A stretch of DNA of 64,000 nucleotides. Origin: Vogesella indigofera. GTDB lineage: Bacteria; Pseudomonadota; Gammaproteobacteria; Burkholderiales; Chromobacteriaceae. Position 1 is the first letter of the stretch; each line of letters opens with the position of its first letter. The notes beneath the pieces are model-generated. The model worked only from the letters and a program-made list of their open reading frames with translations. It was not told where the DNA came from and did not search any database. The DNA lies in NCBI RefSeq assembly GCF_003633895.1, contig NZ_RBID01000018.1:1-64000 (forward strand). Reading direction: 5' to 3'. Of this stretch, positions 1 through 64,000 are shown in pieces. The position numbers and the translations under genes are program-made.

Positions 1-120
1 TCGTTTCTCAGAATCTTGACAGTGCAAGTATTTGGCTAAGCCAGACACTTACACCTATCGGTTATTCGTTCTGTTAAAGAGCAGTGCTGCGTCGCGTTTC
101 GTTTGCGGCGTCAGCTGAGG
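1..120 (-). other. rRNA operon leader with boxA antitermination site
   Basis: The minus strand carries TGCTCTTTAACAG at 71-83, matching the boxA element bound by NusB-NusE in rRNA operon leaders. It lies about 40 bases downstream of the predicted transcription start, where rrn leaders have it. Nothing coding is visible here. The rest of the leader and the 16S gene run off the left edge. Confidence 0.7.
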
Positions 121-126
121 AGGCGA

Positions 127-155
127 ACTATAGCGAAATCCGCCAGCCGCGTCAA
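127..155 (-). promoter_or_regulatory. rRNA operon promoter (-35/-10)
   Basis: Read on the minus strand there is a -35 TTGACG (150-155), a 17-base spacer and a -10 TATAGT (127-132), followed by a GC-rich discriminator (TCGCC), as is usual for stringently controlled rRNA promoters. The predicted start near 119 reads leftward into a leader holding a boxA. The promoter sits downstream of the rnr terminator, so the rRNA operon has its own promoter. The 16S gene itself would lie left of base 1, so its identity is inferred. Confidence 0.75.
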
Positions 156-232
156 CACCCGCAAACGGACTTTTTGACACCAAAGCGGCAAGTCCTTGAT
201 TCCATAGCCACCCCGCCGCCAAGAAAAATGAA

Positions 233-265
233 AAAGGTTGGCCGCAATGTTTGCGGCCAACCTTT
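233..265 (-). terminator. rnr terminator built from an inverted pair of the TTGGCCGCAA repeat
   Basis: Perfect 15-bp arms (233-247 and 251-265) with a 3-base loop are followed on the minus strand by a T-rich run, 20 bases beyond the rnr stop. Each arm is a full copy of the dispersed AAGGTTGGCCGCAA word, so one structure is both terminator and repeat pair, as uptake sequences are in Neisseria. Confidence 0.85.
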
Positions 266-285
266 GCGAGTCAAAACATGGTGAA

Positions 286-2793
286 TTACGGAGTGCGACG
301 ACGACGTGGAGGGCGCTTTGCCCGCTCGACAACCACCGGCTCCGGAGTCGACTCAATGACTGACGTCGAAACCGGTTCCGGAGTTTCAGCGGGCGGCACC
401 ACATCGGCCACCACCGCCTGCGGCGTAACAGCTGGCTTTGCCCTGCGATTGCGTGCCGGCTGGCGACGAGTCGGCGCCGGCGGCTGTGATTCAGTCGGCG
501 CCACCTCTTCCGCAAGCGGGGACACCTCCTCTACCGCCGCCATAACCGCAGGCGGCTTTGCTTTAGAGCGACTGCGCGACGACTTACGCTTGGCTGGCGC
601 TTTTTCCTCTCCAGCAGCCGGCACACTACGGGTTGCCAAAGCAAACTCGACCTGTACCGTCTCCAGATTCGCCCGCACCACTCGCACCTGCACCGCATCG
701 CCCAGCCGGTATTGCAGCCCGCTCTTCTCGCCGACAATGGCTTGCTGCTCTTTCTTGAAGTGGAAGTAGTCCTTGCCCAGCTCGGAAATGTGCAACAGGC
801 CCTCGACATAGAGATCATCCAGCAACACGAACACACCAAAGCCGGTTACCGCACTGATCTTGCCGCTAAACACCTCGCCTACCTTGTCCTGCATATAGTA
901 AGTTTTCAGCCACGCCTGCACTTCGCGACTGGCGTCATCGGCACGGCGCTCCGTCATCGAGCAATGCTCGCCCAGTGCCAACCACTTGCCCGGCTTGTAC
1001 TTGCCACCGGCCAGCACGGCCTTGATGGCACGATGCACCAGCAAATCGGGATAGCGGCGGATCGGGGAGGTGAAGTGGGTATAGGCGTCGTACGCCAGAC
1101 CGAAGTGGCCGACATTGTCCGGCGCGTACACCGCCTGCTGCATCGAACGCAGCATCATGGTCTGCACCACCGGCGCATCCGGACGCAAGACAACCCTCTC
1201 CGCCAAATCTGCGTAGTCCTTGGGCGTCGGCTTGTCTTCCCCCCCCAGCGCCAGTCCCAGCAGGCGCAGGTAATTGCGCAGATTGAGCAGTTTTTCCGGC
1301 GTCGGCCCCTCGTGAATGCGGAACAGGCACTTGTGCCGGTTCTTGAGCAGGATGTCCGCCGCACAAACGTTGGCCGCGAGCATGCACTCCTCGATCAGAC
1401 GGTGGGCGTCATTACGCGTCACCGGCACGATCTTGTCGATCTTGCCGTGCTCGTTAAACACCATCTGCGTCTCGACACTTTCAAACTCGATGGCACCACG
1501 GCGGGTACGCGCGGCCAACAACACTTGGAACAGCTGATGCAGTGTCTGCAATTGCGGCAACAAGGGGCTGTCACTGCCCTTCTGCAGCCAATCCCACACC
1601 TGGGTGTAAGTCAGCCGCGCCTTGGAGTTCATCACCGCCGGATAGAAGCGATACCCCTTGATCTTGCCTTTTGCCGAAATCTGCATGTCGGCCACCATGC
1701 ACAGACGATCGACATTGGCATTCAGCGAACAAATACCATTCGACAGTGCCTCCGGCAGCATCGGAATCACCCGCCGCGGGAAGTACACCGAGGTGCCACG
1801 CGCCACGGCATCGCCGTCCAGCGCATCGCCCGGCTGCACGTAGTGGCTGACATCGGCAATCGCCACCACCAGCCGGAAGCCCTTGCCCTGACGCTCGGCA
1901 AAAACGGCATCGTCGAAATCGCGCGCCGTTTCACCGTCGATGGTCACCAGCGGCAAGGAGCGCAGGTCAACCCGCGATTTGTCCAGATCCTTCTTGCGCA
2001 CCTTGGCCGGTGTCGCAGCCGCTTGTGCCAGTGCAGCATCGGAGAACACATGCGGCAGGTCGTGCTTGCGCAGCGCCACCTCGATCTCCATGCCCGGGTC
2101 GGCGTAGTTGCCCAGCACTTCGATAACCTTGGCGATTGCCGGGCGATGCTCGTCGGGATAGGAAACGATCTCCAGCATCACCACCTGGCCATGACCGGCG
2201 CCACCGTGCCCTTCAGGCTCCAGCAGCAGCTCCTGGCCAATGCGGCGATCCTCGGCCTTGGCTACGCCGACACCATGATCGAAATAGGCGCGGGCGACCA
2301 GCGTCGACTGCGCCCGCTCCAGCACCTCGACAATGCGCCCTTCGCGGCGACCGCGGCGATCGGTACCCGCCAGCCGCACCATGACATGGTCGCCATGCAT
2401 CGCCTTGCGCATCTCGCGCTCGGGCAGATAGATATCCTCGCCGGAGACACCATCCGGCACCGCGAAGCCAAAGCCGTCCTTGTGGCCGCTAACACGGCAA
2501 GGCAGCAGATCCAGCTTGTCGGCGACACAGACCTCGCCCTTGCGATTGATCAGCACTTGTCCGGCTCGCTCCATCGCACGCAAGCGGCGCTCGAACAATG
2601 GCTGCTCTTCGTCGGTGATTTCCAGTACGGCGGCAAGCTCGCCAAATTGCATCGGCACCCCCTGCTGCGCAAGAATTTGCAAAACAAACTCGCGACTAGG
2701 CAAGGGATTGTTATATTGGGACTTTTCCCGCTCCAAGAATGGGTCAGACAGGCGAATAGCCGATTCAGGGGAAGATTTTTTAGTAATAACCAT
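286..2793 (-). CDS. rnr: Ribonuclease R
   Basis: Processive 3'-5' exoribonuclease of the RNase II/R family that degrades structured RNA in mRNA, rRNA and tRNA quality control. At 835 residues it has the RNase R size: cold-shock-like RNA-binding domains (about 80-240), an RNB catalytic domain with the metal-binding motif RDFDDAV (291-297), an S1 domain (about 650-730) and a lysine/proline/alanine-rich tail that is variable in the family. I place the start at the ATG at 2793, giving MVITKKSSPES; the frame stays open further upstream but only by reading through the tRNA genes. A GGAC sequence precedes this ATG. The gene ends at a strong terminator and is transcribed alone. Confidence 0.95.
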   Translation of the reverse strand: MVITKKSSPESAIRLSDPFLEREKSQYNNPLPSREFVLQILAQQGVPMQFGELAAVLEITDEEQPLFERRLRAMERAGQVLINRKGEVCVADKLDLLPCRVSGHKDGFGFAVPDGVSGEDIYLPEREMRKAMHGDHVMVRLAGTDRRGRREGRIVEVLERAQSTLVARAYFDHGVGVAKAEDRRIGQELLLEPEGHGGAGHGQVVMLEIVSYPDEHRPAIAKVIEVLGNYADPGMEIEVALRKHDLPHVFSDAALAQAAATPAKVRKKDLDKSRVDLRSLPLVTIDGETARDFDDAVFAERQGKGFRLVVAIADVSHYVQPGDALDGDAVARGTSVYFPRRVIPMLPEALSNGICSLNANVDRLCMVADMQISAKGKIKGYRFYPAVMNSKARLTYTQVWDWLQKGSDSPLLPQLQTLHQLFQVLLAARTRRGAIEFESVETQMVFNEHGKIDKIVPVTRNDAHRLIEECMLAANVCAADILLKNRHKCLFRIHEGPTPEKLLNLRNYLRLLGLALGGEDKPTPKDYADLAERVVLRPDAPVVQTMMLRSMQQAVYAPDNVGHFGLAYDAYTHFTSPIRRYPDLLVHRAIKAVLAGGKYKPGKWLALGEHCSMTERRADDASREVQAWLKTYYMQDKVGEVFSGKISAVTGFGVFVLLDDLYVEGLLHISELGKDYFHFKKEQQAIVGEKSGLQYRLGDAVQVRVVRANLETVQVEFALATRSVPAAGEEKAPAKRKSSRSRSKAKPPAVMAAVEEVSPLAEEVAPTESQPPAPTRRQPARNRRAKPAVTPQAVVADVVPPAETPEPVSTSVIESTPEPVVVERAKRPPRRRRTP

Positions 2794-2820
2794 TGACACG
2801 TCCAAAAACGTCCTTATAAT
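2793..2820 (+). promoter_or_regulatory. Promoter of the tRNA-Leu cluster
   Basis: A consensus TTGACA (2793-2798), 16-base spacer and perfect TATAAT (2815-2820) point rightward, with the first tRNA starting about 50 bases beyond the expected start site. The first base of the -35 is also the first base of the rnr start codon on the other strand, so polymerase at this promoter would cover the rnr translation start region. Confidence 0.85.
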
Positions 2821-2878
2821 GCAGGGCTTCATCGCTACCGCTGCAACGCAGTGAAAACGATGATACAGCAAATGCATA

Positions 2879-2965
2879 GCCCAGGTGGCGGAATTGGTAG
2901 ACGCACTAGGTTCAGGTCCTAGCGCCCGCAAGGGTGTGGAAGTTCGAGTCTTCTCTTGGGCACCA
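2879..2965 (+). tRNA. tRNA-Leu(CAG), copy 1
   Basis: An 87-base class II tRNA with acceptor stem GCCCAGG/CTTGGGC, encoded CCA, a long variable arm, and anticodon loop TTCAGGT giving anticodon CAG (reads CUG). CUG is the dominant leucine codon in GC-rich genomes. First of three apparently identical tandem copies. Confidence 0.97.
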
Positions 2966-3014
2966 TTCAACTTTAGTTGATTGATGCAATATGTATAGCT
3001 GAAAAATCTGGTTG

Positions 3015-3101
3015 GCCCAGGTGGCGGAATTGGTAGACGCACTAGGTTCAGGTCCTAGCGCCCGCAAGGGTGTGGAAGTTCGAGTCTTCTCTTGGGCACC
3101 A
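3015..3101 (+). tRNA. tRNA-Leu(CAG), copy 2
   Basis: Same 87-base sequence as copy 1, with anticodon CAG and encoded CCA, after a 49-base spacer unlike the next one. Co-transcribed with its neighbours from the promoter at 2793-2820. Confidence 0.97.
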
Positions 3102-3166
3102 ACAGAATTAATGCAGCACGTGCAAACGGGCTGTTGCTTGAAGCAGTAGAAGCAGCAAAAGGTTTT

Positions 3167-3253
3167 GCCCAGGTGGCGGAATTGGTAGACGCACTAGGTT
3201 CAGGTCCTAGCGCCCGCAAGGGTGTGGAAGTTCGAGTCTTCTCTTGGGCACCA
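3167..3253 (+). tRNA. tRNA-Leu(CAG), copy 3
   Basis: Third copy of the same gene, after a 65-base spacer, ending in CCA immediately before an intrinsic terminator. The unit appears to be a dedicated three-gene tRNA-Leu transcript. Confidence 0.97.
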
Positions 3254-3256
3254 AAA

Positions 3257-3291
3257 CAAAAACACCGTTGAGATATCTCAACGGTGTTTTT
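3257..3291 (+). terminator. Intrinsic terminator of the tRNA-Leu cluster
   Basis: A 26-base perfect palindrome (3262-3287) centred on GATATC is flanked by an A-rich left side and a T run on the right, directly after the last tRNA. Confidence 0.85.
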
Positions 3292-3524
3292 GCGTTTGCA
3301 CAGCAAAAACTGCAGCAATCCGTATCGCCCTCCCCTCCCGCGCCGGCCAGCCGGTCACGCCCCCACCGCCGTCGTTGGCGCCACGCATCACCCGACAAGC
3401 CTTACCCTATCCCCAGCTGGCACGCGGGTAGCCAACCATCACGCAACACTGCAACGTAGCTGCCGCACCCGAGCCCGGCACTGCGGCCAACCTTTGCCAA
3501 TCGTCACACCGTTTGCCGCAGACG
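3292..3524. other. Gene-free interval between tRNA terminator and purA terminator
   Basis: About 230 bases with no convincing gene. The only recognisable element is one copy of the dispersed repeat, CTGCGGCCAACC at 3481-3492. Short open frames here lack ribosome sites and conserved content. Confidence 0.6.
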
Positions 3525-3548
3525 CAAAAAAGCCCGCCGAAGCGGGCT
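3525..3548 (-). terminator. purA terminator
   Basis: On the minus strand AGCCCGC, loop TTCG, GCGGGCT and then TTTTTT follow 20 bases after the purA stop. It closes the hisZ-purA transcript. Confidence 0.85.
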
Positions 3549-3568
3549 CTTGCATGAAGCATGCAACC

Positions 3569-4888
<1,320 letters not shown>

Positions 4889-4893
4889 TCAAA

Positions 4894-6045
4894 TTACTTA
4901 AACGGTACAAGCTGCCAGTTTTCACCAGCCTTGACCAGTTCACGATCACAATTCAGGGCGGCAGCAGACTCGCCCAGATAATCCACAATGACCTTCTCGC
5001 CGCGCGCACGCAGTTCGGCCACTTTTATTGTCGCTTGCGGCAACAGGTTGGCCGCAAGCTTGATTCCCTTGGCACTTTCGTTCTGCGGCAGGATACGGAT
5101 CAGGTCGCGCAGGTCGAGACTGAAACCGGTCGCCGGACGGGCACGACCGAAGCGGCGGCCAACGTTGTCGTAACGGCCGCCACGCGCCAGCTCTTCCGCC
5201 CAGCCAGGGGCGTAGGCGGCAAACATCAGACCGTTGTGGTAGTGGGTGCCGCGCAATTCGGTGAGGTCAAAGTTGAGCTCGACCTCGCCTTCCAGCGAGT
5301 TCGCCACCGCGGCCAACTGCATCAGGCCGAGTTCGACTTCCGGCAGCGACGGCAAGCGGGTACGCGCCTTGTCCAGCACCGCGCGCGATCCATACAGCTC
5401 CGGCAGCGCGAGGAAGGCGCTGCGATACGGCTCGGCAACATCGACCAGCAACTCGCGCAGCGTCGACAGATCCTTGGCCTGCAGTACCGAGAACACCTCG
5501 GCAGACAGTTCATGACCAAGACCGGCGGCCTGCACCAGACCGCGGAACAGGCCCATATGGCCGACATCCAGGCGCAGACCTTCAACGCCAATCTGGCGCA
5601 GCGAGGTCAGCATCAGCCGGATGATTTCCAGGTCGGCCTCGATGCCGGCATAGCCGTACAGTTCCGCCCCCACCTGCAGCGGCTCGCGCGAGCTCATCAG
5701 GCCGTCCGGGCGCGAATGCACCACGCTGCCTGCGTAGCACAGCCGGGTCACACCGGTGCGCTGCGACAGCAGATGGGCATCGATACGCGCCACCTGTGGC
5801 GTGATGTCGGCACGCAGCCCCAGCTGGCGACCGGAGAAATGGTCATCCAGCTTGAAGGTCTTGATCGCCAGCGCGCCGTCTTCCGGGGTCACCAGTGCAT
5901 CGTAGTATTCAATCAGCGGCGGCAGGACCAGTTCGTAGCCGGAGGTACGAAACAGCTCAAGCATCGATGCCTTGGCAGACTCAACCTGACGGGCGGTGGC
6001 CGGCAGAATGTCCGCAACATATTCGGGTAACAGCCAATTACGCAT
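4894..6045 (-). CDS. hisZ: ATP phosphoribosyltransferase regulatory subunit
   Basis: HisZ is a catalytically dead histidyl-tRNA-synthetase-like protein that pairs with the short form of HisG to make the first, histidine-regulated enzyme of histidine synthesis. The 383-residue protein opens like a class II synthetase core (YVADILP, then the PPLIEYYD segment) and lacks the C-terminal anticodon-binding domain of true HisRS. HisG is not in the window; HisZ predicts a short HisG elsewhere. A perfect copy of the dispersed repeat lies within the gene at 5046-5057. A terminator-like hairpin precedes the gene, so it may be partly uncoupled from hflC. Confidence 0.93.
   Translation of the reverse strand: MRNWLLPEYVADILPATARQVESAKASMLELFRTSGYELVLPPLIEYYDALVTPEDGALAIKTFKLDDHFSGRQLGLRADITPQVARIDAHLLSQRTGVTRLCYAGSVVHSRPDGLMSSREPLQVGAELYGYAGIEADLEIIRLMLTSLRQIGVEGLRLDVGHMGLFRGLVQAAGLGHELSAEVFSVLQAKDLSTLRELLVDVAEPYRSAFLALPELYGSRAVLDKARTRLPSLPEVELGLMQLAAVANSLEGEVELNFDLTELRGTHYHNGLMFAAYAPGWAEELARGGRYDNVGRRFGRARPATGFSLDLRDLIRILPQNESAKGIKLAANLLPQATIKVAELRARGEKVIVDYLGESAAALNCDRELVKAGENWQLVPFK
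5046..5057 (+). repeat. Dispersed repeat GGTTGGCCGCAA
   Basis: Perfect 12-base copy inside hisZ. Confidence 0.7.
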
Positions 6046-6064
6046 CTATCTCTACACACAATAA

Positions 6065-6090
6065 AAGGCGGGATTCGCGATCCCGCCTTG
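6065..6090 (-). terminator. Hairpin between hflC and hisZ
   Basis: GGCGGGAT (6067-6074) pairs with ATCCCGCC (6080-6087) over a 5-base loop and is followed on the minus strand by TTTTATT. It looks like a complete terminator in the middle of a conserved gene order, so it may only attenuate. Confidence 0.75.
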
Positions 6091-6130
6091 TTGATAAGCT
6101 TGCCGTCTATCCCCGGCTCGTTGCCCGCGC

Positions 6131-7006
6131 TTACTTGGCCGCGGGCTTGGTGCTCTTGAAGTACTTGAAGAACTCGGAGCTCGGATCCAGCACCAGCACA
6201 TCACTCTTGTTGCGCATCGTCTGCTTGTAGGCATCCATGCTGCGCCAGAAAGCGTAGAACTCCGGATTCTTGCCGTAGGCCTGTGCGTAAATCGCGCCGG
6301 CACGGGCATCGCCCTCGCCCTTCATCGTCTGCGCCTTGCGATAGGCCTCGGCCAGCAGCACTTCGCGCTGGCGGTCGGCATCGGCACGGATACGCTCGGC
6401 CTCGGCCGCGCCTTCACTGCGCAACTGACTGGCCACGGTGCGACGCTCGGAGTTCATCCGTTCAAAAACCGAAGCACTGATTTTATCCGGAAAGTCGACT
6501 CTTTTTAAGCGCACATCCAGAATTTCCATACCAATTTTTTGCGCGTCGAGGTTGGCCTTCTTGCGGACATCCTCCATGACTTGGTCGCGCTGGCCGGATA
6601 CGACATCGGCAACACTCTTCTGGCCGAATTCGGCTCGCAGGCCATCGTTGATGGTTTGCTTCAGGCGAGCCACTGCGGCCAGCTCGTTGCCGCCGACGCT
6701 CTTGTAAAACTGCTCGACATCACGCACGCGCCACTTGACGAAACTGTCCACCAGCACGTTTTTCTTTTCGCGGGTGTTGAACAGCTCCGGTTCTTCCGGA
6801 TCGATCGTCTGGATGCGGCGATCGTAGTAACGCACGTTCTGTAACACCGGCACCTTGAACTGGATACCAGGCTGCTCGATGACCCGTACCACCTCGCCAA
6901 ACTGGAACACCATCGCGAACTGGCGCTGGTCTACGGTAAACAGCGACGATGAGGCAATCAGCAACAGAACTGCCACACCGATCAAAGAAGGAAGAAGTCG
7001 CTCCAT
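6131..7006 (-). CDS. hflC: Membrane protease modulator HflC
   Basis: SPFH/band-7 protein that forms with HflK a large inner-membrane cage around the FtsH protease and restrains it. The 291-residue protein has one N-terminal membrane segment (about 4-22) followed by a band-7 domain and a coiled-coil-rich region (KANLDAQKIG and following) facing the periplasm. The ATG at 7006 has a good AGGAG site and lies 14 bases after the hflK stop. Order and pairing with hflK are as in other Betaproteobacteria. Confidence 0.95.
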   Translation of the reverse strand: MERLLPSLIGVAVLLLIASSSLFTVDQRQFAMVFQFGEVVRVIEQPGIQFKVPVLQNVRYYDRRIQTIDPEEPELFNTREKKNVLVDSFVKWRVRDVEQFYKSVGGNELAAVARLKQTINDGLRAEFGQKSVADVVSGQRDQVMEDVRKKANLDAQKIGMEILDVRLKRVDFPDKISASVFERMNSERRTVASQLRSEGAAEAERIRADADRQREVLLAEAYRKAQTMKGEGDARAGAIYAQAYGKNPEFYAFWRSMDAYKQTMRNKSDVLVLDPSSEFFKYFKSTKPAAK

Positions 7007-7020
7007 GGGGGCTCCTGTTA

Positions 7021-8235
7021 TTAGTTACGCCCGCGAGTCACATCGCGGCTGGTGGAACCGGACGAAGACGGCGCGACGGGGGCCACCACCGGCGGCACCT
7101 CGGCAGGCTGTGTAGCGCTGCCGGACTGGAGCGACGGCGCGGCGACACTGGACTGCTGGATCAGCTTGTCCAGCGGCAGGTACAGCAGGTTGTTGCCACC
7201 CTTCTGGTCAACCAGCACCTTGGTGGTATTGCTCATCACCTGTTGCATCATGTCGAAGTACAGGCGGTCACGCATCACCTTCGGCGCCTTGGCGTATTCC
7301 GACAGCACGCTGTTGAAACGCGCGGCGTCACCCTCGGCGGTGGCCACCACATTCTGGCGATAGCCCTCGGCCTCTTCCAGCAGGCGCGCGGCCATACCCT
7401 TGGCCTTCGGCACCACGTCGTTGGCGTAAGCGACACCGTCGTTACGCAGCTTTTCCTTGTCCTGGCCCGCCTTCACCGCGTCATCGAACGCCGCCAGCAC
7501 CGGCTCCGGCGGTTGCACGCCGTTGATGTTGACCTTGGCCACGCGCACGCCCAACTTGTAGCGATCCAGAATCGACTGAATGATGCGCTGGGTATCGGCC
7601 GCAATCTGGGCACGACCCTCGTTGAGCACAAAATCGACCTTGTTGCGGCCAACCACTTCGCGAATCGCCGTTTCCGTCGCCTGCTTCACCACGTCGCGGG
7701 CATCCGCCTCGGTAGCTAGGTTGTTGAACAGGAAGTCGCGCGCGTCCTTGACGTCGTACTGCACCGACAGCTGCACATCGATGATGTTCTGGTCTTCGGT
7801 GAGCATCAGCGATTCTTCATTGATGCGGTTCTTGGCACTGCCACGGTAGCCGACCTCGATGCTGCGCACCTCGGTCAGATTGACGATCTCCACCGTTTCA
7901 AACGGATACGGTGCGCGCCATTGCAGACCGGAGTCGGTCGTGCGGTTGAAGCTGCCCATGCGCAGCACCACCCCCTGTTCGCGGGCATCGACGATGTAGA
8001 AACCGCTCAGCAGCCACAGGCCGGCCAGTGCCGCCAGCACGCCGGCTGCGCCAAAGCGCATGCCGCGTGGCGACTCGCCGCTGCCGTTGCCATTACCAAC
8101 CGGCGGCTCTTCATCCGGACCACGATTACCCAGCAGGCGCGACAGGCGCTGGTTCAGCTTGCGGAAAATTTCGTCCAGATCCGGCGGGCCATCGTTCGGA
8201 CGTTTACCACCCCAGTTAGGATCATTCTGTGCCAT
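7021..8235 (-). CDS. hflK: FtsH protease regulator HflK
   Basis: Partner of HflC in the FtsH-HflKC complex. The 404-residue protein has a cytoplasmic glycine/proline-rich N-terminus (MAQNDPNWGGKRPNDGPPDL), a membrane segment at about 62-82, and an SPFH domain with the typical ADARDVVKQATETAIREVVG stretch; the C-terminus is rich in Ala, Pro and Ser. The start overlaps the end of hflX by 14 bases, implying translational coupling. A perfect copy of the dispersed repeat lies at 7643-7654. Confidence 0.95.
   Translation of the reverse strand: MAQNDPNWGGKRPNDGPPDLDEIFRKLNQRLSRLLGNRGPDEEPPVGNGNGSGESPRGMRFGAAGVLAALAGLWLLSGFYIVDAREQGVVLRMGSFNRTTDSGLQWRAPYPFETVEIVNLTEVRSIEVGYRGSAKNRINEESLMLTEDQNIIDVQLSVQYDVKDARDFLFNNLATEADARDVVKQATETAIREVVGRNKVDFVLNEGRAQIAADTQRIIQSILDRYKLGVRVAKVNINGVQPPEPVLAAFDDAVKAGQDKEKLRNDGVAYANDVVPKAKGMAARLLEEAEGYRQNVVATAEGDAARFNSVLSEYAKAPKVMRDRLYFDMMQQVMSNTTKVLVDQKGGNNLLYLPLDKLIQQSSVAAPSLQSGSATQPAEVPPVVAPVAPSSSGSTSRDVTRGRN
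7643..7654 (-). repeat. Dispersed repeat, minus orientation
   Basis: Perfect 12-base copy (TTGCGGCCAACC on plus) inside hflK. Confidence 0.7.
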
Positions 8236-9412
8236 AGCGGTCTCGATCTTCTATGTTATGGTCATTATTAAAGCCGTGCAGCCGTTCGGCAATCGCCTGC
8301 CGCAAGAGTTCCAGCCCTTCGCCGGTCAGCGCCGAAACGCGGACCGCGACCGGCTCGCCATGTTCGCCGCGTTCGATCTGCGGCGGCAAACCGCGCAAGT
8401 CGGTCTTGTTCCACACCAGTAACTGGGGTGTACTGCTGGCACCGATCTCGGCCAGCACCTTGTCCACCTCCTCGATCTGGCGATCCTTGTCCGGCGACGC
8501 CGAGTCGACCACATGCAGCAGCATGTCGGCCTGGATCGTTTCCTCCAGCGTGGCGCGGAACGCCGCCACCAGCGAGTGCGGCAGGTCGCGGATGAAGCCC
8601 ACGGTATCGGACAGCACGATGGACAACTCTGGGCTGAGGTACAGCTTGCGGCTGGTGGTATCCAGTGTCGCAAACAGCTGATCCGCAGCATAGGCCTGCG
8701 CCTTGGTCATCGCATTGAACAAGGTGGACTTGCCTGCATTGGTATAGCCGACAATCGATACCGACTGCAATCCGGAGCGCTCGCGGCTGCGGCGCTGCGT
8801 CTTGCGCTGGCGGGCAACTGCAGCCAGACGATCCTTCAGCATTTTCACGCGCAAGCCGAGCAGGCGGCGGTCGGTTTCCAGCTGCGTCTCGCCCGGTCCG
8901 CGCAGGCCGATGCCCCCCTTTTGCCGCTCGAGGTGGGTCCAGCCGCGCACGAGGCGGGTCGACAGGTGGGACAACTGCGCCAGTTCGACCTGCAGCTTGC
9001 CTTCATGGCTGCGGGCGCGCTGGGCAAAGATATCCAGAATCAGGGTGACGCGATCGACAACGCGGCACTGCAGCACGCGCTCCAGATTGCGCTCCTGCCC
9101 GGGCCCCAGAGCGTGATTGAAGATCACCACGTTGGCCGCCACCGCATTGACCAGGGCGGCGATCTCCTCGACCTTGCCTTTGCCGGCGAACAGCGCGGCA
9201 TCAGGACGCTGGCGTTTGCCATGGATGGTACCGGCAACGGTGACACCGGCACTGCGCACCAGGTCAACGCATTCCTGTACACCCTCGTCATAGTCGGGCG
9301 CACCAAAGTCGAGACAGACCAGTACGGCGATGTCTCCTAGATCCGGGCGATCAAACACGAAAGATCTTTCTGAGGGAGAAAACCGGTCGGCAATCGCTTG
9401 CCGGACCGGCAT
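8222..9412 (-). CDS. hflX: Ribosome-associated GTPase HflX
   Basis: GTPase that binds the 50S subunit and splits stalled or heat-damaged 70S ribosomes. The 396-residue protein has the HflX N-terminal domain with the family motif GGIGLRGPGETQLE (166-179), a basic helical linker (about 185-212), then a G domain with GYTNAGKS (222-229), DTVGF and NKTD. It lies 21 bases after hfq and overlaps hflK, the conserved hfq-hflX-hflK-hflC arrangement. Confidence 0.96.
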   Translation of the reverse strand: MPVRQAIADRFSPSERSFVFDRPDLGDIAVLVCLDFGAPDYDEGVQECVDLVRSAGVTVAGTIHGKRQRPDAALFAGKGKVEEIAALVNAVAANVVIFNHALGPGQERNLERVLQCRVVDRVTLILDIFAQRARSHEGKLQVELAQLSHLSTRLVRGWTHLERQKGGIGLRGPGETQLETDRRLLGLRVKMLKDRLAAVARQRKTQRRSRERSGLQSVSIVGYTNAGKSTLFNAMTKAQAYAADQLFATLDTTSRKLYLSPELSIVLSDTVGFIRDLPHSLVAAFRATLEETIQADMLLHVVDSASPDKDRQIEEVDKVLAEIGASSTPQLLVWNKTDLRGLPPQIERGEHGEPVAVRVSALTGEGLELLRQAIAERLHGFNNDHNIEDRDRYGTE

Positions 9413-9433
9413 TCAGGCGGAACAGGCAGTGAC

Positions 9434-9691
9434 TCAAGCGTCGGCAGCGTCGGACTTGGCGCCGTGATTGTCATGCGGAATGTTTACCGGGCGCGCTGGC
9501 ACCACGGTAGAAATGGCATGCTTGTAAACCATCTGGGTTACCGTGTTTTTCAGCAGCACCACATACTGGTCGAACGACTCGATCTGGCCTTGCAACTTGA
9601 TACCGTTGACGAGGTAGATGGAAACCGGCACATGCTCCTTACGCAGGATATTAAGGAACGGGTCTTGTAGCATTTGCCCTTTAGAGCTCAT
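9434..9691 (-). CDS. hfq: RNA chaperone Hfq
   Basis: Hexameric Sm-like protein that pairs small RNAs with mRNAs. The 85-residue product has the full Sm core: Sm1 with [20 protein letters not shown] and Sm2 with [12 protein letters not shown], including the YKH lining the proximal pore. The C-terminal tail is short (about 15 residues), unlike the long enterobacterial tail. A GGAG site lies 7 bases before the ATG. First gene after the weak der terminator, so it probably has its own promoter in the 84-base gap, though I could not identify a convincing -35. Confidence 0.97.
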
Positions 9692-9759
9692 TTTGTTCTC
9701 CGATTTCGTGGAATTGTAATTTCGTTACTAGCAAGCGGCGCTAAGACTCTTTTTAGCAT

Positions 9760-9786
9760 AAAAAAAACCGCCGTACTATTTTCGGC
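9760..9786 (-). terminator. Possible weak terminator after der
   Basis: On the minus strand GCCG and CGGC (9783-9786 and 9770-9773) can pair around the der stop, followed by eight T residues. The stem is short, so this is tentative. Confidence 0.35.
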
Positions 9787-11140
9787 CCTTGTGAACCAGC
9801 AAACTCGGCTTGGTGCCTGTTGCTTCCTTCTCAAAGGGGTTGGTATTGGACTTGTATTGTACCCGCAGCGGCGTGCCTTGCAGCTGAAAAGCTTTACGGA
9901 ACATGTTTTCCAGATAACGGGTGTAGCTGTCCGGAATCTTGCTCAGCGCGTTGCCGTGCACCACGATGATCGGCGGGTTCATGCCGCCCTGGTGGGCGTA
10001 GCGCAGCTTCGGACGAATCGGACCGGTCCGCGGTGGCAGCTGGCGCTCGACGGCCAGTTGCAGGATGCGGGTCAGCTTCGGCGTCTGCAGCTTGGTCATG
10101 GCCGCGCGGTAGGCGTCGTCGATCGACTTGAACAGGTCGGCAACCCCCTTGCGCTCCAGCGCCGAGATGTAGTGGAACTTGGCGAAATCAAGGAAACCGA
10201 GCTTGCGCGCGATCTCGTGCTTGATGGTTTCCTTCTGGTGATTGTCGAGGTTGTCCCACTTGTTCACCGCGACCACCAGCGCCCGGCCGGCCTCCAGCGC
10301 AAAACCGGCGATGGTGGCGTCCTGCTCGGAAATATCGAGCTGCGCATCCAGTACCAGCACCGCCACGTTGGCGTCTTCGATCGCCTGCATGGTCTTGATC
10401 ACCGAGAACTTCTCGATCGCCTCGTCCACCTTGCCGCGACGACGCACGCCGGCGGTGTCGATGATGGTGTACTGGCGGCCTTCGCGCTCGAAATCGATGT
10501 AGATACTGTCGCGGGTGGTGCCGGCCTGGTCAAAGGCGATCACGCGATCTTCACCCAGCACAGCATTCACCAGCGTCGACTTGCCGACGTTGGGGCGGCC
10601 GATGATGACGAACTTGGGATGGTTGACCTTCGGCTCTTCCTCGGCATCCGGGAAGTGCTCCAGCACCATCTCCATCAGTTCGCGCACGCCGTCACCGTGC
10701 GAGGCGGAGATCGACAGCGGCTCGCCCAGCGCCAGCTCGTGGAACTCGGCGGTGGCGACTGCACTGCGCATGCCTTCGGCCTTGTTCACCACCAGGTAAA
10801 CCGGCTGGTTGCTGCGGCGCAGGCGGTTGGCGATGATCTTGTCCTGCGGCGTGATGCCGGTACGGCCATCCACCAGGAACACGATGGCGTCCGCCTCGTC
10901 TACGGCCTGCAGCGTCTGCTTGGCCATCTCGAACAGGATGCCCTCGTCCACCACCGGCTCGAAGCCGCCGGTATCGATCACCAGGTACGGCTTGCTGCCG
11001 ACACGGCCGTGGCCGTAGTGACGGTCACGGGTAAGACCCGGCTGATCCGCTACCAGCGCATCGCGCGAACGGGTCAGACGGTTGAACAGGGTCGATTTGC
11101 CCACATTGGGGCGCCCTACCAGGGCAATAGTCGGTTTCAT
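9776..11140 (-). CDS. der: Ribosome biogenesis GTPase Der (EngA)
   Basis: Essential GTPase with two tandem G domains acting in 50S subunit maturation. The 454-residue protein has G domain 1 ([12 protein letters not shown] from residue 8, DTGGF, NKAEG) and G domain 2 ([12 protein letters not shown] near 180, DTAG, NKWDN), then a KH-like C-terminal domain with a basic tail. It follows bamB by 12 bases; bamB-der is a conserved pair. Confidence 0.97.
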
Positions 11141-11152
11141 TCAGCACTGCTT

Positions 11153-12292
11153 TTAGAGTGTGACCGCCGACAAGGTGCCGTTGGTGTCGAGAACGTAGGC
11201 AATATTGCCGAGCACGAGCGGGCGTGCAATGGTTCCTTCCACCTTCAGCTGGCTGCGGCCAACGATTTGTCCATCAACAGGCGAGAGCAAATGTGCATAG
11301 CCCTCGCCATCTACTGCCAGTAAGTTATTACCCAGCTTTACCGGGGCGGTCACGTTGCGATAACGCAGTGCGTCCTGTTTCCACAGGTTGCGGCCGGTAT
11401 CCGGGTCGAACGCCCAGATCGAGCCGTCATCGGCAGTGGAATACACGCCCTTGGCATCCATCGACAGGCCGCGGCTGCTGGCCAGCTCGCGCGCCCACGC
11501 CTGCTCGCCGCCACGGGCCTCGAAGCAGCCGATCCGCCCCTGATAGGCCACGGCGCAAACGCGGCGGCCATCAAAAACCGGCTGACTGACCACGTCAGTC
11601 ACCCGTTCCAGTTCACTGGCGCCACGCGGCGAAGCGACTACCGCCTCCCACAGCATGCGCCCCTGTTCCAGTGCATACACCGCCAGCTTGCCGGAGGCAG
11701 AGCCGACCAGCAGCACGTCGTCACCTTCCACCTTCAGCTGCGGCGTGGTCTGTTTGACGGTCAGCGCCGGCAATGGTTGCCATTCGGTCCACAACTGGCG
11801 ACCGCTCTGGATGTCGAAGGCGCTGATGCGACCGTCGTTGCTGCGCGTCACCACCGCCTTGCCGCCGACCTGCGGCGGCTCGGCCAGCACGCTGGTCAGC
11901 GTCTGTTCCCACACGATCTTGCCGGTCTCAAGGTTGGCCGCAATCAGCTTGCCCTGGTCGTTGCCGGCAAAAATCAGCTTGTCGGCGATGGCGACACCGG
12001 CGCTGAGCTTCTGTTCGAAGTCGAACCAGCGACTCTGGCTGCCGTTCAGCACGTTGATGGCGCTGACCTTGCCATCACCACCGGCCACCCACAGCAGACC
12101 CTGGTCGTAGAACGGCGTGAACAGGCCGCCCTCCGCCGCCGGCACGCTGGCCTGCCACTGCACTTTCAGCGCGCTTTGCTGCGCAAGCGGCTGCAACGGG
12201 GTCGGCTCGAAACCGACCGAACCTTCAAACCAGCTGGCGCAGCCGCTCAGCAGCGGCAAAACAAGGGCGGCACAAATGAGACGTCGCTTCAT
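11153..12292 (-). CDS. bamB: Outer membrane assembly lipoprotein BamB
   Basis: Lipoprotein of the BAM complex that helps insert beta-barrel proteins into the outer membrane. I choose the ATG at 12292 (379 residues), two bases after the yfgM stop; a TTG two codons earlier is possible. The signal peptide ends in the lipobox LSGC with the lipidated cysteine at 18. The rest is a PQQ-type beta-propeller with repeated blade motifs such as VWVAGGDGKVSAIN-like and FAGNDQGKLIA. It sits between yfgM and der, the usual order. Confidence 0.94.
   Translation of the reverse strand: MKRRLICAALVLPLLSGCASWFEGSVGFEPTPLQPLAQQSALKVQWQASVPAAEGGLFTPFYDQGLLWVAGGDGKVSAINVLNGSQSRWFDFEQKLSAGVAIADKLIFAGNDQGKLIAANLETGKIVWEQTLTSVLAEPPQVGGKAVVTRSNDGRISAFDIQSGRQLWTEWQPLPALTVKQTTPQLKVEGDDVLLVGSASGKLAVYALEQGRMLWEAVVASPRGASELERVTDVVSQPVFDGRRVCAVAYQGRIGCFEARGGEQAWARELASSRGLSMDAKGVYSTADDGSIWAFDPDTGRNLWKQDALRYRNVTAPVKLGNNLLAVDGEGYAHLLSPVDGQIVGRSQLKVEGTIARPLVLGNIAYVLDTNGTLSAVTL
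11932..11943 (+). repeat. Dispersed repeat GGTTGGCCGCAA
   Basis: Perfect copy inside bamB, extended to AAGGTTGGCCGCAA. Confidence 0.7.
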
Positions 12293-12294
12293 GA

Positions 12295-12927
12295 TCAATT
12301 TCCCAGGGAGTCGAGCTTGGTCTGGATAAAGTCGCGCAAAGTTGCATCCGGCGACGCCTTGGCCAGTGCGGCCTTGTAGCTGTCACGGGCACCGGACACA
12401 TCGCCGCGCGCCACCAGCACATCACCCTTCAGGTCCAGGAACAACGTGTCAAAGCTGGCCGGATGCGCCTGTGCCAGCTCGGCCAGTGCCGCGTCGTACT
12501 GCTTTTCGTCGAGCAACACGGTCGCCAGACGCAGGCGGGCAACCGCCTGCAACGATTCGTCCTGCTGGCCGCTGGCCAGCAGCCACTTCAGCTGGGCGCG
12601 GGCAAAGGCGAGATCGCCCTTGTCGAAGGCGGCCTTGGCCGCCAGCAGCGCCGCATTGGCGGCATAGGCGGAGCCGGGATGCGCGCTCTGCAGCGCGGCA
12701 GCGGTGGCCTTGACCTTGTCGAGCGTGCCGGCCTGCACCTGCTGTTCCAGCTGCGAATAGATGGTGGCCGCCTTGGCGCTTTCCGCCGCGCGGTACATCT
12801 GCCAGCCCTTGTAACCCAGATAGGACAGCAACACCGCCAGCACGACTGCGGAAAGCAGCTTGCCCCACTGTGCCCAGAAGGTCTTGATCCAGTCAATCTG
12901 TTCCTGTTCCTGCAAATCGAAAGCCAT
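12295..12927 (-). CDS. yfgM: YfgM-type tetratricopeptide protein
   Basis: Inner-membrane protein of the YfgM family, an accessory of the SecYEG translocon and periplasmic chaperone network in E. coli. The 210-residue protein has a short cytoplasmic end, one membrane segment (about 21-41), and a periplasmic alanine-rich helical repeat domain (LESVARLRLATVLLDEKQYD-like TPR units). It lies between hisS and bamB, 12 bases after hisS and 2 bases before bamB, consistent with one transcript for envelope assembly. Confidence 0.88.
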   Translation of the reverse strand: MAFDLQEQEQIDWIKTFWAQWGKLLSAVVLAVLLSYLGYKGWQMYRAAESAKAATIYSQLEQQVQAGTLDKVKATAAALQSAHPGSAYAANAALLAAKAAFDKGDLAFARAQLKWLLASGQQDESLQAVARLRLATVLLDEKQYDAALAELAQAHPASFDTLFLDLKGDVLVARGDVSGARDSYKAALAKASPDATLRDFIQTKLDSLGN

Positions 12928-12939
12928 GCATCCCCCTCG

Positions 12940-14211
12940 TCAAGACTTGAAGCGGGAAACCGCCGCGGCCACGTCGGCCGCGGCAACGGTTTCCTGCGCG
13001 GCGTCGGCACGCAATGGCTTGATCACCACCTGTGCCGTCGCCACTTCGTTTTCACCGATGATCAGCGCCACTGCGGCGCCGCTGCCATCGGCCTTTTTCA
13101 TTTGCGACTTGAAGCTGGCGTCACCCATGTGCTGGATCACGCTCAGGCCGGCCATGCGCAGCGACTGGGCCAGCTGCATGGCGTAGGCGGTGGCGCCCTG
13201 CCCCTGGTTGACGATGAACACGTCGACGCTGCGACGTGCCGGCAACAAACCCTTTTCGGCCAGCAACAGCAGCACGCGCTCCATGCCCATGCCAAAACCG
13301 ATGCCCGGCGCCGGCTTGCCGCCCAGCTGCTCGATCAGGCCGTCGTAGCGACCGCCGGCACACACCGTGCCCTGCGCGCCCAGCTCGGTGGTCACCCACT
13401 CGAAGACCGACTGGTTGTAGTAGTCCAGACCGCGCACCAGGCGCGGGTTTTCCACGTAAGAGATGCCCAGCGCGTCGATCAGCGCCTTCCAGCCCTCGTA
13501 GTGCGCGCGCGAGGCGTCACCGAGGTAGTCGCTCAGCCGCGGCGCGGCGTTGGCCATCTCCTGCAATGCCGGATTCTTGGTGTCCAGCACCCGCAGCGGG
13601 TTGCTGTACATGCGGCGCTTGCCGTCCTCATCCAGAATGGCGACGTGCTGTTCCAGGTAGGCGATCAGCGCCTCGCGATGCGCGGCACGCTCTTCCTTGT
13701 TGCCCAGGGTGTTGATTTCCAGCTGCACGCTGTCGGCCAGGCCCAGGCGACGCCACAGCTCGGCGGTCATCGCGATGATCTCGGCGTCGATGTCCGGGCC
13801 GTTCATGCCCAGCGCCTCGACACCGATCTGGTGGAACTGGCGGTAGCGACCTTTCTGCGGCCGCTCATGGCGGAACATCGGGCCCATGTACCACAGCTTC
13901 TGCGTGGTGTTGTACAGCAGGTTATGCTCGACCACCGCGCGCAGGGTGCCGGCGGTGCCTTCCGGGCGCAGCGTCAGCGAATCGCCGTTCAGGCTGTCGG
14001 TGAAGGAGTACATTTCCTTCTCGACGATGTCGGTCACTTCGCCGATGGAGCGCACGAACAGTGGCGTGCTTTCCACGATCGGGGTGCGGATATTCTGGTA
14101 GCCGTAGTCTGCCAGCCAGCCGCGTAGCGTGTTTTCAAAATACTCCCACTGGTGCGACTCGGCCGGCAGCACATCATTCATGCCGCGAATCGCTTGCAAC
14201 TTTTGAGCCAT
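12940..14211 (-). CDS. hisS: Histidyl-tRNA synthetase
   Basis: Class II synthetase charging tRNA-His. The start at 14211 ([16 protein letters not shown], 423 residues) is preceded by GGAAGAA; the open frame upstream is not conserved. Motif 2 [16 protein letters not shown], the histidine-binding LVRGLDYY segment, motif 3 [15 protein letters not shown] and the C-terminal anticodon domain are all present. It follows ispG in the order rodZ-ispG-hisS-yfgM-bamB-der. The 54-base gap to ispG contains a copy of the dispersed repeat. Confidence 0.96.
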
Positions 14212-14251
14212 TACGATTGTTCTTCCGAAATTCTCTGGATTCGATTCTAAG

Positions 14252-14263
14252 GTTGGCCGCAAG
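14252..14263 (+). repeat. Dispersed repeat GGTTGGCCGCAA
   Basis: Perfect copy in the ispG-hisS gap, just after the ispG stop. Confidence 0.7.
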
Positions 14264-14265
14264 CC

Positions 14266-15540
14266 CTACACGGACTTGATCGGGATGGTGCGCGCCACCA
14301 CTTCGCGGCGCTTGGCACCACCCTCGCCATAACGGGTCTGCACGTACTGATCGACGATGGCCTTGAACTCGGTGGCGATGTGATCGCCCTTCAGCGTCAC
14401 GTCCTTGTGACCGTCGACGTATACCGGCGCCACCGGCACTTCGCCGGTGCCAGGCAGGCTGATGCCGATGTCGGCGAGCTTGGACTCGCCCGGGCCGTTG
14501 ACCACACAGCCCATCACCGCCACCTTCATGTCTTCCACCCCCGGATACTGCAGGCGCCAGATCGGCATCTGCTCGCGCAGGTAGGTCTGGATACTGTCCG
14601 CCAGTTCCTGGAAAAAGGTGCTGGTGGTGCGGCCACAGCCGGGACAGGCGGTGACCAGCGGCGTGAACGAGCGCAGGCCCATGGTCTGCAGCAGCTCCTG
14701 CGCCACCACCACTTCCTTGGTGCGCGCCTCGCCCGGCTGCGGGGTCAGCGAAATGCGGATGGTATCGCCGATGCCTTCCTGCAGCAGCACCGCCAGCGCC
14801 GCGCTGGAGGCGACGATGCCCTTGCTGCCCATGCCGGCCTCGGTCAGGCCCAGGTGCAGCGGAAAATCGCAGCGACTGCCCAGATCGCGATACACGGTGA
14901 TCAGGTCCTGCACGTTGCTGACCTTGCACGACAGCAGGATGCGGTCGGAAGCCAGCCCCAGCTCCATCGCCTTGTCGGCCGATTCCAGCGCCGACACGAT
15001 CAGCGCCTCGCGCATCACCACATCCAGCGCCTTGGGGTTGGCCGCATGATTATTGGCGTCCAGCATCCGCGCCAGCAGCGCCTGGTCCAGGCTGCCCCAG
15101 TTGACGCCGATGCGCACCGGCTTGTCGTACTCGATGGCAGTGCGAATCATGAACGCGAACTTGTCGTCGCCCTTGGCACCCTTGCCGACGTTGCCGGGGT
15201 TGATGCGGTACTTGCCAAGCGCACGCGCGCAGTCAGGGTAGTCTTTCAGCAGACGGTCGCCGTTAAAATGGAAGTCGCCGACCAGCGGCACGTCGCAACC
15301 GAGGTCGTCCAGCCGCTGGCGGATTTCCGCCACGCGGGCGGCGGCCTCCGGGCTGTTGACGGTAATGCGCACCACCTCGGAGCCGGCCTGCGCCAGCGCC
15401 TGCACCTGCTGCACGGTGGCAGCGGCATCGGCGGTGTCGGTATTGGTCATCGACTGCACCATCACCGGGTGCGCGGAACCCACCATCACGTGGCCAATGG
15501 CCACCTGCTGGGTTTGACGGCGTTTGATCGTTGCGTCCAT
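14266..15540 (-). CDS. ispG: 4-hydroxy-3-methylbut-2-enyl diphosphate synthase
   Basis: Iron-sulfur enzyme of the MEP isoprenoid pathway, converting MEcPP to HMBPP with electrons from flavodoxin or ferredoxin. The 424-residue protein has an N-terminal TIM barrel and a C-terminal domain whose cysteines (CPGCGRT and [11 protein letters not shown]) hold the 4Fe-4S cluster. The length matches the bacterial two-domain form with the Betaproteobacterial insertion. It starts 7 bases after the rodZ stop. Confidence 0.96.
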
Positions 15541-15547
15541 CTGCGTG

Positions 15548-16387
15548 TTAGTTCAGTTCCAGTTTGGCGGTGGTCCCGCGAATCTTGCTGCCAAGGTCGA
15601 TTGGCTGACCGTTATAGGCCAGCTCGGCGTTGGCCGCATTGCCGATCACCACGCGGAATGGCGGCCGGCCCTGCAGCTGGCGGCTGTCGTTGGCGGCCAG
15701 CGTGGCGTATACCAGTTTCTTGCCGTCGGCATCGGTAATCGACACCCAGGCTTCCTGGCGCACGCGCAATTCGATACGGCCCTGCCCGGCAACCGGCGCG
15801 GCGGCACTTGGGGCCGAGGCGGCCACGGCGAGCGGCACCGTCACCGCCGGAGCGGCCGGCTGCGGCGCCGAGGCCGGCACCAGCGGCGGAGTGACCGCCA
15901 CCACGTCGGAGGTGGTCGGTTGCAAGGCGCTGGCGTCGGGATCGGCCACCGTCGGTACCAGTGCCAGCGGCACCGAAGACTGCACTTCCGGCTCCGCCGC
16001 GCCCGGCAGCAGGAACCAGCCGCCGGCGATAACCAGCAGCGCGCCCAGCGACAGAGGCAAGGCCAGCGAGGCCTTGGCCGGCGCTTCGTTGACCGGCACC
16101 AGCGCTGCCGGCGGCGTGTCCAGCGGCACACACTGGTCCAGACGCGCCACCAGCGCATCGGCATTCATTTCCATGTAACGGGCATAGCTGCGCACGAAGC
16201 CGCGGGCGAAGGTCGCGCCTGGCAGGCTGGCGAAATCACCACGCTCGATGGCATTCAACTGCTTGACCGACAATTTCAGTCGATCGGCGACCTCGCCGAT
16301 GCTCAGGCCCTTGCCCTCGCGGGCAGCACGCAATTCCTGCCCGATTGCCACGGCAGTGCTGTCTTGTTGTTGGTTATCCGCTTCCAT
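15548..16387 (-). CDS. rodZ: Cytoskeletal protein RodZ
   Basis: Bitopic membrane protein linking MreB filaments to the cell wall elongation machine. The 279-residue protein has an N-terminal helix-turn-helix domain (about 15-80), a membrane segment at about 107-127, a periplasmic Pro/Ala-rich linker, and a C-terminal DUF4115 domain (about 205-279, with [18 protein letters not shown]). It lies between pilF and ispG, its common place in Betaproteobacteria. Confidence 0.92.
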
Positions 16388-16393
16388 GCTTTT

Positions 16394-17130
16394 TCAGTTT
16401 CCGCTAAGCAACATCTGGGCTTCCCCGGTATCGGGAAAACGCGTTTTCAGATAATCGGCCAGGCGTGTCTCCATCGCCCGATCCTGTTTTAAACGTGCCA
16501 GACGAATCCCCATCATCAATTCCGCTGGCGACATACGACGCTCGTCAAACTTCAGGCGTTCGTAATAAAAGGTCGCCAGCGTGACATTTTTATCCAACAA
16601 AGACAAGTTCAGCAGTTCGCGCAACGCGGCGCTGTCATTCGGCGCGCGGCGCAGCGCGGCCAGCAGCCACTGGTTGGCCAGCGGGCGCTGGTCCATGCGC
16701 ACCAGGCAGGCCGCCTTGTTCACCATCGCCGATTGCGGCGACTGGTACAGCGGATCGGCCAGCGCGCGATCGAAACGCGCGATCGCCTCTTCGTAACGAC
16801 CGCGGCTGCACAGGTACCAGCCGAAATTATTGTTGACCTCGGGGTTGGCCGCATCCAGCTTCAGCGCGCGGTTGAAGGCGGCTTCCGCCTCGGTGTCGAC
16901 ACCCAGCTGCATGTAGATCAGGGCGCGGGCGAGGTAGCCGGCCTGAAAGGTAGGATCAAACTTGATGGACTGATCGGCGTTTTCCAGCGCCACGCGCATG
17001 TTGCCGATCTTCATGTACTCGATTGCCAACAGGGCCCGTGTCTGTGCCAGCTCGCGCGGGGTGGCGCCGTCGGCGAATGTCAGCGTACTGGCCAGCAGGG
17101 TGGCCAACAGGACGACGACACGGGCTAGCT

Positions 17131-17134
<4 letters not shown>
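16394..17134 (-). CDS. pilF: Type IV pilus biogenesis TPR protein PilF/PilW
   Basis: Tetratricopeptide pilotin or stability protein for the PilQ secretin of type IV pili. The start at 17134 gives 246 residues and overlaps the rlmN stop as ATGA. A cleavable signal (about 1-21, ending TFADG) is followed by several TPR units, including [21 protein letters not shown] and [17 protein letters not shown]. Unlike the lipoproteins PilF of Pseudomonas and PilW of Neisseria, no lipobox cysteine is visible, so it would be soluble in the periplasm unless the start differs. Its presence shows type IV pili, hence a possible DNA-uptake apparatus. Confidence 0.88.
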
Positions 17135-18225
<1,091 letters not shown>

Positions 18226-18273
18226 GTCAATCTCTGGAAATGGCGGCCGCCACAGGCAGCCGCCGGGTACAGC

Positions 18274-18699
18274 TTAGCGTGCGCAGATCTCGGTTGCAGC
18301 GAAGAAGTAGGCTACTTCGATCGCGGCGTTTTCGAGGCTGTCGGAGCCGTGAACGGCGTTGGCATCGATGGAATCAGCGAAATCGGCACGGATGGTACCG
18401 GCTTCGGCTTTCTTCGGATCGGTCGCGCCCATCAGTTCGCGGTTTTTCAGGACGGCGTTTTCGCCTTCCAGCGCCTGGATCATCACCGGACCGGAGATCA
18501 TGAAGCTCACCAGGTCGTTGAAGAAAGGACGCTCTTTGTGCACGGCGTAGAAGCCTTCGGCTTCGGCGCGCGACAGTTGCTTCAGCTTGGCGGCCACGAC
18601 TTTCAGGCCGGCGGATTCAAAACGGTCGTAGATCTTGCCGATAACGTTCTTGGCGACTGCGTCTGGCTTGATGATGGACAGCGTACGTTCGATTGCCAT
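18274..18699 (-). CDS. ndk: Nucleoside diphosphate kinase
   Basis: Balances NTP and dNTP pools by phosphate transfer through an active-site histidine. The 141-residue length is standard; the nucleotide-binding IIKPDAV and the catalytic NAVHGSDS motif with the phosphohistidine are present. A GGGAG site precedes the ATG. First gene of the long minus-strand cluster, so the promoter must lie in the 135-base gap shared with the divergent SPOR gene. Confidence 0.97.
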
Positions 18700-18834
18700 A
18701 TAAATTCTCCCTGTTTACAAGCGAAATGGTTACACTTGCCAAGCTATTTTCAAGCTTGACGGGTTACCCAATTTTGAGGAACCCGGTATTTTACCAGTGT
18801 TCACCAGCGTTTGCTGCACAGAATGTAAACCGAG

Positions 18835-19644
18835 ATGAATCCAACGCCACAAGAGCGCGCCCCCGGCGGCGATAGCGGGCTGTCGCCCCAGATCAAGAAA
18901 CGGATTGCGATTGCCAGCGGCCTGGTTCTGGTGGCACTGGCGGCGATACCGATCATCGACAGTTTCAATCCACCGGCGACACCGCCGACCCCGGCCAGCA
19001 CCCCGATCAGCTCCGGCCGCATCATCCAGAAAGACAGCAGCGACAGCGCCTCGCTGAGCCTCAGCGCCATCGACAGCAGCGCGCCGCTGGAGGCCAGTGC
19101 TGCCGTCAGCGCCAGTGCGCCAGCCGGCAGCTCGCCGCTGGCACCGGCGCCCGGCAGCCCGGCCGGCGTCACCCCCCTCACCCCGCCGCAGATTCAGACA
19201 CCCCAGCTCGAAACGCAGCAAGCGCGCCCGCCGGCCATCGCCGCCAATACGGCGCCGCCAGCCGACAAGGGCAAGAGCGTCACCACCGTCGCACCGCGCC
19301 GCGACAGCACCGTGCCGGCCCCGGCCATCGCCACCACGCCGGCACCCGCACCCGCCTTCCGCGTACCACTGGCCGAAAAACCGGTCACGCCGCCACGCCT
19401 CGCGACACCCGGCATCGCGCCGCAAGGCAGCTCCTTCGGCTACCAGGTGCAGCTGGGCCTGTTCTCCAGCCCGGACAATGCCGAGAAGCTGGTGGCGGAC
19501 CTGAAAAAGCGCGGCATCACCGCGCGCACCGAAACCCGCGTCCAGCTGGGCCCGTTCCGCACCCGTGCCGAGGCGGAAGAGGCGATGCAGCGCTTGCGCG
19601 CCCTCGGCTACCAGCCGCTGCTGATTCCGGCCGGCCAGCGCTAA
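18835..19644 (+). CDS. SPOR-domain membrane protein
   Basis: A 269-residue protein with a short cytoplasmic end, one membrane segment (about 23-42), a long low-complexity Ala/Pro/Ser linker in the periplasm (about 45-195), and a C-terminal SPOR domain (about 200-269, with YQVQLGLFSSPDNAEKL and QLGPFRTRAEAEEA). SPOR domains bind denuded septal peptidoglycan, so a role in cell division, like DedD or FtsN, is likely, but which of these it corresponds to is unclear. It is divergent from ndk and ends at the bidirectional repeat-pair terminator. GAG is the only ribosome-site match before the ATG. Confidence 0.85.
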   Translation: MNPTPQERAPGGDSGLSPQIKKRIAIASGLVLVALAAIPIIDSFNPPATPPTPASTPISSGRIIQKDSSDSASLSLSAIDSSAPLEASAAVSASAPAGSSPLAPAPGSPAGVTPLTPPQIQTPQLETQQARPPAIAANTAPPADKGKSVTTVAPRRDSTVPAPAIATTPAPAPAFRVPLAEKPVTPPRLATPGIAPQGSSFGYQVQLGLFSSPDNAEKLVADLKKRGITARTETRVQLGPFRTRAEAEEAMQRLRALGYQPLLIPAGQR

Positions 19645-19650
19645 GCGCTC

Positions 19651-19674
19651 TCTAGAGCGTAAACATGCTCTAGA
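19651..19674. repeat. Inverted repeat TCTAGAGC/GCTCTAGA
   Basis: Perfect 8-bp arms separated by GTAAACAT, 7 bases after the SPOR gene stop and before the main terminator. No T run follows. It could be an RNA stem or a protein site. Confidence 0.5.
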
Positions 19675-19690
19675 CACCGTCCCGCAACGT

Positions 19691-19727
19691 AAAAAGGTTG
19701 GCCGCAACACTGCGGCCAACCTTTTTT
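19691..19727. terminator. Bidirectional terminator made of two facing repeat copies
   Basis: AAAAAGGTTGGCCGCA and its reverse complement face each other over a 4-base loop, with A5 on the left and T6 on the right, so it can end both the plus-strand SPOR gene and the minus-strand zapE. Both arms are copies of the dispersed repeat. Confidence 0.9.
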
Positions 19728-19749
19728 CATGGGGCGCGGCAAACGCAGC

Positions 19750-20907
19750 TCAGGTCTCGGTAATGCCGTCGGCGATCTTGAAGTCGTCCACCAGGTGCGG
19801 CAACTCCAGATAGGTGCGCGACTGCATCTCGGTGAGGCGGCTGGCGGTACGGAAAAACTCGCTGGCCTGCGGCCCCTCGGTGTAGATCAGCTCCGGCGCC
19901 ACCGCACAGGACGCCACCAGCTTGACGCGATGGTCGTAGAACACGTCCACCAGCCAGGTAAAACGCCGCGCCATCGACGCGTCGCGCACCGCCAGCTGTG
20001 GAATATCGGATACGAACACGGTGTGGTATTCGCTGGCGATTTCCAGATAATCGGTCTGCGCCCGCGGTCCGTCGCAGATGGCGTGGAAATCGAACCAGAT
20101 CACCCCCGGCGCATGGCGCTTGAGCGGGATGTCGCGCCCCAGCACCGTCAGCGAGTGTTCCAGCTCGCCGGAGGCACCGGCCAGCCGCTCGAACATGTCC
20201 TGCATCTTCGCCTCGGCGTCAGCATCGGCCGGCACATGGAACAGCGGCTCGCGCGTCAGCTCGCGCAGGCGGTAGTCGTTGCCGCCATCGACGTTGATCA
20301 CCTCCAGATGCCGCTGCAGCAAGGCGATGGTGGGCAGGAAGTTGCTGCGCATCAGGCCGTTCGGATACAGGTTTTCCGGCGGGTAGTTGGAAGTCATCAC
20401 GCAGATGATGCCCTGCTCGAACAGCGCAGCGAACAGGCGGCCGAGGATCATCGCGTCGGCGATGTCGCTGACGTGGAACTCGTCAAAGCACAGCAGGCGC
20501 ACGTCGCGGGCGATGCGGGCCGCCACCGTTTTCAGCGGGTCGGCCTCGTTCGACACCGTGCGCAGCTGTTTGTGGATTTCCGCCATGAAGTGGTGGAAGT
20601 GCACGCGGCGCTTGCGGTTGTAGGGCACGCAGCCGAAGAAGGCATCCATCAGGAAGCTCTTGCCGCGGCCGACGCCACCCCAGAAATACAGGCCGCGCGG
20701 CACTTCCGGCTTGCGCAGGCTGCGGCCGAGGAAGCGGTTGCGCTTGTCCTTGAATTCCACCAGCGTCTGCCACAGCTCGTCCAGCCGCTCGATGGCGGCG
20801 GCCTGCGCCGCGTCGTGGATAAAGCCTGGTTGCTGGCTGGCCGCCTGGTACCAGGTCTTGGGGCTCATCGAGCCGTCGCTCGGCGGCGAAAAAACGTGTT
20901 GGGACAT
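19750..20907 (-). CDS. zapE: Cell division ATPase ZapE (AFG1 family)
   Basis: AFG1-like ATPase that joins the late Z-ring and destabilises FtsZ polymers in E. coli. The 385-residue protein has Walker A GGVGRGKS near 77, Walker B LLCFDEFHVSD, and the sensor region MTSNYPPENLYPNG. Together with the neighbouring SPOR gene it suggests a small division-related pair, although they are convergent. It starts 46 bases after cysM, a gap holding an inverted pair of the dispersed repeat. Confidence 0.92.
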   Translation of the reverse strand: MSQHVFSPPSDGSMSPKTWYQAASQQPGFIHDAAQAAAIERLDELWQTLVEFKDKRNRFLGRSLRKPEVPRGLYFWGGVGRGKSFLMDAFFGCVPYNRKRRVHFHHFMAEIHKQLRTVSNEADPLKTVAARIARDVRLLCFDEFHVSDIADAMILGRLFAALFEQGIICVMTSNYPPENLYPNGLMRSNFLPTIALLQRHLEVINVDGGNDYRLRELTREPLFHVPADADAEAKMQDMFERLAGASGELEHSLTVLGRDIPLKRHAPGVIWFDFHAICDGPRAQTDYLEIASEYHTVFVSDIPQLAVRDASMARRFTWLVDVFYDHRVKLVASCAVAPELIYTEGPQASEFFRTASRLTEMQSRTYLELPHLVDDFKIADGITET

Positions 20908-20924
20908 AATCGCTTCGGTTCAGG

Positions 20925-20947
20925 GTTGGCCGCAGCGTGCGGCCAAC
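20925..20947. repeat. Inverted pair of the dispersed repeat between cysM and zapE
   Basis: GTTGGCCGCA and TGCGGCCAAC form 10-bp arms over a GCG loop in the cysM-zapE gap. There is no good T run, so it may stabilise or attenuate rather than terminate. Confidence 0.7.
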
Positions 20948-20953
20948 GTTGGC

Positions 20954-21850
20954 TCAGGAAAACAGGCCGGTGGACAGGTAGCGGTCACCACGGTCGCAGA
21001 CGATGGACACGATCACCGCGTTCTCCAGCTGCTGGTTGAGACGCAGCGCCACCGCCAGCGCGCCGCCGGACGACGGCCCGGCGAGGATGCCCTCCTCGCG
21101 CGCCAGCTGGCGCGCGGTGTCTTCCGCGGTCTGCTGGTCGACCAGCAGCAGCTCGTCAATGCGCGAGAAATCGCAGATCTTGGGCAGGTATTCGTCTTCC
21201 CACTTGCGAATGCCGGGGATCTGACTGCCAACCTGCGGCTGCACGCCGATGATGCGGATCGCCGGATTCTGCTGCTTGAGGTAGGCACTGGTGCCCATGA
21301 TGGTGCCGGTGGTGCCCATGCTGGACACGAAGTGGGTGACCGTGCCGGCGGTGTCGCGCCAGATCTCCGGCCCGGTGCCCTCGAGGTGCGCCAGCGGATT
21401 GTCCGGGTTGCCGAACTGGTCGAGGATGCGGCCAACCCCGGCGGCCTCCAGGCGCCGCACCTCGTCGATGGCACCGGGCATCGACGCCGCCTTCGGCGTC
21501 AGGATCACCTCGGCGCCGTAGGCGCGCATGGTGTCGATGCGTTCCTGGCTGGAGTTTTCCGGCATCACCAGGATCATCTTGTAACCCATCATGGTCGCCG
21601 CCATCGCCAGCGCGATGCCGGTGTTGCCGCTGGTCGGCTCGATCAGGGTGTCACCGGGCTTGATCTCGCCGCGCGCCTCGGCGTGGCGGATCATCGACAG
21701 TGCCGGCCTGTCCTTCACCGAACCGGCCGGGTTGTTGCCCTCCAGCTTGACCAGCACCACGTTGCTGCTGTTGCCCGGCAGGCGCTTGAGGCGCACCAGC
21801 GGGGTGTTACCGACGAAATCTTCGAGATGTTTGAATACGGGCAGGGTCAT
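20954..21850 (-). CDS. cysM: Cysteine synthase B
   Basis: PLP enzyme making cysteine from O-acetylserine (CysM isozymes also accept thiosulfate). The 298 residues include GNTPLVRL (14-21), the PLP lysine K46 in GSVKDRPA, and the phosphate-binding TSGNTGIALA. Length and sequence style favour CysM over CysK. A GGAG site and a candidate promoter lie just upstream. Confidence 0.93.
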   Translation of the reverse strand: MTLPVFKHLEDFVGNTPLVRLKRLPGNSSNVVLVKLEGNNPAGSVKDRPALSMIRHAEARGEIKPGDTLIEPTSGNTGIALAMAATMMGYKMILVMPENSSQERIDTMRAYGAEVILTPKAASMPGAIDEVRRLEAAGVGRILDQFGNPDNPLAHLEGTGPEIWRDTAGTVTHFVSSMGTTGTIMGTSAYLKQQNPAIRIIGVQPQVGSQIPGIRKWEDEYLPKICDFSRIDELLLVDQQTAEDTARQLAREEGILAGPSSGGALAVALRLNQQLENAVIVSIVCDRGDRYLSTGLFS

Positions 21851-21871
21851 TGGCGTCTCCTAGTGCGCCGC

Positions 21872-21899
21872 ATTATACCGGCTTGCACCCCGCTGTCGC
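21872..21899 (-). promoter_or_regulatory. Candidate cysM promoter
   Basis: On the minus strand a perfect TATAAT (21872-21877) lies 16 bases from GCGACA (21894-21899). The start would be about 15 bases before the cysM ATG. The -35 is weak. Confidence 0.5.
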
Positions 21900-22030
21900 C
21901 GCCCCGCGGCCAAGCCTGCCGCAGCAGCATCAATAATCACGATACGGATCAAGCACTTGCCATCAGCGTGGCTTTTGGAATTTTGGCTACCTTGAATATA
22001 ACCAGATGCACCATGTCGCCGGCAGCAGCC

Positions 22031-22066
22031 GCAAAAAAACCCGCACCAGCGGTACGGGTTTTTTGC
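22031..22066. terminator. Terminator after the phytase-like gene
   Basis: ACCCGCACC and GGTACGGGT pair with one mismatch, flanked by seven A residues and six T residues, so it could work in both directions. It lies 18 bases after the phytase-like stop. Confidence 0.75.
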
Positions 22067-22084
22067 GTTCACGCCGAGGCGCGC

Positions 22085-23455
22085 TCAGGGCAGCGCGTGC
22101 AGTGGCTTCTGCAGCGTGATCAGCCACAGCTCGGTGGCCTCACGATTGGGCGCGATGGCAACGCGGACGCCATCCTGGCGCTGGCCCGCCAGGTTCTGCA
22201 GCTGGCCAGCGGCGACCTGCAGCTGCGCCAGCTTGGCGGCACTGCCCTGCACCTCGCTGCGCACGCCGAAATCGTTGTCGTTGATCAGCGCCAGCTGGTT
22301 GTTCTCCACCAGCGTCAGCCCTTCCGCCTTTTCCGCGGTCCAGCCCAGCGCGCGCAGGTCCAGCGCCAGTGTCCGCCGTGCCAGCTGGATGCCGGCCGCC
22401 GCCAGCATCGCGTCATCGCCATATTCCAGCGCGCGGCCGTCGGCCAGCGTCTTGCCGTCCAGTGCCGTGGCCGTGGCGAGGTCGATCAGCGTGATGTCAT
22501 TGTGCATACGCTTGTCCTGATCCTTGCCCTGCTCGATCACCGCGAAGCGGCTGTCGGACAGCGCCACGATGTCGCCCAGCTTCATGTCGCCGGCCTTGTT
22601 GTAGTGCGCCGGCACCGGATAGCCGAACTGGCGCACCGTGCCGCTGGCCGGGTCCAGCTCGACGATGCGGCTGAAACGCGCGCCATGGCGGGTGCGACCA
22701 TCGACATCCAGCGTACTCTGCACGATGGCGACCACCTTGCCGGACGGCGTCACGGTGACGCCCTCAAAGCCACGGTTGGGCTGCCGCGCGGCGAGGATGG
22801 CCGGCAGGCCGCTGCCCGGCGCATAGCGCTGCCGGATCTCGCCACTGGCGGCATCGACCCGGGCCAGGAACGGGCCGTACTCGTCCACCAGCCACAGGTT
22901 GCCCTGCTTGTCAGCGGCGATGCCCTCCGGATCGAAGCCCAGCGTGTCGTACGGCAGCGGCTGCAGCTTTTCATCGAGGCCGATTTCACCACTGGCGCCC
23001 ACCGCCCCCTGCGGCAGCGGCAGGCCGCTGATGGCGCGCCCGGCTTCGCGCAGCGGCAGCATGCGGCCAACCGTGGCGGCCTCCGCCAACGACACACGCA
23101 GCTGCACCACCGTCGGCACAAAGGCCGGCACCGGGAACAGCTTGCTGGCGTAGCGCGTGCCGCCGTTCAGCACCTCCGGCGAATCGGCATTCGGGCCGCG
23201 ATCGGTCACCGCCCAGAATTCCAGCGCTGCACTGCCTTTTTCATAACCCTTGAAGCTCAGCGCCGAACCCACTGCCAGCGGCAGGCTGCCAGCGAAGGCC
23301 GCGGCATCGGCACCGCGATAGGCCAGCGCCGGTGCGCTGACCTCGTAGCGTTCTACCGCCGCCAGCGCCGGATGCGATACCGGCAACAGGGTGAACGGCG
23401 CGGCCAGCGCCGGCATGGCCAGCCCGGCAAACAGCACAGCAAGAGAACGGCGCAT
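22085..23455 (-). CDS. Esterase-like phytase-domain periplasmic protein
   Basis: A 456-residue secreted protein with a signal peptide (about 1-18, ending ALAAP) and the phytase-like esterase domain family (PF13449 type), recognised from VTDRGPNAD, DPEGIAAD, WLVDEYGP and NRGFEGVTV. These form a six-bladed-propeller-like fold in the family. The substrate is unknown; family members are annotated as esterases, phytases or alkaline-phosphatase-like, rarely with evidence. Transcribed alone between two terminators. Confidence 0.8.
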   Translation of the reverse strand: MRRSLAVLFAGLAMPALAAPFTLLPVSHPALAAVERYEVSAPALAYRGADAAAFAGSLPLAVGSALSFKGYEKGSAALEFWAVTDRGPNADSPEVLNGGTRYASKLFPVPAFVPTVVQLRVSLAEAATVGRMLPLREAGRAISGLPLPQGAVGASGEIGLDEKLQPLPYDTLGFDPEGIAADKQGNLWLVDEYGPFLARVDAASGEIRQRYAPGSGLPAILAARQPNRGFEGVTVTPSGKVVAIVQSTLDVDGRTRHGARFSRIVELDPASGTVRQFGYPVPAHYNKAGDMKLGDIVALSDSRFAVIEQGKDQDKRMHNDITLIDLATATALDGKTLADGRALEYGDDAMLAAAGIQLARRTLALDLRALGWTAEKAEGLTLVENNQLALINDNDFGVRSEVQGSAAKLAQLQVAAGQLQNLAGQRQDGVRVAIAPNREATELWLITLQKPLHALP

Positions 23456-23535
23456 AAGAAATCCCCTCCGGTATCGTCAGAAAGACGTCACGCTAGCCCA
23501 GTGTCGTGACAGCACCGTGACAGCCGCAAACGACA

Positions 23536-23559
23536 AAGCCCCGTCCAGGGACGGGGCTT
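23536..23559 (-). terminator. Terminator after hldD
   Basis: AAGCCCCGTC and GACGGGGCTT pair perfectly over a 4-base loop 22 bases past the hldD stop. The T run on the minus strand is short. Confidence 0.7.
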
Positions 23560-23580
23560 GCGGGCGGCAAGGCGCAAGGC

Positions 23581-24582
23581 TCAGCCCTGGCGCGCGATCA
23601 GCCAGTCCACGTAGCGGTCGACCCCCTGCTCCACGGTCAGCATCGGCGCGTCGTAGCCCGCTTCGCGCAGCTTGCCGATGTCGGCCTGGGTGAAGCTCTG
23701 GTACTTGCCCTTCAGCGCTTCCGGGAATTCGATGTATTCCAGGATGCCCTGCTCCACCAGTTCGGCCAGCGTCAGCGCCGGCTTGCCTTCGTGGCGGCGG
23801 CAGGCGTTGACGGTGGCCACCGCCACATCGTTGAACGGCTGCGCACGGCCGGAGCCGAGGTTGAAGATGCCGGACTTGTCCGGATTATCGAGGAAGAACA
23901 GGTTGACGTTGACCACGTCCTCCACCGACACGAAGTCGCGGCTCTGGCTGCCGTTGTCCCAGCCGTCGTAGCCGCCGAACAGCTTGACCTTGCCGGATTC
24001 ACGGTACTGGTTGAAGTTGTGGAACGCCACCGACGCCATGCGCCCCTTGTGCTGCTCCTGCGGGCCGTAGACGTTGAAGTAGCGGAAGCCGGCCACTTGC
24101 GCGGTGAGACCTTCCTTCATGCGGCGGCGCAGCACCTGGTCGAACAGGAACTTGGAATAGCCGTAGACGTTGAGCGGACCTTCATGCTGGCGCTCTTCCT
24201 TGAACACGCTGCCCTTGCCGTAGGTGGCGGCGCTGGAGGCGTACAGGAACGGGATTTCTTCCGCCTGGCAGAATTCGAACAGCTCCAGCGTGTACTGGTA
24301 GTTGTTCTCCATCATGTACTTGCCGTCGTGGTTCATGGTGTCGGAGCAGGCGCCCTGGTGCAGGATGGCGCGGATCTCGCCGTCGAAATCGCCACTGCCG
24401 ATCAGGCTGATGAAGTCCTGCTTGTCGAGGTAGTCACTGATCTCGCAGTCCACCAGGTTGGCGAACTTGTCGCCACGGGTGAGGTTATCGACGGCGATGA
24501 TGTCGGTTTCGCCGCGCGCATTGAGCGCCTTGACGATGTTGGAGCCGATAAAGCCGGCAGCGCCGGTCACCACGATGGTCAT
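23581..24582 (-). CDS. hldD: ADP-L-glycero-D-manno-heptose 6-epimerase
   Basis: Last step of ADP-heptose synthesis for the LPS inner core. The 333-residue SDR-type protein has the NAD(P)-binding GAAGFIG (7-13) and the catalytic YGYSK pair (Y140, K144). It is 18 bases downstream of a DUF924 gene and in the same direction as rfaE1 and ugd, so the stretch 23.6-27.5 kb gathers sugar-nucleotide genes for the cell surface. Confidence 0.95.
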
Positions 24583-24600
24583 AGCATTTCCTTTAGGAAG

Positions 24601-25182
24601 TCAGAACGAGCTGCCCGGCTGGGCCAGAAACTGCAGCTCGTCCGCGGTAGAGGGGCGCCCCAGCGCGGCATTGCGGTGGGGAAAACGGCCAAAGCGGGCG
24701 ATAATGGCCCGATGCTTTTCGGCGTAGTCGACGACACCGGCGCGGTCGGGGCTGTCCGGCGGCAGGCTTTCAAAGCGGCGGACGGATTCATCCTGGTCGG
24801 CCAGCGCTTCACTGTGCTCCAGCGGCAGGTAGAAGAACCAGCGCGCCACCGGCGGCAGTTGCTGCTCCAGCCCGACAGCCAGCGCCGCCTTGGCCACCGT
24901 CCGCGCCTGCGCATCCAGCGCAAACGCCTGCGCCTCGCCACGGAACAGGTTGCGCGAGAACTGGTCGGCCACGATCAGCCACGCCAGCACCGTGTGCGCG
25001 TCGGCCGGATCCGGCAGCAGTTCGCCGGCGGCGATGCGTTGCCACAGCGGCAGGAAGCGCTGGCGGATGGCGTCATCGAAGGCGGCATCCTTGCGGAACC
25101 AAGCGTTGCGGCTCGTGGCCAGCTGCGCTTCGTCCGTGCCGTCAAACCAGAACTGCACTACCTGCGTCACCCACTCCGTCAT
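24601..25182 (-). CDS. DUF924 family protein
   Basis: A 193-residue soluble all-helical protein of the DUF924 family, recognised from VVQFWFDG at the start, LIVADQFSRNLFRG in the middle, and WFFYLPLEHSE. The family is TPR-like and has no settled function. It sits between rfaE1 and hldD in what looks like one transcript, 17 bases after rfaE1; whether it has a role in heptose synthesis is unknown. Confidence 0.85.
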   Translation of the reverse strand: MTEWVTQVVQFWFDGTDEAQLATSRNAWFRKDAAFDDAIRQRFLPLWQRIAAGELLPDPADAHTVLAWLIVADQFSRNLFRGEAQAFALDAQARTVAKAALAVGLEQQLPPVARWFFYLPLEHSEALADQDESVRRFESLPPDSPDRAGVVDYAEKHRAIIARFGRFPHRNAALGRPSTADELQFLAQPGSSF

Positions 25183-25199
25183 CGCCGCCTCGCTTCAAG

Positions 25200-26162
25200 T
25201 CACAGTGCAAACAGTTCGCGCTGGTGGCACACCGCGGTGCCCAGCTTTGCCACCACGATACCGGCGGCGGCGTTGGCCAGCCGCATCGCCACGGGCAGCG
25301 CCAGACCTGCGGCCAGCATCAGGCCCAGGGTGCCGATCACGGTATCGCCGGCACCGGACACGTCGTATACCTCCTGCGCCAGTGTCGGCTCGTGCACCGC
25401 GCCGTCGGCACGGTACAGCGTCATGCCCTCTTCGCTGCGTGTCACCAGCAGCGCGGTCAGATCCAGCTCGGCACGCAGCGCCTCGGCCTTGGCCGACAGT
25501 TGCGCCTCGGTCTGCCAGCTGCCGGCGACCTGCTTGAATTCGCTGCGGTTGGGCGTCAGCAGCGTGGCGCCGGCGTACTTGCTGTAGTCGTCGCCTTTCG
25601 GGTCGATCAGCACCGGCTTGCCGGCCTCACGCGCCAGCGCGATCATGCGCGCGACGTGGGTCAGGCCGCCCTTGCCGTAGTCGGACAGGATCACCACGTC
25701 GTGTTCGGCGACGATGGCGGCGTACTCGTCCAGCTTGTCGGCGAGGATTTCATGGCTCGGCGCGTCCTCGAAATCGAGGCGGATCAGCTGCTGCTGCCGC
25801 GCCACCACCCGCAGTTTCACCGTGGTGGCGATGCCGGCATCGCGCTTGAACGAGGCACGGATGCCGTCATTGGCCAGCAGCCGCTCCAGCGCGGTCGCGG
25901 CCTCGTCGTCGCCAACCACTGACAGGATGGTGGCCTGACCACCGAGGCTGGCGATATTGCGCGCCACGTTGGCCGCACCGCCGGCACGCTCTTCCATGCG
26001 GCTGATTTTGGCCACCGGCACCGGCGCCTCCGGCGAGATGCGGCTCACATCGCCGAACCAGTAACGGTCCAGCATCACGTCGCCGACCACCAGCACCTTG
26101 GCTGCGGCCAGCTGTGCAGCCAACGTTGCGGGCGGGAGGCCCAGCGTGTTCAACAGGTTCAT
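25200..26162 (-). CDS. rfaE1: D-glycero-beta-D-manno-heptose-7-phosphate kinase
   Basis: PfkB-type sugar kinase forming heptose 1,7-bisphosphate in ADP-heptose synthesis. The ATG at 26162 gives 320 residues, covering only the kinase half of E. coli HldE; the C-terminal nucleotidyltransferase half is missing, so a separate rfaE2 should exist elsewhere. The N-terminal VLVVGDVMLDRYWFGDV and the C-terminal PfkB signature VYDVSGAGDTVIGTL are present. It begins 7 bases after ugd. Confidence 0.92.
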   Translation of the reverse strand: MNLLNTLGLPPATLAAQLAAAKVLVVGDVMLDRYWFGDVSRISPEAPVPVAKISRMEERAGGAANVARNIASLGGQATILSVVGDDEAATALERLLANDGIRASFKRDAGIATTVKLRVVARQQQLIRLDFEDAPSHEILADKLDEYAAIVAEHDVVILSDYGKGGLTHVARMIALAREAGKPVLIDPKGDDYSKYAGATLLTPNRSEFKQVAGSWQTEAQLSAKAEALRAELDLTALLVTRSEEGMTLYRADGAVHEPTLAQEVYDVSGAGDTVIGTLGLMLAAGLALPVAMRLANAAAGIVVAKLGTAVCHQRELFAL

Positions 26163-26169
26163 GCTCACC

Positions 26170-27489
26170 TCAACGGCCGATGGCGTGGTATTCGAAGCCC
26201 TGCGCGCGCAGCCAGGCCGGATCGTACATATTGCGGCCGTCAAAAATCAGCGGCTGCAGCAGCAGGCGTTTCAGCTCGGCAAAGTCCGGGCTGCGGAACG
26301 CCTTCCATTCGGTGGCGATCAGCAGCGCATCGGCGCCGTGCAGCGGGCTCATCATGTCGTCGGCAAAGGCAAAGCCGGCGATGTCGGCCATGGTGCGCGA
26401 CGCTTCGTGCATCGCCACCGGATCAAAGGCGACCACTTGTGCGCCGCGGCGGGTCAGCTCGTCGACGATCACGCGGCTCGGCGCCTCGCGCATGTCGTCG
26501 GTGTTGGGCTTGAACGCCAGCCCCCACAGCGCGAAGCGGCGACCACTCAGGTCGGCGCCAAACTTGGCGACCACTTTTTCCACCAGTCGCAGCTTCTGCG
26601 CGTCGTTGGCGGCTTCCACCGCGGTCAGCACGCGCATCGCGTGGCCGTTGTCACGGCCGGTGGCCACCAGCGCCTTCACGTCTTTCGGGAAGCAGGAACC
26701 GCCGTAGCCGGTGCCCGGATACAGGAAGTGGTAGCCGATACGCGGATCGGACCCGATGCCCTTGCGCACCAGCTCGATGTCGGCACCCAGCGTTTCCGCG
26801 AGGTTGGCCAGTTCGTTCATGAACGAGATGCGGGTCGCCAGCATCGCGTTGGCCGCGTACTTGGTCAGCTCGGCGGAGCGCACGTCCATGAACAGGATGC
26901 GCTCGTGGTTGCGCTGGAACGGCTCGTACAGGCGGCGCATCATGTCGATGGCACGCTCGTCCCCGGCGCCGACCACGATGCGGTCCGGCTTCATGAAGTC
27001 CTCGATCGCGGCGCCCTCTTTCAGGAACTCCGGATTGGACACCACGCTGTAATCGATATCGACCCCGCGTGCGGCCAACGTTGCCGCGATCGCGGCGTTG
27101 ACCTTGTCGGCGGTACCGACCGGCACCGTCGACTTGTCGACGATGACCTTGTAACCGTTCATGTGCTGGCCGATATTGCGCGCGGCGGCCAGTACATACT
27201 GCAGGTCGGCGGAGCCGTCCTCGTCCGGCGGCGTACCGACGGCGATGAACTGGATGTCGCCAAACGCCACCGACGCAGCGACATCAGTGGTAAAGCTGAG
27301 GCGACCGGCGGCGACGTTGCGCTTGACCATCTCGTCCAGCCCCGGCTCGTAGATCGGGATGCCGCCAGCCTGCAGCATGGAGATCTTGGCCGGATCCACG
27401 TCCAGGCACAGCACATGGTTGCCCACTTCGGCGAGGCAGGTGCCGGTGACCAGGCCGACATAGCCCGATCCGATTACGGTAATTTTCAT
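26170..27489 (-). CDS. ugd: UDP-glucose 6-dehydrogenase
   Basis: Oxidises UDP-glucose to UDP-glucuronate for capsule, exopolysaccharide or LPS modification. The 439-residue protein starts with the NAD-binding [10 protein letters not shown] and has the catalytic cysteine in [12 protein letters not shown] at about 260. Its start overlaps the pyrF stop as ATGA, and rfaE1 follows directly. Confidence 0.95.
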
Positions 27490-28232
27490 GCTTGTGTCGC
27501 CATATAGGATTGAATGTCGGCATTGATCGCCGCCAGCGCGGCCAGCGGATCGGCGGCCTGGGTGATCGGACGGCCGATCACCAGGTAGTCGGCGCCGGCC
27601 TGCAGCGCGGCCACCGGCGTCATCACCCGGCGCTGGTCATCGGCGGCGCTGTCGGCGAGGCGGATGCCCGGCGTCACCAGCTTGAAGTCGCGGCCCAGTT
27701 CGGCCTTCAGCAATGGCGCTTCCTGCGCCGAGCACACCACGCCGTCCAGGCCGCTGTCGCGCGTCAGCCGTGCCAGGCGCAGCACCTGCTCCTGCGGCGG
27801 CACGGTGATGCCGATCTCGGCCAGATCGCTGGCCTCCATGCTGGTCAGCACCGTGACCGCGATCAGCAGCGGGCGCTGGCTGTACTGCGCCAGCGCCTCG
27901 GCGGCGGCGGTCATCATGCGGCGGCCGCCGGAGGCGTGCACGTTGACCATCCACACCCCGGCTTCGGCCGCCATCTTGCAGGCGTGCGCCACGGTGTTGG
28001 GAATATCGTGGAATTTCAGATCCAGGAACACCTGGAAGCCGCGCGCCTGCAACTGCTGCAGCAGCTGCGGGCCGGCGGCGGTAAACAGCTCCTTGCCGAC
28101 CTTCAGCCGGCACTGCAGCGGGTCAAGACGGGAGGCAAAGGCCAGCGCGGCATCGGCGGTGGCAAAATCCAGTGCCACCAGCACCGGCGAGGTAACGTTG
28201 GCCGCAAGGCCAGGCGCCATCAAGGGATTCAT
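27486..28232 (-). CDS. pyrF: Orotidine 5'-phosphate decarboxylase
   Basis: Last step of UMP synthesis. I choose the ATG at 28232 (248 residues, [13 protein letters not shown]) with a GGA site; a second ATG four codons later is possible. The catalytic Asp-Lys-Asp array lies in [12 protein letters not shown], with a C-terminal [12 protein letters not shown] phosphate-binding loop. It follows lapB by 26 bases, the common lapB-pyrF order. Confidence 0.95.
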
Positions 28233-28258
28233 GTTGTTCCAGTCTTCAATGCTTGAAA

Positions 28259-29422
28259 TCAATGGGTTTCCGAGCGGTTGGGGGTGAAGCTCTCCCACTC
28301 GCCGCAGGCCGGGCAGTGCCAGAAGAAGGCCCGCGAGCGGAAATTGCAGCGTTTGCAGCGGTGCACGGTCAGGCGCTGCGCGTGCTTCATGATCAGCGCG
28401 CGCGCCACTTCGGCATCCATGCGCCCTTCCGGGCTCAGCTCGTCCATCTGTGCTTCCACCAGGCGGTAGACGCCAAGCAGGTTCGGCCGCGCGTGTACCG
28501 CTTCGCGCACCGCCTCCAGTGCCTTGGCCTCGCCTTCGTAGGTGGCCACCTTCTGGTACAGCAGGTCGGTCAGTTCCAGCTGCGAAAAGGTGCGCTGGTA
28601 GCCACGCAGCAGCGCAATGCCTTCCGCCGCCTTGCCCAGCGACTCGTAGGCGTCGAACAGGCGCTCGGCGACCATCGCCAGGTATTCGTAGTTCTGCTTC
28701 TCGATCGCCTGCCAGGCGGCGATGGCGGCTTCCGGCTGGCCGGTGGCGACCTCGATGTCACCGAGCAGGATGCTGGCGCGCACGCACTTGCGGTTGGCCG
28801 CAAACGCTTCCTGCACGTAGCCGCGCGCCTTGTCGTAGTCGGACTGGTATAGCGCACCCTGCGCCAGCTCGCAGAAAAACTGCGCCACCTCGTGCTGGAA
28901 GGAGTGCGCGTCGCTGCGCAGCTCGCGCGCGGTGGCGACCGCCTTTTCCCAGTCGCGGTCCTGCTGGTAGATGCTCAGCAGCTGTTCGCGCGCGGCACGG
29001 CCCATGGTCTGGCTGGGCAGCAGCTTGACCAGGATTTCCTCGGCGCGATCGACCAGCCCGGCCTTGTGAAAGTCCTGCGACAGCTCGAAACGCACCTGCG
29101 CCTTTTGTTCGTTGCTGAGATCGGGCAGTTCCAGCACCTGCTGGTGCAGGCGGATGGCGCGGTCGTTTTCGCCGCGGCGGCGGTACAGCTTGCCCAGGCT
29201 CAGCTGCACTTCCAGTGCCTGCGGATGGGCGCGTGCCACTTCCGCCAGCGAGCGGGCGGCGACATCGGTCTTGTCATCGACCAGCGCGTCCAGCCCCTTG
29301 TAAAAACCGGCCGGCACTTCGCGCGCCTGTTTCAGTACTGCGCGCATGTCGACGCGCGCGGCCAGCCAGCCCAGACCGAAAAATGCCGGGAACAGCAACA
29401 GCCACCACAGATCAATATCCAA
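28259..29422 (-). CDS. lapB: Lipopolysaccharide assembly protein LapB (YciM)
   Basis: Inner-membrane adaptor that brings FtsH to LpxC and so sets LPS synthesis. I choose the TTG at 29422, which gives the conserved opening [19 protein letters not shown] (387 residues); an earlier TTG at 29452 adds 10 unconserved residues. The membrane segment is at about 5-21, TPR repeats fill the middle, and a rubredoxin-type metal site ends the protein (CKRC and CPAC). FtsH regulators HflK and HflC are encoded in the same window. Confidence 0.93.
28792..28803 (+). repeat. Dispersed repeat GGTTGGCCGCAA
   Basis: Perfect copy inside lapB. Confidence 0.7.
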
Positions 29423-29466
29423 AATCCAACCTCGGTACGGGAATGCCGGCAAACGGCAGAAGCAAA

Positions 29467-29760
29467 TCAGTCAGCCAGCGCGTCGCTCGGGTCTTTGGTC
29501 ACCCTGCTGCTGGCCTGTCTGGAGCGCAATTCCTTCTTGAGCTGCGACAGCTCGCGACGGACACGCAGGGAATAGGTAAAGGTAGCCAGCATTGCAATCA
29601 GCACACCGGCAACAAAGAACACCAGCAACAGCAGGATCAGCGGCGCATTCCAGCTTTGTCCAAAAAACAGCTTGAACTCGACGATGGCACTGTTCTGCAC
29701 GGTTACCGCCACCAGCAGCACCAGCAGCACCAGCTCCAGCAAGCGAACGAGGTAACGCAT
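29467..29760 (-). CDS. lapA: Lipopolysaccharide assembly protein LapA
   Basis: Small inner-membrane partner of LapB (DUF1049). The 97-residue protein from the ATG at 29760 has two membrane segments (about 4-22 and 41-64) and a basic coiled-coil-like cytoplasmic tail (SLRVRRELSQLKKELRSRQ). The order rpsA-ihfB-lapA-lapB-pyrF is conserved. The longer upstream frame is not conserved. Confidence 0.92.
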   Translation of the reverse strand: MRYLVRLLELVLLVLLVAVTVQNSAIVEFKLFFGQSWNAPLILLLLVFFVAGVLIAMLATFTYSLRVRRELSQLKKELRSRQASSRVTKDPSDALAD

Positions 29761-29886
29761 AACGACTCCGGCCTGATCAAAAATTATCGCAAGTTTAAAC
29801 GAAAGCGTGCGCCCCCCCAAGCCGGAAGCGGAATAAAAAAACGCTGCGGTAAACCGCAGCGTTTTGCAGACAGGCACATCGGAAGC

Positions 29887-30183
29887 TTACTCGGAAGCCC
29901 CCGGGGCAAGATCCACGCGTTCGCGCAGCTCTTTGCCTGCCTTGAAGTGAGGCACGTATTTCTCAGGAACGACAACGCTGGAGCCGGACTTGGGGTTGCG
30001 GCCAACCCGCGGCGGACGGTAGTTCAGATCGAAGCTACCGAAGCCGCGAATCTCGATTCGCTGCCCTTTTGCCAGGCTGCCGGCCATCGCATCCAGAATG
30101 GTTTTGACGGCCAGTTCAGCATCTTTGGCGACCAACTGAGGATAACGCTCGGCAAGCCTCGCAATAAGCTCAGATTTGGTCAT
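29887..30183 (-). CDS. ihfB: Integration host factor subunit beta
   Basis: DNA-bending nucleoid protein, partner of IhfA. The product [16 protein letters not shown] is 98 residues from the ATG at 30183; in-frame ATG and GTG codons two and three codons upstream are alternatives. The HU/IHF signature with the RGFGSFDL turn and the DNA-intercalating proline arm [12 protein letters not shown] are present. It follows the rpsA stop by 9 bases. A perfect repeat copy lies within the arm coding region at 29996-30007. Confidence 0.96.
29996..30007 (-). repeat. Dispersed repeat, minus orientation
   Basis: Perfect copy inside ihfB, in the codons for the DNA-binding arm. Confidence 0.65.
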
Positions 30184-30192
30184 ATCCATCAC

Positions 30193-31893
30193 TTATTCGT
30201 TGCCGCCGGACAGTTTAGCCTTGAGCAGGGCGCCCAGGCTGGTAGTACCGGCAGACACGTTCGCGCTGGCATCAGCAGAGATCGCGCCCATGGCGGCTTT
30301 CTCTTCCTGCATGTCTTTCGCCTTGATCGACAGGCTGATGGAGCGAGCCTTGCGGTCAACAGCGATGATCACGGTTTCAACTTCGTCACCCTCTTTAACG
30401 TGGGTGCGGATGTCTTCAACGCGGTCACGCGACACTTCGGAAGCACGCAGGTAACCTTCAACGTCGCTATCCAGCTGGATCACGGCGCCTTTGGCATCAG
30501 CAGACTTCACCACGCCCTTAACCAGCGCGCCCTTGTCGTTCATGGCAACGTAGTTGTTGAACGGATCGCCTTCCAGCTGCTTGATACCCAGGGAGATGCG
30601 CTCTTTCTCAACGTCGATGGACATAACCACGGCATCAACTTCGTCGCCCTTCTTGAAGCGGCGAACGGCTTCTTCGCCGGTCTCGTTCCAGGACAGGTCG
30701 GACAGGTGAACCAGGCCGTCGATGCCACCTGGCAGACCAACGAACACGCCGAAGTCGGTGATCGACTTGATGGCGCCCTTGATCTTGTCACCCTTCTTGA
30801 AGTCGTCAGCGAAGGCGTTCCATGGGTTGGCCTGGCACTGCTTCATGCCCAAGCTGATACGACGACGGTCTTCGTCGATCTCGAGGATCATGACTTCAAC
30901 TTCGTCGCCCACCTGAACTACCTTGGATGGGTGTACGTTCTTGTTGGTCCAGTCCATTTCGGACACGTGAACCAGACCTTCGATACCCTGTTCGATTTCA
31001 ACAAAGCCACCGTAGTCGGTCAGGTTGGTTACCTTGCCGAACAGGCGGGTGCCGGCAGGGTAACGGCGGGACAGGCCCACCCACGGATCTTCGCCCAGCT
31101 GCTTGAGACCCAGCGAAACGCGGTTCTTGTCCTGGTCGAACTTGAGAACCTTGGCTTCAACTTCGTCACCAACGGCCAGTACTTCGGACGGGTGCTTGAC
31201 ACGGCGCCATGCGAGGTCGGTGATGTGCAGCAGGCCATCGATACCGCCCAAGTCAACGAACGCACCGTAGTCGGTGATGTTCTTGACGATACCCTTAACC
31301 ACCAGGCCTTCACGCAGGGTTTCCAGCAGTGCCTTGCGCTCTTCGCCCAGGGTTTCTTCCAGAACCGCACGGCGCGAAACAACCACGTTGTTGCGCTTGC
31401 GATCCAGCTTGATAACCTTGAACTCAACTTCCTTACCTTCGTAAGGAGTGGTGTCTTTCACCGGACGTACATCTACCAGCGAACCCGGCAGGAAGGCGCG
31501 GATGCCGTTAACCATAACGGTCAGACCACCCTTGACTTTACCGCTGATCACGCCAGACAGGATCTTGCCAGCTTCCAGAGCCTCTTCCAGGTCAATCCAC
31601 GCAGCCAGACGCTTGGCTTTTTCGCGGGACAGCTTGGTTTCGCCAAAGCCGTTTTCCAGGGAGTCGATGGCAACAGTGACGAAATCGCCAATTGCTACTT
31701 CAACCTGGCCATTGTCACCCTTGAATTCTTCAACAGGGATCAGGGACTCGGACTTCAGACCGGCGTTAACGGTAACGAAGTTGGAGTCGATGGACACGAC
31801 TTCAGCAGTGATTACTTCACCGGCGCGCATTTCTTGCAGAGCCAGGCTCTCTTCAAACAGGGCGGCGAAGCTATCCATTACGAGGTTAGTCAT
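30193..31893 (-). CDS. rpsA: 30S ribosomal protein S1
   Basis: Large RNA-binding ribosomal protein needed to load most mRNAs. The ATG at 31893 ([15 protein letters not shown]) gives 566 residues with six S1 domains; domains 3-6 carry the repeated [15 protein letters not shown]-like and [11 protein letters not shown] strands. Codon use is strongly biased, as expected for a highly expressed gene. It is 107 bases after cmk and 9 bases before ihfB. Confidence 0.97.
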
Positions 31894-32000
31894 CAGATTT
31901 ACTCTTGTTGCATGCCTTGCGTCACGCGGGGTTAGGTTTGAGGGCTGCCGGTGCAAGGAAACCGAAGCAGCGTGCTACAAAAATGAACAACCGGGCGCCT

Positions 32001-32660
32001 TTATCGTTCGCGAAACCACTGCAGCACCTGCTTGACCGCCTGGTCAATGGTGAGCGCGGAGGTATCCAGCAAACGGGCATCCGGTTCTTGTCTCAACGGG
32101 GCAACGCTCCGTGCCGCGTCACGCGCGTCACGGTCACAAATATCCTGCTGAATCTGTGGGAGGTTAGCAGATTCCCCTTTTGCGATCAACTGCTTATAGC
32201 GTCGCGCGGCACGTTCTTCGGCACTGGCGGTCAGGAAAACCTTGAGCTCGGCGCGCGGAAACACCACCGAACCCATGTCGCGGCCGTCGGCCACCAGCCC
32301 CGGTGTCTGCTGGTAGGCACGCTGGCGCTCGAGCAGCGCGGCGCGCACGCTTGGCAGCGCGGCGATTCTGGAGGCGCCCATCCCGATATCCTCGGCGCGG
32401 ATCGCGGCGCTGACATCGTGGCCATCCAGCCACACCTTGTCGTCGCTAAAGGCCGCCGGCAGCTGTGCGGCCAACCTGGCGACCTGGTTTTCGTCTTCCC
32501 AGCTCACGCCTTCGCGCAGCGCGTACAGCGCGGCCAGCCGGTACAGCGCGCCGGAATCGAGATAATGGAAGCCCAGCTCGCGGGCAACAAGTGCCGCCAC
32601 GGTGCCTTTGCCGGAGGCGGACGGGCCATCGATGGTAATAACGGGGCGGAGCATGACCAT
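32001..32660 (-). CDS. cmk: Cytidylate kinase
   Basis: Phosphorylates CMP and dCMP. The ATG at 32660 gives 219 residues ([12 protein letters not shown]); an ATG two codons later is an alternative. The P-loop GPSASGKGT, the [11 protein letters not shown] substrate motif and the DRDARDAAR lid are seen. The cmk-rpsA-ihfB order is conserved. aroA, often directly upstream of cmk in the same direction, is here divergent. A TACAAT -10 candidate lies at 32688-32693 on the minus strand. Confidence 0.96.
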
Positions 32661-32845
32661 GACAGAAAGCCTGACTGAAAACCCGATATTGTAACGCAGC
32701 TGCCGCCGCAGCGGATGTTTGCGCGGCAATGCACAATAACGGTACAGTCGGTACAGAGATCACCCGATGCCGACGCGCCGCACGCGCGACCGGTGCAGAC
32801 AGCGGCCAGCGCCGCGCCCGAACAAAATCAAAGAGCAAGACCGCC

Positions 32846-34138
32846 ATGGAACAACTGACGCTACACCCGATTCCCCGCCTTGCCGGCACCGTCAAACTGC
32901 CCGGCTCGAAGAGCATTTCCAACCGCACCCTGCTGCTGGCCGCGCTGGCCGACGGCCAGACGCTGGTGCGCGACCTGCTTGACTCCGACGACATCAGCCG
33001 CATGCTGGAAGCGCTGGCCACGCTGGGCGTCACCGTCCAGCAGCAAGGCGACAGCCGCGACTTCCTGGTGCACGGCACCGGCGGCACGTTTGCGGTCAAG
33101 GAAGCCGACCTGTTCCTCGGCAACGCCGGCACCGCCTTCCGCCCGCTGACCGCGGCGCTGGCGCTGATGCAGGGCCACTACCACCTGCACGGCGTGTCAC
33201 GCATGCACGAACGTCCGATCGGCGACCTGGTCGACGCACTGCGCGTGGCCGGTGCCGATATCGCCTACCTCGGCAACGACGGCTACCCGCCGCTGCAGAT
33301 CAAGCCGGCCGGCGTCAACAGCGGCAAGGTCATTCCGGTGAAGGGCAACGTCTCCAGCCAGTTCCTCACCGCGCTCTTGATGGCACTGCCGCTGACCGGC
33401 GAGGCAGTCACCATCGAGGTGGTCGGCGAGCTGATCTCCAAGCCCTATATCGAGATCACCCTCAACCTGATGGCGCGCTTCGGCGTGCCGGTGCAGCGTG
33501 ACGGCTGGCAGCGCTTCAGCATCGCCGGCGGCCAGCGCTACCGCTCGCCGGGCGAGATCCACGTCGAGGGCGATGCCTCCAGCGCCTCCTACTTTCTCGC
33601 CGCCGGCGCGCTGGCCGGCGGCCCGGTACGGGTGGAAGGGGTTGGCCGCAGCAGCATCCAGGGCGACGTGAAATTCGCCGACGCGCTGGCGCTGATGGGT
33701 GCCGAGATCAGCATCGGCGACAACTGGATCGAGGCGCGCGCGCCGGCCGGTGGCCTGCAGGCGATCGACGTCGACCTCAACCACATTCCGGACGCGGCGA
33801 TGACCATCGCGGTGGCGGCGCTGGCCGCCAAGGGCACCACCACCATCCGCAACGTGGAAAGCTGGCGCGTGAAGGAAACCGACCGCCTGGCGGCGATGGC
33901 CACCGAACTGCGCAAGGTTGGCGCCACGGTAGTGGAGACGCAGGACAGCATCAGCGTCACCCCGCCGGCGACGCTGACGCCCAATGCCGAGATCGACACC
34001 TACGACGACCACCGCATGGCGATGTGCTTCTCGCTGGTGGCCCTGCTCGGTACCCCGGTAATCATCAACGACCCCAAGTGCGTGGCGAAGACCTTCCCCG
34101 ACTACTTCGAGGTGCTGGGCCAGCTGGCAAACCGCTGA
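32846..34138 (+). CDS. aroA: 3-phosphoshikimate 1-carboxyvinyltransferase (EPSP synthase)
   Basis: Shikimate pathway enzyme joining shikimate-3-phosphate and PEP. The ATG at 32846 ([12 protein letters not shown]) gives 430 residues. [32 protein letters not shown] and RVKETDRL are present. The GNAGTAFRP motif keeps the glycine and proline of glyphosate-sensitive class I enzymes. Transcribed alone on the plus strand and ended by a strong terminator. Confidence 0.96.
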
Positions 34139-34141
34139 ACG

Positions 34142-34153
34142 TTGGCCGCAAGC
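34142..34153 (+). repeat. Dispersed repeat, one mismatch
   Basis: GTTGGCCGCAAG directly after the aroA stop and before its terminator; 11 of 12 consensus bases match if read from the preceding C. Confidence 0.6.
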
Positions 34154-34156
34154 CAA

Positions 34157-34184
34157 AAGCCGCTGCAAATGCAGCGGCTTTTTT
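34157..34184 (+). terminator. aroA terminator
   Basis: AAGCCGCTGC and GCAGCGGCTT pair over an AAAT loop and are followed by TTTT. Confidence 0.9.
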
Positions 34185-34255
34185 CGTGGCCGGCACTTGC
34201 CAGCGGCGGGCACAGAACACAAAATATTGCGTCAACAAACCACACACAACACAAG

Positions 34256-34675
34256 ATGAGCAACCCGTTCACCCTGCGCCGCGACTTCATGGCGCGCTTC
34301 GACATGAGCCTGCCGGCCACGCCGCAGTTCGACGCCGCCGCCCTCGCGATGTGGCACACCATGCTGCAGGAAGAGTGGCAGGAGTTTTCCGTCGCACTGC
34401 AGGACTACCAGCGCATCCAGCAGGCCGAGCCGGCAGAGCAGACGCGGCTGCGCGCCGAACTGGCGGCCGAAGGCGTGGACGTGCTCAACGTGCTGCTCGG
34501 CCTGCTGCTGTCGCAGGGGCTGCCGGTGGAAAAGATGTTCGACGCGATCCACGCGGCCAACCTCGCCAAGTGCGTCGACGGCAAGGTGGCGCGTCGGGCA
34601 GACGGCAAGATCCTGAAACCAGCCGGCTGGCGGCCGGCGGACAAGGAAGGCGTGATCCGCCAGCACGGCGGCTAA
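34256..34675 (+). CDS. MazG-like NTP pyrophosphohydrolase
   Basis: A 140-residue all-helical protein starting at the ATG at 34256 (MSNPFTLRRDFM). It has the metal-binding pattern of the MazG/HisE superfamily: an acidic EEWQE pair, then about 30 residues later ELAAEGVDVLNVLLG with E and D in EGVD. The family hydrolyses NTPs or dNTPs to monophosphates; the substrate here is not predictable. It is not HisE, which is shorter and has a different context. The ORF ends just before a 14-C tract. Confidence 0.75.
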   Translation: MSNPFTLRRDFMARFDMSLPATPQFDAAALAMWHTMLQEEWQEFSVALQDYQRIQQAEPAEQTRLRAELAAEGVDVLNVLLGLLLSQGLPVEKMFDAIHAANLAKCVDGKVARRADGKILKPAGWRPADKEGVIRQHGG

Positions 34676-34681
34676 ACACCG

Positions 34682-34695
34682 CCCCCCCCCCCCCC
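34682..34695. repeat. Homopolymer run of 14 C
   Basis: Fourteen consecutive C between the MazG-like stop and the yaiI end, flanked by CCG and GAGGCGGGG, so it could fold into a GC stem. The length is prone to slippage and to sequencing error. Confidence 0.9.
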
Positions 34696-34818
34696 TGAGG
34701 CGGGGTTGTGCCGCCTTGCCGTGCGCCTGCGGCTGTCGGCGGTGGCGCGCCTTGGCCCAGCTACGCGGTGCGTAGGCTATGTGAGCAGTGCCAAGTCCGT
34801 CATGACCGCGGCGCCGGA

Positions 34819-35295
34819 TCAGCGACGCCTTGCGGCCAACCTTTGCAGCAGCTTGTCCAGCTGCGCGGCGAATGCCTGGCGGTCGCGCTGGCTGAATGCC
34901 GCCGGACCGCCGGTCTGCACCCCGCTGTCGCGCAGCTCGGTCATAAAATTGCGCAGCGTCAGCGCCTCGCGAATGGTGGCGTCGCTGTACAGCTCGCCGC
35001 GCGGATTGAGCGCCAGCGCGCCCTTGGCCACCACCTGCGCCGCCAGCGGAATGTCGGCGGTGACCACGATGTCGCCCGGCTGCGCCTGCTGCGCGATGTG
35101 GTTGTCGGCGACGTCGAAGCCGGCCGGCACCTGCTGTGCGCGGATGTGTGGCGACGGAGGCACGCGCAGCAGCTGGTTGGCGACCAGCACAGTGCGGGTG
35201 GCGGTGCGGTCGGCGGCGCGGAACAGGATGTCCTTGATCACCGCCGGACAGGCGTCGGCATCGACCCAGATGGTGGTGGCGTGCGGCGCGCTCAT
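34819..35295 (-). CDS. yaiI: UPF0178 family protein YaiI
   Basis: A 158-residue member of the UPF0178 family with a NYN/PIN-like nuclease fold. WVDADACP at the N-terminus, [21 protein letters not shown] in the middle and LNPRGELY are characteristic. The biochemical role is unsettled. The start overlaps the tyrA stop as ATGA, so it is translated with tyrA. A perfect repeat copy lies near its 3' end. Confidence 0.88.
34830..34841 (-). repeat. Dispersed repeat, minus orientation
   Basis: Perfect copy within the last codons of yaiI, extended to TTGCGGCCAACCTTTGC on plus. Confidence 0.7.
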
Positions 35296-36185
35296 GAATT
35301 GCCCCGCAGGAACTTCTGGTGCCAGCCATGACGCGCCTCGCGCGCACGCTCGAAACGTGCGGTCAGTGCCGCGGCGTCGCCGCTGGCCAGCTCATCGCGC
35401 AGGCTGTCCAGCGCCGCGCGGTAGCCGTCCAGCTCCGCCAGCAGCGCGTCGCGGTTGGCCAGCGCGATGTCGCGCCACATCTCCGGATGGCTGCCGGCAA
35501 TACGGGTGAAATCGCGAAAACCGGTGGCGGCAAAATCGAAACAGCGCTCGCCGTCGGCCTTGGCGACGATCATGTCGACATAGGCGAAGGCCAGCAGGTG
35601 CGGCAGGTGGCTGACGGTGGCGAACACCGCGTCGTGCTCGGCGGCGCTCATCTCGTAAACCCGCGCACCGCAGGCCTGCCACAGCTCGCGCACCAGAGCG
35701 GCGGCGGCCGGAGCTGTTTCCGGCAGCGGCGTGACCACGATGCGGCGGTTGTCGTAGAGGCCGTACTGCGCGGCGACGGCGCCGGACAGGTCGGAGCCGG
35801 CAATCGGGTGCGCCGGCACGCACTGCGCCAGCTGGGCAGACAAATGCTGGCGCATCAGCGCCACCACGTCGCTCTTGGTGCTGCCGCCGTCGGTGACCAC
35901 GCAGTGTGCCGGCAGCTGCGGCGCGATCTCGGCGAACACGCGCGCCATCTGGCCCACCGGCGTCGCCACCAGCACGATGTCGGCGTGGCGCACCGCGTCG
36001 GCGGCGCTGTGGCTGGCCTCGTCAATCACGCCCAGCTCGACGGCGCGCGCAAGGTTGGCCGCAGAGCGCCCGACCCCGATCACGCGGCCAACCTTGCCGG
36101 CACGCTTCAGCGCCAGCGCGAACGAGCCACCGATCAGGCCGACGCCGATCACCACCAGGGTCAACTTGCCCTCACCCGCCTGCAT
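35292..36185 (-). CDS. tyrA: Prephenate dehydrogenase
   Basis: Oxidative decarboxylation of prephenate (or arogenate) to the tyrosine precursor. The ATG at 36185 has a GGGA site and gives 297 residues. The NAD-binding [17 protein letters not shown] opens the protein, and [11 protein letters not shown] and the [12 protein letters not shown] helix follow. This is the short, non-fused form without a chorismate mutase domain. Two copies of the repeat core in opposite orientation lie within it (36055-36062 and 36084-36091). Confidence 0.92.
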
Positions 36186-36256
36186 GCTATCGTCCCGTTC
36201 TGTCGCTATCGAAGCGGCTATCATAACCTTATTTTTGCAGTGCAAAAGGAGTAAAC

Positions 36257-36529
36257 ATGGCCGCCGCGCTTTACGTCTACTACCGCGTGCAGGACAACAT
36301 CCTGCCAATCCGGCAACATATAGCGTCGCTAATGGCAGAAATAGAAAAAATAACCGGCATCAAGGGCAGATTATTGCAGCGCCGCGACGATGCGCAGACC
36401 TGGATGGAAGTGTACGAGCCGGTGGCCGACGCCGACGCGCTGCAGCAGGCGCTGCAAGACGCACTGGCGACGCGGCCGCTGCTGGCGGCGCTGGCGCGGC
36501 ACGAGGAGTGCTTCGTGCCGCTGGCCTGA
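36257..36529 (+). CDS. DUF4936 family protein
   Basis: A 90-residue protein (MAAALYVYYRVQDN) resembling the DUF4936 family found mainly in Betaproteobacteria. It looks like a small ferredoxin-like alpha/beta fold (YVYYRV strand, WMEVYEPV strand, helix DADALQQALQDAL). AAAAGGAG precedes the ATG closely. Divergent from tyrA with 71 bases between them. Function unknown. Confidence 0.8.
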   Translation: MAAALYVYYRVQDNILPIRQHIASLMAEIEKITGIKGRLLQRRDDAQTWMEVYEPVADADALQQALQDALATRPLLAALARHEECFVPLA

Positions 36530-36586
36530 GGCTGGAGAAAGCCGCCGGATTGCAGGCAGCGAGCGGTACCGGGCCAGCCGGCACAA

Positions 36587-36598
36587 GGTTGGCCGCAA
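36587..36598 (+). repeat. Dispersed repeat GGTTGGCCGCAA
   Basis: Perfect copy in the 81-base convergent gap between the DUF4936 gene and copA. Confidence 0.7.
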
Positions 36599-36610
36599 CG
36601 CCAGCCGCAG

Positions 36611-38965
36611 CTAGCGCCAGCGGCGCAGCAGCAGCGAGTTGCTGACCACCGACACCGAGCTCATCGCCATCGCCGCGCCGGCGATCACCGGATTGAGCAG
36701 CCCCAGTGCCGCCAGCGGGATGCCGAGCACGTTGTAGATGAAGGCGAAAAACAGGTTCTGGCGGATCTTGCCCAGCGTGGCGCGCGACAGGCGGATGGCG
36801 TCGACCAGGTGCAGCAGGTCGCCGGCCATCAGCGTCACGTCGGCGGTGTCGATGGCGACATCGGAGCCGGCGCCCATGGCGAAGCTGACGTTGGCCGCGG
36901 CCAGCGCCGGCGCGTCGTTGACGCCGTCGCCGACCATCGCCACCACCTGCCCCTGCGCCTGCCACGCCTTGACCAGCGCCGCCTTGTCCTCCGGCCGCAA
37001 CGCGGCGTGCACCTCGGCGATGCCGGCCTGCGCGGCGATGTGTTCGGCGCTGGCCAGCTTGTCGCCGGTCAGCATCACCACGCGGATGCCCTGCGCCTGC
37101 AGCGCGCCCACCGCCTGCGCCGAGCTGGCGCGCAGCTGGTCGGCCAGCGCGATCAGCCCCAGCGCCACGCCATCGCGGCTGACCGCCAGCACCGTCTTGC
37201 CCTGCGCGTACCACGGCTGCGCCGCCGCCGGCACGCTGCCCAGCGCCCAGTCCGGCACCCCGACCCGCAGCGTGCTGCCGGCCAGCGTGACGCTGACGCC
37301 CTGCCCGACGTGCGCCTGGAAGGCGCTCACCGCCGGCAGGGGCAGGCCGCGGGCGCTGGCGGCGGCCACCACCGCGCGCCCCAGCGGATGCTCGGAGCCG
37401 GCCTCGGCGGCGGCGGCCAGCGCCAGCAGGCCGTTCTCGTCCACCTCCGCCAGCGGCAGCAGGTCGCTGACCTGCGGCTTGCCTTCGGTGAGGGTACCGG
37501 TCTTGTCCACCACCAGCAGCCGGATCGCCGCCGCGTGCTCCAGCGCCGCGGCATTGCGGAACAGCACGCCGCGACGTGCGCCGTTGCCCATGCCGACCAT
37601 CACCGCGGTCGGCGTCGCCAGCCCCAGCGCGCAGGGGCAGGCGATCACCAGCACCGCCACCGCGTGGATCAGCGCCTGTTGCCAGTCGCCGGTGAGCAGC
37701 CCGGTGGCGGCAAAAGTCAGCGTGGCGATGGCGACCACCACCGGCACGAACACCCCCGAGATACGGTCGGCCAGTTGCTGGATCGGCGCCTTGCTGCCCT
37801 GCGCCTCGGCGACGCGGCGCACGATGGCGGCAAGCTGGGTGCGGTTGCCGACCGCGGTGGCGCTCACCTTGAGCATGCCGCCCTGGTTGTGGGTGCCGGC
37901 GTAGACGCTGTCACCCGCGCGGCGCTCCACCGGCAGGCTTTCGCCGGTGAGCAGGCTCTCGTCCAGCACCGCCGCGCCGTCGATCACGGTGCCGTCCACC
38001 GCCACCCGTTCGCCGTGCTGCACCAGCACCACGTCGCCGGTTTGCAGTGCCGACAGCGGTTTCTCCTGCACCACGCCACCCTGCTCGACGCGGGCGGTTT
38101 TCGGGGTCAGCGCCAGCAGGCTGCGGATGGCGCCGGCGGTGCGGCCCTTGGCACGCGCCTCCAGCAGCTTGCCCAGCAACACCAGCGTGATCACCGCCGC
38201 GCTGGCCTCGAAATAGACGTGCTGCTGCGACCAGCCGGCCAGCGTCACCCACGCCGACCACGCCCACGCCATGCCGGTGCCCAGCGCCACCAGCACGTCC
38301 ATATTGGCACCGCCGCCGCGCAGCGCGTGCCAGGCGCCGCGGTAGAAACGCCAGCCGGCCAGCCATTGCACCGGGGTGGCCAGCAGCAGCTGCCAGTAGC
38401 GCGGCAGATAGCCGTGATGGCTGCCCAGCAGCATCGGCACCATTTCCAGCAGGAAGGGCAGCGTCAATGCCGCCGCCAGCCAGAACCAGCGCAACTCGTG
38501 GCGGTAGCGTGCGGCGGCGCGCTGCTCGCGGCTGTCGCCGCCCTGCTCCTCGGCAACGCGGGCGCCGTAGCCGGCCTGGCTCACCACCGCCAGCAGCTGC
38601 GCGCTGTCGGGCGCCCCCGCTGCCAGCTGCAGTCGCGCCGTTTCGCTGGCGAAATTGACCGTCGCGCTCACCCCCGGCTGGCGGTTGAGTACCTTTTCGA
38701 TGCGCGTGGCGCAGGCGGCACAGGTCATGCCCTCGATCTCCAGCTGCAGTATTTGCGGCGGCACGCTGAAACCGGCCTGCTCGATCGCCGCCACCAGCTG
38801 CTCGACATTGCGCTGCTGCGGGTCGTAGCTGATCTGTGCACTTTCGCTGGCAAAACTGACGCTGGCGCTGACCCCCGGTTGCCGTGACAGCACTTTTTCG
38901 ATGCGCAGCGCGCAGGCGGCGCAGGTCATGCCTTCGACAGGCAGGGTGATGCGGGTAGCAGACAT
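36611..38965 (-). CDS. copA: Copper-translocating P1B-type ATPase
   Basis: Exports Cu(I) from the cytosol. The 784-residue protein has two N-terminal heavy-metal domains, each with GMTCAAC (about 13-19 and 79-85), eight predicted membrane segments, the Cu-type CPC motif in ACPCALGLATP, the phosphorylation site DKTGTLTEGK and the hinge GDGVNDAPAL. CPC and GMTCAAC favour Cu(I) over zinc or cadmium. The promoter is overlapped by a CsoR-type palindrome. No copper chaperone or regulator gene is adjacent. Confidence 0.93.
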   Translation of the reverse strand: MSATRITLPVEGMTCAACALRIEKVLSRQPGVSASVSFASESAQISYDPQQRNVEQLVAAIEQAGFSVPPQILQLEIEGMTCAACATRIEKVLNRQPGVSATVNFASETARLQLAAGAPDSAQLLAVVSQAGYGARVAEEQGGDSREQRAAARYRHELRWFWLAAALTLPFLLEMVPMLLGSHHGYLPRYWQLLLATPVQWLAGWRFYRGAWHALRGGGANMDVLVALGTGMAWAWSAWVTLAGWSQQHVYFEASAAVITLVLLGKLLEARAKGRTAGAIRSLLALTPKTARVEQGGVVQEKPLSALQTGDVVLVQHGERVAVDGTVIDGAAVLDESLLTGESLPVERRAGDSVYAGTHNQGGMLKVSATAVGNRTQLAAIVRRVAEAQGSKAPIQQLADRISGVFVPVVVAIATLTFAATGLLTGDWQQALIHAVAVLVIACPCALGLATPTAVMVGMGNGARRGVLFRNAAALEHAAAIRLLVVDKTGTLTEGKPQVSDLLPLAEVDENGLLALAAAAEAGSEHPLGRAVVAAASARGLPLPAVSAFQAHVGQGVSVTLAGSTLRVGVPDWALGSVPAAAQPWYAQGKTVLAVSRDGVALGLIALADQLRASSAQAVGALQAQGIRVVMLTGDKLASAEHIAAQAGIAEVHAALRPEDKAALVKAWQAQGQVVAMVGDGVNDAPALAAANVSFAMGAGSDVAIDTADVTLMAGDLLHLVDAIRLSRATLGKIRQNLFFAFIYNVLGIPLAALGLLNPVIAGAAMAMSSVSVVSNSLLLRRWR

Positions 38966-38997
38966 GGCACGGCTCCGGGAATGGTCAACGCTAAGCC

Positions 38998-39026
38998 ATC
39001 ATATACCCCACTAGGGTATATGGCAA
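38998..39026 (-). promoter_or_regulatory. copA promoter overlapped by a CsoR-type operator
   Basis: On the minus strand TTGCCA (39021-39026), 17 bases and TATGAT (38998-39003) form a good promoter. Within it lies the palindrome ATATACCC-CACTA-GGGTATAT (39001-39021), resembling the TACCC/GGGTA operators of the CsoR/RcnR/FrmR repressors. A bound repressor would cover both promoter boxes; copper would release it. Confidence 0.7.
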
Positions 39027-39067
39027 GTTGCCGCCGGCACCCCGCTTGCGTGCCGCGACCCACCAAA

Positions 39068-39104
39068 CATTGCGGCCAACCTTGAGACAAGGTTGGCCGC
39101 AATG
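39068..39104 (-). terminator. Inverted repeat pair after the diguanylate cyclase gene
   Basis: Perfect 17-bp arms (39068-39084 and 39088-39104) over a 3-base loop; each arm contains a perfect copy of the dispersed 12-mer. It lies 36 bases past the cyclase stop and has only a TTT after it on the minus strand, so termination may be moderate. Confidence 0.75.
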
Positions 39105-39139
39105 GCAACGACAGAGGCGGGGCTAGACGGTGACGGCGG

Positions 39140-40372
39140 CTAGCCCATCACCCGGTTGCGGCCGCCCTGCTTCGCCAGGTACAGCTGGGTATCGGCGCGG
39201 TTGAGCAGGCTCTCCACGTCCTCCCCGCTCTGGAACGCGGCCACCCCCAGGCTGGCGGTGATCTGCACCGTGCGGCCGTCGGCGAGGATCACCGAGGTGC
39301 TGATCGCCGCGCGCAGCCGTTCCGCCGTCACCAGCGCCGCGGCAAGATCGGTTTCCGGCAGCACGATGACGAACTCCTCACCGCCGAAGCGCACCACCCA
39401 GTCGATGTCCTGCCGTAGCTGGCTGCCGATGCGCAGCGCGATGGCGCGCAGCACCTCGTCGCCGGCGAGGTGACCGAAACGGTCGTTGACCGGCTTGAAG
39501 TGGTCGGCATCGCAGAACACCACCGCCAGCGGCCGCTGGTAGCGCTGCGCGCGCTCCAGCTCCGACGGCAGCCGCTCGCTGAGCAGCGCACGGTTGTAGC
39601 AGCCGGTCAGCCCGTCGCGGATCGACAGCTCGCGGATGTCGCTGAGCGCGGCATCCAGCTGCCGGGTGCGTTCCTCCACCTGCTGGTCGAGGGTATCGAT
39701 GTGGCGGCTGATCGCCGCCTGCAGCGTGGCAAAACCGCGCGCCACCAGGTCGATCTCGTCGTGGTGCGGCCGCGCCGGCCGCGACAGCTGCAGCGGCACG
39801 GTCAGCGACGACGGCGCCAGCCGGCCGGCAAACTCGGCCATGCCGCGCAGCGGGCGCTCCACCTCGCGGCGCAGCACGTAGGCGACCAGGCTGCAGATCA
39901 GCAGCGTCAGCAGCAGGTAGCCGAGGAAGATGGCGAGCAGCGCCTGCGTCAGCGCCTGGTACAGCAGTGCCGGCTGCACCACGATCAGCAGTGTGCCCAG
40001 CGCCTCGCCGCTGCCGCGCGGCGGCGGGATCTCGAAGCGGCGGCCCGGCTGCTGCCGCAGCAGCGCGGCGTCGCCGGCCTCAAACACCTGGCCGGTGGCG
40101 ACATTCAGCCGCGCATAGCCGATCTCCGGCTTGGCGACGATGGTTTCCACCTGGCGGCGCACCGCCTCGGCCTCGATGTCCCAGATGCCGACCGACAGCA
40201 TCGGCAGGTTGCTGCTGACGATGTCCTGCAGCGTGGCCTCGAAGCGCTGCTGCACCTGACGGTAGGTCAGCACGCCCTGCACCGCGCTGAGCAGCAGCGC
40301 GCAGGCGGTCGCCAGCAGCACGATGCGGCGGATCAGCACATGGGCGAGCGGACGGTAGGCAGCGGTCACCAT
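39140..40372 (-). CDS. Membrane-bound diguanylate cyclase (GGDEF) with periplasmic sensor
   Basis: Predicted to make c-di-GMP. The ATG at 40372 with AAAGGA gives 410 residues: a membrane segment (about 14-34), a periplasmic sensor of about 100 residues (containing SNLPMLSVGIWDIEAEAVRRQ), a second membrane segment (about 138-162), a HAMP region with EVERPLRGMAEF, a coiled coil (DQQVEERTRQLDAAL) and a GGDEF domain with intact RFGGEEF. The residue pattern five positions before GGEEF lacks the RxxD inhibitory site, so product feedback is not expected. The upstream sugar-type binding protein probably feeds its sensor. Confidence 0.88.
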   Translation of the reverse strand: MVTAAYRPLAHVLIRRIVLLATACALLLSAVQGVLTYRQVQQRFEATLQDIVSSNLPMLSVGIWDIEAEAVRRQVETIVAKPEIGYARLNVATGQVFEAGDAALLRQQPGRRFEIPPPRGSGEALGTLLIVVQPALLYQALTQALLAIFLGYLLLTLLICSLVAYVLRREVERPLRGMAEFAGRLAPSSLTVPLQLSRPARPHHDEIDLVARGFATLQAAISRHIDTLDQQVEERTRQLDAALSDIRELSIRDGLTGCYNRALLSERLPSELERAQRYQRPLAVVFCDADHFKPVNDRFGHLAGDEVLRAIALRIGSQLRQDIDWVVRFGGEEFVIVLPETDLAAALVTAERLRAAISTSVILADGRTVQITASLGVAAFQSGEDVESLLNRADTQLYLAKQGGRNRVMG

Positions 40373-40389
40373 AAATCCTTTAAATGTTA

Positions 40390-40529
40390 GAACGTGTTCA
40401 CGATCTCGCGCGCTCACGCGAGACAAGGCGAAAACGGCTGAGGAAGCGGAATTTACAAGTAGTAAATGAGCATTCCGAAGACGTTTTTAACGCCGTATCG
40501 CCGAAGCGCAGCAGATCGTGAACAGGTTC
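40390..40529. mobile_element. 140-bp MITE with 17-bp terminal inverted repeats and TTA duplication
   Basis: Ends GAACGTGTTCACGATCT (40390-40406) and, inverted, GAACCTGTTCACGATCT (40513-40529) match at 16 of 17 positions. The element is flanked on both sides by TTA (40387-40389 and 40530-40532), a 3-bp target duplication of the kind made by IS5-family transposases. Inside is a longer imperfect palindrome around GGAATTTAC/GTAAATGAGCATTCC and no coding capacity. The right TTA is the stop codon (TAA on minus) of the binding-protein gene. Confidence 0.85.
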
Positions 40530-41618
40530 TTACAGCAGCTGGCGGAAATCGAAGTTGTAGCGACGCAGCCCGGGGTTATGCTGCTTGCTGTAACGGCGGA
40601 AATCGACGCGACTGAAATCCAGCTTGCCGTAGCGCTGCATGAACTGCGCCGCGCTGTGGTCGTTGAACAGGGTGAACATCGGCCGCACCAGCTCCAGCCC
40701 CTCGTCGCCAAAGTCACGTCCATGATGGTAATCGTAGAGCATCACCAGCGACCAGGCACCGGCAATGAAGTGGCCGCCGGCCAGCACGCTGAGGCTGTCG
40801 TCGCGCAGCGCCGCCAGCGCCTGCGCCGAGGTATTGATGCCGCTGAAGAAGGCGTCCTTGCCCGGCGTGCCGCCGCGCCGGCGCCAGGCGTCCATCGCGC
40901 CGAACGCCATCAGGTCGTTGCCGGCCCACAGCAGCCGCGCCTGCGGATAGCGCCGGAACAGCCAGCCGCCCTGCTCCTGCGCGCGCTGCTGGTTCCAGCC
41001 GGCGTAGACCTCCTGCAGCAGCACCACGTCGCCGGCCTCGGTCACCGCACGGCGCATGCCTTCGCTGCGCAGCAGCGAGCTGGGCGTGGACCGGTCGCCG
41101 CCGATGGCCAGCAGCGGCAGCTTGCCATTGATACGCGGCAGGCCGGCGCGGCGGCCGCGCTCGATCAGCGCCCGCGCGGTGAGGTAGCCGGCGTCCTCGG
41201 CGCGCGGCTCCAGCGAGCCGAGCCAGTGGCGAAAGTGCATGCGCGGCAGGCCGATTGCCGGCTGGCCCGGCTGGTCGTCGCGGCCGCTGAACGCCATGAA
41301 GCTATGGATGCCGGCGGCCTCGAACAGGCGCAGCAGCTCCGGTGCGGTGCCGTAGTCGTTGCTGAACACCACGTAATCCGGCCGCTGCGCCGCCGGCTGC
41401 GCGATGATCTGCCGTGCCAGCGCCAGCACGCGCGGATGCTCGCGCTCGGCGTACAGCACCTGCAGCCGGATGCCGAGATCGCTTGCCGCCGCCTCCATCG
41501 CCCGCGTCGCGGTCAGCCAGTACACCTCGTCGTGCTTGCCGGGATTGATGAAGGTCACCGACAGCGCCATCGCGGGCAGGCTGAGGCAACACAGTAGCAG
41601 GGCAAGCATTCGGCGCAT
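40530..41618 (-). CDS. Periplasmic binding protein, sugar ABC/sensor type
   Basis: A 362-residue secreted protein from the ATG at 41618 (MRRMLALLLCCLSLPAMA signal peptide) with the periplasmic binding protein type I fold of ribose- and LuxP-like proteins: VTFINPGKHDEVYW, YVVFSNDYGTAPELLRLFEAAGI, LLAIGGDRSTPSSLLRSEGMRRAV and WAGNDLMAFGAMDAWRRRG. No ABC permease or ATPase gene is next to it; instead a GGDEF protein with a periplasmic sensor follows. This suggests a ligand receptor for signalling (like LuxP) rather than transport. The stop codon coincides with a MITE target duplication. Confidence 0.82.
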   Translation of the reverse strand: MRRMLALLLCCLSLPAMALSVTFINPGKHDEVYWLTATRAMEAAASDLGIRLQVLYAEREHPRVLALARQIIAQPAAQRPDYVVFSNDYGTAPELLRLFEAAGIHSFMAFSGRDDQPGQPAIGLPRMHFRHWLGSLEPRAEDAGYLTARALIERGRRAGLPRINGKLPLLAIGGDRSTPSSLLRSEGMRRAVTEAGDVVLLQEVYAGWNQQRAQEQGGWLFRRYPQARLLWAGNDLMAFGAMDAWRRRGGTPGKDAFFSGINTSAQALAALRDDSLSVLAGGHFIAGAWSLVMLYDYHHGRDFGDEGLELVRPMFTLFNDHSAAQFMQRYGKLDFSRVDFRRYSKQHNPGLRRYNFDFRQLL

Positions 41619-41800
41619 GGGGGCAGACCTGTGGCGAAACGATGGCGATTGCATTACCGCCCCGCGACAACGCGGGGACGGCAACGCCGGCGAACCGCCG
41701 ATTATGGCGTGCACACCGGCCAGCGCCAACCCTGCTGCCGGCAGGGTTGCCGCCGGCATGGCCGCTGGCTAGTCCATAGTGCGGCCAGCACCAGCGCCAA

Positions 41801-41812
41801 GGTTGGCCGCAA
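41801..41812 (+). repeat. Dispersed repeat GGTTGGCCGCAA
   Basis: Perfect copy in the 250-base gap upstream of the binding-protein gene; I see nothing else of note there apart from the potI terminator. Confidence 0.7.
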
Positions 41813-41864
41813 GGCCGACGGCTTCGTCACACACCGCGACAGCCGCGCGGCGCCGGCCACAAAC

Positions 41865-41894
41865 AAAAACGCCCGTACCGGCAGGTACGGGCGT
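41865..41894 (-). terminator. Terminator of the polyamine ABC operon
   Basis: ACGCCCGTACC and GGTACGGGCGT pair perfectly over a 4-base loop, followed on the minus strand by TTTTTGTTTG, 22 bases past the potI-like stop. Confidence 0.9.
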
Positions 41895-41915
41895 GGCAGC
41901 AACAAAACCCCAGGA

Positions 41916-42743
41916 TCAGTGTTCGACTGCGGTACGCATCTTCTCGGCACGGCCGCGCAGCCACTCCAGCGTCAGCAGCAGCGCGATGGAGAACAGGATC
42001 AGCACCGTGGCCGCAGCGGCGATCGCCGGGCTGATGTTTTCCTTGATGCCGCCGAACATCTGCCGTGGCAGCGTCGACTGCTCCGGACCGGCCAGGAACA
42101 GCGTCACCACCACCTCGTCGAACGAGGTGGCGAAGGCGAACAGGCCACCGGAGATCACGCCCGGTGCGATCAGCGGGAACACGATGCGGCGGTAGGTGGT
42201 CAGCGGGTTGGCGCCGAGGTTGGCACTGGCCTTGATCAGGTTGACGTTGAAGTTGCCCAGCGTCGCCGACACGGTAATCACCACGAACGGCACGCCCAGC
42301 GCGGTGTGCACCAGGATCAGGCCGAGGTAGCTGTTGGTCAGCCCCAGCGGCGCGAAGAACAGGTAGGAACCGACACCGACAATCACCACCGGCACCACCA
42401 TCGGCGAGATCAGGATGCTCATCAGCAGCGCCTTGCCGGGGAAGTTGCTGGAACTCAGACCGACCGCGGCCAGCGAACCGAGCACCATCGCCAGCAGCGT
42501 CGCCGCCGGCGCCACGATGAAGCTGTTCTTCAGCGAGTTCAGCCATACCTCGTTGCCGAAGAACTCCTGATACCAGCGCAGCGAGAAGTTCTCGATCGGG
42601 TACAGCAGGAAGGTGTTGTCCGAAAACGAGAGTGGAATGATCACCAGCAGCGGCGACACCAGGAAGATCAGGACCGACACGCACAGGATGCGGAACGTCC
42701 AGAACCAGATGCGCTCGATCGGGGAAGCGTAGTTTGGCAGCAT
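41916..42743 (-). CDS. Polyamine-type ABC transporter permease (PotI/PotC-like)
   Basis: A 275-residue inner-membrane permease with six predicted membrane segments. The EAA-type loop that contacts the ATPase lies in IKASANLGANPLTTYRRIVFPLIAPG. Pairs with the larger permease encoded 3 bases upstream. The spermidine/putrescine family assignment comes from sequence style and from the binding protein; the actual substrate is inferred. Last gene of the four-gene operon. Confidence 0.88.
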   Translation of the reverse strand: MLPNYASPIERIWFWTFRILCVSVLIFLVSPLLVIIPLSFSDNTFLLYPIENFSLRWYQEFFGNEVWLNSLKNSFIVAPAATLLAMVLGSLAAVGLSSSNFPGKALLMSILISPMVVPVVIVGVGSYLFFAPLGLTNSYLGLILVHTALGVPFVVITVSATLGNFNVNLIKASANLGANPLTTYRRIVFPLIAPGVISGGLFAFATSFDEVVVTLFLAGPEQSTLPRQMFGGIKENISPAIAAAATVLILFSIALLLTLEWLRGRAEKMRTAVEH

Positions 42744-42746
42744 GAT

Positions 42747-44009
42747 TTACCCCAGACTCAGTTTGTTAGCACCCACCAGCTTGCTGTACACCGCGTACAG
42801 CGTCATGGTGGCAACCAGCAGCAGCGAGCCCAGTGCCGCGGCCATGCCCCAGTTGATGGTAACGTTGGTGTAGAACGCGACGTAGTAGCTGACCATCTGC
42901 TCTTGCGGGCCGCCCAGCAGTGCCGGGGTGATGTAGTAGCCCATGCACATGATGAACACCAGCAAGGCACCGGCCGCAACACCGGCCACCGTCTGCGGGA
43001 AGTAGATCTTCCAGAACGCGGCGAACGGGTGGTCACCCAGCGAAATGGCGGCGCGCATATAGGTCGGCGGAATGCTCTTCATCACGCTGTAGGCCGGCAG
43101 GATCACGAACGGCAGCAGGATGTGCACCATGGCGATGTAGACGCCGGTACGGTTGAACGCCAACTGCAGCGGCTCGCCGATGATGCCCAGCCCCATCAGT
43201 GCCGAGTTGATCAACCCCTCCTGTTGCAGCAGCACGATCCACGACGCCACCCGCACCAGCACCGAGGTCCAGAACGGCAGCAGCACCAGGATCATCAGCA
43301 GGTTGCTCTTGCGTGCCGGCAGGTTGGCCAGCCAGTAGGCAATCGGGTAGCCCAGCAACACGCTGATCAGCGTGATCCACATGCTCATCCACAGCGTGCG
43401 GCCGAAGATGCTGAGGAAGGCGCGCTCCTCTTCCGGCGCCAGTTCCGGGGTGCCGGCCTTGGTTTCACGCAGGTCCAGCGAGCTGTACAGGTAGTACGGC
43501 GTCCACGACTTGGCGTTCTTGGCAATCACGTGCCAGTGGTCGGGATCGCCCCAGCGTTCGTCCATCGCGATGAACTGGTCGCGCACCGATTCACCGGCGG
43601 CCACTTCCAGCGGCATCTTGCGCGCGCTGCGCTGGATCAGCGAGCGGAAGCCGCTGATGTCCATGTTCAGGCGCTTGGAGATTTCGGAAACGGTTTTTTG
43701 TTCTTTGGCGACGGTCAGGTCGCGTGCCATCGCGGCAAATACCGCTTCCGATGGCAGGCCGCGGCGATCCCAGCTGGCGATTTCCGCCGAGGTCTGCGGC
43801 AAATAGGTAATGACTTCCGGGTTATCCACACTGCGCTTGAGCAGCATGGCAATCGGCACCAGGAAGGTCAGCAACAGGAACAGCGCCAGTGGCGCAACCA
43901 GCGCGATAGCCTTCAGCTGCTTGTTGCGACGTTCGCGGGCCAGCTTGACTTTCAGGGATTCGCCGTCGGCGGCAGTCAGTGGCGCATTCATGGTCATAGT
44001 CTCGGACAT
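42747..44009 (-). CDS. Polyamine-type ABC transporter permease with large periplasmic insertion (PotH/PotB-like)
   Basis: First permease of the operon, 420 residues from the ATG at 44009 (ATGs at 43997 and 43991 are alternatives). After the first membrane segment (about 30-52) there is an insertion of about 130 residues (about 55-190, including SEISKRLNMDISGFRSLIQRS) predicted to face the periplasm, followed by the usual five membrane segments with the ATPase-contact loop RAAISLGDHPFAAFWKIYFP. Typical PotB/PotH proteins are about 285-320 residues. Confidence 0.87.
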   Translation of the reverse strand: MSETMTMNAPLTAADGESLKVKLARERRNKQLKAIALVAPLALFLLLTFLVPIAMLLKRSVDNPEVITYLPQTSAEIASWDRRGLPSEAVFAAMARDLTVAKEQKTVSEISKRLNMDISGFRSLIQRSARKMPLEVAAGESVRDQFIAMDERWGDPDHWHVIAKNAKSWTPYYLYSSLDLRETKAGTPELAPEEERAFLSIFGRTLWMSMWITLISVLLGYPIAYWLANLPARKSNLLMILVLLPFWTSVLVRVASWIVLLQQEGLINSALMGLGIIGEPLQLAFNRTGVYIAMVHILLPFVILPAYSVMKSIPPTYMRAAISLGDHPFAAFWKIYFPQTVAGVAAGALLVFIMCMGYYITPALLGGPQEQMVSYYVAFYTNVTINWGMAAALGSLLLVATMTLYAVYSKLVGANKLSLG

Positions 44010-44082
44010 GGGCAAACACTTGATGAGTGCAGCCCGGTCAGGACCGGGCCGCATGGCAGCAGACAACGGCAGCCGTCCCCCG

Positions 44083-44104
44083 CTGCGGCCAAGGTTGGCC
44101 GCAA
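44083..44104. repeat. Head-to-head pair of the dispersed repeat
   Basis: CTGCGGCCAA and GGTTGGCCGCAA abut, giving a near-perfect palindrome in the gap between the binding-protein gene and the large permease gene. The right copy is a perfect 12-mer. It may form a stem that lowers permease expression relative to the binding protein. Confidence 0.7.
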
Positions 44105-44129
44105 CGGTGTCAGGCTGCCAGGACAGCGA

Positions 44130-45170
44130 TTAGCGTGCAGCCCAAGCGTTGAAACGCTCTTCCAGCTCTTCGCCGTTCTCAACCCAGAAGTTCACGTCCA
44201 GTGGCAGCGCGCTGCGCAGGTTGGCCGGCCAGGTCGGCAGGTTGGTGGCGGACTTCGGATCCACCTTCTGCACCGCCTTGGTGTTGGTCGGGCCGTAGGC
44301 GATCTTGCTGGAGTAGATGGCCTGGTATTCCGGCTTGCTGGCGTGGGCGATGAACTCCATCGCTTCCTTCAGCTTTGGCGAGCCCTTAGGAATCGCCCAC
44401 GAGTCGACGTCGTACACGCTGCCGGCCCATACCACTTTCAGGTTCTTGCCTTCCTTCTGTGCGGTATCGATACGGCCGTTGTAGGCCGAGCTCATCACCA
44501 CGTCACCGGAGGCCAGGAACTGTGGCGGCTGCGCGCCGGCTTCCCACCACTGGATGTTCGGCTTCAGCTGATCCAGTTTCTTGAAGGCGCGGTCCACGCC
44601 GGCCTTGGTCGACAGCACCTTGTACACGTCGGCCGGCTTCACGCCGTCAGCCTGGATCGCGAATTCCAGGGTGTACTTGGCGCCCTTGCGCAGGCCGCGC
44701 TTGCCCGGGAATTTCTTCACGTCCCAGAAATCGGCCCAGCTCTTCGGTGCCACTTTCAGCTTGTCGGCGTTGTAGGCCATTGCGGTGGACCACACGAACA
44801 TGCCGACACCGCACTCGGTAACTGCCGGTTTCACGAAGTCGGCCTTGTTGCCCACTTTCGCCCAGTTGATCTTCTCGAACATGCCTTCTTCACAGCCACG
44901 CAGCAGTTCAGGCGATTCGACTTCTACCAGATCCCAGCTGACTTTCTTGGTATCGACCATGGCCTTGATCTTGGCCATTTCGCCGTTGTAGTCACCGGCG
45001 GTGATCTTGTGGCCGGTAGCCTTTTCAAAAGTCTGGTAGTAGGCCGCAACCTGTGCGTCCTTGTTGGCACCACCAAACGAAATCACGGTCAGGTCCTTGG
45101 CCATAGCCGGGGCGGCCAGCGCCATGGCAACCGACAACACAGCAACGCGTGGCAGATATTTCTTGGTCAT
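44130..45170 (-). CDS. Polyamine-type ABC transporter substrate-binding protein (PotF/PotD-like)
   Basis: A 346-residue periplasmic receptor. The ATG at 45170 is preferred because AGGAG lies 7 bases before it; the ATG two codons earlier is too close. The signal peptide ends at APAMAKD. The mature protein opens with DLTVISFGGANKDAQVAAYY, typical of the spermidine/putrescine-binding family, and YGPTNTKAV near the C-terminus is common there. Second gene of the operon, after the ATPase. Confidence 0.88.
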   Translation of the reverse strand: MTKKYLPRVAVLSVAMALAAPAMAKDLTVISFGGANKDAQVAAYYQTFEKATGHKITAGDYNGEMAKIKAMVDTKKVSWDLVEVESPELLRGCEEGMFEKINWAKVGNKADFVKPAVTECGVGMFVWSTAMAYNADKLKVAPKSWADFWDVKKFPGKRGLRKGAKYTLEFAIQADGVKPADVYKVLSTKAGVDRAFKKLDQLKPNIQWWEAGAQPPQFLASGDVVMSSAYNGRIDTAQKEGKNLKVVWAGSVYDVDSWAIPKGSPKLKEAMEFIAHASKPEYQAIYSSKIAYGPTNTKAVQKVDPKSATNLPTWPANLRSALPLDVNFWVENGEELEERFNAWAAR

Positions 45171-45243
45171 CGTCATTCTCCTCTGGGGGTATTGCTCATT
45201 TGCATTACGTGGGGGTTTTTACGCCTGTAGGCAGGCTTGTTTT

Positions 45244-46359
45244 TTAGTGGCTGACGATGGCGGAATCAAGGGCGCGGATATCGCGCGCCATCCAGCCGAC
45301 ATCGAGCATGTCGCCAGTTTTCCAGCTGCTGTCCAGCTCGCCGACCGGCACCTTGACCATGAAACCGCTCTGGCCGGCGACATCGAGACGCAGGCGCACG
45401 TGGTCGCCGAAGTAGATGAACTCCGCCAGCTTGGCCTTGAGGCGGTTCTCGCAGGCTTCGGCCAACTGATTCAGGCGCACGCGCTCCGGACGGATCGACA
45501 TCGAGGTCGGTTCGCCGTTGCGGCCAACGCAGATCGCCGAGGCCTTGACCACTTCACCGCTGGCCAGACGCACCGCGCAGTGCTGACCGGCAACATCGAC
45601 CACTTCGCCGTGCAGGGTGTTGTTCTCGCCGATGAAGTTGGCAACGAAGGAGTTGACCGGTGCCTCGTACAGCACGTTGGCGGCATCGATCTGCTGGATC
45701 ACGCCGTCCTTGAACACCGCCACGCGGTCGGACATGGTCAGCGCCTCGCCCTGGTCGTGGGTCACGTACACCACGGTGATGCCGAGGTTTTCGTGGATGT
45801 GCTTGATTTCCAGCTGCATGTGTTCGCGCAGCTGCTTGTCCAGCGCGCCCAGCGGTTCGTCCATCAGCACCAGCTGCGGTTCGAACACCAGCGCCCGCGC
45901 CAGTGCCACGCGCTGCTGCTGGCCGCCGGACATCTGGCCCGGATAGCGGTGCGCCAGCGCGTCGAGCTTGACCATGCCCAGCGCCTTTTTCACGCGTTCG
46001 GCGATCTCGCTCTTGTTCATCTTGCGGATGGTCAGCGGGTAGGCGAGGTTTTCCGCCACCGTCATGTGCGGGAACAGCGCGTAGTTCTGGAACACCATGC
46101 CGATATTGCGCTTGTGCGGCGGCACGTTGTTGAGCAGCTGGCCGTCAAGACGGATCTCGCCGTGGGTCGGCGTTTCAAAGCCGGCCAGCATCATCAGACA
46201 GGTGGTCTTGCCGGAGCCGGAGGGGCCGAGCATGGTAAGGAATTCCCCGCGACGGATGTCGAGGTCGAGATGCTTGACGATCAGTGACTCACCATCGTAG
46301 CTCTTCTGCACGCCACGGAAGCTGACCAGCGTGTCACTGGCCGGTGTTGAGATGCCCAT
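45244..46359 (-). CDS. Polyamine-type ABC transporter ATP-binding protein (PotG/PotA-like)
   Basis: A 371-residue ATPase driving the importer. The ATG at 46359 has GGAG 8 bases upstream. Walker A GPSGSGKTT, signature [15 protein letters not shown], Walker B LVLMDEPLGALD and the switch histidine VYVTHDQGEA are intact. A C-terminal TOBE regulatory domain (about 280-371) follows, as in PotA/PotG. First gene of the operon ATPase-receptor-permease-permease. Confidence 0.92.
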   Translation of the reverse strand: MGISTPASDTLVSFRGVQKSYDGESLIVKHLDLDIRRGEFLTMLGPSGSGKTTCLMMLAGFETPTHGEIRLDGQLLNNVPPHKRNIGMVFQNYALFPHMTVAENLAYPLTIRKMNKSEIAERVKKALGMVKLDALAHRYPGQMSGGQQQRVALARALVFEPQLVLMDEPLGALDKQLREHMQLEIKHIHENLGITVVYVTHDQGEALTMSDRVAVFKDGVIQQIDAANVLYEAPVNSFVANFIGENNTLHGEVVDVAGQHCAVRLASGEVVKASAICVGRNGEPTSMSIRPERVRLNQLAEACENRLKAKLAEFIYFGDHVRLRLDVAGQSGFMVKVPVGELDSSWKTGDMLDVGWMARDIRALDSAIVSH

Positions 46360-46378
46360 CCAGTATTCTCCATTGTAA

Positions 46379-46393
46379 TTCCGCAATGCGGAA
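46379..46393. promoter_or_regulatory. Palindrome TTCCGCA-A-TGCGGAA before the polyamine operon
   Basis: A perfect 7-bp inverted repeat with one central base, 20 bases before the ATPase gene start codon. In this position it could be an operator or a stem close to the ribosome site. No regulator gene is adjacent. Confidence 0.5.
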
Positions 46394-46720
46394 CTGTGTT
46401 TCAGTTTATTCAGATTAACCAGCATCGCTTGGACTGTAAAGCGCTTTTGTTCTGCATACCGGGGCGGTCAATCTGCGCTCAACCAGCGTCTAATAATTTA
46501 ACCACACCGTTTAATAAAACAAGCAAAAATTATTTGCCCCACTTCCGGACCGTATCTCCCTTTCTAAGACATGGGAATGAACAGCACCTTGTTGGTGCGC
46601 AAGATCCGGCTGTTATGGCAACAAATCTGCTGATACGCCGAAAAAATGGAATATGGTGCACCGCAACCAGCCCGCCCTTGCACCACACATTCAAACAACT
46701 GTTTGTCGTAAAGCGACAAC
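46394..46720. other. Gene-free interval upstream of the polyamine operon
   Basis: About 330 AT-richer bases between the polyamine ATPase gene and the NAD-GDH terminator. On the minus strand TTTACA with a TAATCT 17 bases on (near 46400-46440) is a weak promoter candidate. No gene is supported; short open frames here have no conserved content. Confidence 0.5.
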
Positions 46721-46748
46721 AAAAAAAAGCCGACCTTACGGTCGGCTT
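46721..46748 (-). terminator. NAD-glutamate dehydrogenase terminator
   Basis: On the minus strand AAGCCGACC, loop GTAA, GGTCGGCTT and then T8 follow about 25 bases after the stop. Confidence 0.9.
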
Positions 46749-46772
46749 CAAAGGGAGTAGTAAAACGGAAAC

Positions 46773-49700
46773 TTAATCGAGCAGGTGGTTGTTCAGCTCG
46801 CGCATCCCGGCAGACAACATCGCCAGGTCCAGCACGTCGAACGACTGCAGTTCGACGAACATCTGCTGGCAGGCCTCGACGTCGGCGGCACGCTGTGCCA
46901 GCCAGGCATTGACGAAGGCGGTCTCGCTGGCCTCGTGCAGAGCCTGACGCGTCAGCTCGCGGTGCTGGCGATACAGGTCGTCGCGCAGCGCGGAGCGCGC
47001 CAGCGATTGCCAACGGTTGTCACGCGGCAGCTGGGTGATGGCGGCACGCAGCCAGTCCAGCTGCAGATCGCGGCCCAGTTGCAGGTAGTTGGCCGCAATC
47101 GCGTCCAGCGCCAGCTCGCTGCCTTCGCCGATCTCGATGATATCCATCAGCGGTACCGCAAACTCCAGGCGCGCCAGCACACTGGCCAGCTCGGCCGGTA
47201 CGTTCGGCTGGTTGAAGCGGCTCTCCAGACGGGCAACCTGCGGATAAACCTCGGCACTGATCAGCTGCGGCAGTTGCTGCAGCAGCGCCTGCACCTTGGC
47301 ACCGTACTGGGCGATGACCGCATTGACCGAGCCGGACGGACGGCGGTTGCGCAGTACCCAGCGCACCACGCGTTCCACCAGGGTACGCACCATCACCATC
47401 ATGTCGACCTGCAGGTCGGCCGATACCTTGTTGTCCAGCGCCTCGATCTGCGTCCACAGGCTCTCGGCGTCAAACACGCGGCTGGCGATCCAGAACGCGC
47501 GGGTGATGTCGGCAGCGGAGAACGCCGACTCTTCCTGCAGGCGGAACACGAAGGTCACGCCCATGCGGTTGATGATCTGGTTGGCCAGCTGGTTGGCGAT
47601 GATCTCGCGCTTCAGGTGGTGACGCTGCATCTGCTCGCCGAAGCGCTGTTGCAGCGGCTGCGGGAAGTAGTTGACCAGCACCGGCAGGAAGTCGGCATCG
47701 TCCGGCACGTCGGTGGCCAGGATCGCCTGATCCAGCGAGATCTTGCCGTAGGCCAGCAGTACCGCCACTTCCGGCGGCGTCAGGCCCTGGCGCGCCAGGC
47801 GACGCTCGTTGATCTGGGTTTCCGACGGCAGGTACTCGATCTCGCGATTGAGTTCGCCGGTCTTCTCCATGTGGTTGATCATGCGCGAGTGCGCGCTGAG
47901 CATCGACGCGGCATGGCTGCGGTTGATCGCCAGTACCTGGGTCTGCAGGTAGTTGTTGCGCAGTACCAGATGACCGACTTCTTCGGTCATCTCGGCCAGC
48001 AGGTCATTACGCTGTTTCAGCGTCATGTCGCCGGCCTGCATCACCGCACCCATCAGGATCTTGATGTTGACTTCGTGGTCGGAGCAGTCGACACCGGCGG
48101 AGTTGTCGATGGCGTCGGTGCAGATGCGGCCACCGGACAGCGCGAACTCGACACGACCCAGCTGGGTGCAGGTCAGGTTGCCGCCTTCGGCCACCACGCG
48201 CACTTGCAGGTCGCGACCGTCGACACGTACCGGATCGCAGGCGCGGTCACGGGCATCGGCGTGGCTCTGCGTCGAGGCCTTGACGTAGGTACCGATACCG
48301 CCGTTGTACAGCAGGTCGGCCTTGGCCTTCAGCAGCTCGTGGATCAGCTCGTTCGGCGCCATGCTGTCCTTGTCGGTTTCCAGCCAGGCCTTCACTTCCG
48401 GCGACAGCGGGATCGACTTGGCGGAGCGTTCGAAGATGCCACCGCCCTGCGAGATCAGCTCGCGGTTGTAGTCGCTCCAGCTGGAACGCGGCAGGTTGAA
48501 CAGGCGCGCACGCTCGGCGAAGCTCGCCGCCGCATTCGGCGTCGGATCCAGGAAGATGTGCAGGTGGTTGAACGCCGCCTTCAGGCAGATGTGCTCGGAC
48601 AGCAGCATGCCGTTGCCGAACACGTCACCGGCCATGTCGCCGATGCCGATCACGCTGAAATCCTGCTCCTGGGTGTTGATGCCCAGATGGCGGAAGTGGC
48701 GTTTCACCGATTCCCATGCGCCGCGGGCGGTAATGCCCATGCCCTTGTGGTCGTAGCCGGCGGAGCCGCCGGAGGCGAACGCATCGCCGAGCCAGAAGTT
48801 GTAGGCTTCGGAGATGCCGTTGGCGATGTCGGAGAAGGTCGCGGTGCCCTTGTCGGCGGCCACCACCAGGTACGGATCATCCGGGTCCAGACGGCGCACG
48901 TCTTGCGGCGGAATGATCTGGCCGGTCACCAGGTTGTCGGTAACGTCCAGCAGTGCCGAGATGAAGGTCTTGTAGCAGGCGATGCCTTCGGCCATGAACG
49001 CTTCGCGGTCGGATGGCGCCGGCAGTTGCTTGCCGACGAAACCACCCTTGGAGCCCATCGGCACGATCACCGAGTTCTTCACCATCTGCGCCTTGACCAG
49101 ACCCAGCACCTCGGTGCGGAAGTCTTCCATGCGGTCGGACCAGCGCAGGCCGCCACGGGCGACTTTCGAACCGCGCAGGTGCACGCCTTCGACACGCGGG
49201 CTGTACACCCAGATCTCGAACATCGGGCGCGGCTGCGGCAGGAACGGAATGGCGTTGGATTCCAGCTTGAAGGAGATGTAGGACTTGAACGCGCCCTGGG
49301 CATCCTTCTGCCAGAAGTTGGTACGACGCGTGGCCAGGATCACCTGCAGGAAGCCGTTCAGGATGCGGTCTTCGTCGAGGTTGGCGACGTCGTTGAGCAG
49401 GTCTTTCAGCTCGGCCTGCAGGTTGGCCGCAGCGGCGTCGTCAAACGCGCTCGGGTGCAGGCGTGCGGCGAACAGCTTCACCAGACGGCGGGTGATCTGC
49501 GGGTAGTGCGCGACGCAGTTTTCGATGTAGGCCTGGCTGAAGGTGAGGCCGCCCTGGCGCAGGTATTTCGCCAGTGCACGCACCAGCGTGATCTCGTGCC
49601 AGTCGAGGCCGGCCACCAGTGCCAGACGGTTGAAGCCGTCGTTTTCCACGTCGCGGGCAAACACGCGGGCCAGCAGCGTCTGGAAGTTCTTCTGGACAGC

Positions 49701-51575
49701 CTCGTCCTGCATTGCCTCGGCGTGTGCGCCCAGCTCCAGGCCGAAGTCGCTGATCCAGACGGTCTCGTCGTTGCGCTCCACCAGATACGGATGCTCGTCA
49801 CGCACCTGCACGCCCATGTTTTCCAGGATCGGCAGGCTGGCGGACAGGCCCAGCGGCTGGCCGGCATGGAACAACTTCAGGTTGTAACCCTGGCCGCGGT
49901 GGAAGGCACGATACAGTTTCATGGCCAGACCGTGCTGTACGGCGGCATCCTCGATCAGCTGGATGTCCAGCACCGCGTTGCGGGCCGCGAACTCTTCACG
50001 GTAGGCCACCGGGAAGGCGCCGCGGTAGCGGTTGAACAGCAGGTTGCCCTTCTCTTCGCCGTGCGCTTCCAGCAGCTGCTGGTGCAGTTCTTCTTCCCAG
50101 CCGCGTACCACGCGGGCGATGTCTTTTTCCAGCTCGTGCTCGTGGAACTGTGGCAGCTGGCCGCCCTGCACGCGGATGATGTAGTGCACGCGCGCCAGCG
50201 GGCTGTCGCTGATCTGCACGCTGAACTCGGCCGCGGCGCCGTTGAAGGCACTCATCAGCACTTTTTCGATCTTGAGGCGGATCTCGGTGTTGAAGCTGTC
50301 ACGCGGCACATACACCAGGCTGCTGACATAGCGGTGGTAGCGATCGGCACGGGTGAACAGGCGCACGCGCGGGCGCTCCTGCAGGCTGACAATGCCTTCC
50401 ACGATCGGCTGCAGCGTTTCCACCGGAATCTCGAACAGCTCGTCGCGCGGGTAGCTTTCCAGCACGAAGGCCAAGGTCTTGGCCTTGTAGCTGTTGTCGA
50501 CGTAGTCGCAGGCATTGACGACCGATGCCACCTTCTGACGCAGCAGCGGAATGTCCTTCGGTGCCGCCTGGTAGGCGCTGGCGGTGTACAGGCCGAGGAA
50601 GCGGCGCTCGCCGATCACTTCGCCCTTGCTGTTGAAACGCTTGATGCCGACAAAGTCCATGTAGGCCGGACGGTGCAGCACGGAGCGCGATTGCGACTTG
50701 TTGAGGATGATCAGCTGCGGCTGGTGCGCCAGTTCGCGCAGCGCCGGCGGCAGTGCCTCGAAGCTCTCCGAGTATTCCTTGCCGCCCTGATCCTTCAGGA
50801 AGCCGAGACCGGAATCCTTGACGATGCGCAGGCTGTCCTGACCATCGCGCTTGACCAGGTCGTAGTCGCAATAGCCCATGAAGATGAAATGGTTGGCGCC
50901 CATCCAGTCGAGGAAGGCGACGGCTTCGGCCGCTTCGGCGGCACGTTCGCCCTTCACGTTGTCGAGGTCGGCACGCAGCTGCGCCAGCACTTCGCGCATT
51001 TGCGGCTCGTCGTTGACCACGCAGCGCAGATAGGTCAGCACCTGCTCCAGGTCCTGCTGCAGTGCATGCAGTGCGTCCGGATCGCTGATGCGGTCAACCT
51101 GCACGTGGATGAAGGACTCCAGCGGCAGCGAGCGGTCTTCGGTGCGCTTCAGCGCATCGATCACGCCGTTCGCATCGCGGCCAACCGACAGCACCGGATG
51201 CACCAGCAGGTGCAGGTTCAGGTTGTGGCGGGTCAGCAGCATGGCGATGGAGTCGATCAGGAACGGCATGTCGTCGTTGACGATCTCGATCACGCTGTGG
51301 GTGCTCTGCCAGCCGTCCCGCTCGAAATCGGGATTGTAGATACGAGACTTCATCTGGCCCGGCGCACGCTTGAGCGCGAATTCCAGATGTGCATTGGCCG
51401 CACCGAACAAGTCCAGGGCGGAGAAGATCTTCAGATCTTCCGATTCGGTCTCTTCAAAGTAGAGGGGAATAAAACTACTGAGGCGGGCACTTTCCGTATC
51501 GGCCAGTTTTTGCTCTGCCACAGCTTGGATATCGGCGATCAGGCCAACAAATTCGGTCTTATTCGTAAGCGACAT
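46773..51575 (-). CDS. gdhB: NAD-specific glutamate dehydrogenase, large (about 180 kDa) type
   Basis: Deaminates glutamate to 2-oxoglutarate with NAD+, a catabolic route that feeds arginine-, histidine- and glutamate-derived carbon into the TCA cycle. The 1600-residue protein is the full size of the L-180 family: a long N-terminal regulatory region (ACT-like, about 1-650), the catalytic core with PMGSKGGFVGK and the Rossmann-type VIGIGDMAGDVFGNGML (about 850-1000), and a helical C-terminal region. In Pseudomonas the homologous enzyme is activated by arginine and controlled by ArgR; an ArgR-like gene and arginine uptake genes lie just upstream here. Monocistronic. Confidence 0.95.
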   Translation of the reverse strand: MSLTNKTEFVGLIADIQAVAEQKLADTESARLSSFIPLYFEETESEDLKIFSALDLFGAANAHLEFALKRAPGQMKSRIYNPDFERDGWQSTHSVIEIVNDDMPFLIDSIAMLLTRHNLNLHLLVHPVLSVGRDANGVIDALKRTEDRSLPLESFIHVQVDRISDPDALHALQQDLEQVLTYLRCVVNDEPQMREVLAQLRADLDNVKGERAAEAAEAVAFLDWMGANHFIFMGYCDYDLVKRDGQDSLRIVKDSGLGFLKDQGGKEYSESFEALPPALRELAHQPQLIILNKSQSRSVLHRPAYMDFVGIKRFNSKGEVIGERRFLGLYTASAYQAAPKDIPLLRQKVASVVNACDYVDNSYKAKTLAFVLESYPRDELFEIPVETLQPIVEGIVSLQERPRVRLFTRADRYHRYVSSLVYVPRDSFNTEIRLKIEKVLMSAFNGAAAEFSVQISDSPLARVHYIIRVQGGQLPQFHEHELEKDIARVVRGWEEELHQQLLEAHGEEKGNLLFNRYRGAFPVAYREEFAARNAVLDIQLIEDAAVQHGLAMKLYRAFHRGQGYNLKLFHAGQPLGLSASLPILENMGVQVRDEHPYLVERNDETVWISDFGLELGAHAEAMQDEAVQKNFQTLLARVFARDVENDGFNRLALVAGLDWHEITLVRALAKYLRQGGLTFSQAYIENCVAHYPQITRRLVKLFAARLHPSAFDDAAAANLQAELKDLLNDVANLDEDRILNGFLQVILATRRTNFWQKDAQGAFKSYISFKLESNAIPFLPQPRPMFEIWVYSPRVEGVHLRGSKVARGGLRWSDRMEDFRTEVLGLVKAQMVKNSVIVPMGSKGGFVGKQLPAPSDREAFMAEGIACYKTFISALLDVTDNLVTGQIIPPQDVRRLDPDDPYLVVAADKGTATFSDIANGISEAYNFWLGDAFASGGSAGYDHKGMGITARGAWESVKRHFRHLGINTQEQDFSVIGIGDMAGDVFGNGMLLSEHICLKAAFNHLHIFLDPTPNAAASFAERARLFNLPRSSWSDYNRELISQGGGIFERSAKSIPLSPEVKAWLETDKDSMAPNELIHELLKAKADLLYNGGIGTYVKASTQSHADARDRACDPVRVDGRDLQVRVVAEGGNLTCTQLGRVEFALSGGRICTDAIDNSAGVDCSDHEVNIKILMGAVMQAGDMTLKQRNDLLAEMTEEVGHLVLRNNYLQTQVLAINRSHAASMLSAHSRMINHMEKTGELNREIEYLPSETQINERRLARQGLTPPEVAVLLAYGKISLDQAILATDVPDDADFLPVLVNYFPQPLQQRFGEQMQRHHLKREIIANQLANQIINRMGVTFVFRLQEESAFSAADITRAFWIASRVFDAESLWTQIEALDNKVSADLQVDMMVMVRTLVERVVRWVLRNRRPSGSVNAVIAQYGAKVQALLQQLPQLISAEVYPQVARLESRFNQPNVPAELASVLARLEFAVPLMDIIEIGEGSELALDAIAANYLQLGRDLQLDWLRAAITQLPRDNRWQSLARSALRDDLYRQHRELTRQALHEASETAFVNAWLAQRAADVEACQQMFVELQSFDVLDLAMLSAGMRELNNHLLD

Positions 51576-52107
51576 GTTGCTTCTCGTTTGTTATGAGGAC
51601 ACAGGTGTTGTGTGGACGCATTGTAAGAGCCACCACAGACAAGGCATTTCCATATTGCGACATCCCCGTACAGATTCATTGGCTGCACTGCAACATAGAA
51701 GCATCGGGTGATTGTCGGACAGGGTGCCAGTTGCACATTTTTCATTACAGCAATGCGACGGCAAATTACACAATGGCCCTGAGGCACCCGCCGTCATTTT
51801 CGCCAAAAAACCCCATCAAGTCATTGATATTGCTCATATTTCCAAAACAATCAAAAACCCGGTAGAATGCGCCCCCTTGCCGCTTTGGCCCCCGCTATGA
51901 CAGGTGGTGGATTGTACGTCGCCGCGTTGCGTGCCAACATTTGCCTGCCTCCCGACAGAGGGGGCGGTAAAACAACAAAACGTTATCCAGCACCAAAGGG
52001 AAGGGCCGCGACCGGCTCGAATGTCCAGGATGAGCGGTAACACGCAGCCACCTGGACACGATTCTCCTGCCCGGGGAATCCTTCATCTTTCAGAGAGATA
52101 GAGACAC
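51576..52107. other. Divergent intergenic region between NAD-GDH and the arginine operon
   Basis: About 530 bases shared by two divergent genes of arginine/glutamate use. On the plus strand a TAGAAT box at 51863-51868 (CCGGTAGAATGCGC) is the best -10 candidate for the arginine operon; its -35 (TTCCAA) is poor. The leader before the first binding protein would be about 240 bases. On the minus strand a TACAAT lies near 51620 without a clear -35. No ORF here is convincing. Confidence 0.5.
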
Positions 52108-52872
52108 ATGAAAAAAGCATTTGTTCTGGCCGCACTGGCCATGACCGCTTCTGCTTTCACCGCCCAGGCCGACACCGTCCGCTTTGGCATCGACGGCAAC
52201 TACCCGCCGTTCGCCAAGCAGGGTGCTGACGGCAAGCTGCAGGGCTTCGACGTGGACATCGCCTACGCGCTGTGCGCCGCGATGAAAGCCAGCTGCGAAA
52301 TCGTACCGCAAGACTGGGACGGCCTGATCCCGGCGCTGAACGCCAACAAGTTCGATGCCATCCTGTCGTCGATGTCGATCACCGACGAACGCAAGAAGGC
52401 AGTCGACTTCACCAACAAGTACTACAACACCCCCAGCCGCATGATCGCCAAGGCCGGCACCAAGGTTGACCAAGCCGCGTTCAAGGGCAAGAAAATCGGT
52501 GCGCTGCGCGCGTCCACCCAGGAAAAGTTCGCCAAGGACTTCTGGGGCAAGAGCGGCGCCACCATCGTTTCCTACGGCAAGGCACCGGAAGGTTTCCTCG
52601 ACCTGAAATCCGGCCGCATTGACGGCATGTTCGTCGACTCGGTGGTCGGCGATGCCGACTTCCTGAAAACAGGACAAGGCAAGGGCTTTGCCTTCGTCGG
52701 CCCGGAATACAGCGAAAGCAAGTACTTTGGCTACGGTGCCGGCATTGCCGTGAAAAAAGGCAACAAGCAGCTGACCGAGCGCCTGAACCAGGCCATCGCC
52801 CAGATCCGCAAGGACGGCAGCTACAAGAAAGTACAGGACAAGTACTTCAGCTTTAACGTGTACGGCAACTAA
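52108..52872 (+). CDS. aotJ: Basic amino-acid ABC transporter substrate-binding protein, copy 1 (AotJ-like)
   Basis: Periplasmic receptor of the lysine/arginine/ornithine family, 254 residues with a signal peptide (about 1-21, ending TAQAD). VRFGIDGNYPPFAKQGADGK, GFDVDIAYALC, DGLIPALNANKFDAILSSMSIT and DERKKAVDFT are the family hallmarks. The GTG-free start ATG at 52108 follows GAGAGATAGAGA. First gene of an operon matching Pseudomonas aotJQMOP-argR. A terminator-like hairpin follows it, so it is probably made in excess over the permeases. Confidence 0.93.
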   Translation: MKKAFVLAALAMTASAFTAQADTVRFGIDGNYPPFAKQGADGKLQGFDVDIAYALCAAMKASCEIVPQDWDGLIPALNANKFDAILSSMSITDERKKAVDFTNKYYNTPSRMIAKAGTKVDQAAFKGKKIGALRASTQEKFAKDFWGKSGATIVSYGKAPEGFLDLKSGRIDGMFVDSVVGDADFLKTGQGKGFAFVGPEYSESKYFGYGAGIAVKKGNKQLTERLNQAIAQIRKDGSYKKVQDKYFSFNVYGN

Positions 52873-52882
52873 GCCACCCCTA

Positions 52883-52910
52883 CCCCGCCTTCAGCCGAAG
52901 GCGGGGTTTT
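52883..52910 (+). terminator. Hairpin after binding protein 1
   Basis: CCCCGCCTTC and GAAGGCGGGG pair perfectly over AGCC, followed by TTTT. Being inside the operon it likely attenuates, or protects the 3' end of a binding-protein mRNA. Confidence 0.8.
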
Positions 52911-52942
52911 CACACCTATAAAAATATCCTGTCGGAGAATCC

Positions 52943-53707
52943 ATGAAGAAGCCTTTGCTCGCGCTAGGCACGCTTGCCCTTGCCCTGTCCGCAACCGTGT
53001 CCGCAGAAACCCTGCGTTTTGCCACCGATGCCAGCTACCCGCCGTTTTCGAAACAGGGTGCCGACGGCAAGATGACCGGTTTTGATCCTGACATCGCCCA
53101 GGCGCTGTGCGCGGTGATGAAGGCGAAATGCGAGATCGTGCCCCAGGATTTCGACGGCATCATTCCGGCACTGCAGGCGAAGAAATTCGACGCCGTGATC
53201 GCGTCAATGAACATCACCGAAGAGCGCAAGAAGGCAGTCGACTTCTCCGACAAGTACTACAACATGGCCAGCCGCCTGGTGGCCAAGCAGGGCACCCAGG
53301 TCAACGCGGCCTGGTTCAAGGGCAAGAAGATCGGCGTGCTGCGTTCCTCGATCCAGGAAAAATACGCGCGTGACACCTTTGCCAAGCAGGGTGCACAGCT
53401 GGTGAGCTACGGCAAGGCACCGGAATCGTTCATGGACCTGAAGGCCGGCCGTGTCGACGCCGCCTTCGTCGATGCCGCCGTCGGTGACGTGGACTTCGTC
53501 AAGACCCCGAACGGCAAGGGCTTTGCCCTGGTCGGCCCCGACTACAACGAAGCGAAATACTTCGGCGTCGGCTCCGGCATTGCCGTGCGCAAGGGCGACA
53601 AGGCGCTGCTGACACGCATCAACGCCGCGCTGAAGCAGATCCGCGCCGATGGCAGCTACGACAAGATCCAGAAGAAGTACTTCAGCTTCGACATCTACGG
53701 CAAGTAA
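52943..53707 (+). CDS. Basic amino-acid ABC transporter substrate-binding protein, copy 2 (AotJ-like)
   Basis: A tandem paralogue of the preceding gene, also 254 residues, with signal peptide ending TVSAE. The two align without gaps over almost the whole length (ASYPPFSKQGADGKMTGFDP against NYPPFAKQGADGKLQGFDV) but differ at many positions, so the duplication is old and the pockets may bind different ligands, such as arginine versus ornithine or lysine. It has its own CGGAG ribosome site. A repeat core (53750-53757) lies between it and the first permease. Confidence 0.92.
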   Translation: MKKPLLALGTLALALSATVSAETLRFATDASYPPFSKQGADGKMTGFDPDIAQALCAVMKAKCEIVPQDFDGIIPALQAKKFDAVIASMNITEERKKAVDFSDKYYNMASRLVAKQGTQVNAAWFKGKKIGVLRSSIQEKYARDTFAKQGAQLVSYGKAPESFMDLKAGRVDAAFVDAAVGDVDFVKTPNGKGFALVGPDYNEAKYFGVGSGIAVRKGDKALLTRINAALKQIRADGSYDKIQKKYFSFDIYGK

Positions 53708-53788
53708 GCGCCAGCAGGCAATACCGTGCAAGGTGCGGCCAGCCCAGGGTTGGCCGCAGCGTCCAGACGCAAAAACCGGAGTAATACC

Positions 53789-54478
53789 ATGTTTCTACAG
53801 GGCTACCTGCCCAGCATCATGGAAGGCACCATTCTGACCCTGCAGGTTGCAGTGTCGGCATTGCTGGTGTCCGTGGTACTGGGCCTGATCGGGGCGATGT
53901 TCAAGATGTCGCCATCCAAGCCACTCGCGTGGCTGGCAGAAGTCTATTCCACCGTGGTACGCGGCGTACCCGACCTGGTGTGGATGCTGCTGCTGTTCTT
54001 CGGCGTGCAGATGCTGATCAACGAGCTGTTCGCGCAACTGGGCTGGGAAGCACCGGAGATCAACTCCTTCTTCGCCGGCGTGATGACCATCGGCTTCATC
54101 TTCGGCGCCTACATGACCGAAACCTTCCGCGGCGCCATCATGGCGGTGCCGAAAGGCCAGATGGAAGCCGGCCTCGCCTACGGCATGAGTCCGCTGCGCG
54201 TGTTCCTGCGCATCACCTTCCCGCAGATGGTGCGCTTCGCGCTGCCGAGCTTCTCCAACAACTGGCTGGTGCTGGTGAAATCCACCGCCCTGGTGTCGGT
54301 GATCGGCCTCAATGACGTGATGTACCGCGCCGATACCGCCAAATCCATTACCCAGGAGCCGTTTACCGTCTACGCCGTGGTCGGCTGTATTTTCCTGGCC
54401 ATCACCAGCGTGTCCGATCTTGCCCTCAAGCGTCTGGAAAAGCGCTACTCCACCGGCGTACGGGAGACTGAACTGTGA
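53789..54478 (+). CDS. aotQ: Arginine/ornithine ABC transporter permease AotQ-like
   Basis: A 229-residue HisM/ArtQ-family permease from the ATG at 53789, with GGAG 9 bases upstream. Five predicted membrane segments; VYSTVVRGVPDLVWMLLLFF and the ATPase-contact loop EAGLAYGMSPLRVFLRITFP are typical. It forms a heterodimer with the next permease, whose GTG start overlaps its stop by 4 bases. Confidence 0.92.
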   Translation: MFLQGYLPSIMEGTILTLQVAVSALLVSVVLGLIGAMFKMSPSKPLAWLAEVYSTVVRGVPDLVWMLLLFFGVQMLINELFAQLGWEAPEINSFFAGVMTIGFIFGAYMTETFRGAIMAVPKGQMEAGLAYGMSPLRVFLRITFPQMVRFALPSFSNNWLVLVKSTALVSVIGLNDVMYRADTAKSITQEPFTVYAVVGCIFLAITSVSDLALKRLEKRYSTGVRETEL

Positions 54479-55206
54479 TCGACCTGAACCTGATTATCGA
54501 ACGCTTTCCGGCCTTCCTCGGCGGCACCGACGGTGCCCCGATCATGTCCACCTCCGACGGCCTGCAACTGACGCTGGAGCTGCTCGGCCTGTCGCTGGCC
54601 TTCGGCCTGCTGCTGGCGGTGCCGATGGCGCTGATGCTGGTATCACGCAACAAGTGGGTCGCGCGCCCGGTGTGGCTGTACACCTACGTGTTCCGCGGCA
54701 CCCCGCTGCTGGTGCAACTGTTCATCATCTACTACGGCCTGTCGCAGTTCGACTGGGTGCGTGACAGCTGGGCGTGGGAATACCTGCGCGAAGCCTACGT
54801 CTGCGCCATCCTGGCGTTCACGCTGAACACCGCCGCCTACACCACCGAGATTCTCGCCGGCCAGATCCGCAACACCCACTACGGTGAAATCGAGGCCGCC
54901 AAGGCGATGGGCATGGGCAAGTGGCTGATGATGCGCCGCATCGTGATCCCGTCCGCGCTGCGTCGCGCCTTGCCGGCCTACAGCAACGAAGTGGTGATGA
55001 TGATGCAGTCGACCTCGATCGCCGGCCTGGTGACACTGGCCGACCTGACCGGTGTCGCACGCCGCGTGTTCAGTGATACCTACATGCCGTTCGAGCCGTT
55101 CCTGACCGTGGCCGGCATCTATCTGGTGATGACCTTTGCCCTGGTCTGGCTGTTCAAGAAGGCCGAACAGCGCTGGCTGGCCTACCTGGCGCCGCGCAAG
55201 CACTAA
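54475..55206 (+). CDS. aotM: Arginine/ornithine ABC transporter permease AotM-like
   Basis: A 243-residue second permease with a GTG start at 54475 overlapping the aotQ stop (GTGA). Family features are WLYTYVFRGTPLLVQLFIIY and the contact loop IEAAKAMGMGKWLMMRRIVI. Translational coupling should give equal amounts of the two subunits. Confidence 0.92.
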   Translation: MIDLNLIIERFPAFLGGTDGAPIMSTSDGLQLTLELLGLSLAFGLLLAVPMALMLVSRNKWVARPVWLYTYVFRGTPLLVQLFIIYYGLSQFDWVRDSWAWEYLREAYVCAILAFTLNTAAYTTEILAGQIRNTHYGEIEAAKAMGMGKWLMMRRIVIPSALRRALPAYSNEVVMMMQSTSIAGLVTLADLTGVARRVFSDTYMPFEPFLTVAGIYLVMTFALVWLFKKAEQRWLAYLAPRKH

Positions 55207-55215
55207 GGAGTCGTC

Positions 55216-56343
55216 ATGCACAGAATCGATCATCCGCTGCCGCCCATCAGCCTGAACACTGCGCGCCAGATCAGCAGTTTTCACTTTGGCCGCGCCGGAG
55301 AGGGCGAGAAGGTCTACATCCAGGCCAGCCTGCACGCTGACGAACTGCCAGGCATGCTCACCGCCTGGCAGCTGAAGCAAAGGTTGGCCGCACTGGAGGC
55401 CGAGGGCCGTATCCAGGGCGAAGTGGTGCTGGTGCCGGTCGCCAACCCGATCGGCCTCGACCAGAACCTGAACAGCGTGATGCTGGGCCGCTTCGAGCTG
55501 GCCAGCGGCCAGAACTTCAACCGCCACTACCCGGCCTTTGCCGCCGACATCTTTCACGAGCTGAAAGCGGAACTGGGTCAGGACGCGAAGGCCAACACCC
55601 GCCTGATCCGCGAGCGGCTGCGCAGCAAGGTCGCCGCCATCGAGCCGGCGAGCGAGCTGGCCGCGCAGCGCAAGACGCTGATGCTGCTGGCCTGTGACGC
55701 CGACGTGGTGCTGGACCTGCACTGCGACTGCGCCGCGGCGATGCACCTGTATACCGGCACGCCGCTGTGGCCGCAGTGCGAACCGCTGGCACGCTATATC
55801 GGTGCCGCCGCCACGCTGCTGGCCGAGGAATCCGGCGACAACCCGTTTGACGAAGCCTGCAGCCGGCTGTGGTGGCAAGTGCGCGACATGGCGGCTGCGG
55901 CCAACCTTGACGCCGCCATCGACATGGCCTGCCTCGCCGTCACCATCGAGCTGCGCGGCCAGGCCGATGTCAGCCATGCGCTGGCGGCACAGGATGCCGA
56001 CGCCATCATCGCCTTCCTGCAGCACCGCGGCGTGATTGCCGGCACCGCCCCGGCCCTGCCGGAACTGCGCTACCCGGCGACGCCGCTGGCCGGTTCCGAC
56101 AGCCTGCTGGCGCCGCATCCCGGCGTGGTGCACTACCACTTGCAGTCCGGCACCATCGTGGCCGCCGGCGATGCCATCGCCGACATCATCGACCCGGTCA
56201 ACGACCGCGTCACCACCTTGCGCGCCAGCCGTCCCGGCATGCTCTACGCCACCGAAAGCCGCCACTACGCCATTACCGGCCAGTGGCTGGCCAAAGTGGC
56301 CACCCCTGAATCCTTTAAAACCGGAAAGTTGCTATCAGCATGA
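55216..56343 (+). CDS. aotO: AotO-like succinylglutamate desuccinylase/aspartoacylase family protein
   Basis: A 375-residue M14-like zinc hydrolase. The metal-binding HxxE is at H40-E43 in [11 protein letters not shown], a second histidine lies in [15 protein letters not shown], and N-x-N-R in QNFNRHYP. In P. aeruginosa the same position in the aot operon is held by aotO, a gene of this family not needed for uptake and of unknown role. Its start is 9 bases after aotM, and its stop overlaps the ATPase start (ATGA). Cytoplasmic; it might deacylate an imported arginine derivative. Confidence 0.85.
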
Positions 56344-57155
56344 AACCGCTAGAACATGATCTCGCCGTCGGCGCCGCCGCTGATGGCAACACCAAACTGA
56401 ACGTCATCGACCTGCACAAGAGCTACGGCAGCCACGAGGTGCTCAAGGGCGTCTCGCTGACCGCCCACGCCGGCGACGTGATCAGCATCATCGGCTCTTC
56501 CGGCTCCGGCAAGAGTACCTTCCTGCGTTGCATCAACATGCTGGAACAGCCGCACAGCGGCACCATCGCCGTCACCGGCGAAACGCTGAAGCTGATCACC
56601 GACAAGCGTAACGGCGCACTGAAGGCGGAAGACCCGAAACAGCTGGCGCGCCTGCGCACCAAGCTGGCGATGGTGTTCCAGCACTTCAACCTGTGGGCAC
56701 ACATGACGGTGCTGGAAAACATCATCGAGGCGCCGATCCACGTGCTGGGCGTGCCGAAGGATGAAGCCATCGCCCGTGCCCGCAAGTACCTGGACAAGGT
56801 CGGCCTGAAGAACGTCGAGGACAAGTACCCGTCGCACATGTCCGGCGGCCAGCAGCAGCGCGTGGCGATCGCCCGCGCGCTGGCGATGGAGCCGGAAGTA
56901 ATGCTGTTCGACGAGCCGACCTCGGCGCTGGACCCGGAACTGGTCGGCGAAGTGCTGCGCGTGATGCAGGACCTGGCGCGCGAAGGCCGCACCATGGTGG
57001 TGGTAACCCACGAAATGGGCTTCGCCCGTGAAGTGTCCAACCATGTCATTTTCCTGCACCAGGGCCGCATCGAAGAACAGGGTCATCCGAAGGAAGTGCT
57101 GACCAAGCCGAAAAGCGAACGTCTGGCACAATTCCTGTCCGGCAGCCTGAAATAA
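56340..57155 (+). CDS. aotP: Arginine/ornithine ABC transporter ATP-binding protein AotP-like
   Basis: A 271-residue HisP-family ATPase: Walker [10 protein letters not shown], the Q-loop [13 protein letters not shown], signature [15 protein letters not shown], Walker [15 protein letters not shown] and switch [12 protein letters not shown]. No C-terminal regulatory domain, as usual for amino-acid importers. Coupled to aotO by a 4-base overlap. Confidence 0.95.
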
Positions 57156-57258
57156 GCCGTACAATCGCCGCTTGACAAGCACGCGCCATGCTGACGATAA
57201 AGTCGGCATGGCGCCTTCTTATTTGCATCGCCCTTCGCCCCATCACCAGATTGCAGAC

Positions 57259-58233
57259 ATGGTCAACGTAACTTCCGGCACCAAACCCGTCCGCTACGGC
57301 TTCTTGCTGCTGCCCAACGCGTCGATGGCCGATTTTGCCATCGCCACCGAGGTGCTGACCCGCGCCAACCAGCTGGCGGAAAAAAAGTGCTACGAGTTCC
57401 TGCCGCTGTCGCTGGACGGCCTGCCGGTCACGCTCAGCAACGGCCTGCGCCTGGCGGTGGACCTGCCGCTGGCCCACGCGCCGAAACTGGACGTGCTGGT
57501 GGTGCTGGCCGATGAAGTCGGCGTCGACATCGCCGCCGACGAGCTGGCGCGCGTGATCGGTAGCCAGCTCAACGAACACACCATGCTTGCCGGCATCAAC
57601 TGCGGCAGCTACTGGCTGGCACGCGCCGGGCTGCTGGCCGGCCACCGCGCCACCATCCACTGGCAGGAAATCAGCCGCCTGTCGGACGAATTCCCCGACG
57701 TGATCGTGTCGTCCAACCTGTACGAGATCGACGGCAACCGCCTGACCAGTACCGGCGGCGCCGCCACCTTCGACTTCATGATGGCGCTGGTTGCGGCCAA
57801 CCTTGGCCAGGAATTCGCCGCACAGCTGTCGGAAGTGTTCAGCATGGAACGGCTGCGCCCCGGCAGCGAACGGCAGCGCATCCCGCTGGCCACCCGCATC
57901 GGCGGCAGCCAGCCGAAGCTGACCGAGGCGGTCAGCCTGATGGAAGCCAATATCGAGGAACCGCTGACCACCGACGACATCGCCTACTACGTCGGCGTAT
58001 CGCGGCGCCAGCTGGAGCGCCTGTTCAAGCAGTACCTCGGCACCGTGCCGTCGAAATACTATCTGGAGCTGCGCCTGAACCGCGCGCGCCAGCTTTTGCA
58101 GCAGACCAGCAAGTCCATCGTGCAGATCGGCCTCGCCTGCGGCTTCTCCAGCGGCCCGCACTTCTCCAGCACCTACCGCAGCCACTTCAACATCACGCCA
58201 CGCGAAGAGCGCGCGCAGCGCACCCAGGGCTGA
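57259..58233 (+). CDS. argR: ArgR-type transcriptional regulator (AraC family with GATase1-like domain)
   Basis: A 324-residue regulator from the ATG at 57259 (an ATG at 57208 is possible). An N-terminal DJ-1/GATase1-like sensing domain (about 10-180, YGFLLLPNASMADFAIATEV, MLAGINCGSYWLARAG) precedes a C-terminal AraC/XylS pair of helix-turn-helices (about 215-310, DIAYYVGVSRRQLERLFKQY and QIGLACGFSSGPHFSSTYRS). Placement at the end of the aot operon matches Pseudomonas ArgR, which responds to arginine and controls aot and the large NAD-GDH. It is unrelated to E. coli ArgR. Confidence 0.9.
   Translation: MVNVTSGTKPVRYGFLLLPNASMADFAIATEVLTRANQLAEKKCYEFLPLSLDGLPVTLSNGLRLAVDLPLAHAPKLDVLVVLADEVGVDIAADELARVIGSQLNEHTMLAGINCGSYWLARAGLLAGHRATIHWQEISRLSDEFPDVIVSSNLYEIDGNRLTSTGGAATFDFMMALVAANLGQEFAAQLSEVFSMERLRPGSERQRIPLATRIGGSQPKLTEAVSLMEANIEEPLTTDDIAYYVGVSRRQLERLFKQYLGTVPSKYYLELRLNRARQLLQQTSKSIVQIGLACGFSSGPHFSSTYRSHFNITPREERAQRTQG
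57791..57802 (-). repeat. Dispersed repeat, minus orientation
   Basis: Perfect copy (TTGCGGCCAACC on plus) inside argR. Confidence 0.7.
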
Positions 58234-58246
58234 GCGTCACCGCCTT

Positions 58247-58268
58247 GCCGCGCCGGCCCCGGCGCGGC
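58247..58268. terminator. GC-only hairpin after argR
   Basis: GCCGCGCCGG and CCGGCGCGGC pair perfectly over two bases, 14 bases past the argR stop, but without a T run. It may block 3' exonucleases or assist a Rho-type end. Confidence 0.55.
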
Positions 58269-58301
58269 CACCACACCCCGCGAACAGCCCCCATTTCACT
58301 C

Positions 58302-58331
58302 ATTCAGTTTTTCTGAATAGATACTCAGAAA
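58302..58331. promoter_or_regulatory. Two overlapping palindromes upstream of marR
   Basis: ATTCAG-TTTTT-CTGAAT (58302-58318) overlaps TTTCTGA-8-TCAGAAA (58310-58331), about 55 bases before the marR start in an AT-rich stretch. This is the usual size and place of a MarR autoregulatory operator. Confidence 0.55.
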
Positions 58332-58386
58332 TGCTGTGTTTTATTTTGTACTAACTAAAACTATCCTGACGAGAACCAAATCCGCG

Positions 58387-58848
58387 ATGAACACTCCTAT
58401 GCAACAGCGCAGTGTGACCCGTTCGATGGCGCTGGTACGCGAGCTGGTACGCACCTACCAGGCGTTCGAGCAGCTGAGCAGCAGCCGCATCCGCAGCCAC
58501 GGCCTGACACCGCCGCAATTCGACGTGATTGCGACGCTGGGCAACACCGCGGGCATGAGCTGCAAGGAACTCTCCAGCCGGACCCTGATCACCAAGGGCA
58601 CGCTGACCGGCGTACTGGACCGGCTGCTGGACAAGGGGCTGATCAGCCGCCGTGTCGATGCCAACGACCGGCGCAGCCTGTTCGTGGCGCTGACCAGCGA
58701 GGGTGACAGCGTGTTCCGCGCCACCTTCCCGGATGTCACCGGCCACTGCGATGGCGCCTTTGCGGCACTGAGCGACGAAGAACTGAAGCAGATCACGGCC
58801 ACGTTGGCCGGCCTGCGTTTGGCCATTACGGCAAAACTGGAGCCCTGA
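58387..58848 (+). CDS. MarR family transcriptional regulator
   Basis: A 153-residue winged-helix dimer from the ATG at 58387. The DNA-binding part is clear (GLTPPQFDVIATLGN, MSCKELSSRTLITKGTLTGVLDRLLDKGLI, and the wing VDANDRRSLFVALTSEG). The cytochrome b561 ATG follows its stop directly, so it heads a four-gene operon and probably controls it through the palindromes upstream. The inducer is unknown; one cysteine (SCKEL) lies in the helix-turn-helix region, which might allow redox sensing, but this is speculation. Confidence 0.88.
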   Translation: MNTPMQQRSVTRSMALVRELVRTYQAFEQLSSSRIRSHGLTPPQFDVIATLGNTAGMSCKELSSRTLITKGTLTGVLDRLLDKGLISRRVDANDRRSLFVALTSEGDSVFRATFPDVTGHCDGAFAALSDEELKQITATLAGLRLAITAKLEP

Positions 58849-59385
58849 ATGAAGATGAACCAACGTTACCACCCGAGCCAGATCATGCTGCACGCGGTGA
58901 TCGGCCTGCTGATCGTGCTGACCTTTGCCTTCGGCAAGTACGTGGCCAGCCTGCCGCTGTCGCCGGCCAAGTTCCAGCTGATCAGCTACCACAAGTGGGG
59001 CGGCATGCTGGTGCTGCTGCTGGTCGTGCTGCGCATCGTGCTGCGCCTGCTCAAGGGCGCGCCGCCGCTGCCGGCCACCATGTCGCCGCTGGCCAGACTG
59101 GCCGCCCACGCCGGCCACCTGGCGCTGTACGTACTGATGCTGGCGGTGCCGATGTCCGGCTGGCTGATGAGCTCGGCCTACGGCATCCCGGTGGTGCTGT
59201 TCGGCGTGCTGCCGCTGCCGGACCTGATTGCGGCCAACCCTGCGCTGGGCGAACAGCTGGGCGAGGTGCACGAGCTACTCAACCAGCTGCTGCTGATCAC
59301 CGTGATCCTCCACGTGCTGGCGGCACTGAAACACCACTTTATTGACCGCGACGGTCTGCTGCAGCGCATGAGCCTGCGTCGTTAA
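58849..59385 (+). CDS. Cytochrome b561
   Basis: A 178-residue inner-membrane dihaem b-type cytochrome with four predicted membrane segments. Haem-ligand histidines lie in SQIMLHAVIGLL, YHKWGGMLVLL, AAHAGHLALYVLM and VILHVLAALKHHF. Such proteins pass electrons between quinol and superoxide or periplasmic partners. Starts at the base after the marR stop; yceI genes follow, a pairing seen in many Proteobacteria. A perfect repeat copy lies at 59228-59239. Confidence 0.9.
   Translation: MKMNQRYHPSQIMLHAVIGLLIVLTFAFGKYVASLPLSPAKFQLISYHKWGGMLVLLLVVLRIVLRLLKGAPPLPATMSPLARLAAHAGHLALYVLMLAVPMSGWLMSSAYGIPVVLFGVLPLPDLIAANPALGEQLGEVHELLNQLLLITVILHVLAALKHHFIDRDGLLQRMSLRR
59228..59239 (-). repeat. Dispersed repeat, minus orientation
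   Basis: Perfect copy (TTGCGGCCAACC on plus) inside the cytochrome b561 gene. Confidence 0.7.
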
Positions 59386-59405
59386 CCCGAAGGACGAAAG
59401 CCCCG

Positions 59406-59948
59406 ATGAAAGCCCTGTTGATCTCCGCCGGCCTGCTGCTGGCCAGCCCGGTGTTTGCCCAGAATGTCGACCTTGGCAAAAGCCAGCTCGTGTTCACCAT
59501 GAAACAGATGGGGGTGCCGGTATCCGGCAGCTTCAAGAAATTCGCCGCCAAGGTCAGCTTTGACCCGGCCAAGGCCGACAAGGGCAGCGCCGACATCACC
59601 ATCGACGTGAACAGCATCAGCCTGCCCACCGCCGACGCCAACGCCGAAGCCCGCAAGAAGGACTGGTTCAACACCGCCCAGTTCGCCCAGGCCCGTTTCG
59701 TGTCCAGCAGCATCAAGCCGCTGGGCGGCAACCGTTACCAGGTCAGCGGCAAGCTGACGCTGAAAGGCATCACCCGCGAGCTGAGCGCGCCGTTCACCGC
59801 CACCAGCCAGGGCAAGGCCGTCAGCATCGACGGTACCCTGCCGATTTCCCGGCTCGCCTTCAAAATCGGTGAAGGCAGCTGGAGCGACACCGGCACCGTT
59901 GCCGACAATGTCGACCTGCGTTTCCGTCTTGTAGTAGCCAACCCTTGA
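59406..59948 (+). CDS. YceI-like periplasmic lipocalin-fold protein 1
   Basis: A 180-residue secreted protein with a signal peptide (about 1-19, ending PVFAQ) and the YceI beta-barrel domain, whose members bind long isoprenoids such as ubiquinone-8 or polyprenyl lipids. DLGKSQLVFTMKQMGVPVSG, ADITIDVNSISL and GKLTLKGITRELSAPF are the family strands. It lacks the usual DxxHS-type opening, so it is the more divergent of the two copies. Confidence 0.88.
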   Translation: MKALLISAGLLLASPVFAQNVDLGKSQLVFTMKQMGVPVSGSFKKFAAKVSFDPAKADKGSADITIDVNSISLPTADANAEARKKDWFNTAQFAQARFVSSSIKPLGGNRYQVSGKLTLKGITRELSAPFTATSQGKAVSIDGTLPISRLAFKIGEGSWSDTGTVADNVDLRFRLVVANP

Positions 59949-59968
59949 TCCACCCCGGAGTGATAACC

Positions 59969-60538
59969 ATGATCCGTACCACCCTGTTTGCGACCCTCAT
60001 TGCGTCTGCCGGTCTGGCATTTGCGGCCCCGGCCAGCTACACCATCGACCCGAGCCACACCTACGCCGCCTACGAAGTCGGCCACCTCGGCCTGTCCAGC
60101 CAGAGCGGCGTGTTCACCAAGATCAGCGGCAACCTGAGCGTGGACGAAGCGGCCAAGAGCGGCAATGTCGACATCACCATCGACGCCGCCTCGCTGCAGA
60201 CCTTCCTCGCCGATCGCGACAAGCACCTGAAGAGCGCCGATTTCTTCAATGTCGAGAAATTCCCGACGCTGACCTACAAGTCGGACAAGGTCGTGTTCAA
60301 GGGCAACAAGCCGGCGGCGGTAGAAGGCAAGCTGACCCTGCTGGGCGTGACCCGCCCGGTCACCCTGCAACTGGTCAACGTCAACAAGGCCAAGCACCCG
60401 ATGACCGGCAAGGAAAGCTGGGGCGCCAACGCGGTAGCCACCATCAAGCGCAGCGAGTTCGGCATGAAGACCTTCATCCCGGCCGTCAGCGACGAAGTGA
60501 AACTGACCATCGCACTGGAAGCCAGCAAGGCCGAATAA
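59969..60538 (+). CDS. YceI-like periplasmic lipocalin-fold protein 2
   Basis: A 189-residue YceI protein with signal peptide (about 1-19, ending AFAAP) and the canonical opening YTIDPSHTYAAYEVGHLGLS, then DADFFNVEKFPTLTYKS-like and GKLTLLGVTRPVTLQL. The ATG at 59969 is chosen for its CCGGAG ribosome site. It ends the marR-cytb561-yceI-yceI operon before a strong terminator. Confidence 0.9.
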   Translation: MIRTTLFATLIASAGLAFAAPASYTIDPSHTYAAYEVGHLGLSSQSGVFTKISGNLSVDEAAKSGNVDITIDAASLQTFLADRDKHLKSADFFNVEKFPTLTYKSDKVVFKGNKPAAVEGKLTLLGVTRPVTLQLVNVNKAKHPMTGKESWGANAVATIKRSEFGMKTFIPAVSDEVKLTIALEASKAE

Positions 60539-60561
60539 GCCTGCCGGTGATGGAAAAGATG

Positions 60562-60590
60562 AAGCCGCCAGCTCGCTGGCGGCTTTTTTA
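60562..60590 (+). terminator. Terminator of the marR-b561-yceI operon
   Basis: AAGCCGCCAG and CTGGCGGCTT pair over CTCG and are followed by TTTTTA. A repeat core GCGGCCAA follows at 60593-60600, before the convergent kinase gene. Confidence 0.9.
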
Positions 60591-60607
60591 TTGCGGCCAA
60601 GCTTGCG

Positions 60608-62428
60608 CTAGTGGCGCTCGTCCAAAGCCGGCAACAGCGGCAGGCGCACGGTAAAGCGCGTGCCCTCGTCCTCGCTGCTGTCCACCGCGATGCTGCCGCC
60701 GTGACGCTGTACCAGCTCCCGCACCAGCGCCAGCCCCATGCCGCTACCGGGAATGCCCAGCGCGGTACTGGCGCGGAAAAAGCGGGTGAACAGCTTGTCC
60801 TGCTCATCCGCCGGGATGCCCACCCCCCAGTCCTGCACCGTGACGTGCACCTCGCGTCCGGCGACCGTGCAGCGCAGCGCCAGCCGCTGCCAGCGCGGCG
60901 AATACTTGATGGCGTTGGAGATCAGGTTGCCGAACACCACGCGCAGCAGCTCGGCGTCGCCATCGACGATCAGCACGTCATCGGCGGCAAACGACACCTC
61001 GATCTGGCAATCGGGATGGATGTCCTGGCTCTGCTCCACCAGCTCGGCCAGCAGTGGCACCAGCCGCACCGGCCCCTGCTGCACCACCAGCTGCCCTTCC
61101 TCCAGCCGCGTCAGCGTCAGCACGCTGTCGGCGAGGCTGACCATGTGCTTGACCATGTCGCGCAGGCGCTGGGCGCGGCTTTGCAGCTGCTCGCCGTGGA
61201 ACTGCTCCGGCTGGCGCTGCAGGCGCTGCGCGATGCCGTCGATCACCGCCAGCGGGGTGCGGTACTCGTGCGACACCATGCTGACGAAGCGGCGCTGCAT
61301 CTCGGCCAGCTCGCGCTCGTGCTGCAGCGTGGCTTCCAGCGCGTGCTCGCGCTGCAGAATGTGGCTGATGTCGAGGATGCTGGCCAGCACGCAGGGGATG
61401 CCGCGGTAGTCGATCAGGCAGCCGGTGAGGCTGGCGTCGAACGGACGCTGCTCGCGGTCGCGCAGCACCGCGTGAAAGTCGATCACCTGCCCTTCCTGCT
61501 GCAGGATTTCCAGGAAACGCTTGCGCTCCGCCGCGTGCTCGTACAGCGCGGCCGAGGTCGGCGTGAACTCGCTGCTGCTGCCCAGCCACATGCCGTAGCG
61601 CTCGATCGCCAGCCGGTTGGCGTAGCGGATGCGCTCCGACGCCAGCTCGGAAATCACCATCGGCAGCGGCAGCGCATCGAGAATGCCCTGCAGCTCCTCG
61701 CTGCGTTCGCGCTGCAGCTGCAGCAGCTTTTCGCGGTCGCTGACATCGTGCTGGCTGATCAGCATCGCGCTCTCGCCGGTGGCCGGATCGCGGATGCGGA
61801 ACAGCTGCACCTGATGGCGCACCATGCTGCCATCGGCCAGCCGCACGTCCACCACCCGGCGCACGCCGCGGCTCTCCATCGCCGCCAGCCGCAGCTCGGC
61901 CAGCAGCTTGGGGTCCGGCAGCGAGGCCAGCAGCGCATCGCCCTCCGACGGCGGCAGCGCCAGCGCGGCGGCCGGGTTGCGCTGCAGCACCATGCCGTTG
62001 TCGTCGTACAGCGACACCATCTCGCGCACGTGGCGCAGCATCTCCACGCTGCGCACGGTATCGGCGTCGACCGACACCGGCACCGCCTCCACCTTCATCA
62101 GGTCGGGCCAGTCGTTATCGAAGCGGGCGCAGTGGCAGCGCACCTGCAACGGCAGGCCGTGCGGGTACAGCGTCCAGTTTTCCTCCACCGCGCGCTGCTC
62201 GGCAAAGGCGGCCTGGTACACGGCAAGGCGGGTGCGCAGCGCCTCGCTGCTGATGGAAAAGTCGCGCTCCTGCAGCGATGCCAGATCCGCCGCGTCCCAC
62301 AGCTGCAGCGCCTGGCGGTTGGCCCACACGATGCTCTGCCGGCGCATGTCGAAAAACCAGACCGCCAGATGCAGGCGTTCCAGCAGCGGCATGGCCGCGG
62401 TCAGTGATGGCGGCAATTCGGTACTCAT
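60608..62428 (-). CDS. PAS-domain sensor histidine kinase
   Basis: A 606-residue kinase without membrane segments: three PAS-like regions (about 15-125, 128-235 and 240-360), a DHp domain with the phospho-accepting H387 in SMVSHEYRTPLAVIDG, and a catalytic ATPase domain with the N box NLISNAIKYS, DWGVGIP and GSGMGLALV. All catalytic motifs are intact, so it is predicted active and cytosolic. Its start overlaps the stop of the REC-EAL gene (ATGA), so the two probably form a signalling pair in which this kinase phosphorylates the receiver domain. Confidence 0.92.
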   Translation of the reverse strand: MSTELPPSLTAAMPLLERLHLAVWFFDMRRQSIVWANRQALQLWDAADLASLQERDFSISSEALRTRLAVYQAAFAEQRAVEENWTLYPHGLPLQVRCHCARFDNDWPDLMKVEAVPVSVDADTVRSVEMLRHVREMVSLYDDNGMVLQRNPAAALALPPSEGDALLASLPDPKLLAELRLAAMESRGVRRVVDVRLADGSMVRHQVQLFRIRDPATGESAMLISQHDVSDREKLLQLQRERSEELQGILDALPLPMVISELASERIRYANRLAIERYGMWLGSSSEFTPTSAALYEHAAERKRFLEILQQEGQVIDFHAVLRDREQRPFDASLTGCLIDYRGIPCVLASILDISHILQREHALEATLQHERELAEMQRRFVSMVSHEYRTPLAVIDGIAQRLQRQPEQFHGEQLQSRAQRLRDMVKHMVSLADSVLTLTRLEEGQLVVQQGPVRLVPLLAELVEQSQDIHPDCQIEVSFAADDVLIVDGDAELLRVVFGNLISNAIKYSPRWQRLALRCTVAGREVHVTVQDWGVGIPADEQDKLFTRFFRASTALGIPGSGMGLALVRELVQRHGGSIAVDSSEDEGTRFTVRLPLLPALDERH

Positions 62429-64000
62429 GGCGTCCCCAGTAACGACAGCAGTTCGGCCAGCGGCATCGGCCGGTAAAAGTGATAGCCCTGCGCAAAGCGG
62501 CAGCCCAGCTCCGCCAGCAGCGCCGCCTGCGCCGCGCTCTCCACCCCTTCGGCCACCACCACGCAGCCCATGGCGCGGCCGAGGCTGATCAGCCCTTCGA
62601 TGATGCGCGCGTCGATGCTGCGGCGGCTGATGTCCATCACGAAGCTGCGGTCGATCTTGATCACTTCGGCGTGCAGCCGCTTCAGGTAGTCCAGCGACGC
62701 GTAGCCCATGCCGAAGTCGTCGACCGCCAGCTTCAGCCCCAGCGCGCGCAGCGCGGCAATGTCGGCCTCGATGGCGGCGGTGAGGTAGGTCATCGAGGTC
62801 TCGGTGACCTCGATTTCAAGGTTGGCCGCCAGTGCCAGCCGCCCCGCCTGCAGCTGGGCGTTGAGAAAGGCCGGCACCCCGCGACCGAGACTTTGCGCCG
62901 AGATGTTGAACGACAGGATAAAGCCCGGACGCAGACTGACCAGCTCGGTGATCGCCTCCAGCGTTTGCGCAATCACCCAGTGGTCGAGGTCGGTGGCCAG
63001 CCCGCTGCGCTCCGCCGCCGGCACGAAGGCCCCCGGCGACAGTGCACCGATATCGGCATGCGGCCAACGTACCAGCGCCTCGGCGCCGACGATGCGGCCG
63101 CTGAGCAGGTCGACGCGCGGCTGGAACAGCAGGGTCAGCTCGCCGGATTTCAGCGCCTGCCCCAGATAGCGCTCGGCGTGGCGCGCCGCCTGCAGCGCCT
63201 GGTAGTCGCCGCGGCCCAGCTCGATGAAGCGGCGCGGATTGCCGGCGCTCTCGAAATTGAGATGCAGCGCGCAGGATTCCACCAGCGTGGCGGCCTCGAA
63301 GTGGCGCAGCGCCGGCGCCTGCCAGTCCAGATGGATGCATAGCGCGCTGCAGGTATAGGCGACGCTGACACCGCCGACCTCGAGCATCATCCTTTGCGCC
63401 AGCACCGCCGCCGCCTGCGCCGCGGCATCCTCCGCCAGCAGCAGCGCCCAGCAGCCATCGGACCAGGTAAACACCTGCCCGCTGCCGGCCAGCGGCGCGA
63501 GACAGGCCAGCATATTGTGTTGCAGCAGCGGCTGTTCGGCGGGCGCCAGGCGCATGGTCAGCGCCAGATAGGTATCGACCTTGACCAGCAGCAGCGTCTG
63601 CGACGCCTGCGCCGTGCGTGCCGCGGCCACCTGCGCCAGCAGCAGCGCCCGTCCCGGCACCGCCGGTGGAGGCGGCAGGCTGTCGCCACGGCGGCGGCGC
63701 TTGACCTTGGCGGCGATGGCGGCCAGCAGCAGGTCGAAGTCGACCGGCTTGACCAGATAGTCGTCGACCTCCAGCAGGCGACCGCGCACCTGGCTGTGGC
63801 TGTCTGCCAGCGCGGTGAGCAGGATGAACGGCAGCTGCGCCAGCTCGCCACCCTGCGCCGCCATCGTTTCCACCAGCTCGAAGCCGTCCATGCCCGGCAT
63901 CGACACGTCGCTCAGCACCAGATCCGGCAGCTGCTGCGCCATCAGCGCCAGCGCGGCGTGGCCGTCCACCGCCTCCAGCACGCGGTAGCCGGCGCTGAGC
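62425..64000 (-). CDS. Response regulator with EAL c-di-GMP phosphodiesterase domain (partial, cut by right edge)
   Basis: The 5' end lies beyond base 64000; about 525 residues are visible. The receiver domain lacks only its first strand: the phosphorylated aspartate is in LVLSDVSMPGMDGFEL and the conserved lysine in DYLVKPVDF. A middle region of about 130 residues with no recognised motif, perhaps a degenerate GGDEF, precedes an EAL domain with AEALVRW, SFNISAQSL, EVTETSMT, DDFGMGYASLDYLK, KIDRSFV and AEGVES. All known catalytic residues appear kept, so active hydrolysis of c-di-GMP is expected. Confidence 0.9.
   Translation of the reverse strand, partial: LSAGYRVLEAVDGHAALALMAQQLPDLVLSDVSMPGMDGFELVETMAAQGGELAQLPFILLTALADSHSQVRGRLLEVDDYLVKPVDFDLLLAAIAAKVKRRRRGDSLPPPPAVPGRALLLAQVAAARTAQASQTLLLVKVDTYLALTMRLAPAEQPLLQHNMLACLAPLAGSGQVFTWSDGCWALLLAEDAAAQAAAVLAQRMMLEVGGVSVAYTCSALCIHLDWQAPALRHFEAATLVESCALHLNFESAGNPRRFIELGRGDYQALQAARHAERYLGQALKSGELTLLFQPRVDLLSGRIVGAEALVRWPHADIGALSPGAFVPAAERSGLATDLDHWVIAQTLEAITELVSLRPGFILSFNISAQSLGRGVPAFLNAQLQAGRLALAANLEIEVTETSMTYLTAAIEADIAALRALGLKLAVDDFGMGYASLDYLKRLHAEVIKIDRSFVMDISRRSIDARIIEGLISLGRAMGCVVVAEGVESAAQAALLAELGCRFAQGYHFYRPMPLAELLSLLGTP

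Follow-up and report, generated by a model that had tools for sequence, protein, structure and literature searches.

Words by which bacteria mark their own DNA genome-wide for uptake are, in the literature covered, best described in the Neisseriaceae (DUS) and the Pasteurellaceae (USS). In the text of Frye et al. (2013), CTG at positions +6 to +8 is common to all eight published DUS dialects, no obvious DUS is reported for five genomes of the wider group considered here, no ComP is reported for C. violaceum, and the DUS system is taken to have arisen after the split from Chromobacterium (PMC3630211). Four cysteines of Neisseria ComP are described as making the DD region that is used in DNA binding (PMC4906244). 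The literature searched, which included few subscription journals or bioRxiv preprints, contains no described uptake word for Chromobacteriaceae and yielded nothing on DNA uptake or competence in Vogesella. V. indigofera is an environmental species for which deletion of the pigment gene igiD has been published (PMC12826045).

A word dispersed through the genome of Vogesella indigofera, GTTGGCCGCA, is here interpreted, with a probability of about 0.85 and from sequence evidence, as the DNA uptake sequence of Vogesella, and as one dialect of a Chromobacteriaceae word that consists of GTTGGCCG followed by CA, AA or AG. The preliminary description of this DNA had offered two readings, an uptake or a chromosome-marking sequence. 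The first is supported because of the whole-genome count, the strand balance, the distribution among lineages, the dialects, the hairpin pairs, two word-free islands, the conservation of sites and the presence of a ComP-type pilin; the second is not supported by the orientation of the copies (see below).

Abundance of the word

The window, a stretch of 64,000 nucleotides, holds 61 copies of TTGGCCGC (33 plus, 28 minus) against 6.61 ± 2.56 expected from dinucleotide shuffles, close to the earlier hand count of about 60 (32 and 28), for which about 4 had been expected. The 17 perfect copies of the 12-mer GGTTGGCCGCAA reported before were all recovered, with one start at 14251 rather than 14252; shuffles give an expectation of 0.02. 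Across the V. indigofera genome as scanned (3.62 Mb, 20 contigs) this 12-mer occurs 641 times, 323 forward and 318 reverse, while the same letters read backwards occur nowhere in it. The word is most sharply defined as the 10-mer GTTGGCCGCA, present 41 times in the window. In 464 kb of the genome this 10-mer has 242 copies, against 5.7 under a fourth-order Markov model. With its commonest flank the 10-mer becomes AAGGTTGGCCGCA. The word contains the tetranucleotide GGCC.

Dialects, and comparison with DUS and USS

All eight named Vogesella-like genomes carry between 1871 and 2442 copies of GTTGGCCGCA each, balanced between the strands, and 18 relatives carry 8–58. Five relatives' genomes have 579–2168 copies of the dialect GTTGGCCGAA, and Crenobacter luteus has 1590 of GTTGGCCGAG. 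Many Chromobacteriaceae have the GTTGGCCG core, followed by CA, AA or AG; the core is constant, and the last bases shift after it in step with lineage. The word is only at background level in 386 genomes from other families of the order, and it is changed or lost between close genera, with relatives of similar GC content lacking it. No other comparable word was found in samples of 61–121 kb from word-free relatives (C. alticapitis, C. subtsugae, A. pelogenes, Craterilacuibacter and C. intestini), the clearest candidate being CAGATTGG in C. alticapitis (26 copies vs 3.3).

Much of this resembles the DUS of Neisseriaceae: about 2000 copies per genome (DUS range ∼1000–6000) of a word of 10–12 bp on both strands, dialects that track phylogeny (here the CA, AA and AG forms), inverted terminator-like pairs at gene ends, and a ComP-type minor pilin. 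The letters are also related. The AA word with its commonest flank, AGGTTGGCCGAA, is identical in register at 9 of 12 positions to AG-mucDUS and AG-simDUS, a level equalled by 229 of 20000 shuffles. The 10-mer GTTGGCCGCA alone has no significant similarity to DUS (3606 of 20000 shuffles are as good). At +6 to +8 all three Chromobacteriaceae dialects differ from DUS in having CCG for CTG, and base 5 is G, so the earlier remark that the word is without the DUS core is correct. The change from A to C at base 9 in Vogesella is one of the two that set king3DUS apart (PMC3630211).

The USS of Pasteurellaceae is a genome-wide self-marking word of the same kind, but it belongs to distant bacteria with another receptor candidate, and its letters do not resemble the present word: at best 3–5 of 9 positions match AAGTGCGGT or ACAAGCGGT.

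Placement, pairing and conservation

Within the window, GTTGGCCGCA occurs singly on the plus strand at 15037..15046, 15629..15638, 25968..25977, 28197..28206, 33641..33650, 34141..34150, 36054..36063, 47088..47097, 49422..49431, 53749..53758 and 55383..55392, and, as part of 12-mer copies, at 5047..5056, 11933..11942, 14252..14261, 28793..28802, 36588..36597 and 41802..41811. On the minus strand it lies at 3482..3491, 21427..21436, 23062..23071, 27070..27079, 32466..32475, 45519..45528, 55896..55905 and 63059..63068, with 12-mer copies at 29997..30006, 34831..34840, 57792..57801 and 59229..59238. A further plus-strand copy (16844..16853) is antisense within pilW (16394..17368, minus strand), a type IV pilus biogenesis/stability protein gene that passes the TIGR02521 cut-off. 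This is the pilus gene that had been named pilF, an alternative name of pilW. Two minus-strand copies within genes are conserved. The one at 7644..7653, a 12-mer copy in an hflK-like gene, recurs at the corresponding position in V. urethralis and V. aquatica, with V. fluminis differing by one base, and the one at 11254..11263 in bamB is intact in all three species.

The facing pairs described earlier at gene ends are real. One (+ 237, − 252; 237..261) lies 24 nt after the stop of an RNase R-like gene (286–3042, minus), a second (+ 19697, − 19711; 19697..19720) 29 nt after that of zapE (19750–20907, minus), and a third (+ 20925, − 20938; 20925..20947), which the pair script classed as inside an overlapping ORF, 6 nt after that of an ORF at 20954–21850 (minus). 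Two further pairs are back to back. The first (− 39071, + 39092; 39071..39101) follows the stop of a GGDEF gene (39140–40426, minus) by 38 nt; the other, at 44084..44103, combines CTTGGCCGCA (− 44084), which is one base off, with GTTGGCCGCA (+ 44094) and follows the stop of an ORF at 44130–45176 (minus) by 26 nt. Such opposite-strand pairs after stop codons, to which many gene-gap copies belong, have the form of terminator-like hairpins. Close pairs are on opposite strands in 29 of 29 cases in V. indigofera and 26 of 26 in a second Vogesella genome (G059); none of these 55 lies in a divergent gap, and 7 were classed as inside genes. Five samples with the AA or AG form gave 13 opposite-strand pairs and one same-strand pair out of 14, pairs being scarce in some of them (Gulbenkiania 2, Paludibacterium 1, an Aquitalea MAG 0). 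In the V. indigofera sample GTTGGCCGCA is about four times as dense in gene gaps as in coding sequence; this enrichment is weak in the Gulbenkiania sample and absent from that of Paludibacterium. Two acquired islands in Vogesella are without the word.

The ComP-type pilin

The reader of the word is probably a ComP-type pilin. In V. indigofera its gene lies outside the window (match at 94256–94504 of contig C11; gene at 1402–1830, minus strand, of locus L054) and encodes a minor pilin with the prepilin N-terminal motif, whose globular part is closest to Neisseria ComP in sequence and in predicted fold, with VIA-align giving a second look at the structural comparison. When the whole pilin is searched alone, PilE/PilA pilins (best 2.6e-11) rank above ComP (7.9e-10), because the N-terminal helix is common to both. 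The Pfam model ComP_DUS is unspecific: it has matches in 234 of the 300 genomes surveyed from the order, and in V. indigofera it scores a PilE-like pilin (70.5 bits) above the ComP-type one (46.0). The other V. indigofera pilin above the PF16732 cut-off (L053) was rejected, being PilE-like and without a match to ComP structures. Adjacency to aroB was likewise discarded as a family-wide marker of comP-type genes, as it holds for L054 and four Vogesella loci (L099–L102) and not for the other loci compared.

A ComP-type pilin occurs in every one of the 11 word-bearing genomes examined, and is also the best match in four of nine word-free ones (two Chromobacterium, two Aquitalea); the one of these that was checked matches ComP structures too. 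The V. indigofera protein has two cysteines (129 and 138), and 15 relatives have two or three; the four-cysteine, two-disulfide DD region of Neisseria ComP is absent from all of these, a difference from the DUS system. The soluble part is not basic, with a net charge of +1 in V. indigofera. Values among word-bearing relatives run from −5 up to +6, and two incomplete Neisseria fragments reach +6 and +7.

The missing DD region and the lack of a marked positive charge speak for another pilin, FimT/GspH-like, as the reader of the uptake word, with the ComP-type protein a bystander. Immediately upstream of the V. indigofera comP-type gene is a basic pilin gene (soluble net charge +7) whose match to GspH stays below the threshold, V. 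fluminis has a similar one, and the USS receptor candidate PpdA/ComN is described as FimT-like (PMC12616744). A simple motif scan of 16 comP-type loci, however, finds the basic neighbour at only two of them, in contrast to the constant presence of the ComP-type pilin in word-bearing genomes, and this alternative appears unlikely.

With the ComP-type protein as reader, the type IV pilus would bind the word on outside DNA through this minor pilin, retraction of the pilus would draw the bound DNA inward, ComEC would move one strand over the inner membrane, and homologous recombination would install it. ComEC was detected in all but two of 13 genomes of the genus; of these two, one is 88% complete and the other is in about 330 contigs. 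DNA carrying the word would be taken up more often, and therefore alleles with the word would replace alleles without it; point mutations at permissive sites of the shared genome would let the word accumulate, and in newly arrived DNA it would stay rare. The opposite copies in gene gaps may also serve as terminator-like hairpins.

Possible origin and loss of the system

We would give roughly even odds to a joint history in which ComP-guided uptake predates the split of Neisseriaceae and Chromobacteriaceae. An ancestral ComP without the DD region would have recognised a word flanked by AG and built on a C-C/T-G core. The DD region and the fixed CTG would be later acquisitions of Neisseriaceae; in Chromobacteriaceae GTTGGCCG would have persisted, with change falling mainly on the last two bases. 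The word would have been lost separately in Chromobacterium and Aquitalea proper, and in Craterilacuibacter and two Crenobacter species, the second group losing the ComP-type gene too. As an uptake word, the Chromobacteriaceae word would add a third family, close to Neisseria, with several dialects and with word-free sister lineages, which makes the origin, change and loss of an uptake word and its receptor testable. It runs counter to the published views that the DUS system is younger than the Chromobacterium split and that CTG is present in all DUS dialects. A further prediction is that genera for which the papers searched describe no natural transformation are capable of it, and that it can be improved there.

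Other explanations for the word

A frequent, genome-wide word could organise the chromosome or guide recombination, as KOPS, Chi or matS do. In the V. indigofera sample the orientation of GTTGGCCGCA relative to local GC skew is unbiased (120 leading, 122 lagging), and in the second Vogesella genome copies are slightly commoner on the leading strand (160/122, p = 0.027). Opposite pairs after stop codons, word-free islands, and change or loss between close genera are at odds with a word that conserved housekeeping proteins read, and such a role is very improbable.

The hairpins made by many gene-gap copies, and the inverted pairs between genes, recall a terminator family or the REP/BIME elements spread by RAYT transposases, and one or two weak Y1-transposase matches occur in 5 of 13 genomes of the genus, G059 included. 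Neither V. indigofera nor 7 of the 12 others has a PF01797 Y1-transposase, however, and 158 of the 242 copies lie within genes, in all six frames, a placement that also sets the word apart from REP/BIME. The sites that changed between close species did so by substitution: among 78 aligned sites from six close comparisons, many of them counted repeatedly, there was no indel. A mobile or transcribed repeat is thus scarcely probable as the source of the word. The GGCC and the commonest reading frames of in-gene copies (LAA, AAN and VGR) might point to a side effect of codon use or base composition, or to the target of a restriction-modification system. As a full explanation this is refuted: there are 242 copies against 5.7, relatives of similar GC are without the word, gene-gap density is roughly fourfold, and the GTTGGCCG core has shifting last bases that track lineage.

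Word counts and the core unit

The counts of the core word and of its 12-mer form GGTTGGCCGCAA made by hand in the preliminary description are both correct on recount, and the word extends well beyond the window. The 3.62-Mb source genome (G000) carries 641 copies of the 12-mer, 323 on the forward and 318 on the reverse strand, and no copy of the same letters in backwards order. The 10-mer GTTGGCCGCA is the sharpest unit in a 464-kb sample of G000 made up of the window and 20 stretches: it occurs 242 times where a fourth-order Markov model predicts 5.7. Most of its single-base neighbours do not exceed the prediction of this model; those that clearly do have C at base 1, A at base 8, or C or G at base 10. 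With its commonest flank, the 10-mer becomes cAAgGTTGGCCGCA. The window is also enriched, relative to a third-order model, in AGGGCAAG (17 vs 2.1 expected), ACGGCAAG (23 vs 4.6) and AGGACAAG (12 vs 1.7); these are likewise among the top words of Chromobacterium loci, and possibly reflect codon pairs.

Distribution and dialects in the Chromobacteriaceae

BamB of the window is 98–99% identical to that of Vogesella fluminis, V. margarita and V. alkaliphila, which places the window in Vogesella, a genus of the Chromobacteriaceae. The family was separated from the Neisseriaceae in 2013, according to a reference cited in PMC10715097. All 13 Vogesella genomes have 220–654 copies of the 12-mer, and 48 genomes from nine other genera of the family have 0–9. 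The 10-mer is present at 1871–2442 copies in all eight Vogesella-like genomes counted for it (three being isolates or MAGs) and at 8–58 in 18 others; it is the shared unit, and the 12-mer undercounts the word in part of Vogesella.

Sister words appeared at loci of other genera and were then confirmed by genome-wide counts. The AA dialect, GTTGGCCGAA, reaches 2168 copies in isolate JH1-16, 1851 in Paludibacterium denitrificans, 1368 in an Aquitalea MAG, 1245 in Gulbenkiania mobilis, 579 in Crenobacter oryzisoli, 183 in a Pseudogulbenkiania MAG and 78 in C. luteus (Crenobacter), with 8–42 in the remaining nine genomes searched. The AG dialect, GTTGGCCGAG, has 1590 copies in C. luteus vs 13–165 in 14 others. 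Summed over the endings CA, CG, AA and AG, there are 868–3107 copies in 22 of 61 Chromobacteriaceae genomes, 294 in one and 53–245 in 38. Across the order (399 genomes), no count exceeds 223 in the 386 genomes from other families, though a few of these genomes are three- to fivefold over the backwards control (e.g. 139 vs 31).

In a tree built from Der, BamB and HflX and rooted at its midpoint, some nodes of which are weak, the AA form occupies several deep branches, the CA form defines Vogesella, and the AG form is that of C. luteus. Two word-free groups are nested inside: Chromobacterium with Aquitalea proper, and Craterilacuibacter with Crenobacter intestini and C. caeni. Crenobacter itself looks split, C. 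luteus and C. oryzisoli lying elsewhere, and Vogesella contains two well separated subclades. Another word, CAGATTGG, often followed by CC, occurs 26 times vs 3.3 expected in 121 kb of Chromobacterium alticapitis (loci L124-L128 and L015) and 18 times in 142 kb of Aquitalea, an enrichment too weak for an uptake word; the genomes in question retain a ComP-type pilin.

Placement, strand and turnover

Gene gaps, which make up 10.9% of the G000 sample, hold 84 of the 242 copies (1.66/kb vs 0.38/kb in genes); the shares are approximate, gene calling having relied on a simple rule of third-position GC content. The genic copies divide into 77 sense and 81 antisense, with all six frames represented. 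The second, complete Vogesella genome (G059), sampled as 20 stretches of 20 kb spaced one per 205 kb, has 98 of 282 copies in gaps (12.0% of sequence). Copies within 45 bp of each other are always on opposite strands (29/29 in G000, 26/26 in G059). Placed on an approximate gene map, the 55 pairs comprise 46 in gaps between convergent or tandem genes, 7 within genes and 2 at stretch ends, while divergent gaps have none; a stop codon is found within 60 nt of the pair start in 37 of the 48 with a measured distance. Samples from four AA genomes and one AG genome differ in how far copies are enriched in gaps: clearly in JH1-16 (21/56 copies), fairly in C. luteus (9/37) and the Aquitalea MAG (7/35), both with few copies, weakly in Gulbenkiania (6/46), and not at all in Paludibacterium (14/45), where the gene caller leaves 31% of the sequence as gaps. 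Of the close pairs in these samples, 13 of 14 are opposite-strand.

A role in replication is hinted at solely by a small leading-strand excess in G059, as judged by local GC skew (160 leading vs 122 lagging, p = 0.027), and the balance in G000 (120 vs 122) speaks against it; the strong skew that the preliminary description had linked to such a role is seen in neither genome.

Thirteen 10-mers at orthologous places align between G000 and V. fluminis: 11 are intact, one has a single substitution and one has two (4 further sites are unaligned). Among control GGCC 10-mers, 104 of 191 are intact; between Beta proteobacterium L13 and V. aquatica the values are 13/13 and 122/213 (pooled p = 1.3e-4). 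No indel changes at word sites were seen in six close-species comparisons; the distant pair G000 and V. urethralis has 4 of 13 sites intact, with 4 others inside alignment indels. Copies of the word are therefore gained and lost through point mutations, and its conservation stays above background; biased uptake or selection would be expected to give this pattern, an inserting element would not.

Two of the 20 G059 stretches have no copies, all 282 being in the other 18. One (GC 0.55) carries a BREX locus with BrxL, PglZ and an Eco57I-type methylase, whereas the second (GC 0.51) encodes TniQ and a transposase-like protein. These loci, L082 and L086, comprise a BREX phage-defence locus and a TniQ stretch that is perhaps a Tn7-like element. 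A low-GC 40-kb stretch of G000 (C1:40001-80000) has 5 copies of the 10-mer and none of the 12-mer, and of two genes scanned there neither is clearly mobile. Its word-poor, low-GC first half (L061, G000:C1:40001-60000) includes an ORF of 2161 aa as well as a gene for an outer membrane efflux protein, and is perhaps a type I secretion region.

Relation to DUS and ComP

In the passages of Frye et al. 2013 (PMC3630211) dealing with this group, no obvious DUS (the Neisseriaceae DNA uptake sequence) is reported for Laribacter, Lutiella, Pseudogulbenkiania and two Chromobacterium genomes, C. violaceum is without ComP, the DUS receptor, by BLAST, and the DUS system is concluded to be younger than the split from Chromobacterium; Vogesella, Gulbenkiania and Paludibacterium go unmentioned in its main text. 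In the literature searched (titles, abstracts and some text passages), no prior description of the word was found.

The commonest bases at -2/-1 are A and G in all seven genome samples. With this flank the AA word reads AGGTTGGCCGAA and, in register, shares 9 of 12 bases with both AG-mucDUS and AG-simDUS, a match equalled by 229 of 20000 shuffles. The similarity is not significant for the 10-mer alone (3606 of 20000 shuffles as good) or for the extended Vogesella word cAAgGTTGGCCGCA (2394 of 20000), and common descent of word and DUS is therefore only suggestive. The case for relatedness is better for the pilin and ComP than for the words, although the tree joining pilin and ComP has weak nodes. 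Because the word lacks the CTG core of Neisseriaceae DUS, and the ComP-type pilin lacks the DD region of Neisseriaceae ComP, it was not classed as a known DUS dialect; we judge it a variant beside DUS that has dialects of its own and is accompanied by a ComP-type pilin. That it works like an uptake word of the DUS or USS (Pasteurellaceae) type we hold to be very likely (roughly 0.85), and the ComP-type pilin probably reads it, a proposal of somewhat lower confidence.

Directly upstream of the G000 comP-type gene lies a further pilin gene (L054:1824-2258, minus strand); the soluble part of its product is basic (net +7), and its match to GspH falls below the Pfam cut-off. V. fluminis has a similar gene, and a motif scan gave no such neighbour at deeper Vogesella loci. 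Paludibacterium has a second pilin gene just upstream of its comP-type gene (L110:944-1480), possibly a tandem duplication. Pilins in 234 of the order's 300 genomes scanned match Pfam PF16732, a family whose name, taken from the DUS receptor, is therefore misleading in annotation.
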